Below are positions 1 to 64,000 of a DNA stretch of 64,000 nt, in pieces; position 1 is the first letter of the stretch, and the number at the start of each line of letters is the position of its first letter. The notes below the pieces were generated by a model, which was given only the letters and a program-made list of their open reading frames with translations, was not told where the DNA came from and did no database searches. The stretch is taken from NCBI GenBank assembly GCA_916048095.2, contig OU696593.1, forward strand, positions 2,910,001-2,974,000, given 5' to 3'. This DNA is from Sacculina carcini (lineage: Eukaryota; Arthropoda; Thecostraca; Sacculinidae). A program made the position numbers and the translations under genes.

Positions 1-120
1 GTTTGCGTTTGAAGCCCCTGATAATTGAACCAGCGAACCATGAGCCAGCGCAATTATGTCACCTCATATTCAAGCATACATACACAGACAGACAGATAAT
101 TTCTTCTTTATGTATATACT
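1..120 (+). repeat. Module M, 3' fragment cut by window start
   Basis: The window opens inside an M module, at the stretch reading TTTGAAGCCCCTGATAATTG. It runs through the CAGACAGACAGATAATTTC microsatellite tail to the TA seam at 120. It corresponds to 7165-7284. Confidence 0.9.
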
Positions 121-1030
121 AGCATTAAAACCCGCCCGTTGTGCGGAACAATTCATAAAAATATTGCAAATTAAAAATAAATAAGGCAAACTCATAAAAA
201 CCTGAATCAATTAAAACGTCTAAATTTCATTATTTTAATATTATTTTGACAAAATATTTTCACTCAGCCCGCCTCATATTTAAACCCGGCCGACGTGCGG
301 AATAATTCAGAACTCGAACACCATCCGTTCTGGTTCTTGAAGTCAAATCCATTAGTTTTGTATATGAATTCATTCTACACGGTGAAATTGAACGTTTTAT
401 TGCTGCCCGCGGGACATTTTTATTTCATAAAAATGAGCCATCGCTTCGTTTGCGTTTGAAGCCCCTGATCATTGAACCAGCGAACCATGAACCAGCGCAA
501 TTATGTCACCTCATATTCAAGCATACATACACAGACAGACAGATAATTTCTTCTTTATGTATATATATATAGCATTAAAACCGCATTAAAACCCGCCCGT
601 TGTGCGGAACAATTCATAAAAATATTGCAAATTAAAAATAAATAAGGCAAACTCATGAAGACCTTAATCAATTAAAAAGTCTAAATTTCATTATTTTTAA
701 TTTTATTTTGACAAAATATTTTCACTCAACCCGCCTCATATTTAAACCCGCCCGACGTGAGGAAAAATTCAGAACTCGAACACCATCCGTTCTGGTTCTT
801 GAAGTCAAATCCATTAGTTTTGTATATGAATTCATTCTATACGGTGAAATTGAACGTTTTATTGCTGCCCGCGGGACATTTTTATTTCATAAAAATGAGC
901 CATCTCCTCGTTTGCGTTTGAAGCCCCTGATAATTGAACCAGCGAACCATGAGCCAGCGCAATTATGTCACCTCATATTCAAGCATACATACACAGACAG
1001 ACAGATAATTTCTTCTTTATGTATATATAT
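121..1030 (+). repeat. Two module M units (450 + 460 bp)
   Basis: The units are 121-570 and 571-1030. Each starts AGCATTAAAACC with a CCCGCCCGTTGTGCGG box, has a second box about 150 bp in (CCCGGCCGACGTGCGG in the first, CCCGCCCGACGTGAGG in the second), then a CCCGCGGGACATTTTTATT stretch, and ends in a CAGACAGACAGATAATTTC then TA tail. The two are distinct subtypes, alpha then beta, together forming a 909-910 bp dimer. An open frame at 708-1073 begins with TTG and has no coding support. Confidence 0.88.
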
Positions 1031-1430
1031 AGCATTAAAACCCGCCCGTTGTGCGGAGCAATTCATAACATGAAATTCATATTCAATTCATAAAAAATAT
1101 GGAAAAATAAAAATGAAATAGGGTACACTCATAAAAATATTAATCAATTGAAAATTATAAGTTTAATTATTTTTATTTCGACACAATATTTCCCCTCAGT
1201 CCGCCTGAGTCATTTTTAAACCCGCCCGTCGTGCTGAATAATTCAGAACTCGAACACGATCCGTTCTGCATCTTGAAGTCAAATCCATTGGTTTTGTGTA
1301 TGGATTAATTCTACAGGGTAAATTGAACGTTCTATTGTCTATAGTTGCTGCCCGCGGAACATTTTTATTTAAAAAAACACCTTTTTTTAAATGAACCATT
1401 TGAAAAAATGATCTAAAACACTTTTTTAAA
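1031..1430 (+). repeat. Module N, leading into core C1
   Basis: It is a diverged relative of the first ~330 bp of M: head box with GTTGTGCGGAGC, interior box GTCGTGCTGAATAATTCAG, then CCCGCGGAACATTTTTATT and an A/T homopolymer stretch before the next box. It lacks the CAGA microsatellite tail of M and passes straight into the core head box at 1431. Confidence 0.85.
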
Positions 1431-1970
1431 CCCACCCGTCGTGCGGAACAATTCATACAATAAAATTCATATCAAATCCATAAAATATAATGAATACAAA
1501 TTGAAAAGCAAAAAATGTAACCTATAAATATCTTAACCAATAGAAAAGTCTAAATGTGAATATTTTTGTTCTTATTTTGACAAATATTATCCCTCAACCC
1601 GCCTGATATATAAATCTGCCCGTCGTGTGGTATAATTCAGAACACAAACACGAAACAAACAATGAAAGATGATGAAATCTTTTCATCAGACTGTTTCCAA
1701 ACTATATTTATTACTTAACATCATTCCCCAATATCATTTGCTTAAGTACTATTTCACTTTTACCGCTATAATATTTATTGTTAAAATTTATATATTTTCC
1801 GCTATCATTAAAACCCAATATAACCTGAGTCAAACCTACCCAACCCAACCCAACCATTCAATCTTGACCGCTCTCAGCCTAGTCTGAGGTGATTTAACTT
1901 ATTAGTTTGTGATCACAAAATATACTGATGCGATCATAATTTGTAATCAGAAGACTGAGATTATCTACCC

Positions 1971-2000
1971 CAGGGGTCCCAAACACGCGGCCCACCAATA
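1971..2000 (+). mobile_element. hAT-transposon-like terminal fragment
   Basis: The stretch begins CAGGGGTCCCAAACACGCGG and continues CCCACC. This closely resembles the termini of many hAT (Charlie/ZBED-type) DNA transposons, which start CAGGGGT(C/G) followed by CCCAA and a CGCGGCCC motif. No transposase and no clear opposite end are nearby, so it looks like a remnant captured before the core amplified. The same fragment starts at 9135, 14549, 18310, 22005, 27416, 35705, 38932, 42429, 47055, 50297, 53794, 57950 and 61863. The resemblance rests on recalled family consensus, not a search. Confidence 0.5.
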
Positions 2001-2890
2001 CTTTTCTCTCAACCCGCCAATATAGTATCGGGACCAAACTGTAAGGTAGCTAAATTCACATTTGTTGCATAATGCGATATAATTTTACACCATTATCATA
2101 TTATCTCATAATTCCCGGTTAATGCTTCCACTAATGCATCATATTCATACAGTTGTTATTTTTTGGATTACATCGATAATGCAGCCCTTGATATTACAGC
2201 CGATATTATATTATGCAATCTATATTCTGCTACGTATTATTCCTAATACATATATCATCAGATCGCAAAATATATTTAAAGGTTCACATCATTCTCCAAA
2301 ATCATTTGCTTAAGAGCTATTCTACTTTTATCGCTAGAATATTTACTGCTAGCAAAATATCATATACCTCGCTATCATTTAAACCCACTCTTTATAGATA
2401 CATTTAATTCGCCCGTCGTGCGGAACAGTTCATAAAATATAATTAATATTCAATTCATAAAAAAATTAGTGCAAATTGAAAAAGAAAAACAAACCCACAG
2501 GAAAGTTATAGCTAATCTAAAAGTCTAAATGTGAAATTTATGTTTCAATTTAGAAAACATGTTTTTCCACAACACTATCAAAACAATGCAACCTTCTGTC
2601 ATCTCTATAATTCCAGGTTAATGCTTTCGCTAAAACAGCATAAGTTGGCATTACATGATATTGCAACCCATATCCTTATGCAACTTATGCTTATGCAACT
2701 TGAAATTAAACCAATTAAATTACACAGTTAAATTCAGTAGTTTACTTTGTTCCCAATAGCATTTTACCCGCCCGTCGTGCGGAACGTTATTGAGGACAAT
2801 AAAGCCTTTATATTCAGTAGAGTGTAGCATTAATTAAACTGTACGCAATAAAACCACACCATCCATGCTTGGAGATAATATGATGCATTC

Positions 2891-4600
2891 TTAATTGTGA
2901 TTGGGCTTCAGTGAAATTTAATCGGTGTATATTCCTGTGTAATCGCAAGTGCGCATAATAGCTGTCAAATTGGCAATATGTCCTTTTGACTTTACACCGC
3001 CGTAACTTCCTTCAGATACCCTTTGGAAAATTACAAATTATACCGTATTGTAGAAGAAAAGATTTCTAGAACGATGGTATAATTTATTTTTATGTGTAAC
3101 AAATAGTTACTGAGAAATAGTAGAAAAATGAATTAATTTTAGTCGCCCGGTGTTCAAGTGTAATTTTGGATGTATTTGAGAATTTTGCCAATTTTACACG
3201 TTTTTTGTATCATTTGTGGGTATAAATTATAGCTTATCTTGTAGAACACAAAATTCTCTACACAGTAGTATATTCCTGTGTAATCGCAAGTGCGTAAATT
3301 GTGATTGGACTTCAGTGAAATTAAATCAGTGTATATTCCTGTGTAATCGCAAGTGCGCATAATAGCTGTCAAATTGGCAACATGACATTTTGACTTTACA
3401 CCGGCGTAACTTCCTTCAGATACCCTTTGGAAAATTAATAATCATACCGTACTGTAGGAAACAAAATTTCTAGCACGATGGTATAATTAATTTTAATGTA
3501 TGACAAATAGTTACTGATTAATGGGTATAAAAATGAATAAATTGTAGTCACCCGGTGTTCAAGTGTAATTTTGGATGTATTTGAGAATTTCGCCAATTTT
3601 ACACGTTTTTTGTATCATTTGTGGGTATAAATTATAGCTTATCTTGTAGAACACAAAATTATCTACACAGTAGTATATTCCTGTGTAATCGCAAGTGCGC
3701 ATAATAGCTGTCAAATTGGCAATATGTCCTTTTGACTTTACACCGCCGTCACTTCCTTCAGATACATTTTGGAAAATTAAGAATTATACCGCATTTTAAA
3801 AAATACAATTTCCAGCACGATGATATAATTTATTTTAATGTGTGACAAATAGTTCCTGAGAAATAGGTAGAAAAATGAATTAATTTAGGCGCCCGGTGAT
3901 CAAGTGTAATTTTGGATGAATTTGACAATTTTGCCAATTTTACACATTTTTTGTATCATTTGTGGGTATAAATTATAACTTTTCTTGTAGAACACAAAAT
4001 TATCTACACAATAGCATAATTTTTATAGCTGTACCATTGCTGGTTTATGAGGAATAGATAGGGGAATATTTACCAAAACATTCACGGTTTCCAGTGCTAA
4101 TTTTGCATTTTTGACTTTGTCATTTTGACTTCACACCGCCGTAACTTTTTTTCAATACACTTTGGAAAATTAAAAATTATACCGTGTTGTAGCAAACAAA
4201 ATTCCCAGCATGATGGTATTATTTATTTAGTTGTGTGATAATTAGTTTTTGATACATAGAGAAAAAAGTATAGAAAATCGGACGCGTGGAGTATAAATAT
4301 AATTTTGAATATAGATTGAAATTTTGTCATGTTTACATCTTTTATGTTCTATTTTCGGATATGAATTATAACCTATCTTGTAGAACAGAAAATTCTCTAC
4401 ACAGTGGTATAATCTGTTTGGCTGTACCATTTCTGGTTTATGAGGAGTAGATGGCAGAGCATTGACCACAATTTTCGCATTTTTCAGGGTTCATTTTGTC
4501 TTTTCACCGCCATAACTTTTTTTGATTTCATTTTTGAAATTTAAAATTTAATCTAAAGTGTAGACAAGAAAATTTCCAACGTGATGGTATAAATTGTTAG
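2891..4600 (+). repeat. Internal minisatellite of C1, 1,710-bp class
   Basis: Degenerate tandem repeats of about 342 bp. The marker ATTCCTGTGTAATCGCAAG occurs at 2931, 3272, 3335 and 3677 (spacings 341, 63, 342). Two further, more diverged units follow, recognised by CACCGCCGTAACTT-like and CTTGTAGAACA-like motifs near 4130 and 4500. The 63-bp step repeats the leading TTAATTGTGATTGG segment. Confidence 0.9.
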
Positions 4601-4728
4601 CGGGTAGGCTGAGTGGTGGCCGAATAATAGCTGATAGAAAATGGACCAAGGAGGGTCGAACACACACACACACACACACACACAGACAGACAGACACACA
4701 GAGGATCTCTTTTATATATATATAGACT

Positions 4729-5900
4729 AGCATTAAAACCCGCCCGTTGTGCGGAGGAATTCATAAAATGGAATTAATATTCATAATAATTCATATTCAT
4801 AAGAATATTCCAAATTAAAAAAGAAAATGAAAACTCATCAGTGTCTTACTCAATAGAAAAGTCCAAGTGTTAATATTTTTATTTTTGTTTTGACATAATA
4901 TTTTCCCTCAACCCGTCTCATATATAAACCAACTCATTGTGCGGAATAATTCAGAACACAAACACGTAACAAACAATGAAAATCCTAGCATGTAAACCCG
5001 CCCGTCGTGCGAAACAGTTCATACTATTAAATTTGTATTCAATTCATGAGAGAAAAGGAATATGAATTAAAAAAGAGTTGAGTAAACCCATACAAAAGTC
5101 TAAATTTCTATATTTTCATATTTATTTTCACAAAATAGTTTGCCTAAACCGCCTCATATTTATACATGCCCGTCGTGCTGAATAATTCAGAACTCAGACA
5201 CGAAACAATGAAAAATGACTACACTTTTTCATCATAATGTTTCCAAAATATTTTAATAACTTAATATCACCGTCTAGCATTGAAACCCGCCAGTTGTGCG
5301 GAGCAATTCATAAGATGAAATTCATATTTAATTCATAAACATATTGCAAATTGAAAAAGAAAACATATATACTCATTAAAATCTTACTCAATTGAAAAGT
5401 CTAAATTCAATTATATTTTTTGACAACATATTTTCCTTCAGCCCGTCTCATATTTAAACCCGCCCGTCGTGCTGAACAATTTATAAAATAAAATGCATAT
5501 TCAATCCATAAAATAAAATGCATATTCAATCCATAAAATAAACTGAATACAAATTAAAAAGCAAAACATTTAACATTTTCCCTCGAACAGCCTCATATTT
5601 GAACCCGCCCGTCGTGCGGAACAATTAAGCCCCAACACCAATGGTTCTTTATATATAAACCAACTAATGACAACTAACTAACTAATATTCAAATGGTTCT
5701 TTATTATATAATAATGGTTTTTTATTTAATGGTTCTATATGGTACAATAATTCAGTAGTTTACTTTGTTCCCAGTAGCATTTTACCCGCCCGTCGTGCGG
5801 AACAATTAAGCCCCTGAACTATACCATTGAACCCGCGCAATTATGTCACCTCATATTCAAGCATACACACACAGACAGACAGATAATTTCTTCTTTATGT
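4729..5900 (+). repeat. Module P, copy 1 (1,172 bp)
   Basis: P is a run of seven to eight box-headed sub-segments of roughly 80-180 bp. Boxes lie near 4739, 4927, 4997, 5166, 5287, 5459, 5604 and 5786, several partly decayed (for example CTCATTGTGCGG). It holds a 25-bp tandem repeat twice (5488-5537), a low-complexity AATGGTTCTTTAT-rich stretch (5640-5740), and a tail with CACACACAGACAGACAGAT. No coding potential is seen. Confidence 0.87.
5488..5537 (+). repeat. 25-bp minisatellite, two copies
   Basis: A 25-bp unit beginning ATAAAATGCATATTCAATCC is repeated at 5488 and 5513. The same pair sits in the other 1,172-bp P copies. The triplicated P units have three copies each (30976-31050, 32180-32254, 33384-33458). 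Confidence 0.92.
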
Positions 5901-6212
5901 TTAAATATACCATTGAACCTGCGCAATTATGTCACCTCATATTCAAGCATACATACACAGACAGACAGATAATTTCTTCTTTATGTATATATATGGCATT
6001 AATACCCGCCCGTTGTGCGGAGCAATTCATACAATCAAGCAAATCATGAACCATTTGAAAAAATGAACTAAAAACACTTTTTTTAAACCCACCCGTCGTG
6101 CGGAACAATTCATACAATAAAATTCATATCAAATCCATAAAATATAATGAATACAAATTGAAAAGCAAAAAATGTAAGCTATAAATATCTTGACCAATAG
6201 AAAAGTCCAAAT
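5901..6212 (+). repeat. Module Q, copy 1
   Basis: A second CAGACAGACAGATAATTTC tail (about 5957-5995) is followed by a GGCATTAATACCCGCCCG head, a short segment with ATGAACCATTTGAAAAAATG, a CCCACCCGTCGTGCGG box, and the beginning of a core-like head (TACAATAAAATTCATATC). It breaks off at 6212 and joins an M fragment. It appears to be a scar of a deletion between a core head and an M interior. Confidence 0.82.
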
Positions 6213-6375
6213 GCCCGCGTGACATTTTTATTTCATAAAAATGAGCCATAGCTTCGTTTGCGTTTGAAGCCCCTGGTCATTGAACCAGCGAACCATGAAC
6301 CAGCGCAATTATGTCACCTCATATTCAAGCATACATACACAGACAGACAGATAATTTCTTCTTTATGTATATACT
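6213..6375 (+). repeat. Module M, 3' fragment
   Basis: It starts abruptly at GCCCGCGTGACATTTTTATT, inside M, and runs to the M tail. It is fused to Q in every copy (also 13375, 26242, 34138 and 45488), so the fusion happened once before amplification. Confidence 0.85.
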
Positions 6376-8194
6376 AGCATTAAAACCCGCCCGTTGTGCG
6401 GAACAATTCATAAAAATATTGCAAATTAAAAATAAATAAGGCAAACTCATAAAAACCTGAATCAATTAAAACGTCTAAATTTCATTATTTTAATATTATT
6501 TTGACAAAATATTTTCACTCAGCCCGCCTCATATTTAAACCCGGCCGACGTGCGGAATAATTCAGAACTCGAACACCATCCGTTCTGGTTCTTGAAGTCA
6601 AATCCATTAGTTTTGTATATGAATTCATTCTACACGGTGAAATTGAACGTTTTATTGCTGCCCGCGGGACATTTTTATTTCATAAAAATGAGCCATCGCT
6701 TCGTTTGCGTTTGAAGCCCCTGATCATTGAACCAGCGAACCATGAACCAGCGCAATTATGTCACCTCATATTCAAGCATACATACACAGACAGACAGATA
6801 ATTTCTTCTTTATGTATATATATATAGCATTAAAACCGCATTAAAACCCGCCCGTTGTGCGGAACAATTCATAAAAATATTGCAAATTAAAAATATATAA
6901 GGCAAACTCATGAAGACCTTAATCAATTAAAAAGTCTAAATTTCATTATTTTTAATTTTATTTTGACAAAATATTTTCACTCAACCCGCCTCATATTTAA
7001 ACCCGCCCGACGTGAGGAAAAATTCAGAACTCGAACACCATCCGTTCTGGTTCTTGAAGTCAAATCCATTAGTTTTGTATATGAATTCATTCTATACGGT
7101 GAAATTGAACGTTTTATTGCTGCCCGCGGGACATTTTTATTTCATAAAAATGAGCCATCTCCTCGTTTGCGTTTGAAGCCCCTGATAATTGAACCAGCGA
7201 ACCATGAGCCAGCGCAATTATGTCACCTCATATTCAAGCATACATACACAGACAGACAGATAATTTCTTCTTTATGTATATACTAGCATTAAAACCCGCC
7301 CGTTGTGCGGAACAATTCATAAAAATATTGCAAATTAAAAATAAATAAGGCAAACTCATAAAAACCTGAATCAATTAAAACGTCTAAATTTCATTATTTT
7401 AATATTATTTTGACAAAATATTTTCACTCAGCCCGCCTCATATTTAAACCCGGCCGACGTGCGGAATAATTCAGAACTCGAACACCATCCGTTCTGGTTC
7501 TTGAAGTCAAATCCATTAGTTTTGTATATGAATTCATTCTACACGGTGAAATTGAACGTTTTATTGCTGCCCGCGGGACATTTTTATTTCATAAAAATGA
7601 GCCATCGCTTCGTTTGCGTTTGAAGCCCCTGATCATTGAACCAGCGAACCATGAACCAGCGCAATTATGTCACCTCATATTCAAGCATACATACACAGAC
7701 AGACAGATAATTTCTTCTTTATGTATATATATATAGCATTAAAACCGCATTAAAACCCGCCCGTTGTGCGGAACAATTCATAAAAATATTGCAAATTAAA
7801 AATAAATAAGGCAAACTCATGAAGACCTTAATCAATTAAAAAGTCTAAATTTCATTATTTTTAATTTTATTTTGACAAAATATTTTCACTCAACCCGCCT
7901 CATATTTAAACCCGCCCGACGTGAGGAAAAATTCAGAACTCGAACACCATCCGTTCTGGTTCTTGAAGTCAAATCCATTAGTTTTGTATATGAATTCATT
8001 CTATACGGTGAAATTGAACGTTTTATTGCTGCCCGCGGGACATTTTTATTTCATAAAAATGAGCCATCTCCTCGTTTGCGTTTGAAGCCCCTGATAATTG
8101 AACCAGCGAACCATGAGCCAGCGCAATTATGTCACCTCATATTCAAGCATACATACACAGACAGACAGATAATTTCTTCTTTATGTATATATAT
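6376..8194 (+). repeat. Four module M units forming a 909-bp dimer twice
   Basis: Units are 6376-6825 (alpha), 6826-7284 (beta), 7285-7734 (alpha) and 7735-8194 (beta). The alpha-beta dimer is duplicated with period 909; the one substitution I noted is T at 6896 versus A at 7805. The second dimer equals 121-1030. Beta units start with a doubled head (AGCATTAAAACCGCATTAAAACC). Confidence 0.9.
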
Positions 8195-8594
8195 AGCATT
8201 AAAACCCGCCCGTTGTGCGGAGCAATTCATAACATGAAATTCATATTCAATTCATAAAAAATATGGAAAAATAAAAATGAAATAGGGTACACTCATAAAA
8301 ATATTAATCAATTGAAAATTATAAGTTTAATTATTTTTATTTCGACACAATATTTCCCCTCAGTCCGCCTGAGTCATTTTTAAACCCGCCCGTCGTGCTG
8401 AATAATTCAGAACTCGAACACGATCCGTTCTGCATCTTGAAGTCAAATCCATTGGTTTTGTGTATGGATTAATTCTACAGGGTAAATTGAACGTTCTATT
8501 GTCTATAGTTGCTGCCCGCGGAACATTTTTATTTAAAAAAACACCTTTTTTTAAATGAACCATTTGAAAAAATGATCTAAAACACTTTTTTAAA
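8195..8594 (+). repeat. Module N, leading into core C2
   Basis: It matches 1031-1430 over its whole length: a GTTGTGCGGAGC head box and a GTCGTGCTGAATAATTCAG interior box, with no CAGA tail before the core head. Confidence 0.88.
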
Positions 8595-11500
8595 CCCACC
8601 CGTCGTGCGGAACAATTCATACAATAAAATTCATATCAAATCCATAAAATATAATGAATACAAATTGAAAAGCAAAAAATGTAACCTATAAATATCTTAA
8701 CCAATAGAAAAGTCTAAATGTGAATATTTTTGTTCTTATTTTGACAAATATTATCCCTCAACCCGCCTGATATATAAATCTGCCCGTCGTGTGGTATAAT
8801 TCAGAACACAAACACGAAACAAACAATGAAAGATGATGAAATCTTTTCATCAGACTGTTTCCAAACTATATTTATTACTTAACATCATTCCCCAATATCA
8901 TTTGCTTAAGTACTATTTCACTTTTACCGCTATAATATTTATTGTTAAAATTTATATATTTTCCGCTATCATTAAAACCCAATATAACCTGAGTCAAACC
9001 TACCCAACCCAACCCAACCATTCAATCTTGACCGCTCTCAGCCTAGTCTGAGGTGATTTAACTTATTAGTTTGTGATCACAAAATATACTGATGCGATCA
9101 TAATTTGTAATCAGAAGACTGAGATTATCTACCCCAGGGGTCCCAAACACGCGGCCCACCAATACTTTTCTCTCAACCCGCCAATATAGTATCGGGACCA
9201 AACTGTAAGGTAGCTAAATTCACATTTGTTGCATAATGCGATATAATTTTACACCATTATCATATTATCTCATAATTCCCGGTTAATGCTTCCACTAATG
9301 CATCATATTCATACAGTTGTTATTTTTTGGATTACATCGATAATGCAGCCCTTGATATTACAGCCGATATTATATTATGCAATCTATATTCTGCTACGTA
9401 TTATTCCTAATACATATATCATCAGATCGCAAAATATATTTAAAGGTTCACATCATTCTCCAAAATCATTTGCTTAAGAGCTATTCTACTTTTATCGCTA
9501 GAATATTTACTGCTAGCAAAATATCATATACCTCGCTATCATTTAAACCCACTCTTTATAGATACATTTAATTCGCCCGTCGTGCGGAACAGTTCATAAA
9601 ATATAATTAATATTCAATTCATAAAAAAATTAGTGCAAATTGAAAAAGAAAAACAAACCCACAGGAAAGTTATAGCTAATCTAAAAGTCTAAATGTGAAA
9701 TTTATGTTTCAATTTAGAAAACATGTTTTTCCACAACACTATCAAAACAATGCAACCTTCTGTCATCTCTATAATTCCAGGTTAATGCTTTCGCTAAAAC
9801 AGCATAAGTTGGCATTACATGATATTGCAACCCATATCCTTATGCAACTTATGCTTATGCAACTTGAAATTAAACCAATTAAATTACACAGTTAAATTCA
9901 GTAGTTTACTTTGTTCCCAATAGCATTTTACCCGCCCGTCGTGCGGAACGTTATTGAGGACAATAAAGCCTTTATATTCAGTAGAGTGTAGCATTAATTA
10001 AACTGTACGCAATAAAACCACACCATCCATGCTTGGAGATAATATGATGCATTCTTAATTGTGATTGGGCTTCAGTGAAATTTAATCGGTGTATATTCCT
10101 GTGTAATCGCAAGTGCGCATAATAGCTGTCAAATTGGCAATATGTCCTTTTGACTTTACACCGCCGTAACTTCCTTCAGATACCCTTTGGAAAATTACAA
10201 ATTATACCGTATTGTAGAAGAAAAGATTTCTAGAACGATGGTATAATTTATTTTTATGTGTAACAAATAGTTACTGAGAAATAGTAGAAAAATGAATTAA
10301 TTTTAGTCGCCCGGTGTTCAAGTGTAATTTTGGATGTATTTGAGAATTTTGCCAATTTTACACGTTTTTTGTATCATTTGTGGGTATAAATTATAGCTTA
10401 TCTTGTAGAACACAAAATTCTCTACACAGTAGTATATTCCTGTGTAATCGCAAGTGCGTAAATTGTGATTGGACTTCAGTGAAATTAAATCAGTGTATAT
10501 TCCTGTGTAATCGCAAGTGCGCATAATAGCTGTCAAATTGGCAACATGACATTTTGACTTTACACCGGCGTAACTTCCTTCAGATACCCTTTGGAAAATT
10601 AATAATCATACCGTACTGTAGGAAACAAAATTTCTAGCACGATGGTATAATTAATTTTAATGTATGACAAATAGTTACTGATTAATGGGTATAAAAATGA
10701 ATAAATTGTAGTCACCCGGTGTTCAAGTGTAATTTTGGATGTATTTGAGAATTTCGCCAATTTTACACGTTTTTTGTATCATTTGTGGGTATAAATTATA
10801 GCTTATCTTGTAGAACACAAAATTATCTACACAGTAGTATATTCCTGTGTAATCGCAAGTGCGCATAATAGCTGTCAAATTGGCAATATGTCCTTTTGAC
10901 TTTACACCGCCGTCACTTCCTTCAGATACATTTTGGAAAATTAAGAATTATACCGCATTTTAAAAAATACAATTTCCAGCACGATGATATAATTTATTTT
11001 AATGTGTGACAAATAGTTCCTGAGAAATAGGTAGAAAAATGAATTAATTTAGGCGCCCGGTGATCAAGTGTAATTTTGGATGAATTTGACAATTTTGCCA
11101 ATTTTACACATTTTTTGTATCATTTGTGGGTATAAATTATAACTTTTCTTGTAGAACACAAAATTATCTACACAATAGCATAATTTTTATAGCTGTACCA
11201 TTGCTGGTTTATGAGGAATAGATAGGGGAATATTTACCAAAACATTCACGGTTTCCAGTGCTAATTTTGCATTTTTGACTTTGTCATTTTGACTTCACAC
11301 CGCCGTAACTTTTTTTCAATACACTTTGGAAAATTAAAAATTATACCGTGTTGTAGCAAACAAAATTCCCAGCATGATGGTATTATTTATTTAGTTGTGT
11401 GATAATTAGTTTTTGATACATAGAGAAAAAAGTATAGAAAATCGGACGCGTGGAGTATAAATATAATTTTGAATATAGATTGAAATTTTGTCATGTTTAC

Positions 11501-11887
11501 ATCTTTTATGTTCTATTTTCGGATATGAATTATAACCTATCTTGTAGAACAGAAAATTCTCTACACAGTGGTATAATCTGTTTGGCTGTACCATTTCTGG
11601 TTTATGAGGAGTAGATGGCAGAGCATTGACCACAATTTTCGCATTTTTCAGGGTTCATTTTGTCTTTTCACCGCCATAACTTTTTTTGATTTCATTTTTG
11701 AAATTTAAAATTTAATCTAAAGTGTAGACAAGAAAATTTCCAACGTGATGGTATAAATTGTTAGCGGGTAGGCTGAGTGGTGGCCGAATAATAGCTGATA
11801 GAAAATGGACCAAGGAGGGTCGAACACACACACACACACACACACACAGACAGACAGACACACAGAGGATCTCTTTTATATATATAG
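8595..11887 (+). repeat. Core unit C2 (A lineage, 3,293 bp)
   Basis: A copy of C1 offset by 7,164 bp. It differs in the length of the TA tail; I saw no other change. hAT-like end at 9135; CA/CAGA tract at about 11824-11865. It is the source-type of C5. Confidence 0.93.
10055..11764 (+). repeat. Internal minisatellite of C2, 1,710-bp class
   Basis: Same unit pattern as C1, including the 63-bp extra step at 10436-10500. Confidence 0.9.
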
Positions 11888-11890
11888 ACT

Positions 11891-13062
11891 AGCATTAAAA
11901 CCCGCCCGTTGTGCGGAGGAATTCATAAAATGGAATTAATATTCATAATAATTCATATTCATAAGAATATTCCAAATTAAAAAAGAAAATGAAAACTCAT
12001 CAGTGTCTTACTCAATAGAAAAGTCCAAGTGTTAATATTTTTATTTTTGTTTTGACATAATATTTTCCCTCAACCCGTCTCATATATAAACCAACTCATT
12101 GTGCGGAATAATTCAGAACACAAACACGTAACAAACAATGAAAATCCTAGCATGTAAACCCGCCCGTCGTGCGAAACAGTTCATACTATTAAATTTGTAT
12201 TCAATTCATGAGAGAAAAGGAATATGAATTAAAAAAGAGTTGAGTAAACCCATACAAAAGTCTAAATTTCTATATTTTCATATTTATTTTCACAAAATAG
12301 TTTGCCTAAACCGCCTCATATTTATACATGCCCGTCGTGCTGAATAATTCAGAACTCAGACACGAAACAATGAAAAATGACTACACTTTTTCATCATAAT
12401 GTTTCCAAAATATTTTAATAACTTAATATCACCGTCTAGCATTGAAACCCGCCAGTTGTGCGGAGCAATTCATAAGATGAAATTCATATTTAATTCATAA
12501 ACATATTGCAAATTGAAAAAGAAAACATATATACTCATTAAAATCTTACTCAATTGAAAAGTCTAAATTCAATTATATTTTTTGACAACATATTTTCCTT
12601 CAGCCCGTCTCATATTTAAACCCGCCCGTCGTGCTGAACAATTTATAAAATAAAATGCATATTCAATCCATAAAATAAAATGCATATTCAATCCATAAAA
12701 TAAACTGAATACAAATTAAAAAGCAAAACATTTAACATTTTCCCTCGAACAGCCTCATATTTGAACCCGCCCGTCGTGCGGAACAATTAAGCCCCAACAC
12801 CAATGGTTCTTTATATATAAACCAACTAATGACAACTAACTAACTAATATTCAAATGGTTCTTTATTATATAATAATGGTTTTTTATTTAATGGTTCTAT
12901 ATGGTACAATAATTCAGTAGTTTACTTTGTTCCCAGTAGCATTTTACCCGCCCGTCGTGCGGAACAATTAAGCCCCTGAACTATACCATTGAACCCGCGC
13001 AATTATGTCACCTCATATTCAAGCATACACACACAGACAGACAGATAATTTCTTCTTTATGT
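11891..13062 (+). repeat. Module P, copy 2
   Basis: Equal to 4729-5900 in length and arrangement, including two copies of the 25-bp repeat. It begins directly after the C2 tail (TATAGACTAGCATT). Confidence 0.9.
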
Positions 13063-13374
13063 TTAAATATACCATTGAACCTGCGCAATTATGTCACCTC
13101 ATATTCAAGCATACATACACAGACAGACAGATAATTTCTTCTTTATGTATATATATGGCATTAATACCCGCCCGTTGTGCGGAGCAATTCATACAATCAA
13201 GCAAATCATGAACCATTTGAAAAAATGAACTAAAAACACTTTTTTTAAACCCACCCGTCGTGCGGAACAATTCATACAATAAAATTCATATCAAATCCAT
13301 AAAATATAATGAATACAAATTGAAAAGCAAAAAATGTAAGCTATAAATATCTTGACCAATAGAAAAGTCCAAAT
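13063..13374 (+). repeat. Module Q, copy 2
   Basis: Equal to 5901-6212, ending at the same internal fusion with an M fragment. Confidence 0.85.
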
Positions 13375-13998
13375 GCCCGCGTGACATTTTTATTTCATAA
13401 AAATGAGCCATAGCTTCGTTTGCGTTTGAAGCCCCTGGTCATTGAACCAGCGAACCATGAACCAGCGCAATTATGTCACCTCATATTCAAGCATACATAC
13501 ACAGACAGACAGATAATTTCTTCTTTATGTATATATATAGCATTAAAACCGCATTAAAACCCGCCCGTTGTGCGGAACAATTCATAAAAATATTGCAAAT
13601 TAAAAATAAATAAGGCAAACTCATGAAGACCTTAATTAATTAAAAAGTCTAAATTTCATTATTTTTAATTTTATTTTGACAAAATATTTTCACTCAGCCC
13701 GCCTCATATTTAAACCCGCCCGACGTGAGGAATAATTCAGAACTCGAACACCATCCGTTCTGGTTCTTGAAGTCAAATCCATTAGTTTTGTATATGAATT
13801 CATTCTATACGGTGAAATTGAACGTTTTATTGCTGCCCGCGGGACATTTTTATTTCATAAAAATGAGCCATCGCTTCGTTTGCGTTTCAAGCCCCTGATC
13901 ATTGAACCAGCGAACCATGAACCAGCGCAATTATGTCACCTCATATTCAAGCATACATACACAGACAGACAGATAATTTCTTCTTTATGTATATATAT
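13375..13998 (+). repeat. M fragment (13375-13538) plus M unit (13539-13998)
   Basis: The fragment repeats 6213-6375. The full unit is a third M subtype, beta-prime: AATTAATTAAAAAG where beta has AATCAATTAAAAAG, CGACGTGAGGAATAATTCAG, and GCGTTTCAAGCCCC rather than GTTTGAAGCCCC. It ends in the TA seam that starts C3. Confidence 0.87.
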
Positions 13999-14008
13999 AG
14001 CATTAAAA

Positions 14009-17000
14009 CCCGCCCGTTGTGCGGAGCAATTCATACAATAAAATTCATATCAAATCCATAAAATATAATGAATACAAATTGAAAACCAAAAAATGTAACC
14101 TATAAATATCTTAACCAATATAAAAGTCTGAATTTGAATATTTTTGTTCTTATTTTGACAAATATTATCCCTCAACCCGCCTGATATATAAATCTGCCCG
14201 TCGTGTGGTATAATTCAGAACACAAACACGAAACAAACAATGAAAGATGATGAAATCTTTTCATCAGAATGTTTCCAAACTATATTTATTACTTAACATC
14301 ATTCCCCAATATCATTTGCTTAAGTACTATTTCACTTTTACCGCTATAATATTTGTTGTTAAAATTTATATATTTTCCGCTATCATTAAAACCCAATATA
14401 ACCTGAGTCAAACCTACCCAACCCAACCCAACCATCCAATCTTGACCGCTCTCAGCCTAGTCTGAGGTGATTTAACTTATTAGTTTGTGATCACAAAATA
14501 TACTGATGCGATCATAATTTGTAATCAGAAGACTGAGATTATCTACCCCAGGGGTCCCAAACACGCGGCCCACCAATACTTTTCTCTCAACCCGCCAATA
14601 TAGTATCGGGACCAAACTGTAAGGTAGCTAAATTCACATTTGTTGCATAATGCGATATAATTTTACACCATTATCATATTATCTCATAATTCCCGGTTAA
14701 TGCTTCCACTAATGCATCATATTCATACAGTTGTTATTTTTTGGATTACATCGATAATGCAGCCCTTGATATTACAGCCGATATTATATTATGCAATCTA
14801 TATTCTGCTACGTATTATTCCTAATACATATATCATCAGATCGCAAAATATATTTAAAGGTTCACATCATTCTCCAAAATCATTTGCTTAAGAGCTATTC
14901 TACTTTTATCGCTAGAATATTTACTGCTAGCAAAATATCATATACCTCGCTATCATTTAAACCCACTCTTTATAGATACATTTAATTCGCCCGTCGTGCG
15001 GAACAGTTCATAAAATATAATTAATATTCAATTCATAAAAAAATTAGTGCAAATTGAAAAAGAAAAACAAACCCACAGGAAAGTTATAGCTAATCTAAAA
15101 GTCTAAATGTGAAATTTATGTTTCAATTTAGAAAACATGTTTTTCCACAACACTATCAAAACAATGCAACCTTCTGTCATCTCTATAATTCCAGGTTAAT
15201 GCTTCCGCTAAAACAGCATAAGTTGGCATTACATGATATTGCAACCCATATCCTTATGCAACTTATGCTTATGCAACTTGAAATTAAACCAATTAAATTA
15301 CACAGTTAAATTCAGTAGTTTACTTTGTTCCCAATAGCATTTTACCCGCCCGTCGTGCGGAACGTTATTGAGGACAATAAAGCCTTTATATTCAGTAGAG
15401 TGTAGCATTAATTAAACTGTACGCAATAAAACCACACCATCCATGCTTGGAGATAATATGATGCATTCTTAATTGTGATTGGGCTTCAGTGAAATTTAAT
15501 CGGTGTATATTCCTGTGTAATCGCAAGTGCGCATAATAGCTGTCAAATTGGCAATATGTCCTTTTGACTTTACACCGCCGTAACTTCCTTCAGATACCCT
15601 TTGGAAAATTACAAATTATACCGTATTGTAGAAGAAAAGATTTCTAGAACGATGGTATAAGTTATTTTTATGTGTAACAAATAGTTACTGAGAAATAGTA
15701 GAAAAATGAATTAATTTTAGTCGCCCGGTGTTCAAGTGTAATTTTGGATGTATTTGAGAATTTTGCCAATTTTACACGTTTTTTGTATCATTTGTGGGTA
15801 TAAATTATAGCTTATCTTGTAGAACACAAAATTCTCTACACAGTAGTATATTCCTGTGTAATCGCAAGTGCGTAAATTGTGATTGGACTTCAGTGAAATT
15901 TAATCAGTGTATATTCATGTGTAATCGCAAGTACGCATAATAGCTGTCAAATTGGCAACATAACATTTTGACTTTACACCGGCGTAACTTCCTTCAGATA
16001 CACTTTGGAAAATTAATAATTATACCGTACTGTAGGAAACAAAATTTCTAGCACGATGGTATAATTAATTTTAATGTATGACAAATAGTTCCTGAGAAAT
16101 GGGTATAAAAATGAATAAATTGTAGTCACCCGGTGTTCAAGTGTAATTTTGGATGTATTTGAGAATTTTGCCAATTTTACACGTTTTTTGTATCATTTGT
16201 GGGTATAAATTACACCTTTTCTTGTAGAACACAAAATTCTCTACACAGTAGTATATTCCTGTGTAATCGCAAGTGCGGATAATAGCTGTCAAATTGGCAA
16301 TATGTCCTTTTGACTTTACACCGCCGTCACTTCCTTCAGATACACTTTGGAAAATTAAGAATTATACCGCATTTAAAAAAATACAATTTCCAGCACGATG
16401 ATATAATTTATTTTAATGTGTGACAAATAGTTCCTGAGAAATAGGTAGAAAAATGAATTAATTTAGGCGCCCGGTGATCAAGTGTAATTTTGGATGTATT
16501 TGACAATTTTGCCAATTTTACACATTTTTTGTATCATTTGTGGGTATAAATTATAACTTTTCTTGTAGAACACAAACTTATCTACACAATAGTATAATTT
16601 TTATAGCTGTACCATTGCTGCTTTATGAGGAATAGATAGGGGAATATTTACCAAAACATTCACGGTTTCCAGTGCTAATTTTGCATTTTTGACTTTGTCA
16701 TTTTGACTTCACACCGCCGTAACTTTTTTTTAAAACACTTTGGAAAATTAAAAATTATACCGTGTTGTAGCAAACAAAATTCCCAGCATGATGGTATTAT
16801 TTATTTAGTTGTGTGATAATTAGTTTTTGATACATAGAGAAAAAAGTATAGAAAATCGGACGCGTGGAGTATAAATATAATTTTGAATATAGATTGAAAT
16901 TTTGTCATTTTTACATCTTTTATGTTCTATTTTTGGATATGAATTATAACCTATCTTGTAGAACAGAAAATTCTCTACACAGTGGTATAATCTGTTTGGC

Positions 17001-17295
17001 TGTACCATTTTTGGTTTATGAGAAGTAGATGGCAGAGCATTGACCACAATTTTCGCATTTTTCAGGGTTCATTTTGTCTTTTCACCGCTATAACTTTTTT
17101 TGATTTCATTTTTGAAATTTAAAATTTAATCTAAAGTGTAGACAAGAAAATTTCCAACGTGATGGTATAAATTGTTAGCGGGTAGGCTGAGTGGTGGCCG
17201 AATAATAGCTGATAGAAAATGGACCAAGGAGGGTCGAACACACACACACACACACAGACAGACAGACACACAGAGGATCTCTTTTATATATATAG
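14009..17295 (+). repeat. Core unit C3 (B lineage, 3,287 bp)
   Basis: The head box is the seam form CCCGCCCGTTGTGCGGAGC, reached directly from an M tail with no N module. B-lineage markers: AATATAAAAGTCTGAATTTG near 14115, CAGAATGTTTCC near 14266, TTTGTTGTT near 14351 and AACCATCCAATC near 14430. hAT-like end at 14549; CA/CAGA tract at about 17239-17272. Confidence 0.92.
15469..17178 (+). repeat. Internal minisatellite of C3, 1,710-bp class
   Basis: It has the 63-bp step, with variants TATATTCATGTG and AAGTACGCATAATAG, and a later unit with TTACACCTTTTCTTG. This 3' half is closer to C4, C9 and C12 than to C6 or C8. Confidence 0.88.
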
Positions 17296-17299
17296 ATAT

Positions 17300-17759
17300 A
17301 GCATTAAAACCGCATTAAAACCCGCCCGTTGTGCGGAACAATTCATAAAAATATTGCAAATTAAAAATAAATAAGGCAAACTCATGAAGACCTTAATTAA
17401 TTAAAAAGTCTAAATTTCATTATTTTTAATTTTATTTTGACAAAATATTTTCACTCAGCCCGCCTCATATTTAAACCCGCCCGACGTGAGGAATAATTCA
17501 GAACTCGAACACCATCCGTTCTGGTTCTTGAAGTCAAATCCATTAGTTTTGTATATTAATTCATTCTATACGGTGAAATTGAACGTTTTATTGCTGCCCG
17601 CGGGACATTTTTATTTCATAAAAATGAGCCATCGCTTCGTTTGCGTTTCAAGCCCCTGATCATTGAACCAGCGAACCATGAACCAGCGCAATTATGTCAC
17701 CTCATATTCAAGCATACATACACAGACAGACAGATAATTTCTTCTTTATGTATATATAT
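17300..17759 (+). repeat. Module M, beta-prime subtype
   Basis: A single unit between C3 and C4, identical to 13539-13998 except T for G at 17557. It is part of the 3,761-bp duplication. Confidence 0.9.
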
Positions 17760-17769
17760 AGCATTAAAA

Positions 17770-20700
17770 CCCGCCCGTTGTGCGGAGCAATTCATACAAT
17801 AAAATTCATATCAAATCCATAAAATATAATGAATACAAATTGAAAACCAAAAAATGTAACCTATAAATATCTTAACCAATATAAAAGTCTGAATTTGAAT
17901 ATTTTTGTTCTTATTTTGACAAATATTATCCCTCAACCCGCCTGATATATAAATCTGCCCGTCGTGTGGTATAATTCAGAACACAAACACGAAACAAACA
18001 ATGAAAGATGATGAAATTTTTTCATCAGAATGTTTCCAAACTATATTTATTACTTAACATCATTCCCCAATATCATTTGCTTAAGTACTATTTCACTTTT
18101 ACCGCTATAATATTTGTTGTTAAAATTTATATATTTTCCGCTATCATTAAAACCCAATATAACCTGAGTCAAACCTACCCAACCCAACCCAACCATCCAA
18201 TCTTGACCGCTCTCAGCCTAGTCTGAGGTGATTTAACTTATTAGTTTGTGATCACAAAATATACTGATGCGATCATAATTTGTAATCAGAAGACTGAGAT
18301 TATCTACCCCAGGGGTCCCAAACACGCGGCCCACCAATACTTTTCTCTCAACCCGCCAATATAGTATCGGGACCAAACTGTAAGGTAGCTAAATTCACAT
18401 TTGTTGCATAATGCGATATAATTTTACACCATTATCATATTATCTCATAATTCCCGGTTAATGCTTCCACTAATGCATCATATTCATACAGTTGTTATTT
18501 TTTGGATTACATCGATAATGCAGCCCTTGATATTACAGCCGATATTATATTATGCAATCTATATTCTGCTACGTATTATTCCTAATACATATATCATCAG
18601 ATCGCAAAATATATTTAAAGGTTCACATCATTCTCCAAAATCATTTGCTTAAGAGCTATTCTACTTTTATCGCTAGAATATTTACTGCTAGCAAAATATC
18701 ATATACCTCGCTATCATTTAAACCCACTCTTTATAGATACATTTAATTCGCCCGTCGTGCGGAACAGTTCATAAAATATAATTAATATTCAATTCATAAA
18801 AAAATTAGTGCAAATTGAAAAAGAAAAACAAACCCACAGGAAAGTTATAGCTAATCTAAAAGTCTAAATGTGAAATTTATGTTTCAATTTAGAAAACATG
18901 TTTTTCCACAACACTATCAAAACAATGCAACCTTCTGTCATCTCTATAATTCCAGGTTAATGCTTCCGCTAAAACAGCATAAGTTGGCATTACATGATAT
19001 TGCAACCCATATCCTTATGCAACTTATGCTTATGCAACTTGAAATTAAACCAATTAAATTACACAGTTAAATTCAGTAGTTTACTTTGTTCCCAATAGCA
19101 TTTTACCCGCCCGTCGTGCGGAACGTTATTGAGGACAATAAAGCCTTTATATTCAGTAGAGTGTAGCATTAATTAAACTGTACGCAATAAAACCACACCA
19201 TCCATGCTTGGAGATAATATGATGCATTCTTAATTGTGATTGGGCTTCAGTGAAATTTAATCGGTGTATATTCCTGTGTAATCGCAAGTGCGCATAATAG
19301 CTGTCAAATTGGCAATATGTCCTTTTGACTTTACACCGCCGTAACTTCCTTCAGATACCCTTTGGAAAATTACAAATTATACCGTATTGTAGAAGAAAAG
19401 ATTTCTAGAACGATGGTATAAGTTATTTTTATGTGTAACAAATAGTTACTGAGAAATAGTAGAAAAATGAATTAATTTTAGTCGCCCGGTGTTCAAGTGT
19501 AATTTTGGATGTATTTGAGAATTTTGCCAATTTTACACGTTTTTTGTATCATTTGTGGGTATAAATTATAGCTTATCTTGTAGAACACAAAATTCTCTAC
19601 ACAGTAGTATATTCCTGTGTAATCGCAAGTGCGTAAATTGTGATTGGACTTCAGTGAAATTTAATCAGTGTATATTCATGTGTAATCGCAAGTACGCATA
19701 ATAGCTGTCAAATTGGGAACATAACATTTTGACTTTACACCGGCGTAACTTCCTTCAGATACACTTTGGAAAATTAATAATTATACCGTACTGTAGGAAA
19801 CAAAATTTCTAGCACGATGGTATAATTAATTTTAATGTATGACAAATAGTTCCTGAGAAATGGGTATAAAAATGAATAAATTGTAGTCACCCGGTGTTCA
19901 AGTGTAATTTTGGATGTATTTGAGAATTTTGCCAATTTTACACGTTTTTTGTATCATTTGTGGGTATAAATTACACCTTTTCTTGTAGAACACAAAATTC
20001 TCTACACAGTAGTATATTCCTGTGTAATCGCAAGTGCGGATAATAGCTGTCAAATTGGCAATATGTCCTTTTGACTTTACACCGCCGTCACTTCCTTCAG
20101 ATACACTTTGGAAAATTAAGAATTATACCGCATTTAAAAAAATACAATTTCCAGCACGATGATATAATTTATTTTAATGTGTGACAAATAGTTCCTGAGA
20201 AATAGGTAGAAAAATGAATTAATTTAGGCGCCCGGTGATCAAGTGTAATTTTGGATGTATTTGACAATTTTGCCAATTTTACACATTTTTTGTATCATTT
20301 GTGGGTATAAATTATAACTTTTCTTGTAGAACACAAACTTATCTACACAATAGTATAATTTTTATAGCTGTACCATTGCTGGTTTATGAGGAATAGATAG
20401 GGGAATATTTACCAAAACATTCACGGTTTCCAGTGCTAATTTTGCATTTTTGACTTTGTCATTTTGACTTCACACCGCCGTAACTTTTTTTTAAAACACT
20501 TTGGAAAATTAAAAATTATACCGTGTTGTAGCAAACAAAATTCCCAGCATGATGGTATTATTTATTTAGTTGTGTGATAATTAGTTTTTGATACATAGAG
20601 AAAAAAGTATAGAAAATCGGACGCGTGGAGTATAAATATAATTTTGAATATAGATTGAAATTTTGTCATTTTTACATCTTTTATGTTCTATTTTTGGATA

Positions 20701-21056
20701 TGAATTATAACCTATCTTGTAGAACAGAAAATTCTCTACACAGTGGTATAATCTGTTTGGCTGTACCATTTTTGGTTTATGAGAAGTAGATGGCAGAGCA
20801 TTGACCACAATTTTCGCATTTTTCAGGGTTCATTTTGTCTTTTCACCGCTATAACTTTTTTTGATTTCATTTTTGAAATTTAAAATTTAATCTAAAGTGT
20901 AGACAAGAAAATTTCCAACGTGATGGTATAAATTGTTAGCGGGTAGGCTGAGTGGTGGCCGAATAATAGCTGATAGAAAATGGACCAAGGAGGGTCGAAC
21001 ACACACACACACACACAGACAGACAGACACACAGAGGATCTCTTTTATATATATAG
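17770..21056 (+). repeat. Core unit C4 (B lineage, 3,287 bp)
   Basis: A near-identical twin of C3, with substitutions near 18018, 19718 and 20382. hAT-like end at 18310; CA/CAGA tract at about 21000-21034. Confidence 0.92.
19230..20939 (+). repeat. Internal minisatellite of C4, 1,710-bp class
   Basis: Same unit order as C3, with TTGGGAACATAAC where C3 has TTGGCAACATAAC. Confidence 0.88.
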
Positions 21057-21064
21057 ATATATAT

Positions 21065-21464
21065 AGCATTAAAACCCGCCCGTTGTGCGGAGCAATTCAT
21101 AACATGAAATTCATATTCAATTCATAAAAAATATGGAAAAATAAAAATGAAATAGGGTACACTCATAAAAATATTAATCAATTGAAAATTATAAGTTTAA
21201 TTATTTTTATTTCGACACAATATTTCCCCTCAGTCCGCCTGAGTCATTTTTAAACCCGCCCGTCGTGCTGAATAATTCAGAACTCGAACACGATCCGTTC
21301 TGCATCTTGAAGTCAAATCCATTGGTTTTGTGTATGGATTAATTCTACAGGGTAAATTGAACGTTCTATTGTCTATAGTTGCTGCCCGCGGAACATTTTT
21401 ATTTAAAAAAACACCTTTTTTTAAATGAACCATTTGAAAAAATGATCTAAAACACTTTTTTAAA
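21065..21464 (+). repeat. Module N, leading into core C5
   Basis: Same as 8195-8594. Here N directly follows a core tail (C4) rather than an M unit, showing that N can be appended to any tail. Confidence 0.88.
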
Positions 21465-24400
21465 CCCACCCGTCGTGCGGAACAATTCATACAATAAAAT
21501 TCATATCAAATCCATAAAATATAATGAATACAAATTGAAAAGCAAAAAATGTAACCTATAAATATCTTAACCAATAGAAAAGTCTAAATGTGAATATTTT
21601 TGTTCTTATTTTGACAAATATTATCCCTCAACCCGCCTGATATATAAATCTGCCCGTCGTGTGGTATAATTCAGAACACAAACACGAAACAAACAATGAA
21701 AGATGATGAAATCTTTTCATCAGACTGTTTCCAAACTATATTTATTACTTAACATCATTCCCCAATATCATTTGCTTAAGTACTATTTCACTTTTACCGC
21801 TATAATATTTATTGTTAAAATTTATATATTTTCCGCTATCATTAAAACCCAATATAACCTGAGTCAAACCTACCCAACCCAACCCAACCATTCAATCTTG
21901 ACCGCTCTCAGCCTAGTCTGAGGTGATTTAACTTATTAGTTTGTGATCACAAAATATACTGATGCGATCATAATTTGTAATCAGAAGACTGAGATTATCT
22001 ACCCCAGGGGTCCCAAACACGCGGCCCACCAATACTTTTCTCTCAACCCGCCAATATAGTATCGGGACCAAACTGTAAGGTAGCTAAATTCACATTTGTT
22101 GCATAATGCGATATAATTTTACACCATTATCATATTATCTCATAATTCCCGGTTAATGCTTCCACTAATGCATCATATTCATACAGTTGTTATTTTTTGG
22201 ATTACATCGATAATGCAGCCCTTGATATTACAGCCGATATTATATTATGCAATCTATATTCTGCTACGTATTATTCCTAATACATATATCATCAGATCAC
22301 AAAATATATTTAAAGGTTCACATCATTCTCCAAAATCATTTGCTTAAGAGCTATTCTACTTTTATCGCTAGAATATTTACTGCTAGCAAAATATCATATA
22401 CCTCGCTATCATTTAAACCCACTCTTTATAGATACATTTAATTCGCCCGTCGTGCGGAACAGTTCATAAAATATAATTAATATTCAATTCATAAAAAATT
22501 AGTGCAAATTGAAAAAGAAAAACAAACCCACAGGAAAGTTATAGCTAATCTAAAAGTCTAAATGTGAAATTTATGTTTCAATTTAGAAAACATGTTTTTC
22601 CACAACACTATCAAAACAATGCAACCTTCTGTCATCTCTATAATTCCAGGTTAATGCTTTCGCTAAAACAGCATAAGTTGGCATTACATGATATTGCAAC
22701 CCATATCCTTATGCAACTTATGCTTATGCAACTTGAAATTAAACCAATTAAATTACACAGTTAAATTCAGTAGTTTACTTTGTTCCCAATAGCATTTTAC
22801 CCGCCCGTCGTGCGGAACGTTATTGAGGACAATAAAGCCTTTATATTCAGTAGAGTGTAGCATTAATTAAACTGTACGCAATAAAACCACACCATCCATG
22901 CTTGGAGATAATATGATGCATTCTTAATTGTGATTGGGCTTCAGTGAAATTTAATCGGTGTATATTCCTGTGTAATCGCAAGTGCGCATAATAGCTGTCA
23001 AATTGGCAATATGTCCTTTTGACTTTACACCGCCGTAACTTCCTTCAGATACCCTTTGGAAAATTACAAATTATACCGTATTGTAGAAGAAAAGATTTCT
23101 AGAACGATGGTATAATTTATTTTTATGTGTAACAAATAGTTACTGAGAAATAGTAGAAAAATGAATTAATTTTAGTCGCCCGGTGTTCAAGTGTAATTTT
23201 GGATGTATTTGAGAATTTTGCCAATTTTACACGTTTTTTGTATCATTTGTGGGTATAAATTATAGCTTATCTTGTAGAACACAAAATTCTCTACACAGTA
23301 GTATATTCCTGTGTAATCGCAAGTGCGTAAATTGTGATTGGACTTCAGTGAAATTAAATCAGTGTATATTCCTGTGTAATCGCAAGTGCGCATAATAGCT
23401 GTCAAATTGGCAACATGACATTTTGACTTTACACCGGCGTAACTTCCTTCAGATACCCTTTGGAAAATTAATAATCATACCGTACTGTAGGAAACAAAAT
23501 TTCTAGCACGATGGTATAATTAATTTTAATGTATGACAAATAGTTACTGATTAATGGGTATAAAAATGAATAAATTGTAGTCACCCGGTGTTCAAGTGTA
23601 ATTTTGGATGTATTTGAGAATTTCGCCAATTTTACACGTTTTTTGTATCATTTGTGGGTATAAATTATAGCTTATCTTGTAGAACACAAAATTATCTACA
23701 CAGTAGTATATTCCTGTGTAATCGCAAGTGCGCATAATAGCTGTCAAATTGGCAATATGTCCTTTTGACTTTACACCGCCGTCACTTCCTTCAGATACAT
23801 TTTGGAAAATTAAGAATTATACCGCATTTTAAAAAATACAATTTCCAGCACGATGATATAATTTATTTTAATGTGTGACAAATAGTTCCTGAGAAATAGG
23901 TAGAAAAATGAATTAATTTAGGCGCCCGGTGATCAAGTGTAATTTTGGATGAATTTGACAATTTTGCCAATTTTACACATTTTTTGTATCATTTGTGGGT
24001 ATAAATTATAACTTTTCTTGTAGAACACAAAATTATCTACACAATAGCATAATTTTTATAGCTGTACCATTGCTGGTTTATGAGGAATAGATAGGGGAAT
24101 ATTTACCAAAACATTCACGGTTTCCAGTGCTAATTTTGCATTTTTGACTTTGTCGTTTTGACTTCACACCGCCGTAACTTTTTTTTAATACACTTTGGAA
24201 AATTAAAAATTATACCGTGTTGTAGCAAACAAAATTCCCAGCATGATGGTATTATTTATTTAGTTGTGTGATAATTAGTTTTTGATACATAGAGAAAAAA
24301 GTATAGAAAATCGGACGCGTGGAGTATAAATATAATTTTGAATATAGATTGAAATTTTGTCATGTTTACATCTTTTATGTTCTATTTTCGGATATGAATT

Positions 24401-24754
24401 ATAACCTATCTTGTAGAACAGAAAATTCTCTACACAGTGGTATAATCTGTTTGGCTGTACCATTTCTGGTTTATGAGGAGTAGATGGCAGAGCATTGACC
24501 ACAATTTTCGCATTTTTCAGGGTTCATTTTGTCTTTTCACCGCCATAACTTTTTTTGATTTCATTTTTGAAATTTAAAATTTAATCTAAAGTGTAGACAA
24601 GAAAATTTCCAACGTGATGGTATAAATTGTTAGCGGGTAGGCTGAGTGGTGGCCGAATAATAGCTGATAGAAAATGGACCAAGGAGGGTCGAACACACAC
24701 ACACACACACACACAGACAGACAGACACACAGAGGATCTCTTTTATATATATAG
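21465..24754 (+). repeat. Core unit C5 (A lineage, 3,290 bp)
   Basis: A copy of C2 with few changes: G to A near 22298 (CAGATCACAAAAT), one A fewer near 22490, A to G near 24154 and C to T near 24186. hAT-like end at 22005; CA/CAGA tract at about 24693-24732. Confidence 0.92.
22924..24633 (+). repeat. Internal minisatellite of C5, 1,710-bp class
   Basis: Same arrangement as C1 and C2, with the 63-bp step retained. Confidence 0.9.
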
Positions 24755-24757
24755 ACT

Positions 24758-25929
24758 AGCATTAAAACCCGCCCGTTGTGCGGAGGAATTCATAAAATGG
24801 AATTAATATTCATAATAATTCATATTCATAAGAATATTCCAAATTAAAAAAGAAAATGAAAACTCATCAGTGTCTTACTCAATAGAAAAGTCCAAGTGTT
24901 AATATTTTTATTTTTGTTTTGACATAATATTTTCCCTCAACCCGTCTCATATATAAACCAACTCATTGTGCGGAATAATTCAGAACACAAACACGTAACA
25001 AACAATGAAAATCCTAGCATGTAAACCCGCCCGTCGTGCGAAACAGTTCATACTATTAAATTTGTATTCAATTCATGAGAGAAAAGGAATATGAATTAAA
25101 AAAGAGTTGAGTAAACCCATACAAAAGTCTAAATTTCTATATTTTCATATTTATTTTCACAAAATAGTTTGCCTAAACCGCCTCATATTTATACATGCCC
25201 GTCGTGCTGAATAATTCAGAACTCAGACACGAAACAATGAAAAATGACTACACTTTTTCATCATAATGTTTCCAAAATATTTTAATAACTTAATATCACC
25301 GTCTAGCATTGAAACCCGCCAGTTGTGCGGAGCAATTCATAAGATGAAATTCATATTTAATTCATAAACATATTGCAAATTGAAAAAGAAAACATATATA
25401 CTCATTAAAATCTTACTCAATTGAAAAATCTAAATTCAATTATATTTTTTGACAACATATTTTCCTTCAGCCCGTCTCATATTTAAACCCGCCCGTCGTG
25501 CTGAACAATTTATAAAATAAAATGCATATTCAATCCATAAAATAAAATGCATATTCAATCCATAAAATAAACTGAATACAAATTAAAAAGCAAAACATTT
25601 AACATTTTCCCTCGAACAGCCTCATATTTGAACCCGCCCGTCGTGCGGAACAATTAAGCCCCAACACCAATGGTTCTTTATATATAAACCAACTAATGAC
25701 AACTAACTAACTAATATTCAAATGGTTCTTTATTATATAATAATGGTTTTTTATTTAATGGTTCTATATGGTACAATAATTCAGTAGTTTACTTTGTTCC
25801 CAGTAGCATTTTACCCGCCCGTCGTGCGGAACAATTAAGCCCCTGAACTATACCATTGAACCCGCGCAATTATGTCACCTCATATTCAAGCATACACACA
25901 CAGACAGACAGATAATTTCTTCTTTATGT
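24758..25929 (+). repeat. Module P, copy 3
   Basis: Same as 11891-13062 except for a G to A near 25428. Two 25-bp repeats are present. Confidence 0.9.
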
Positions 25930-26241
25930 TTAAATATACCATTGAACCTGCGCAATTATGTCACCTCATATTCAAGCATACATACACAGACAGACAGATA
26001 ATTTCTTCTTTATGTATATATATGGCATTAATACCCGCCCGTTGTGCGGAGCAATTCATACAATCAAGCAAATCATGAACCATTTGAAAAAATGAACTAA
26101 AAACACTTTTTTTAAACCCACCCGTCGTGCGGAACAATTCATACAATAAAATTCATATCAAATCCATAAAATATAATGAATACAAATTGAAAAGCAAAAA
26201 ATGTAAGCTATAAATATCTTGACCAATAGAAAAGTCCAAAT
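25930..26241 (+). repeat. Module Q, copy 3
   Basis: Same as 13063-13374, fused to the same M fragment. Confidence 0.85.
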
Positions 26242-26865
26242 GCCCGCGTGACATTTTTATTTCATAAAAATGAGCCATAGCTTCGTTTGCGTTTGAAGCC
26301 CCTGGTCATTGAACCAGCGAACCATGAACCAGCGCAATTATGTCACCTCATATTCAAGCATACATACACAGACAGACAGATAATTTCTTCTTTATGTATA
26401 TATATAGCATTAAAACCGCATTAAAACCCGCCCGTTGTGCGGAACAATTCATAAAAATATTGCAAATTAAAAATAAATAAGGCAAACTCATGAAGACCTT
26501 AATTAATTAAAAAGTCTAAATTTCATTATTTTTAATTTTATTTTGACAAAATATTTTCACTCAGCCCGCCTCATATTTAAACCCGCCCGACGTGAGGAAT
26601 AATTCAGAACTCGAACACCATCCGTTCTGGTTCTTGAAGTCAAATCCATTAGTTTTGTATATGAATTCATTCTATACGGTGAAATTGAACGTTTTATTGC
26701 TGCCCGCGGGACATTTTTATTTCATAAAAATGAGCCATCGCTTCGTTTGCGTTTCAAGCCCCTGATCATTGAACCAGCGAACCATGAACCAGCGCAATTA
26801 TGTCACCTCATATTCAAGCATACATACACAGACAGACAGATAATTTCTTCTTTATGTATATATAT
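26242..26865 (+). repeat. M fragment (26242-26405) plus M unit (26406-26865)
   Basis: Repeats 13375-13998; the full unit is the beta-prime subtype. Confidence 0.87.
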
Positions 26866-26875
26866 AGCATTAAAA

Positions 26876-29753
26876 CCCGCCCGTTGTGCGGAGCAATTCA
26901 TACAATAAAATTCATATCAAATCCATAAAATATAATGAATACAAATTGAAAACCAAAAAATGTAACCTATAAATATCTTAACCAATATAAAAGTCTGAAT
27001 TTGAATATTTTTGTTCTTATTTTGACAAATATTATCCCTCAACCCGCCTGATATATAAATCTGCCCGTCGTGTGGTATAATTCAGAACACAAACACGAAA
27101 CAAACAATGAAATATGATGAAATCTTTTCATCAGAATGTTTCCAAACTATATTTATTACTTAACATCATTCCCCAATATCATTTGCTTAAGTACTATTTC
27201 ACTTTTACCGCTATAATATTTGTTGTTAAAATTTATATATTTTCCGCTATCATTAAAACCCAATATAACCTGAGTCAAACCTACCCAACCCAACCCAACC
27301 ATCCAATCTTGACCGCTCTCAGCCTAGTCTGAGGTGATTTAACTTATTAGTTTGTGATCACAAAATATACTGATGCGATCATAATTTGTAATCAGAAGAC
27401 TGAGATTATCTACCCCAGGGGTCCCAAACACGCGGCCCACCAATACTTTTCTCTCAACCCGCCAATATAGTATCGGGACCAAACTTTAAGGTAGCTAAAT
27501 TCACATTTGTTGCATAATGCGATATAATTTTACACCATTATCATATTATCTCATAATTCCCGGTTAATGCTTCCACTAATGCATCATATTCATACAGTTG
27601 TTATTTTTTGGATTACATCGATAATGCAGCCCTTGATATTACAGCCGATATTATATTATGCATTCTATATTCTGCTACGTATTATTCCTAATACATATAT
27701 CATCAGATCGCAAAATATATTTAAAGGTTCACATCATTCTCCAAAATCATTTGCTTAAGAGCTATTCTACTTTTATCGCTAGAATATTTACTGCTAGCAA
27801 AATATCATATACCTCGCTATCATTTAAACCCACTCTTTATAGATACATTTAATTCGCCCGTCGTGCGGAACAGTTCATAAAATATAATTAATATTCAATT
27901 AATAAAAAAATTAGTGCAAATTGAAAAAGAAAAACAAACCCACAGGAAAGTTATAGCTAATCTAAAAGTCTAAATGTGAAATTTATGTTTCAATTTAGAA
28001 AACATGTTTTTCCACAACACTATCAAAACAATGCAACCTTCTGTCATCTCTATAATTCCAGGTTAATGCTTCCGCTAAAACAGCATAAGTTGGCATTACA
28101 TGATATTGCAACCCATATCCTTATGCAACTTATGCTTATGCAACTTGAAATTAAAACAATTAAATTACACAGTTAAATTCAGTAGTTTACTTTGTTCCCA
28201 ATAGCATTTTACCCGCCCGTCGTGCGGAACGTTATTGAGGACAATAAAGCCTTTATATTCAGTAGAGTGTAGCATTAATTAAACTGTACGCAATAAAACC
28301 ACACCATCCATGCTTGGAGATAATATGATGCATTCTTAATTGTGATTGGGCTTCAGTGAAATTTAATCGGTGTATATTCCTGTGTAATCGCAAGTGCGCA
28401 TAATAGCTGTCAAATTGGCAATATGTCCTTTTGACTTTACACCGCCGTAACTTCCTTCAGATACCCTTTGGAAAATTACAAGTTATACCGTATTGTAGAA
28501 AACAAAATTTCTAGCACGATGGTATAATTAATTTTAATGTATGACAAATAGTTCCTGAGAAATGGGTATAAAAATGAATAAATTGTAGTCACCCGGTGTT
28601 CAAGTGTAATTTTGGATGTATTTGAGAATTTTGCCAATTTTACACGTTTTTTGTATCATTTGTGGGTATAAATTATACATTTTCTTGTAGAACACAAAAT
28701 TCTCTACACAGTAGTATATTCCTGTGTAATCGCAAGTGCGCATAATAGCTGTCAAATTGGCAATATGTCCATTTGACTTTACACCGCCGTAACTTCCTTC
28801 AGATACACTTTGGAAAATTAAGAATTATACCGCATTGTAGAAAACAAACTTTCCAGCACAATGGTATAATTTATTTTTATGTGTAACAAATAGTTCTTGA
28901 GAAATAGGTAAAAAATGAATTAATTTTAGTCGCACGGTGTTCAAGTGTAATTTTGGATGTATTTGAGAATTTTTCGAATTTTACACGTTTTTTGTATCAT
29001 TTGTGGGTATAAATTATAGCGTTTCTTGTAGAACACAAAATTTTCTACACAATAGTATAATTTTTATAACTGTAACTCTGCTGGTTTAAGAGGAATAGAT
29101 AGCGGAATATTGACCAAAATATTCGCGTTTTTTAGTGCCTTTTTGACTTTGTCATTTTGACTTCACACCGCCGTAACTTTTTCTTAATACGCTCTGGAAA
29201 ATTAAAATTTATACCGTGCTGTAGAAAACAAAATTCCCAGCATGATGGTAATATTTATTTAGATGTGTGATGTTTAGTTGCTGAGAAATAGAGAAAAAAG
29301 TCCAGAAAATCGGACGCGTCGAGCTTAAATATAATTTTGAATGTAGACTGAAATTTTGTCATTTTTACATATTTTATATTTAATTTTTGGATATTAATTT
29401 TAGCCTATCTTGTAGAACAGAAAATTCTCTACACAGTGGTATAATCTGTTTGGCTGTACCATTTCTGGTTTATGAGGAGTAGATGGCAGAGCATTGACCA
29501 CAATTTTCGCATTTTTCAGGGTTCATTTTGTCTTTTCACCGCTATAACTTTTTTTGATTTCATTTTTGAAATTTAAAATTTAATCTAAAGTGTAGACAAG
29601 AAAATTTCCAACGTGATGGTATAAATTGTTAGCGGGTAGGCTGAGTGGTGGCCGAATAATAGCTGATAGAAAATGGACCAAGGAGGGTCGAACACACACA
29701 CAGACACACACACACACAGACAGACACACAGAGGATCTCTTTTATATATATAG
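26876..29753 (+). repeat. Core unit C6 (B lineage, short form, 2,878 bp)
   Basis: The head through about 27235 matches C3/C4 (including TTTGTTGTT), apart from AAATATGATG for AAAGATGATG near 27112. From about 27485 onward it carries the markers of C8/C11: AAACTTTAAGG, ATGCATTCTATATTC, TCAATTAATAAAAAAATT and AATTAAAACAATTAA. The minisatellite is shorter than in C3. hAT-like end at 27416; the CA tract at about 29692-29731 is interrupted by an early CAGA. Confidence 0.9.
28336..29632 (+). repeat. Internal minisatellite of C6, 1,297-bp class
   Basis: Marker ATTCCTGTGTAATCGCAAG occurs only at 28376 and 28718. One ~342-bp unit and the 63-bp step are missing relative to C3. The two terminal degenerate units have their own changes (for example CGGACGCGTCGAGCTTAAA). 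Confidence 0.88.
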
Positions 29754-29757
29754 ATAT

Positions 29758-30216
29758 AGCATTAAAACCGCATTAAAACCCGCCCGTTGTGCGGAACAAT
29801 TCATAAAAATATTGCAAATTAAAAATAAATAAGGCAAACTCATGAAGACCTTAATTAATTAAAAAGTCTAAATTTCATTATTTTTAATTTTATTTTGACA
29901 AAATATTTTCACTCAGCCCGCCTCATATTTAAACCCGCCCGACGTGAGGAATAATTCAGAACTCGAACACCATCCGTTCTGGTTCTTGAAGTCAAATCCA
30001 TTAGTTTTGTATATGAATTCATTCTATACGGTGAAATTGAACGTTTTATTGCTGCCCGCGGGACATTTTTATTTCATAAAAATGAGCCATCGCTTCGTTT
30101 GCGTTTCAAGCCCCTGATCATTGAACCAGCGAACCATGAACCAGCGCAATTATGTCACCTCATATTCAAGCATACATACACAGACAGACAGATAATTTCT
30201 TCTTTATGTATATACT
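29758..30216 (+). repeat. Module M, beta-prime subtype
   Basis: A single unit following C6, like 17300-17759, ending in TATATACT before the P triplication. Confidence 0.88.
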
Positions 30217-31420
30217 AGCACTAAAACCCGCCCGTTGTGCGGAGGAATTCATAAAATGGAATTAATATTCATAATAATTCATATTCATAAGAATATTCCA
30301 AATTAAAAAAGAAAATGAAAACTCATCAGTGTCTTACTCAATAGAAAAGTCCAAGTGTGAATATTTTTATTTTTATTTTGACATAATATTTTCCCTCAAC
30401 CCGCCTCATATATAAACCAACCCATTGTGCGGAATAATTCAGAACACAAACACGTAACAAACAATGAAAATCCTAGCATGTAAACCCGCCCATCGTGCGA
30501 AACAGTTCATACTATTAAAATTGTATTCAATTCATGAGAGAAAAGGAATATGAATTAATAAAGAGTTGAGTAAACCCATACAAAAGTCTAAATTTCTATA
30601 TTTTCATATTTATTTTCACAAAATAGTTTGCCTAAACCGCCTCATATTTATACATGCCCGTCGTGCTGAATAATTCAGAACTCAGACACGAAACAATGAA
30701 AAATGACTACACTTTTTCATCATAATGTTTCCAAAATATATTAATAACTTAATATCACCGTCTAGCATTGAAACCCGCCAGTTGTGCGGAGCAATTCATA
30801 AGATGAAATTCATATTTAATTCATAAACATATTGCAAATTAAAAAAGAAAACAGATATACTCATTAAAATCTTACTCAATTGAAAGGTCTAAATTCAATT
30901 ATATTTTTTGACAACATATTTTCCTTCAGCCCGTCTCATATTTAAACCCGCCCGTCGTGCTGAACAATTTATAAAATAAAATGCATATTCAATCCATAAA
31001 ATAAAATGCATATTCAATCCATAAAATAAAATGCATATTCAATCCATAAAATAAACTGAATACAAATTAAAAAGCAAAACATTTAACATTTTCCCTCGAA
31101 CAGCCTCATATTTAAACCCGCCCGTCGTGCGGAACAATTAAGCCCCAACACCAATGGTTCTTTATATATAAACCAACTAATGACAACTAACTAACTAATA
31201 TTCAAATGGTTCTTTATTATATAATAATGGTTTTTTATTTAATGGTTCTATATGGTACAATAATTCAGTAGTTTACTTTGTTCCCAGTAGCATTTTACCC
31301 GCCCGTCGTGCGGAACAATTAAGCCCCTGATCTATACCATTGAACCCGCGCAATTATGTCACCTCATATTCAAGCATACACACACAGACAGACAGATAAT
31401 TTCTTCTTTATGTATATACT
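30217..31420 (+). repeat. Module P, copy 4 (first of the triplet)
   Basis: 1,204 bp with head AGCACTAAAACCC, three 25-bp repeats at 30976-31050, and decayed boxes such as CCCGCCCATCGTGCGAAAC. Its tail leads directly into the next P rather than into Q. Confidence 0.92.
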
Positions 31421-32624
31421 AGCACTAAAACCCGCCCGTTGTGCGGAGGAATTCATAAAATGGAATTAATATTCATAATAATTCATATTCATAAGAATAT
31501 TCCAAATTAAAAAAGAAAATGAAAACTCATCAGTGTCTTACTCAATAGAAAAGTCCAAGTGTGAATATTTTTATTTTTATTTTGACATAATATTTTCCCT
31601 CAACCCGCCTCATATATAAACCAACCCATTGTGCGGAATAATTCAGAACACAAACACGTAACAAACAATGAAAATCCTAGCATGTAAACCCGCCCATCGT
31701 GCGAAACAGTTCATACTATTAAAATTGTATTCAATTCATGAGAGAAAAGGAATATGAATTAATAAAGAGTTGAGTAAACCCATACAAAAGTCTAAATTTC
31801 TATATTTTCATATTTATTTTCACAAAATAGTTTGCCTAAACCGCCTCATATTTATACATGCCCGTCGTGCTGAATAATTCAGAACTCAGACACGAAACAA
31901 TGAAAAATGACTACACTTTTTCATCATAATGTTTCCAAAATATATTAATAACTTAATATCACCGTCTAGCATTGAAACCCGCCAGTTGTGCGGAGCAATT
32001 CATAAGATGAAATTCATATTTAATTCATAAACATATTGCAAATTAAAAAAGAAAACAGATATACTCATTAAAATCTTACTCAATTGAAAGGTCTAAATTC
32101 AATTATATTTTTTGACAACATATTTTCCTTCAGCCCGTCTCATATTTAAACCCGCCCGTCGTGCTGAACAATTTATAAAATAAAATGCATATTCAATCCA
32201 TAAAATAAAATGCATATTCAATCCATAAAATAAAATGCATATTCAATCCATAAAATAAACTGAATACAAATTAAAAAGCAAAACATTTAACATTTTCCCT
32301 CGAACAGCCTCATATTTAAACCCGCCCGTCGTGCGGAACAATTAAGCCCCAACACCAATGGTTCTTTATATATAAACCAACTAATGACAACTAACTAACT
32401 AATATTCAAATGGTTCTTTATTATATAATAATGGTTTTTTATTTAATGGTTCTATATGGTACAATAATTCAGTAGTTTACTTTGTTCCCAGTAGCATTTT
32501 ACCCGCCCGTCGTGCGGAACAATTAAGCCCCTGATCTATACCATTGAACCCGCGCAATTATGTCACCTCATATTCAAGCATACACACACAGACAGACAGA
32601 TAATTTCTTCTTTATGTATATACT
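31421..32624 (+). repeat. Module P, copy 5 (second of the triplet)
   Basis: Appears identical to the preceding unit; 25-bp repeats at 32180-32254. Confidence 0.92.
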
Positions 32625-33828
32625 AGCACTAAAACCCGCCCGTTGTGCGGAGGAATTCATAAAATGGAATTAATATTCATAATAATTCATATTCATAAGA
32701 ATATTCCAAATTAAAAAAGAAAATGAAAACTCATCAGTGTCTTACTCAATAGAAAAGTCCAAGTGTGAATATTTTTATTTTTATTTTGACATAATATTTT
32801 CCCTCAACCCGCCTCATATATAAACCAACCCATTGTGCGGAATAATTCAGAACACAAACACGTAACAAACAATGAAAATCCTAGCATGTAAACCCGCCCA
32901 TCGTGCGAAACAGTTCATACTATTAAAATTGTATTCAATTCATGAGAGAAAAGGAATATGAATTAATAAAGAGTTGAGTAAACCCATACAAAAGTCTAAA
33001 TTTCTATATTTTCATATTTATTTTCACAAAATAGTTTGCCTAAACCGCCTCATATTTATACATGCCCGTCGTGCTGAATAATTCAGAACTCAGACACGAA
33101 ACAATGAAAAATGACTACACTTTTTCATCATAATGTTTCCAAAATATATTAATAACTTAATATCACCGTCTAGCATTGAAACCCGCCAGTTGTGCGGAGC
33201 AATTCATAAGATGAAATTCATATTTAATTCATAAACATATTGCAAATTAAAAAAGAAAACAGATATACTCATTAAAATCTTACTCAATTGAAAGGTCTAA
33301 ATTCAATTATATTTTTTGACAACATATTTTCCTTCAGCCCGTCTCATATTTAAACCCGCCCGTCGTGCTGAACAATTTATAAAATAAAATGCATATTCAA
33401 TCCATAAAATAAAATGCATATTCAATCCATAAAATAAAATGCATATTCAATCCATAAAATAAACTGAATACAAATTAAAAAGCAAAACATTTAACATTTT
33501 CCCTCGAACAGCCTCATATTTAAACCCGCCCGTCGTGCGGAACAATTAAGCCCCAACACCAATGGTTCTTTATATATAAACCAACTAATGACAACTAACT
33601 AACTAATATTCAAATGGTTCTTTATTATATAATAATGGTTTTTTATTTAATGGTTCTATATGGTACAATAATTCAGTAGTTTACTTTGTTCCCAGTAGCA
33701 TTTTACCCGCCCGTCGTGCGGAACAATTAAGCCCCTGATCTATACCATTGAACCCGCGCAATTATGTCACCTCATATTCAAGCATACACACACAGACAGA
33801 CAGATAATTTCTTCTTTATGTATATATA
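32625..33828 (+). repeat. Module P, copy 6 (third of the triplet)
   Basis: Appears identical to the two preceding units; 25-bp repeats at 33384-33458. The last few bases pass into the TA seam before Q. Confidence 0.92.
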
Positions 33829-34137
33829 TACCATTGAACCTGCGCAATTATGTCACCTCATATTCAAGCATACATACACAGACAGACAGATAATTTCTTC
33901 TTTATGTATATATATATGGCATTAATACCCGCCCGTTGTGCGGAGCAATTCATACAATCAAGCAAATCATGAACCATTTGAAAAAAATGAACTAAAAACA
34001 CTTTTTTTTAAACCCACCCGTCGTGCGGAACAATTCATACAATAAAATTCATATCAAATCCATAAAATATAATGAATACAAATTGAAAAGAAAAAAATGT
34101 AAGCTATAAATATCTTGACCAATAGAAAAGTCTAAAT
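33829..34137 (+). repeat. Module Q, copy 4
   Basis: The same structure as the other Q modules, with small differences: one extra A in GAAAAAAATGAAC, an extra T in the following T-run, and GTCTAAATGCCC at the fusion instead of GTCCAAATGCCC. Confidence 0.85.
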
Positions 34138-34761
34138 GCCCGCGGGACATTTTTATTTCATAAAAATGAGCCATTGCTTCGTTTGCGTTTGAAGCCCCTG
34201 GTCATTGAACCAGCGAACCATGAACCAGCGCAATTATGTCACCTCATATTCAAGCATACATACACAGACAGACAGATAATTTCTTCTTTATGTATATATA
34301 TAGCATTAAAACCGCATTAAAACCCGCCCGTTGTGCGGAACAATTCATAAAAATATTGCAAATTAAAAATAAATAAGGCAAACTCATGAAGACCTTAATC
34401 AATTAAAAAGTCTAAATTTCATTATTTTTAATTTTATTTTGACAAAATATTTTCACTCAACCCGCCTCATATTTAAACCCGCCCGACGTGAGGAAAAATT
34501 CAGAACTCGAACACCATCCGTTCTGGTTCTTGAAGTCAAATCCATTAGTTTTGTATATGAATTCATTCTATACGGTGAAATTGAACGTTTTATTGCTGCC
34601 CGCGGGACATTTTTATTTCATAAAAATGAGCCATCGCTTCGTTTGCGTTTGAAGTCCCTGATAATTGAACCAGCGAACCATGAGCCAGCGCAATTATGTC
34701 ACCTCATATTCAAGCATACATACACAGACAGACAGATAATTTCTTCTTTATGTATATATAT
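34138..34761 (+). repeat. M fragment (34138-34301) plus M unit (34302-34761)
   Basis: The fragment has the unaltered CCCGCGGGACATTTT rather than the CCCGCGTGAC of the left half of the window. The full unit is beta type, with GAAGTCCCTG in place of GAAGCCCCTG. Confidence 0.87.
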
Positions 34762-35164
34762 AGCATTAAAACCCGCCAGTTGTGCGGAGCAATTCATAAC
34801 ATGAAATTCATATTCAATTCATAAAAAATATGGAAAAATAAAAATGAAATAGGGTACACTCATAAAAATATTAATCAATTGAAAATTATAAGTTTAATTA
34901 TTTTTATTTCGACACAATATTTCCCCTCAGTCCGCCTGAGTCATTTTTAAACCCGCCCGTCGTGCTGAATAATTCAGAACTCGAACACGATCCGTTCTGC
35001 ATCTTGAAGTCAAATCCATTGGTTTTGTGTATGGATTAATTCTACAGGGTAAATTGAACGTTCTATTGTCTATAGTTGCTGCCCGCGGAACATTTTTATT
35101 TAAAAAAAAAAACCTTTTTTTAAATGAACCATTTGAAAAAATGATCTAAAAACACTTTTTTAAA
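34762..35164 (+). repeat. Module N, leading into core C7
   Basis: The head box is altered to CCCGCCAGTTGTGCGGAGC, and the A-run near 35102 is longer than in the left-hand N copies. Confidence 0.87.
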
Positions 35165-38100
35165 CCCACCCGTCGTGCGGAACAATTCATACAATAAAAT
35201 TCATATCAAATCCATAAAATATAATGAATACAAATTGAAAAGCAAAAAATGTAACCTATAAATATCTTAACCAATAGAAAAGTCTAAATGTGAATATTTT
35301 TGTTCTTATTTTGACAAATATTATCCCTCAACCCGCCTGATATATAAATCTGCCCGTCGTGTGGTATAATTCAGAACACAAACACGAAAAAAACAATGAA
35401 AGATGATGAAATCTTTTCATCAGACTGTTTCCAAACTATATTTATTACTTAACATCATTCCCCAATATCATTTGCTTAAGTACTATTTCACTTTTACCGC
35501 TATAATATTTATTGTTAAAATTTATATATTTTCCGCTATCATTAAAACCCAATATAACCTGAGTCAAACCTACCCAACCCAACCCAACCATTCAATCTTG
35601 ACCGCTCTCAGCCTAGTCTGAGGTGATTTAACTTATTAGTTTGTGATCACAAAATATACTGATGCGATCATAATTTGTAATCAGAAGACTGAGATTATCT
35701 ACCCCAGGGGTCCCAAACACGCGGCCCACCAATACTTTTCTCTCAACCCGCCAATATAGTATCGGGACCAAACTGTAAGGTAGCTAAATTCACATTTGTT
35801 GCATAATGCGATATAATTTTACACCATTATCATATTATCTCATAATTCCCGGTTAATGCTTCCACTAATGCATCATATTCATACAGTTGTTATTTTTTGG
35901 ATTACATCGATAATGCAGCCCTTGATATTACAGCCGATATTATATTATGCAATCTATATTCTGCTACGTATTATTCCTAATACATATATCATCAGATCGC
36001 AAAATATATTTAAAGGTTCACATCATTCTCCAAAATCATTTGCTTAAGAGCTATTCTACTTTTATCGCTAGAATATTTACTGCTAGCAAAATATCATATA
36101 CCTCGCTATCATTTAAACCCACTCTTTATAGATACATTTAATTCGCCCGTCGTGCGGAACAGTTCATAAAATATAATTAATATTCAATTCATAAAAAAAT
36201 TAGTGCAAATTGAAAAAGAAAAACAAACCCACAGGAAAGTTATAGCTAATCTAAAAGTCTAAATGTGAAATTTATGTTTCAATTTAGAAAACATGTTTTT
36301 CCACAACACTATCAAAACAATGCAACCTTCTGTCATCTCTATAATTCCAGGTTAATGCTTCCGCTAAAACAGCATAATTTGGCATTACATGATATTGCAA
36401 CCCATATCCTTATGCAACTTGAAATTAAACCAATTAAATTACACAGTTAAATTCAGTAGTTTACTTTGTTCCCAATAGCATTTTACCCGCCCGTCGTGCG
36501 GAACGTTATTGAGGACAATAAAGCCTTTATATTCAGTAGAGTGTAGCATTAATTAAACTGTACGCAATAAAACCACACCATCCATGCTTGGAGATAATAT
36601 GATGCATTCTTAATTGTGATTGGGCTTCAGTGAAATTTAATCGGTGTATATTCCTGTGTAATCGCAAGTGCGCATAATAGCTGTCAAATTGGCAATATGT
36701 CCTTTTGACTTTACACCGCCGTAACTTCCTTCAGATACCCTTTGGAAAATTACAAATTATACCGTATTGTAGAAGAAAAGATTTCTAGAGCGATGGTATA
36801 ATTTATTTTTATGTGTAACAAATAGTTACTGAGAAATAGTAGAAAAATGAATTAATTTTAATCGCCCGGTGTTCAAGTGTAATTTTGGATGTATTTGAGA
36901 ATTTTGCCAATTTTACACGTTTTTTGTATCATTTGTGGGTATAAATTATAGCTTTTCTTGTAGAACACAAAATTCTCTACACAGTAGTATATTCCTGTGT
37001 AATCGCAAGTGCGCATAATAGCTGTCAAATTGGCAATATGTCCTTTTGACTTTACACCGGCGTAACTTCCTTCAGATACACTTTGGAAAATTAATAATTA
37101 TACCGTACTGTAGGAAACAAAATTTCTAGCACGATGGTATAATTAATTTTAATGTATGACAAATAGTTCCTGAGAAATGGGTATAAAAATGAATAAATTG
37201 TAGTCACCCGGTGTTCAAGTGTAATTTTGGATGTATTTGAGAATTTTGCCAATTGTACACGTTGTTTGTATCATTTGTGGGTATAAATTACACCTTTTCT
37301 TGTAGAACACAAAATTCTCTACACAGTAGTATATTCCTGTGTAATCGCAAGTGCGCATAATAGCTGTCAAATTGGCAATATGTCCTTTTGACTTTACACC
37401 GCCGTAACTTCCTTCAGATACACTTTGGAAAATTAAGAATTATACCGCATTTAAAAAAATACAATTTCCAGCACGATGATATAATTTATTTTAATGTGTG
37501 ACAAATAGTTCCTGAGAAATAGGTAGAAAAATGAATTAATTTAGGCGCCCGGTGATCAAGTGTAATTTTGGATGTATTTGACAATTTTGCCAATTTTACA
37601 CATTTTTTGTATCATTTGTGGGTATAAATTATAACTTTTCTTGTAGAACACAAAATTATCTACACAATAGTATAATTTTTATAGCTGTACCATTGCTGGT
37701 TTATGAGGAATAGATAGGGGAATATTTACCAAAACATTCACGGTTTCCAGTGCTAATTTTGCATTTTTGACTTTGTCATTTTGACTTCACACCGCCGTAA
37801 CTTTTTTTTAATACACTTTGGAAAATTAAAAATTATACCGTGTTGTAGCAAACAAAATTCCCAGCATGATGGTATTATTTATTTAGTTGTGTGATAATTA
37901 GTTTTTGATACATAGAGAAAAAAGTATAGAAAATCGGACGCGTGGAGTATAAATATAATTTTGAATATAGATTGAAATTTTGTCATGTTTACATCTTTTA
38001 TGTTCTATTTTTGGATATGAATTATAACCTATCTTGTAGAACAGAAAATTTTCTACACAGTGGTATAATCTGTTTGGCTGTACCATTTCTGGTTTATGAG

Positions 38101-38377
38101 GAGTAGATGGCAGAGCATTGACCACAATTTTCGCATTTTTCAGGGTTCATTTTGTCTTTTCACCGCTATAACTTTTTTTGATTTCATTTTTGAAATTTAA
38201 AATTTAATCTAAAGTGTAGAAAAGAAAATTTCCAACGTGATGGTATAAATTGTTAGCGGGTAGGCTGAGTGGTGGCCGAATAATAGCTGATAGAAAATGG
38301 ACCAAGGAGGGTCGAACACACACACAGACACACACACACACACACAGACACACAGAGGATCTCTTTTATATATATAG
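35165..38377 (+). repeat. Core unit C7 (A lineage, 3,213 bp)
   Basis: Its A-lineage 5' half matches C1 closely. It has lost 15 bp of the duplicated ATGCAACTT stretch near 36412 and lacks the 63-bp minisatellite step. hAT-like end at 35705; CA/CAGA tract at about 38316-38355, interrupted. Confidence 0.92.
36610..38256 (+). repeat. Internal minisatellite of C7, 1,647-bp class
   Basis: Exactly 63 bp shorter than the 1,710-bp class because TAAATTGTGATTGGACTTC and its flank are absent near 37005. The other units are retained. Confidence 0.88.
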
Positions 38378-38391
38378 ATATAGCATTAAAA
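38378..38391. repeat. Direct core-to-core seam C7/C8
   Basis: Only 14 bases, ATATAGCATTAAAA, separate the C7 tail from the C8 head box. No M, N, P or Q module intervenes. The same arrangement recurs at 49743-49756. Confidence 0.9.
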
Positions 38392-41270
38392 CCCGCCCGT
38401 TGTGCGGAGCAATTCATACAATAAAATTCATATCAAATCCATAAAATATAATGAATACAAATTGAAAACCAAAAAATGTAACCTATAAATATCTTAACCA
38501 ATATAAAAGTCTGAATTTGAATATTTTTGTTCTTATTTTGACAAATATTATCCCTCAACCCGCCTGATATATAAATCTGCCCGTCGTGTGGTATAATTCA
38601 GAACACAAACACGAAACAAACAATGAAAGATGATGAAATCTTTTCATCAGAATGTTTCCAAACTATATTTATTACTTAACATCATTCCCCAATATCATTT
38701 GCTTAAGTACTATTTCACTTTTACCGCTATAATATTTATTGTTAAAATTTATATATTTTCCGCTATCATTAAAACCCAATATAACCTGAGTCAAACCTAC
38801 CCAACCCAACCCAACCATCCAATCTTGACCGCTCTCAGCCTAGTCTGAGGTGATTTAACTTATTAGTTTGTGATCACAAAATATACTGATGCGATCATAA
38901 TTTGTAATCAGAAGACTGAGATTATCTACCCCAGGGGTCCCAAACACGCGGCCCACCAATACTTTTCTCTCAACCCGCCAATATAGTATCGGGACCAAAC
39001 TTTAAGGTAGCTAAATTCACATTTGTTGCATAATGCGATATAATTTTACACCATTATCATATTATCTCATAATTCCCGGTTAATGCTTCCACTAATGCAT
39101 CATATTCATACAGTTGTTATTTTTTGGATTACATCGATAATGCAGCCCTTGATATTACAGCCGATATTATATTATGCATTCTATATTCTGCTACGTATTA
39201 TTCCTAATACATATATCATCAGATCGCAAAATATATTTAAAGGTTCACATCATTCTCCAAAATCATTTGCTTAAGAGCTATTCTACTTTTATCGCTAGAA
39301 TATTTACTGCTAGCAAAATATCATATACCTCGCTATCATTTAAACCCACTCTTTATAGATACATTTAATTCGCCCGTCGTGCGGAACAGTTCATAAAATA
39401 TAATTAATATTCAATTAATAAAAAAATTAGTGCAAATTGAAAAAGAAAAACAAACCCACAGGAAAGTTATAGCTAATCTAAAAGTCTAAATGTGAAATTT
39501 ATGTTTCAATTTAGAAAACATGTTTTTCCACAACACTATCAAAACAATGCAACCTTCTGTCATCTCTATAATTCCAGGTTAATGCTTCCGCTAAAACAGC
39601 ATAAGTTGGCATTACATGATATTGCAACCCATATCCTTATGCAACTTATGCTTATGCAACTTGAAATTAAAACAATTAAATTACACAGTTAAATTCAGTA
39701 GTTTACTTTGTTCCCAATAGCATTTTACCCGCCCGTCGTGCGGAACGTTATTGAGGACAATAAAGCCTTTATATTCAGTAGAGTGTAGCATTAATTAAAC
39801 TGTACGCAATAAAACCACACCATCCATGCTTGGAGATAATATGATGCATTCTTAATTGTGATTGGGCTTCAGTGAAATTTAATCGGTGTATATTCCTGTG
39901 TAATCGCAAGTGCGCATAATAGCTGTCAAATTGGCAATATGTCCTTTTGACTTTACACCGCCGTAACTTCCTTCAGATACCCTTTGGAAAATTACAAGTT
40001 ATACCGTATTGTAGAAAACAAAATTTCTAGCACGATGGTATAATTAATTTTAATGTATGACAAATAGTTCCTGAGAAATGGGTATAAAAATGAATAAATT
40101 GTAGTCACCCGGTGTTCAAGTGTAATTTTGGATGTATTTGAGAATTTTGCCAATTTTACACGTTTTTTGTATCATTTGTGGGTATAAATTATACATTTTC
40201 TTGTAGAACACAAAATTCTCTACACAGTAGTATATTCCTGTGTAATCGCAAGTGCGCATAATAGCTGTCAAATTGGCAATATGTCCATTTGACTTTACAC
40301 CGCCGTAACTTCCTTCAGATACACTTTGGAAAATTAAGAATTATACCGCATTGTAGAAAACAAACTTTCCAGCACAATGGTATAATTTATTTTTATGTGT
40401 AACAAATAGTTCTTGAGAAATAGGTAAAAAAATGAATTAATTTTAGTCGCACGGTGTTCAAGTGTAATTTTGGATGTATTTGAGAATTTTTCGAATTTTA
40501 CACGTTTTTTGTATCATTTGTGGGTATAAATTATAGCGTTTCTTGTAGAACACAAAATTTTCTACACAATAGTATAATTTTTATAACTGTAACTCTGCTG
40601 GTTTAAGAGGAATAGATAGCGGAATATTGACCAAAATATTCGCGTTTTTTAGTGCCTTTTTGACTTTGTCATTTTGACTTCACACCGCCGTAACTTTTTC
40701 TTAATACGCTCTGGAAAATTAAAATTTATACCGTGCTGTAGAAAACAAAATTCCCAGCATGATGGTAATATTTATTTAGATGTGTGATGTTTAGTTGCTG
40801 AGAAATAGAGAAAAAAGTCCAGAAAATCGGACGCGTCGAGCTTAAATATAATTTTGAATGTAGACTGAAATTTTGTCATTTTTACATATTTTATATTTAA
40901 TTTTTGGATATTAATTTTAGCCTATCTTGTAGAACAGAAAATTCTCTACACAGTGGTATAATCTGTTTGGCTGTACCATTTCTGGTTTATGAGGAGTAGA
41001 TGGCAGAGCATTGACCACAATTTTCGCATTTTTCAGGGTTCATTTTGTCTTTTCACCGCTATAACTTTTTTTGATTTCATTTTTGAAATTTAAAATTTAA
41101 TCTAAAGTGTAGAAAAGAAAATTTCCAACGTGATGGTATAAATTGTTAGCGGGTAGGCTGAGTGGTGGCCGAATAATAGCTGATAGAAAATGGACCAAGG
41201 AGGGTCGAACACACACACAGACACACACACACACACACAGACACACAGAGGATCTCTTTTATATATATAG
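38392..41270 (+). repeat. Core unit C8 (B lineage, short form, 2,879 bp)
   Basis: It starts with the seam box CCCGCCCGTTGTGCGGAGC. B-lineage head, but TTTATTGTT where C3, C4 and C6 have TTTGTTGTT. hAT-like end at 38932; CA/CAGA tract at about 41210-41249. The 3' half groups with C6 and C11. Confidence 0.92.
39852..41149 (+). repeat. Internal minisatellite of C8, 1,298-bp class
   Basis: One 342-bp unit and the 63-bp step are missing, as in C6. It is one base longer than C6, in an A-run near 40426. Confidence 0.88.
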
Positions 41271-41274
41271 ATAT

Positions 41275-41888
41275 AGCATTAAAAACCCGCCCGTTTTGCG
41301 GAGCAATTCATAACATGAAATTCATATTCAATTCATAAAAAAATATGGAAAAATAAAAATGAAATAGGGTACACTCATAAAAATATTAATCAATTGAAAA
41401 TTATAAGTTTAATTATTTTTATTTCGACAAAATATTTCCCCTCAGTGCGCCTGAGTCATTTTTAAGCCCGCCCGTCGTGCTGAATAATTCAGAACTCGAA
41501 CACGATCCGTTCTGCATCTTGAAGTCAAATCCATTGGTTTTGTGCATGGATTAATTCTACAGGGTAAATTTAACGTTCTATGGTCTATAGTTGCTGACCG
41601 CGGAGCATTTTTATTATAAAAAAAACCTTTTTTTAAATGAACCATTTGAAAAAATGAACTAAAAAATGGAAACACTTTTTTTAAACCCGCCCGTCGTGCG
41701 GAACAATTCATACAATACAATTCATATTTGAAGTCAAATCCATTGGTTTTGTGTATGGATTAATTCTACAGGGGAAATTGAACGTTCTATTGTCTATAGT
41801 TGCTGCCCGCGGAACATTTTTATTTGTAAAAAAAAACCTTTTTTTAAATGAACCATTTGAAAAAATGATCTAAAAACACTTTTTTAAA
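41275..41888 (+). repeat. Module N' (614 bp), leading into core C9
   Basis: N with an internal direct duplication of about 200 bp: the stretch from TTGAAGTCAAATCCATTGG (about 41519) to the poly-A/T run is repeated from about 41729. The first repeat is the more diverged (TGTGCATGG, GACCGCGGAGC). The head box is CCCGCCCGTTTTGCGG. Confidence 0.87.
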
Positions 41889-44800
41889 CCCACCCGTCGT
41901 GCGGAACAATTCATACAATAAAATTCATATCAAATCCATAAAATATAATTAATACAAATTGAAAACCAAAAAATGTAACGTATAAATATCTTAACCAATA
42001 GAAAAGTCTGAATGTGAATATTTTTGTTCTTATTTTGACAAATATTATCCCTCAACCCGCCTGATATATAAATCTGCCCGTCGTGTGGTATAATTCAGAA
42101 CACAAACACGAAACAAACAATGAAAGATGATGAAATCTTTTCATCAGAATGTTTCCAAACTATATTTATTACTTATCATCATTCCCCAATATCATTTGCT
42201 GAAGTACTATTTCACTTTTACCGCTATAATATTTATTGTTAAAATTTATATATTTTCCGCTATCATTAAAACCCAATATAACCTGAGTCAAACCTACCCA
42301 ACCCAACCCAACCATTCAATCTTGACCGCTCTCAGCCTAGTCTGAGGTGATTTAACTTATTAGTTTGTGATCACAAAATATACTGATGCGATCATAATTT
42401 GTAATCAGAAGACTGAGATTATCTACCCCAGGGGTCCCAAACACGCGGCCCACCAATACTTTTCTCTCAACCCGCCAATATAGTATCGGGACCAAACTGT
42501 AAGGTAGCTAAATTCACATTTGTTGCATAATGCGATATAATTTTACACCATTATCATATTATCTCATAATTCCCGGTTAATGCTTCCACTAATGCATCAT
42601 ATTCATACAGTTGTTATTTTTTGGATTACATCGATAATGCAGCCCTTGATATTACAGCCGATATTATATTATGCAATCTATATTCTGCTACGTATTATTC
42701 CTAATACATATATCATCAGATCGCAAAATATATTTAAAGGTTCACATCATTCTCCAAAATCATTTGCTTAAGAGCTATTCTACTTTTATCGCTAGAATAT
42801 TTACTGCTAGCAAAATATCATATACCTCGCTATCATTTAAACCCACTCTTTATAGATACATTTAATTCGCCCGTCGTGCGGAACAGTTCATAAAATATAA
42901 TTAATATTCAATTCATAAAAAAATTAGTGCAAATTGAAAAAGAAAAACAAACCCACAGGAAAGTTATAGCTAATCTAAAAGTCTAAATGTGAAATTTATG
43001 TTTCAATTTAGAAAACATGTTTTTCCACAACACTATCAAAACAATGCAACCTTCTGTCATCTCTATAATTCCAGGTTAATGCTTCCGCTAAAACAGCATA
43101 AGTTGGCATTACATGATATTGCAACCCATATCCTTATGCAACTTATGCTTATGCAACTTGAAATTAAACCAATTAAATTACACAGTTAAATTCAGTAGTT
43201 TACTTTGTTCCCAATAGCATTTTACCCGCCCGTCGTGCGGAACGTTATTGAGGACAATAAAGCCTTTATATTCAGTAGAGTGTAGCATTAATTAAACTGT
43301 ACGCAATAAAACCACACCATCCATGCTTGGAGATAATATGATGCATTCTTAATTGTGATTGGGCTTCAGTGAAATTTAATCGGTGTATATTCCTGTGTAA
43401 TCGCAAGTGCGCATAATAGCTGTCAAATTGGCAATATGTCCTTTTGACTTTACACCGCCGTAACTTCCTTCAGATACCCTTTGGAAAATTACAAATTATA
43501 CCGTATTGTAGAAGAAAAGATTTCTAGAACGATGGTATAATTTATTTTTATGTGTAACAAATAGTTACTGAGAAATAGTAGAAAAATGAATTAATTTTAG
43601 TCGCCCTGTGTTCAAGTGTAATTTTGGATGTATTTGAGAATTTTGCCAATTTTACACGTTTTTTGTATCATTTGTGGGTATAAATTATAGCTTATCTTGT
43701 AGAACACAAAATTCTCTACACAGTAGTATATTCCTGTGTAATCGCAAGTGCGTAAATTGTGATTGGACTTCAGTGAAATTTAATCAGTGTATATTCATGT
43801 GTAATCGCAAGTACGCATAATAGCTGTCAAATTGGCAACATGACATTTTGACTTTACACCGTCGTAACTTCGTTCAGATACACTTTGGAAAATTAATAAT
43901 TATACCGTACTGTAGGAAACAAAATTTCTAGCACGATGGTATAATTAATTTTAATGTATGACAAATAGTTCCTGAGAAATGGGTATAAAAATGAATAAAT
44001 TGTAGTCACCCGGTGTTCAAGTGTAATTTTGGATGTATTTGAGAATTTTGCCAATTTTACACGTTTTTTGTATCATTTGTGGGTATAAATTACACCTTTT
44101 CTTGTAGAACACAAAATTCTCTACACAGTAGTATATTCCTGTGTAATCGCAAGTGCGCATAATAGCTGTCAAATTGGCAATATGTCCTTTTGACTTTACA
44201 CCGCCGTCACTTCCTTCAGATACACTTTGGAAAATTAAGAATTATACCGCATTTAAAAAAATAAAATTTCCAGCACGATGATATAATTTATTTTAATGTG
44301 TGACAAATAGTTCCTGAGAAATAGGTAGAAAAATGAATTAATTTAGGCGCCCGGTGATCAAGTGTAATTTTGGATGTATTTGACAATTTTGCCAATTTTA
44401 CACATTTTTTGTATCATTTGTGGGTATAAATTATAACTTTTCTTGTAGAACACAAAATTATCTACACAATAGTATAATTTTTATAGCTGTACCATTGCTG
44501 GTTTATGAGGAATAGATAGGGGAATATTTACCAAAACATTCACGGTTTCCAGTGCTAATTTTGCATTTTTGACTTTGTCATTTTGACTTCACACCGCCGT
44601 AACTTTTTTTCAATACACTTTGGAAAATTAAAAATTATACCGTGTTGTAGCAAACAAAATTCCCAGCATGATGGTATTAATTATTTAGTTGTGTGATAAT
44701 TAGTTTTTGATACATAGAGAAAAAAGTATAGAAAATCGGACGCGTGGAGTATAAATATAATTTTGAATATAGATTGAAATTTTGTCATGTTTACATCTTT

Positions 44801-45175
44801 TATGTTCTATTTTTGGATATGAATTATAACCTATCTTGTAGAACAGAAAATTCTCTACACAGTGGTATAATCTGTTTGGCTGTACCATTTCTGGTTTATG
44901 AGGAGTAGATGGCAGAGCATTGACCACAATTTTCGCATTTTTCAGGATTCATTTTGTCTTTTCACCGCTATAACTTTTTTTGATTTCATTTTTGAAATTT
45001 AAAATTTAATCTAAAGTGTAGACAAGAAAATTTCCAACGTGATGGTATAAATTGTTAGCGGGTAGGCTGAGTGGTGGCTGAATAATAGCTGATAGAAAAT
45101 GGACCAAGGAGGGTCGAACACACACACAGACACACACACACACACACACACAGAGGATCTCTTTTATATATATAG
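41889..45175 (+). repeat. Core unit C9 (C lineage, 3,287 bp)
   Basis: C-lineage markers: AATGTAACGTATAAATATC, GAAAAGTCTGAATGTG, ACTTATCATCATTCC and TTTGCTGAAGTAC. hAT-like end at 42429; CA tract at about 45119-45152, interrupted near its start. Confidence 0.92.
43349..45058 (+). repeat. Internal minisatellite of C9, 1,710-bp class
   Basis: It has the 63-bp step, with variants TCGCCCTGTG and ACACCGTCGTAACTTCG that are shared only with C12. Confidence 0.88.
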
Positions 45176-45487
45176 ATATACCATTGAACCTGCGCAATTA
45201 TGTCACCTCATATTCAAGCATACATACACAGACAGACAGATAATTTCTTCTTTATGTATATATATATGGCATTAATACCCGCCCGTTGTGCGGAGCAATT
45301 CATACAATCAAGCAAATCATGAACCATTTGAAAAAAATGAACTAAAAACACTTTTTTTTAAACCCACCCGTCGTGCGGAACAATTCATACAATAAAATTC
45401 ATATCAAATCCATAAAATATAATGAATACAAATTGAAAAGAAAAAAATGTAAGCTATAAATATCTTGACCAATAGAAAAGTCTAAAT
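45176..45487 (+). repeat. Module Q, copy 5
   Basis: Matches 33829-34137 but is attached directly to the tail of a core (C9) instead of to P. This seam (TATAGATATACCATTGAACC) marks the junction of the 11.36 kb tandem duplication. Confidence 0.85.
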
Positions 45488-46111
45488 GCCCGCGGGACAT
45501 TTTTATTTCATAAAAATGAGCCATTGCTTCGTTTGCGTTTGAAGCCCCTGGTCATTGAACCAGCGAACCATGAACCAGCGCAATTATGTCACCTCATATT
45601 CAAGCATACATACACAGACAGACAGATAATTTCTTCTTTATGTATATATATAGCATTAAAACCGCATTAAAACCCGCCCGTTGTGCGGAACAATTCATAA
45701 AAATATTGCAAATTAAAAATAAATAAGGCAAACTCATGAAGACCTTAATCAATTAAAAAGTCTAAATTTCATTATTTTTAATTTTATTTTGACAAAATAT
45801 TTTCACTCAACCCGCCTCATATTTAAACCCGCCCGACGTGAGGAAAAATTCAGAACTCGAACACCATCCGTTCTGGTTCTTGAAGTCAAATCCATTAGTT
45901 TTGTATATGAATTCATTCTATACGGTGAAATTGAACGTTTTATTGCTGCCCGCGGGACATTTTTATTTCATAAAAATGAGCCATCGCTTCGTTTGCGTTT
46001 GAAGTCCCTGATAATTGAACCAGCGAACCATGAGCCAGCGCAATTATGTCACCTCATATTCAAGCATACATACACAGACAGACAGATAATTTCTTCTTTA
46101 TGTATATATAT
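45488..46111 (+). repeat. M fragment (45488-45651) plus M unit (45652-46111)
   Basis: Same as 34138-34761. Confidence 0.88.
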
Positions 46112-46514
46112 AGCATTAAAACCCGCCAGTTGTGCGGAGCAATTCATAACATGAAATTCATATTCAATTCATAAAAAATATGGAAAAATAAAAATGAAAT
46201 AGGGTACACTCATAAAAATATTAATCAATTGAAAATTATAAGTTTAATTATTTTTATTTCGACACAATATTTCCCCTCAGTCCGCCTGAGTCATTTTTAA
46301 ACCCGCCCGTCGTGCTGAATAATTCAGAACTCGAACACGATCCGTTCTGCATCTTGAAGTCAAATCCATTGGTTTTGTGTATGGATTAATTCTACAGGGT
46401 AAATTGAACGTTCTATTGTCTATAGTTGCTGCCCGCGGAACATTTTTATTTAAAAAAAAAAACCTTTTTTTAAATGAACCATTTGAAAAAATGATCTAAA
46501 AACACTTTTTTAAA
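46112..46514 (+). repeat. Module N, leading into core C10
   Basis: Same as 34762-35164, including the CCCGCCAGTTGTGCGG head box. Confidence 0.88.
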
Positions 46515-49500
46515 CCCACCCGTCGTGCGGAACAATTCATACAATAAAATTCATATCAAATCCATAAAATATAATGAATACAAATTGAAAAGCAAAAAAT
46601 GTAACCTATAAATATCTTAACCAATAGAAAAGTCTAAATGTGAATATTTTTGTTCTTATTTTGACAAATATTATCCCTCAACCCGCCTGATATATAAATC
46701 TGCCCGTCGTGTGGTATAATTCAGAACACAAACACGAAAAAAACAATGAAAGATGATGAAATCTTTTCATCAGACTGTTTCCAAACTATATTTATTACTT
46801 AACATCATTCCCCAATATCATTTGCTTAAGTACTATTTCACTTTTACCGCTATAATATTTATTGTTAAAATTTATATATTTTCCGCTATCATTAAAACCC
46901 AATATAACCTGAGTCAAACCTACCCAACCCAACCCAACCATTCAATCTTGACCGCTCTCAGCCTAGTCTGAGGTGATTTAACTTATTAGTTTGTGATCAC
47001 AAAATATACTGATGCGATCATAATTTGTAATCAGAAGACTGAGATTATCTACCCCAGGGGTCCCAAACACGCGGCCCACCAATACTTTTCTCTCAACCCG
47101 CCAATATAGTATCGGGACCAAACTGTAAGGTAGCTAAATTCACATTTGTTGCATAATGCGATATAATTTTACACCATTATCATATTATCTCATAATTCCC
47201 GGTTAATGCTTCCACTAATGCATCATATTCATACAGTTGTTATTTTTTGGATTACATCGATAATGCAGCCCTTGATATTACAGCCGATATTATATTATGC
47301 AATCTATATTCTGCTACGTATTATTCCTAATACATATATCATCAGATCGCAAAATATATTTAAAGGTTCACATCATTCTCCAAAATCATTTGCTTAAGAG
47401 CTATTCTACTTTTATCGCTAGAATATTTACTGCTAGCAAAATATCATATACCTCGCTATCATTTAAACCCACTCTTTATAGATACATTTAATTCGCCCGT
47501 CGTGCGGAACAGTTCATAAAATATAATTAATATTCAATTCATAAAAAAATTAGTGCAAATTGAAAAAGAAAAACAAACCCACAGGAAAGTTATAGCTAAT
47601 CTAAAAGTCTAAATGTGAAATTTATGTTTCAATTTAGAAAACATGTTTTTCCACAACACTATCAAAACAATGCAACCTTCTGTCATCTCTATAATTCCAG
47701 GTTAATGCTTCCGCTAAAACAGCATAATTTGGCATTACATGATATTGCAACCCATATCCTTATGCAACTTATGCTTATGCAACTTGAAATTAAACCAATT
47801 AAATTACACAGTTAAATTCAGTAGTTTACTTTGTTCCCAATAGCATTTTACCCGCCCGTCGTGCGGAACGTTATTGAGGACAATAAAGCCTTTATATTCA
47901 GTAGAGTGTAGCATTAATTAAACTGTACGCAATAAAACCACACCATCCATGCTTGGAGATAATATGATGCATTCTTAATTGTGATTGGGCTTCAGTGAAA
48001 TTTAATCGGTGTATATTCCTGTGTAATCGCAAGTGCGCATAATAGCTGTCAAATTGGCAATATGTCCTTTTGACTTTACACCGCCGTAACTTCCTTCAGA
48101 TACCCTTTGGAAAATTACAAATTATACCGTATTGTAGAAGAAAAGATTTCTAGAGCGATGGTATAATTTATTTTTATGTGTAACAAATAGTTACTGAGAA
48201 ATAGTAGAAAAATGAATTAATTTTAATCGCCCGGTGTTCAAGTGTAATTTTGGATGTATTTGAGAATTTTGCCAATTTTACACGTTTTTTGTATCATTTG
48301 TGGGTATAAATTATAGCTTTTCTTGTAGAACACAAAATTCTCTACACAGTAGTATATTCCTGTGTAATCGCAAGTGCGCATAATAGCTGTCAAATTGGCA
48401 ATATGTCCTTTTGACTTTACACCGGCGTAACTTCCTTCAGATACACTTTGGAAAATTAATAATTATACCGTACTGTAGGAAACAAAATTTCTAGCACGAT
48501 GGTATAATTAATTTTAATGTATGACAAATAGTTCCTGAGAAATGGGTATAAAAATGAATAAATTGTAGTCACCCGGTGTTCAAGTGTAATTTTGGATGTA
48601 TTTGAGAATTTTGCCAATTGTACACGTTGTTTGTATCATTTGTGGGTATAAATTACACCTTTTCTTGTAGAACACAAAATTCTCTACACAGTAGTATATT
48701 CCTGTGTAATCGCAAGTGCGCATAATAGCTGTCAAATTGGCAATATGTCCTTTTGACTTTACACCGCCGTAACTTCCTTCAGATACACTTTGGAAAATTA
48801 AGAATTATACCGCATTTAAAAAAATACAATTTCCAGCACGATGATATAATTTATTTTAATGTGTGACAAATAGTTCCTGAGAAATAGGTAGAAAAATGAA
48901 TTAATTTAGGCGCCCGGTGATCAAGTGTAATTTTGGATGTATTTGACAATTTTGCCAATTTTACACATTTTTTGTATCATTTGTGGGTATAAATTATAAC
49001 TTTTCTTGTAGAACACAAAATTATCTACACAATAGTATAATTTTTATAGCTGTACCATTGCTGGTTTATGAGGAATAGATAGGGGAATATTTACCAAAAC
49101 ATTCACGGTTTCCAGTGCTAATTTTGCATTTTTGACTTTGTCATTTTGACTTCACACCGCCGTAACTTTTTTTTAATACACTTTGGAAAATTAAAAATTA
49201 TACCGTGTTGTAGCAAACAAAATTCCCAGCATGATGGTATTATTTATTTAGTTGTGTGATAATTAGTTTTTGATACATAGAGAAAAAAGTATAGAAAATC
49301 GGACGCGTGGAGTATAAATATAATTTTGAATATAGATTGAAATTTTGTCATGTTTACATCTTTTATGTTCTATTTTTGGATATGAATTATAACCTATCTT
49401 GTAGAACAGAAAATTTTCTACACAGTGGTATAATCTGTTTGGCTGTACCATTTCTGGTTTATGAGGAGTAGATGGCAGAGCATTGACCACAATTTTCGCA

Positions 49501-49742
49501 TTTTTCAGGGTTCATTTTGTCTTTTCACCGCTATAACTTTTTTTGATTTCATTTTTGAAATTTAAAATTTAATCTAAAGTGTAGAAAAGAAAATTTCCAA
49601 CGTGATGGTATAAATTGTTAGCGGGTAGGCTGAGTGGTGGCCGAATAATAGCTGATAGAAAATGGACCAAGGAGGGTCGAACACACACACAGACACACAC
49701 ACACACACACAGACACACAGAGGATCTCTTTTATATATATAG
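46515..49742 (+). repeat. Core unit C10 (A lineage, 3,228 bp)
   Basis: A twin of C7 that retains the 15-bp ATGCTTATGCAACTT repeat near 47770. hAT-like end at 47055; CA/CAGA tract at about 49682-49720. Confidence 0.92.
47975..49621 (+). repeat. Internal minisatellite of C10, 1,647-bp class
   Basis: Same as C7, without the 63-bp step. Confidence 0.88.
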
Positions 49743-49756
49743 ATATAGCATTAAAA
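49743..49756. repeat. Direct core-to-core seam C10/C11
   Basis: A 14-base junction, copied from the C7/C8 seam in the 11.36 kb duplication. Confidence 0.9.
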
Positions 49757-52635
49757 CCCGCCCGTTGTGCGGAGCAATTCATACAATAAAATTCATATCA
49801 AATCCATAAAATATAATGAATACAAATTGAAAACCAAAAAATGTAACCTATAAATATCTTAACCAATATAAAAGTCTGAATTTGAATATTTTTGTTCTTA
49901 TTTTGACAAATATTATCCCTCAACCCGCCTGATATATAAATCTGCCCGTCGTGTGGTATAATTCAGAACACAAACACGAAACAAACAATGAAAGATGATG
50001 AAATCTTTTCATCAGAATGTTTCCAAACTATATTTATTACTTAACATCATTCCCCAATATCATTTGCTTAAGTACTATTTCACTTTTACCGCTATAATAT
50101 TTATTGTTAAAATTTATATATTTTCCGCTATCATTAAAACCCAATATAACCTGAGTCAAACCTACCCAACCCAACCCAACCATCCAATCTTGACCGCTCT
50201 CAGCCTAGTCTGAGGTGATTTAACTTATTAGTTTGTGATCACAAAATATACTGATGCGATCATAATTTGTAATCAGAAGACTGAGATTATCTACCCCAGG
50301 GGTCCCAAACACGCGGCCCACCAATACTTTTCTCTCAACCCGCCAATATAGTATCGGGACCAAACTTTAAGGTAGCTAAATTCACATTTGTTGCATAATG
50401 CGATATAATTTTACACCATTATCATATTATCTCATAATTCCCGGTTAATGCTTCCACTAATGCATCATATTCATACAGTTGTTATTTTTTGGATTACATC
50501 GATAATGCAGCCCTTGATATTACAGCCGATATTATATTATGCATTCTATATTCTGCTACGTATTATTCCTAATACATATATCATCAGATCGCAAAATATA
50601 TTTAAAGGTTCACATCATTCTCCAAAATCATTTGCTTAAGAGCTATTCTACTTTTATCGCTAGAATATTTACTGCTAGCAAAATATCATATACCTCGCTA
50701 TCATTTAAACCCACTCTTTATAGATACATTTAATTCGCCCGTCGTGCGGAACAGTTCATAAAATATAATTAATATTCAATTAATAAAAAAATTAGTGCAA
50801 ATTGAAAAAGAAAAACAAACCCACAGGAAAGTTATAGCTAATCTAAAAGTCTAAATGTGAAATTTATGTTTCAATTTAGAAAACATGTTTTTCCACAACA
50901 CTATCAAAACAATGCAACCTTCTGTCATCTCTATAATTCCAGGTTAATGCTTCCGCTAAAACAGCATAAGTTGGCATTACATGATATTGCAACCCATATC
51001 CTTATGCAACTTATGCTTATGCAACTTGAAATTAAAACAATTAAATTACACAGTTAAATTCAGTAGTTTACTTTGTTCCCAATAGCATTTTACCCGCCCG
51101 TCGTGCGGAACGTTATTGAGGACAATAAAGCCTTTATATTCAGTAGAGTGTAGCATTAATTAAACTGTACGCAATAAAACCACACCATCCATGCTTGGAG
51201 ATAATATGATGCATTCTTAATTGTGATTGGGCTTCAGTGAAATTTAATCGGTGTATATTCCTGTGTAATCGCAAGTGCGCATAATAGCTGTCAAATTGGC
51301 AATATGTCCTTTTGACTTTACACCGCCGTAACTTCCTTCAGATACCCTTTGGAAAATTACAAGTTATACCGTATTGTAGAAAACAAAATTTCTAGCACGA
51401 TGGTATAATTAATTTTAATGTATGACAAATAGTTCCTGAGAAATGGGTATAAAAATGAATAAATTGTAGTCACCCGGTGTTCAAGTGTAATTTTGGATGT
51501 ATTTGAGAATTTTGCCAATTTTACACGTTTTTTGTATCATTTGTGGGTATAAATTATACATTTTCTTGTAGAACACAAAATTCTCTACACAGTAGTATAT
51601 TCCTGTGTAATCGCAAGTGCGCATAATAGCTGTCAAATTGGCAATATGTCCATTTGACTTTACACCGCCGTAACTTCCTTCAGATACACTTTGGAAAATT
51701 AAGAATTATACCGCATTGTAGAAAACAAACTTTCCAGCACAATGGTATAATTTATTTTTATGTGTAACAAATAGTTCTTGAGAAATAGGTAAAAAAATGA
51801 ATTAATTTTAGTCGCACGGTGTTCAAGTGTAATTTTGGATGTATTTGAGAATTTTTCGAATTTTACACGTTTTTTGTATCATTTGTGGGTATAAATTATA
51901 GCGTTTCTTGTAGAACACAAAATTTTCTACACAATAGTATAATTTTTATAACTGTAACTCTGCTGGTTTAAGAGGAATAGATAGCGGAATATTGACCAAA
52001 ATATTCGCGTTTTTTAGTGCCTTTTTGACTTTGTCATTTTGACTTCACACCGCCGTAACTTTTTCTTAATACGCTCTGGAAAATTAAAATTTATACCGTG
52101 CTGTAGAAAACAAAATTCCCAGCATGATGGTAATATTTATTTAGATGTGTGATGTTTAGTTGCTGAGAAATAGAGAAAAAAGTCCAGAAAATCGGACGCG
52201 TCGAGCTTAAATATAATTTTGAATGTAGACTGAAATTTTGTCATTTTTACATATTTTATATTTAATTTTTGGATATTAATTTTAGCCTATCTTGTAGAAC
52301 AGAAAATTCTCTACACAGTGGTATAATCTGTTTGGCTGTACCATTTCTGGTTTATGAGGAGTAGATGGCAGAGCATTGACCACAATTTTCGCATTTTTCA
52401 GGGTTCATTTTGTCTTTTCACCGCTATAACTTTTTTTGATTTCATTTTTGAAATTTAAAATTTAATCTAAAGTGTAGAAAAGAAAATTTCCAACGTGATG
52501 GTATAAATTGTTAGCGGGTAGGCTGAGTGGTGGCCGAATAATAGCTGATAGAAAATGGACCAAGGAGGGTCGAACACACACACAGACACACACACACACA
52601 CACAGACACACAGAGGATCTCTTTTATATATATAG
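49757..52635 (+). repeat. Core unit C11 (B lineage, short form, 2,879 bp)
   Basis: A twin of C8. hAT-like end at 50297; CA/CAGA tract at about 52574-52613. Confidence 0.92.
51217..52514 (+). repeat. Internal minisatellite of C11, 1,298-bp class
   Basis: Same as C8. Confidence 0.88.
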
Positions 52636-52639
52636 ATAT

Positions 52640-53253
52640 AGCATTAAAAACCCGCCCGTTTTGCGGAGCAATTCATAACATGAAATTCATATTCAATTCA
52701 TAAAAAAATATGGAAAAATAAAAATGAAATAGGGTACACTCATAAAAATATTAATCAATTGAAAATTATAAGTTTAATTATTTTTATTTCGACAAAATAT
52801 TTCCCCTCAGTGCGCCTGAGTCATTTTTAAGCCCGCCCGTCGTGCTGAATAATTCAGAACTCGAACACGATCCGTTCTGCATCTTGAAGTCAAATCCATT
52901 GGTTTTGTGCATGGATTAATTCTACAGGGTAAATTTAACGTTCTATGGTCTATAGTTGCTGACCGCGGAGCATTTTTATTATAAAAAAAACCTTTTTTTA
53001 AATGAACCATTTGAAAAAATGAACTAAAAAATGGAAACACTTTTTTTAAACCCGCCCGTCGTGCGGAACAATTCATACAATACAATTCATATTTGAAGTC
53101 AAATCCATTGGTTTTGTGTATGGATTAATTCTACAGGGGAAATTGAACGTTCTATTGTCTATAGTTGCTGCCCGCGGAACATTTTTATTTGTAAAAAAAA
53201 AACTTTTTTTAAATGAACCATTTGAAAAAATGATCTAAAAACACTTTTTTAAA
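52640..53253 (+). repeat. Module N', leading into core C12
   Basis: Same as 41275-41888 except for one base at the end of the A-run near 53201. Confidence 0.88.
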
Positions 53254-56200
53254 CCCACCCGTCGTGCGGAACAATTCATACAATAAAATTCATATCAAAT
53301 CCATAAAATATAATTAATACAAATTGAAAACCAAAAAATGTAACGTATAAATATCTTAACCAATAGAAAAGTCTGAATGTGAATATTTTTGTTCTTATTT
53401 TGACAAATATTATCCCTCAACCCGCCTGATATATAAATCTGCCCGTCGTGTGGTATAATTCAGAACACAAACACGAAACAAACAATGAAAGATGATGAAA
53501 TCTTTTCATCAGAATGTTTCCAAACTATATTTATTACTTATCATCATTCCCCAATATCATTTGCTGAAGTACTATTTCACTTTTACCGCTATAATATTTA
53601 TTGTTAAAATTTATATATTTTCCGCTATCATTAAAACCCAATATAACCTGAGTCAAACCTACCCAACCCAACCCAACCATTCAATCTTGACCGCTCTCAG
53701 CCTAGTCTGAGGTGATTTAACTTATTAGTTTGTGATCACAAAATATACTGATGCGATCATAATTTGTAATCAGAAGACTGAGATTATCTACCCCAGGGGT
53801 CCCAAACACGCGGCCCACCAATACTTTTCTCTCAACCCGCCAATATAGTATCGGGACCAAACTGTAAGGTAGCTAAATTCACATTTGTTGCATAATGCGA
53901 TATAATTTTACACCATTATCATATTATCTCATAATTCCCGGTTAATGCTTCCACTAATGCATCATATTCATACAGTTGTTATTTTTTGGATTACATCGAT
54001 AATGCAGCCCTTGATATTACAGCCGATATTATATTATGCAATCTATATTCTGCTACGTATTATTCCTAATACATATATCATCAGATCGCAAAATATATTT
54101 AAAGGTTCACATCATTCTCCAAAATCATTTGCTTAAGAGCTATTCTACTTTTATCGCTAGAATATTTACTGCTAGCAAAATATCATATACCTCGCTATCA
54201 TTTAAACCCACTCTTTATAGATACATTTAATTCGCCCGTCGTGCGGAACAGTTCATAAAATATAATTAATATTCAATTCATAAAAAAATTAGTGCAAATT
54301 GAAAAAGAAAAACAAACCCACAGGAAAGTTATAGCTAATCTAAAAGTCTAAATGTGAAATTTATGTTTCAATTTAGAAAACATGTTTTTCCACAACACTA
54401 TCAAAACAATGCAACCTTCTGTCATCTCTATAATTCCAGGTTAATGCTTCCGCTAAAACAGCATAAGTTGGCATTACATGATATTGCAACCCATATCCTT
54501 ATGCAACTTATGCTTATGCAACTTGAAATTAAACCAATTAAATTACACAGTTAAATTCAGTAGTTTACTTTGTTCCCAATAGCATTTTACCCGCCCGTCG
54601 TGCGGAACGTTATTGAGGACAATAAAGCCTTTATATTCAGTAGAGTGTAGCATTAATTAAACTGTACGCAATAAAACCACACCATCCATGCTTGGAGATA
54701 ATATGATGCATTCTTAATTGTGATTGGGCTTCAGTGAAATTTAATCGGTGTATATTCCTGTGTAATCGCAAGTGCGCATAATAGCTGTCAAATTGGCAAT
54801 ATGTCCTTTTGACTTTACACCGCCGTAACTTCCTTCAGATACCCTTTGGAAAATTACAAATTATACCGTATTGTAGAAGAAAAGATTTCTAGAACGATGG
54901 TATAATTTATTTTTATGTGTAACAAATAGTTACTGAGAAATAGTAGAAAAATGAATTAATTTTAGTCGCCCTGTGTTCAAGTGTAATTTTGGATGTATTT
55001 GAGAATTTTGCCAATTTTACACGTTTTTTGTATCATTTGTGGGTATAAATTATAGCTTATCTTGTAGAACACAAAATTCTCTACACAGTAGTATATTCCT
55101 GTGTAATCGCAAGTGCGTAAATTGTGATTGGACTTCAGTGAAATTTAATCAGTGTATATTCATGTGTAATCGCAAGTACGCATAATAGCTGTCAAATTGG
55201 CAACATGACATTTTGACTTTACACCGTCGTAACTTCGTTCAGATACACTTTGGAAAATTAATAATTATACCGTACTGTAGGAAACAAAATTTCTAGCACG
55301 ATGGTATAATTAATTTTAATGTATGACAAATAGTTCCTGAGAAATGGGTATAAAAATGAATAAATTGTAGTCACCCGGTGTTCAAGTGTAATTTTGGATG
55401 TATTTGAGAATTTTGCCAATTTTACACGTTTTTTGTATCATTTGTGGGTATAAATTACACCTTTTCTTGTAGAACACAAAATTCTCTACACAGTAGTATA
55501 TTCCTGTGTAATCGCAAGTGCGCATAATAGCTGTCAAATTGGCAATATGTCCTTTTGACTTTACACCGCCGTCACTTCCTTCAGATACACTTTGGAAAAT
55601 TAAGAATTATACCGCATTTAAAAAAATACAATTTCCAGCACGATGATATAATTTATTTTAATGTGTGACAAATAGTTCCTGAGAAATAGGTAGAAAAATG
55701 AATTAATTTAGGCGCCCGGTGATCAAGTGTAATTTTGGATGTATTTGACAATTTTGCCAATTTTACACATTTTTTGTATCATTTGTGGGTATAAATTATA
55801 ACTTTTCTTGTAGAACACAAAATTATCTACACAATAGTATAATTTTTATAGCTGTACCATTGCTGGTTTATGAGGAATAGATAGGGGAATATTTACCAAA
55901 ACATTCACGGTTTCCAGTGCTAATTTTGCATTTTTGACTTTGTCATTTTGACTTCACACCGCCGTAACTTTTTTTCAATACACTTTGGAAAATTAAAAAT
56001 TATACCGTGTTGTAGCAAACAAAATTCCCAGCATGATGGTATTAATTATTTAGTTGTGTGATAATTAGTTTTTGATACATAGAGAAAAAAGTATAGAAAA
56101 TCGGACGCGTGGAGTATAAATATAATTTTGAATATAGATTGAAATTTTGTCATGTTTACATCTTTTATGTTCTATTTTTGGATATGAATTATAACCTATC

Positions 56201-56540
56201 TTGTAGAACAGAAAATTCTCTACACAGTGGTATAATCTGTTTGGCTGTACCATTTCTGGTTTATGAGGAGTAGATGGCAGAGCATTGACCACAATTTTCG
56301 CATTTTTCAGGATTCATTTTGTCTTTTCACCGCTATAACTTTTTTTGATTTCATTTTTGAAATTTAAAATTTAATCTAAAGTGTAGACAAGAAAATTTCC
56401 AACGTGATGGTATAAATTGTTAGCGGGTAGGCTGAGTGGTGGCTGAATAATAGCTGATAGAAAATGGACCAAGGAGGGTCGAACACACACACAGACACAC
56501 ACACACACACACACACAGAGGATCTCTTTTATATATATAG
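53254..56540 (+). repeat. Core unit C12 (C lineage, 3,287 bp)
   Basis: A twin of C9. hAT-like end at 53794; CA tract at about 56483-56520. It ends at the right boundary of the 11.36 kb tandem pair. Confidence 0.92.
54714..56423 (+). repeat. Internal minisatellite of C12, 1,710-bp class
   Basis: Same as C9 apart from AATACAATTTCC for AATAAAATTTCC near 55635. Confidence 0.88.
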
Positions 56541-56544
56541 ATAT

Positions 56545-57004
56545 AGCATTAAAACCGCATTAAAACCCGCCCGTTGTGCGGAACAATTCATAAAAATATT
56601 GCAAATTAAAAATAAATAAGGCAAACTCATGAAGACCTTAATCAATTAAAAAGTCTAAATTTCATTATTTTTAATTTTATTTTGACAAAATATTTTCACT
56701 CAACCCGCCTCATATTTAAACCCGCCCGGCGTGAGGAAAAATTCAGAACTCGAACACCATCCGTTCTGGTTCTTGAAGTCAAATCCATTAGTTTTGTATA
56801 TGAATTCATTCTATACGGTGAAATTGAACGTTTTATTGCTGCCCGCGGGACATTTTTATTTCATAAAAATGAGCCATCGCTTCGTTTGCGTTTGAAGCCC
56901 CTGATAATTGAACCAGCGAACCATGAGCCAGCGCAATTATGTCACCTCATATTCAAGCATACATACACAGACAGACAGATAATTTCTTCTTTATGTATAT
57001 ATAT
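56545..57004 (+). repeat. Module M, beta subtype
   Basis: Like 34302-34761, but with GAAGCCCCTG retained and a private interior box CCCGCCCGGCGTGAGG. Confidence 0.88.
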
Positions 57005-57409
57005 AGCATTAAAACCCGCCAGTTGTGCGGAGCAATTCATAACATGAAATTCATATTCAATTCATAAAAAATATGGAAAAATAAAAATGAAATAGGGTAC
57101 ACTCATAAAAATATTAATCAATTGAAAATTATAAGTTTAATTATTTTTATTTCGACACAATATTTCCCCTCAGTCCGCCTGAGTCATTTTTAAACCCGCC
57201 CGTCGTGCTGAATAATTCAGAACTCGAACACGATCCGTTCTGCATCTTGAAGTCAAATCCATTGGTTTTGTGTATGGATTAATTCTACAGGGTAAATTGA
57301 ACGTTCTATTGTCTATAGTTGCTGCCCGCGGAACATTTTTATTTTAAAAAAAAAAAACCTTTTTTTAAATGAACCATTTGAAAAAATGATCTAAAAACAC
57401 TTTTTTAAA
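57005..57409 (+). repeat. Module N, leading into core C13
   Basis: Has the CCCGCCAGTTGTGCGG head as in 34762 and 46112, with a longer A-run near 57344. Confidence 0.87.
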
Positions 57410-60400
57410 CCCACCCGTCGTGCGGAACAATTCATACAATAAAATTCATATCAAATCCATAAAATATAATGAATACAAATCGAAAAGCAAAAAATGTAAC
57501 CTATAAATATCTTAACCAATAGAAAAGTCTAAATGTGAATATTTTTGTTCTTATTTTGACAAATATTATCCCTCAACCCGCCTGATATATAAATCTGCCC
57601 GTCGTGTGGTATAATTCAGAACACAAACACGAAACAAACAATGAAAGATGATGAAATCTTTTCATCAGACTGTTTCCAAACTATATTTATTACTTAACAT
57701 CATTCCCCAATATCATTTGCTTAAGTACTATTTCACTTTTACCGCTATAATATTTATTGTTAAAATTTATATATTTTCCGCTATCATTAAAACCCAATAT
57801 AACCTGAGTCAAACCTACCCAAACCAACCCAACCATTCAATCTTGACCGCTCTCAGCCTAGTCTGAGGTGATTTAACTTATTAGTTTGTGATCACAAAAT
57901 ATACTGATGCGATCATAATTTGTAATCAGAAGACTGAGATTATCTACCCCAGGGGTCCCAAACACGCGGCCCACCAATACTTTTCTCTCAACCCGCCAAT
58001 ATAGTATCGGGACCAAACTGTAAGGTAGCTAAATTCACATTTGTTGCATAATGCGATATAATTTTACACCATTATCATATTATCTCATAATTCCCGGTTA
58101 ATGCTTCCACTAATGCATCATATTCATACAGTTGTTATTTTTTGGATTACATCGATAATGCAGCCCTTGGTATTACAGCCGATATTATATTATGCAATCT
58201 ATATTCTGCTACGTATTATTCCTAATACATATATCATCAGATCGCAAAATATATTTAAAGGTTCACATCATTCTCCAAAATCATTTGCTTAAGAGCTATT
58301 CTACTTTTATCGCTAGAATATTTACTGCTAGCAAAATATCATATACCTCGCTATCATTTAAACCCACTCTTTATAGATACATTTAATTCGCCCGTCGTGC
58401 GGAACAGTTCATAAAATATAATTAATATTCAATTCATAAAAAAATTAGTGCAAATTGAAAAAGTAAAACAAACCCACAGGAAAGTTATAGCTAATCTAAA
58501 AGTCTAAATGTGAAATTTATGTTTCAATTTAGAAAACATGTTTTTCCACAACACTATCAAAACAATGCAACCTTCTGTCATCTCTATAATTCCAGGTTAA
58601 TGCTTCCGCTAAAACAGCATAAGTTGGCATTACATGATATTGCAACCCATATCCTTATGCAACTTATGCTTATGCAACTTGAAATTAAACCAATTAAATT
58701 ACACAGTTAAATTCAGTAGTTTACTTTGTTCCCAATAGCATTTTACCCGCCCGTCGTGCGGAACGTTATTGAGGACAATAAAGCCTTTATATTCAGTAGA
58801 GTGTAGCATTAATTAAACTGTACGCAATAAAACCACACCATCCAAGCTTGGAGATAATATGATGCATTCTTAATTGTGATTGGGCTTCAGTGAAATTTAA
58901 TCGGTGTATATTCCTGTGTAATCGCAAGTGCGCATAATAGCTGTCAAATTGGCAACATGATAATTTGACTTTACACCGCCGTAACTTCCTTCAGATACAC
59001 TTTGTAAAATTACAAATTATACCGTATTGTAGAAAACAAGATTTCTAGCACGATGGTATAATTTATTTTTATGTTTAGCAAATAGTTACTGAGAAATAGT
59101 AGAAAAATTAATTAATCTTATTCGGCCGGTGTTCAAGTGAAATTTTGGATGTATTTGAGAATTTTGCCAATTTTACACGTTTTTTGTATCATTTGTGGTT
59201 ATAAATTATAGCTTATCTTGTAGAACACAAAATTCTCTACACAGTAGTATATTCCTGAGTAATCGCAAGTGCGTAAATTGTGATTGGACTTGAGTGAAAT
59301 TAAATCAGTGTATATTCATGTGTAATCGCAAGTACGCATAATAGCTGTCAAATTGGCAACATGACATTTTGACTTTACACCGCCGTATCTTCCTTCAGAT
59401 ACACCTTGGAAAATTAAGAATTATACTGTATTGTAGAAAACAACATTTCTAGCACGATGGTATAATTAATTTTAAGGTATGACAAACAGTTCCTGAGAAA
59501 TGGGTAGAAAAATGAATAAATTTTAGTCACCCGGTGTTCTAGTGTAATTTTGGATGCATTTGAGAATTTTGCCAATTTTACACGTTTTTTGTATCATTTG
59601 TGGGTATAAATTATACCTTTTCTTGTAGAACACAAAATTCTCTACACAGTAGTATATTCCTGTGTAATCGCAAGTGCGCATAATAGCTGTCAAATTGGCA
59701 ATATGTCCTTTTGACTTTACACCGCCGTCACTTCCTTCAGATACACTTTGGAAAATTAAGAATTATACCGCATTTAAAAAAATACAATTTCCAGCACGAT
59801 GATATAATTTATTTTAATGTGTGACAAATAGTTCCTGAGAAATAGGTAGAAAAATGAATTAATTTAGGCGCCCGGTGATCAATTTTAATTTTGGATGTAT
59901 TTGACAATTTTGCCAATTTTACACATTTTTTGTATCATTTGTGGGTATAAATTATAACTTTTCTTGTAGAACACAAAATTATCTACACAATAGTATAATT
60001 TTTATAGCTGTACCATTGCTGGTTTATGAGGAATAGATAGGGGAATATTTACCAAAACATTCACGGTTTCCAGTGCTAATTTTGCATTTTTGACTTTGTC
60101 ATTTTGACTTCACACCGCCGTAACTTTTTTTTAATACACTTTGGAAAATTAAAAATTATACCGTGTTGTAGCAAACAAAATTCCCAGCATGATGGTATTA
60201 TTTATTTAGTTGTGTGATAATTAGTTTTTGATACATAGAGAAAAAAGTATAGAAAATCGGACGCGTGGAGTATAAATATAATTTTGAATATAGATTGAAA
60301 TTTTGTCATGTTTACATCTTTTATGTTCTATTTTTGGATATGAATTATAACCTATCTTGTAGAACAGAAAATTCTCTACACAGTGGTATAATCTGTTTGG

Positions 60401-60704
60401 CTGTACCATTTCTGGTTTATGAGGAGTAGATGGCAGAGCATTGACCACAATTTTCGCATTTTTCAGGGTTCATTTTGTCTTTTCACCGCTATAACTTTTT
60501 TTGATTTCATTTTTGAAATTTAAAATTTAATCTAAAGTGTAGACAAGAAAATTTCCAACGTGATGGTATAAATTGTTAGCGGGTAGGCTGAGTGGTGGCC
60601 GAATAATAGCTGATAGAAAATGGACCAAGGAGGGTCGAACACACACACAGACACACACACACACACACAGACAGACACACAGAGGATCTCTTTTATATAT
60701 ATAG
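57410..60704 (+). repeat. Core unit C13 (A lineage, 3,295 bp, partly diverged)
   Basis: The 5' half is close to C7/C10, with private changes (CCCAAACCAACCC near 57820, CCCTTGGTATTAC near 58166, AAGTAAAAC near 58462, CCAAGCTTGG near 58845). From about 58950 to 59610 it is clearly more diverged, then returns to the common sequence. hAT-like end at 57950; CA/CAGA tract at about 60640-60682. Confidence 0.9.
58870..60579 (+). repeat. Internal minisatellite of C13, 1,710-bp class with divergent first units
   Basis: The 63-bp step is present. The first two units carry many private changes (for example GATAATTTGAC, TGTTTAGCAAAT, TTCGGCCGGTG). AAAACAAGATTTCTAGCACG is shared with C14 rather than with C1-C12. 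Confidence 0.87.
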
Positions 60705-60708
60705 ATAT

Positions 60709-61322
60709 AGCATTAAAAACCCGCCCGTTTTGCGGAGCAATTCATAACATGAAATTCATATTCAATTCATAAAAAAATATGGAAAAATAAAAATGAAATA
60801 GGGTACACTCATAAAAATATTAATCAATTGAAAATTATAAGTTTAATTATTTTTATTTCGACAAAATATTTCCCCTCAGTGCGCCTGAGTCATTTTTAAG
60901 CCCGCCCGTCGTGCTGAATAATTCAGAACTCGAACACGATCCGTTCTGCATCTTGAAGTCAAATCCATTGGTTTTGTGCATGGATTAATTCTACAGGGTA
61001 AATTTAACGTTCTATGGTCTATAGTTGCTGACCGCGGAGCATTTTTATTATAAAAAAAACCTTTTTTTAAATGAACCATTTGAAAAAATGAACTAAAAAA
61101 TGGAAACACTTTTTTTAAACCCGCCCGTCGTGCGGAACAATTCATACAATACAATTCATATTTGAAGTCAAATCCATTGGTTTTGTGTATGGATTAATTC
61201 TACAGGGGAAATTGAACGTTCTATTGTCTATAGTTGCTGCCCGCGGAACATTTTTATTTGTAAAAAAAAACCTTTTTTTAAATGAACCATTTGAAAAAAT
61301 GATCTAAAAACACTTTTTTAAA
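60709..61322 (+). repeat. Module N', leading into core C14
   Basis: Same as 41275-41888 and 52640-53253. Confidence 0.88.
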
Positions 61323-62464
61323 CCCACCCGTCGTGCGGAACAATTCATACAATAAAATTCATATCAAATCCATAAAATATAATTAATACAAATTGAAAAC
61401 CAAAAAATGTAACGTATAAATATCTTAACCAATAGAAAAGTCTGAATGTGAATATTTTTGTTCTTATTTTGACAAATATTATCCCTCAACCCGCCTGATA
61501 TATAAATCTGCCCGTCGTGTGGTATAATTCAGAACACAAACACGAAACAAACAATGAAAGATGATGAAATCTTTTCATCAGAATGTTTCCAAACTATATT
61601 TATTACTTATCATCATTCCCCAATATCATTTGCTGAAGTACTATTTCACTTTTACCGCTATAATATTTATTGTTAAAATATATATATTTTCCGCTATTAT
61701 CAAAACCCAATATAACCTGAGTCAAACCTACCCAACCCAACCCAACCATTCAATCTTGACCGCTCTCAGCCTAGTCTGAGGTGATTTAACTTATTAGTTT
61801 GTGATCACAAAATATACTGATGCGATCATAATTTGTAATCAGAAGACTGAGATTATCTACCCCAGGGGTCCCAAACACGCGGCCCACCAATACTTTTCTC
61901 TCAACCCGCCAATATAGTATCGGGACCAAACTGTAATGCAGCTAAATTCACATTTGTTGCATAATGCGATATAATGATACACCATTATCATATTATCTCA
62001 TAATTCCCGGTTAATGCTTCCACTAATACATAATATTCATACAGTTGTTATTTTTTGGATTACACCGATATTAAAGCCCTTGATATTACAGCCGATATTA
62101 TATTATGCAATCTATATTCTGCTACGTATTATTCCTAATACATATATCATCAGATCGCAAAATATATTTAAAGGTTCACATCATTCTCCAAAATCATTTG
62201 CTTAAGAGCTATCCTACTTTTATCGCTAGAATATTTACTGCTAGCAAAATATCATATACCTCGCTATCATTTAAACCCACTCTTTATAGATACATTTAAT
62301 TCGCCCGTCGTGCGGAACAGTTTATAAAATATAATTAATATTCAATTCATAAAAAATTAGTGCAAATTGAAAAAGAAAAACAAACCCACAGGAAAGTTTT
62401 AGCTAATATAAAAGTCTAAATGTGAAATTTATGTTTCAATTTAGAAAACATGTTTTTCCACAAC

Positions 62465-62663
62465 CCGCCTCATATTTAAAGCTGCCCGTCGTGCGGAATA
62501 ATTCAGAACTCAAACACGAAACAAACACAAAGAAAATTGATGAAAAACGACCAATAGAAAAGTCAAATTTGTAAATTCTTGTTTTAATTATTGACGATGT
62601 TTTTCCCTCAACACTACTCAAATTCACACCCGTCCTTCGTGTGTAGTAATTCAGAGGTGTAAC
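62465..62663 (+). repeat. Extra 199-bp box-bearing segment unique to C14
   Basis: The segment lies between CCACAAC and ACTATCAAAAC, which are adjacent in the other thirteen cores. It contains CCCGCCTCATATTTAAAG, a CTGCCCGTCGTGCGGAATAA box, AACACGAAACAAACAC, and a decayed second box (CACCCGTCCTTCGTGTG). This is normal module grammar, so it is more likely an ancestral piece lost from the amplified cores than a new insertion. The short AAC shared by both ends fits a deletion by microhomology. Confidence 0.82.
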
Positions 62664-62991
62664 ACTATCAAAACAATGAAACATCTCTATAATTCCAGAT
62701 TAATGCTTCCTCTAAAACAGCATATGCATATACTTGGCATTGCATGATATTACAACCCGTATCCTTATGCAACTTAAGCGTATGCAACTTGAAATTAAAC
62801 CAATTAAATTACACAGTAAAATTCAGTAGCTTACTATGTTCCAAGTAGCATTTTACCCGCCCGTCGTGCGGAACATTTGATGTGTAAATATTGAGGACAA
62901 TAAAGACTTTCTATTCAGTATAGTGTAGCATTAATTAAACTGTACGCAAAAACACCACACCATCCATGCTTGGAGATAATATGATGCATTC

Positions 62992-64000
62992 TTAATTGTG
63001 ATTGGGCTTCAGTGAAATTTAATCGGTGTATATTCCTGTGTAATCGCAAGTGCGCATAATAGCTGTCAAATTGGCAATATGTCCTTTTGACTTTACACCG
63101 CCGTAACTTCCTTCAGATACCCTTTGGAAAATTACAAATTATACCGTATTGTAGAAAACAAGATTTCTAGCACGATGGTATAATATATTTTTATGTATAA
63201 CAAATAGTTACTATGAAATGGTAGAAAAATAAATTAATTTTAGTCGCCCGGTGTTCAAGTGTAATTTTGGATGTATTTGAGAATTTTGCCAATTTTACAC
63301 GTTTTTTGTACCATTTGTGGGTATAAATTATAGCTTATATTGTAGAACACAAAATTCTCTACACAGTAGTATATTCCTGTGTAATCGCAAGTGCGTAAAT
63401 TGTGATTGGACTTCAGTGAAATTAAATCAGTGTATATTCATGTGTAATCGCAAGTGCGCATAATAGCTGTCAAATTGGCAACATGACATTTTGACTTTAC
63501 ATCGCCCTAACTTCCTTTAGATACACATTGGAAAATTAAAAATTATACCGTATTGTAGAAAACAAAATTTCTAGCACGATGGTATAATCTATTTTCATGT
63601 ATAACAAATAGTTACTGATAAATAGTAGAAAAATGAATTAATTTTAGTCGCCCGTTGTTCAAGTGTAATTTTGGATGTATTTGCGAATTTTGCCAATTTT
63701 ACACGTTTTTTGTATCATTTGTGGGTATAAATTATAACTTATCTTGTCGAACACAAAATTATCTACACAGTAGTATATTCCTGTGTAATCGCAAGTGCGC
63801 ATAATAGCTGTCAAATTGGCAATATGTCCGTTTGATTTTACACCCCCGTAACGTCCTTCAGATACACTTTGGAAATAATACAAATTATACCGTATTGTAG
63901 AAAACAAAATTTCTAGCACGATGGTATAATTTATTGTAATGTGTGACAAATAGTTCCAGAGAAATGGGTAGAAAAATGAATTAATTTTAATCACCCGGTG
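62992..64000 (+). repeat. Internal minisatellite of C14 (incomplete)
   Basis: Marker TATATTCCTGTGTAATCGC near 63029, 63370 and 63776, with a TATATTCATGTG variant near 63432 after the 63-bp step. All units carry private substitutions (for example TTACATCGCCCTAAC, TTACACCCCCGTAACG). The array continues past the window end. Confidence 0.86.

Follow-up and report, generated by a model that had tools for sequence, protein, structure and literature searches.

One-way joints between different Helitron-type elements in the genome of Sacculina carcini

Modules and seams of the window

The window analysed here is a stretch of 64,000 nucleotides (C26:2910001-2974000) from the 264-Mb genome of Sacculina carcini, which is assembled in 43 contigs, and consists largely of repeated modules, core, M and Q among them, that meet at recurring seams. 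Its five open reading frames of at least 120 aa are all repeats of one 121-aa frame. The original prediction held that most modules are joined by one seam motif, and the motif is indeed present at all 18 of the coordinates it named, although the joins there and elsewhere are of four kinds rather than one: a precise CTAG/TC joint (the slash marking the boundary between elements), a core placed after AATGCTATA, a CTAG/TATATAC seam and a fused joint. Sorted in this way, the 18 coordinates comprise one CTAG/TC joint (4729), two CTAG/TATATAC seams (121 and 6376), six fused joints of the form AATGCTA(TA)nC (571, 1031, 8195, 13999, 26866 and 34302) and nine of the form AATGCTA(TA)n/TC (17300, 21065, 29758, 38382, 41275, 49747, 52640, 56545 and 60709).

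Over the whole window, where every seam reads on the minus strand, direct CTAG/TC joints occur three times, at 4725..4730, where the 3' end of an upstream element is followed by the 5' end of a core, and again at 11887..11892 and 24754..24759. The CTAG/TATATAC seam, in which a 3' end is followed by the M 5' tract without its TC, is found six times (113..122, 6368..6377, 7277..7286 and 30209..30218, then at 31422 and 32626), three of these lying within a local 1.2-kb tandem. Fused AATGCTA(TA)nC joints into M number 20, five CCA variants included; in the form CTATATATATAC at 1021..1032 the 3' end of a core is fused to M, with the C of the seam also at 8196, 14000, 17761, 26867, 34763, 46113 and 57006. 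Finally, nine core joints read CTA(TA)n/TC. Eight are CTATA/TC, including 17295..17301, where the core 5' end lies within the TA tract of the fused seam, 29753..29759 and 38377..38383, with the T of TC also at 41271, 49743, 52636, 56541 and 60705, while the ninth, CTATATATA/TC at 21056..21066, has its core 5' end in a fused-seam tract with more TA. One further core 5' end stands in GGTATA/TC of the Q repeat (45175..45181, T at 45176), and the Q joins (GGTTCAATGGTATA), set apart as exceptions in the original prediction, sit in an 86-bp tandem repeat.

Much of the repetition is tandem duplication, the repeated blocks of the window sharing 98.6-99.9% identity. Tandem duplications span 1..14229 (1-7038 against 7165-14229, 98.6% identical) and 33783..56550 (33783-45185 against 45133-56550, 99.8%), a further repeat spans 8157..28740 (8157-15872 against 21023-28740, 99.5%), and the 1.2-kb tandem unit at 30133-33826 is 99.9% identical. 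A full core unit occupies 8195..11888; its 5' TC is at 11888, and at 8196 it runs into M through a fused 3' end. A shortened core at 13999..17296 (compared as 13999-17299 with 8195-11890) differs from it by a 390-bp deletion. In this one aligned pair the break falls inside a shared hairpin motif, TATGAATTG.TCCGCAC, between its internal and its terminal copy. The window has been reshaped by tandem duplication and by deletion between internal hairpin motifs, and partner swaps could, judging from the aligned sequences, arise through such hairpin-to-hairpin deletion.

The deletion bears on a proposal already made in the original prediction, that recombination preferring the seam acts there; a site-specific recombinase, or homology of hairpins and TA tracts, would then swap modules. 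Breakage inside the shared hairpin motif in that pair fits such swapping, as does the 86-bp tandem duplication at TATA, and to this extent the proposal stands. The commonest seam is probably inherited (89 of the 100 listed M starts, see below); isolated copies of the elements end as ordinary Helitron A/T insertions, which seam recombination does not need, and the recombinase itself is putative. We regard seam swapping as a very improbable origin of the seams.

Ends of the elements and their assignment to Helitrons

All genome-wide counts given here are exact matches in a single assembly, and listed places are the first 100 for each pattern, mostly on contig C1. The seam motif, the 19-mer TAGCATTAAAACCCGCCCG, has 4,484 exact matches genome-wide, 2,270 on one strand and 2,214 on the other, as against 0 for the same 19-mer read backwards. 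It is the reverse complement of a 3' terminus, CGGGTTTTAATGCTAG/T, and the element reads on the minus strand. In that reading the 3' terminus is CCGCAC(A/G)ACGGGCGGGTTTTAATGCTAG/T, and the TA-rich tract, which had been taken for the 3' tail of the previous element, proves to be the 5' terminus of the adjoining one, A/TCTATATATATAAAAGAGATCC or more fully A/TCTATATATATAAAAGAGATCCTC. A related reading of the CA/TA-rich tract as a LINE- or SINE-type 3' tail was dropped, the reverse strand of isolated copies giving A/TC and CTAG/T. Exactly matched 5' ends in the window, 13 of core and 30 of M, are all on the minus strand, where the plus strand of the window has 0 matches to the core and M 5'-end patterns and to CGGGTTTTAATGCTA.

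The flanks of these ends are regular. Genome-wide, 3' ends followed by T (CTAG/T) number 2,700 and those followed by another base 603, in total 3,303; of 86 non-T flanks with letters listed, 73 are within three mismatches of the internal unit ATGGTGATGT and 13 are not. Among the 100 matches to CGGGTTTTAATGCTA listed of 4,755, CTAG is present in 73 and is followed by T in 67 of those 73. Core 5' ends stand directly after CTAG in 25 of the 100 matches listed of 1,922; the other 75, which are non-tandem, are preceded by A in 72 cases, and A is the last base in 35 of their 37 distinct flanks. Breakpoints scattered at random through the modules, which would have spoken against a preferred seam, were not seen at these sampled ends (67 of 73 listed CTAG then T, 72 of 75 non-tandem 5' ends after A). 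In isolated copies that were fetched, both ends abut other DNA.

A 5' TC, a 3' CTAG and insertion between A and T are marks of Helitrons, which are eukaryotic rolling-circle transposons (PMC5876387, PMC4778049). That the modules are Helitrons we regard as very nearly certain, a judgement that applies to Helitron identity alone; we take them to be non-autonomous, and they lie on the minus strand. Joining CTATA to TATATACATAAAG would rebuild an unoccupied seam with no target-site duplication, the two halves coming from paralogous copies and not from an allelic empty site. Every seam, on this identification, is the 3' terminus of one Helitron set against the 5' terminus of its neighbour.

The hairpin near the 3' end, a 4-bp stem CCGC/GCGG placed 9 nt before CTAG, is counted as weak since its stem is no better than those of shuffled sequences (z -0.33 to -1.07), and a separate Helitron-like 3' end in locus L045 has a strong hairpin (z -4.78). 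Helentrons and DINE-1 elements differ from A/T and CTRR in their insertion site and 3' end. That class was considered and rejected for the present elements, whose ends read A/TC ... CTAG/T.

Rep domains are present in the genome as 150 matches to PF14214, many of them only pieces, and an open frame at one Rep locus carries motifs of both Rep and helicase, as judged by eye. The ends described here gave no match near Rep domains in loci L009-L020 and L041-L045 (L043 having 1,822 N), and among the listed core 5' ends none lies within 10 kb upstream of Rep at the six Rep places on C1 in the listed stretch, again by eye. An autonomous Helitron with the same termini was not found among the Rep loci read.

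Orientation and partners of the joints

Exact direct joints number 384 in the genome in head-to-tail orientation, compared with one site that is head-to-head; at up to three mismatches the head-to-head-like sites rise to 11, and GA/TC is intact at the exact site alone. Elements free to insert at any AT dinucleotide would be expected to face either way. If 4,755 elements chose uniformly among AT dinucleotides, at a rate taken from 20 fetched loci, about 0.36 random strikes on core 5' boundaries would be expected, or 0.18 per orientation. The lone head-to-head site is roughly at this chance level, and the head-to-tail excess is roughly three orders of magnitude, with copies and AT-rich target bias still included in it. 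Chance insertion would bring different Helitrons together with a common orientation far less often than is seen here.

Consecutive core 5' ends among the 100 listed of 1,922 can be sorted by spacing into pairs of the same and of opposite orientation: 0 same and 1 opposite below 2 kb, 25 same and 1 opposite from 2-6 kb, 15 same and 2 opposite from 6-20 kb, 14 same and 12 opposite from 20-100 kb, and 13 same and 16 opposite over 100 kb; a 5' end following the opposite-strand 5' end of a relative occurs in 4 among 100 listed 5' ends. Rows of the form CTATA(N0-4)/TC number 239 in the same orientation in the genome, many of which may be copies, against 2 in the opposite one. Where like elements stand head-to-head the joint forms a palindrome, and such joints may disappear through instability, an argument that does not explain the scarcity of opposite CTATA-type seams because the opposite pattern is not palindromic.

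One way of obtaining both polarity and precision is for copying of a single element to continue over more than one round, the resulting head-to-tail multimer then being inserted. Such rolling-circle concatemers would on their own account for orientation and precision, CTAG joined to TC is the exact circle junction reported for Helraiser (PMC4778049), and among eight runs of joints with at least two spacings two are constant (4,596 bp; 4,544-4,545 bp). In the other six of the eight the spacing is unequal, and concatemers predict like units. The two neighbours at locus L036 measure 3.7 and 0.8 kb; the longer one, its 3' end intact, stands directly before the shorter, whose 3' end has three mismatches, and the better-kept 3' end of the upstream unit is what would be expected had that unit come second. 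Left and right units are paired many-to-many, with 15 pairs in 19 loci; a single left unit is found beside four right clusters, and a single right cluster beside five left units. We consider concatemers unlikely as the source of the joints.

These pairs come from 420 bases taken at each of 16 single joints (out of the 64 singles among the matches listed), together with L004, L036 and the window. At 90% identity the 19 sampled loci sort into 10 left 3' units and 15 distinct pairs; at 95% the pairs number 18. Because there are 15 partner pairs in the 19 loci, joints between unlike elements have probably formed repeatedly, as far as sequence comparison can tell. Mixed partners could alternatively stem from gene conversion or from recombination between elements, and composite copies are not independent. 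The opposite case, in which all the seams descend from a few founding joints through segmental duplication or unequal crossing-over, draws on the 98.6-99.9% identity of the window blocks and on the likeness of the fused M joint in most listed copies (65 exact and 89 fused-like among 100 listed). Among 100 listed CTAG/TC joints, however, there are 77 same-strand 20-kb clusters, of which 64 are single, and at least 15 partner pairs occur in the 19 loci. Duplication thus covers growth of the arrays and the fused seam and not the origin of direct joints; as the sole cause we hold it to be distinctly improbable.

Of the 100 M 5' starts listed of 2,878, 89 are fused-like, 65 with an identical number of TA units, and the remainder are six of the GGTATA kind, three CTAG/TATAC and two pure TA; none of the 100 has an A/TC end of its own. 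Since no listed M 5' end has its own A/TC, the fused seam is probably one old joint inherited inside a composite element. CTATA plus TATATACATAAAG equals the fused seam letter for letter, and CTATA/TC and CTAG/TATATAC are, from their sequences, the apparent two sides expected of an insertion between A and T inside it. Clean nesting is not readable in the window, where nine CTATA/TC stand against six CTAG/TATATAC, three of the six from the 1.2-kb tandem. The suggestion that elements insert into the TA tract is in this way partly supported: these two seam types restore the fused seam, and CTAG/TC lies at the resident 5' boundary.

Landing at resident ends and comparison with known systems

We judge it reasonably probable that the modules are Helitrons that have landed at or in the ends of resident elements. 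A new Helitron would land at A/T just before a resident TC, or inside the TA-rich seam, so that a chain would extend on the 5' side of the resident. Composites might afterwards spread as units, aided by the weakness of the 3' hairpin and by an internal fused end from which the G is gone, with later expansion of the window by tandem duplication and deletion between internal hairpin motifs. The weak hairpin, the want of a Rep gene tied to these ends and the nine against six seam sides are points that weigh against this account, as are palindrome loss, the two of eight runs with constant spacing, mixing by recombination and the non-independence of composite copies.

Models for head-to-tail Helitrons have been of two types, rolling-circle multimers in the bat and a second insertion beside the first in maize, both of them laid out in PMC2267711. 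The latter, proposed as consecutive insertion for one maize pair, gives unlike units and no orientation. A more specific and more tentative possibility is that Rep nicks the resident 5' end at A/TC, as it would in starting transposition. Were this strand-specific nick to serve as the target nick, the incoming CTAG 3' end could attach to the resident TC only one way round, the resident 5' end acting as a strand-specific landing site from which chains of unlike elements would grow one way by transposition. The Rep nick would give both unlike units and orientation; we hold it to be somewhat less likely than not, with concatemers or plain duplication as its chief rivals.

Canonical Helitrons, such as those of maize found with HelitronFinder (PMC2267711) and Helraiser (PMC4778049, PMC5876387), resemble the present elements in 5' TC, 3' CTAG and A/T insertion, and also in the position of the hairpin just before CTAG, high copy number and the presence of Rep-domain genes in the genome. 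They differ in that the hairpin is weak here and the bodies hold repeated units with hairpin-like motifs. The maize pair and the bat cases likewise have CTAG directly on TC with a G/T junction, the maize pair being of unlike elements; against a single pair in maize and several cases in the bat, there are 384 exact joints here, with orientation and partner counts.

Tandem Helitrons are already known, and it is scale, polarity and mixed partners that are notable here. In the literature searched, which mostly excluded subscription journals, no orientation counts of CTAG/TC joints were found, and a text search found none of these end sequences in published papers; PMC9674265, PMC13286980 and PMC4683698 had no bearing on the joints. 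The debate over the head-to-tail origin has so far drawn on very few cases, and 384 joints in one genome, in many partner combinations and with a control for orientation, make the question countable. If the landing model is true, transposon ends are themselves targets, and tandem arrays of mixed elements, in time satellite-like DNA, can start from rolling-circle transposition; if landing is at a Rep nick, Helitrons would be builders of mixed satellite-like arrays.

Other systems share parts of this pattern. In Fusarium (PMC5148889), self-insertion was proposed to account for the multiple termini and tandem copies of nested and composite Helitrons, on the basis of a few cases; in the present genome a fused internal 3' end recurs in copies numbering thousands. 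Plant centromeres also have tandem arrays of Helitrons (Xiong 2016, via PMC5876387 and PMC5148889), from which the present arrays differ in their mixed partners and higher-order blocks. Oyster Helentrons with satellite-like repeats (PMC7492417) similarly carry tandem repeats inside rolling-circle elements, while the ends here are of the Helitron type, A/TC ... CTAG/T.

Local duplication and internal 3' ends

Within the window, a 1.2-kb unit whose end is CTAG|TATATAC, the seam at which a Helitron 3' end meets the 5' tract of an M module without the TC, is repeated in tandem at 30133-33826 in copies that are 99.9% identical; this duplication is local and very recent. Elements also contain internal copies of the 3' end, followed by GATTTTCATTGT or A(C/T)GGTGAT, both in the window (4988, 5277 and their repeats) and genome-wide; these internal copies may be fossil 3' ends.

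An orientation exception

Two 5' ends of the core module lie head-to-head in the S. carcini assembly (contig C1, 9255077 and 9255172), with approximately 100 bases between them, an exception to the head-to-tail rule.

Loci around Rep domains

Fragments of the Rep domain are dense on contig C35, with many falling within ~1.1 Mb (about 3.31-4.46 Mb). At one Rep locus (L009, minus strand), Rep and helicase motifs, as judged by eye, share a single open frame, in which ~10 near-identical 23-residue repeats (RTAAARQNETEQDAEQRRNTNAE), also identified by eye, precede the Rep part. A second (L042) carries a contig-internal run of TTAGG-like repeats, a type of repeat suggestive of an arthropod. A third (L045, about 1140-1182, minus strand) contains a Helitron-like 3' end unlike that of the window, consisting of CCGCAC GAA GTGCGG, 9 nt and CTAG|T, the hairpin of which is strong (z -4.78).
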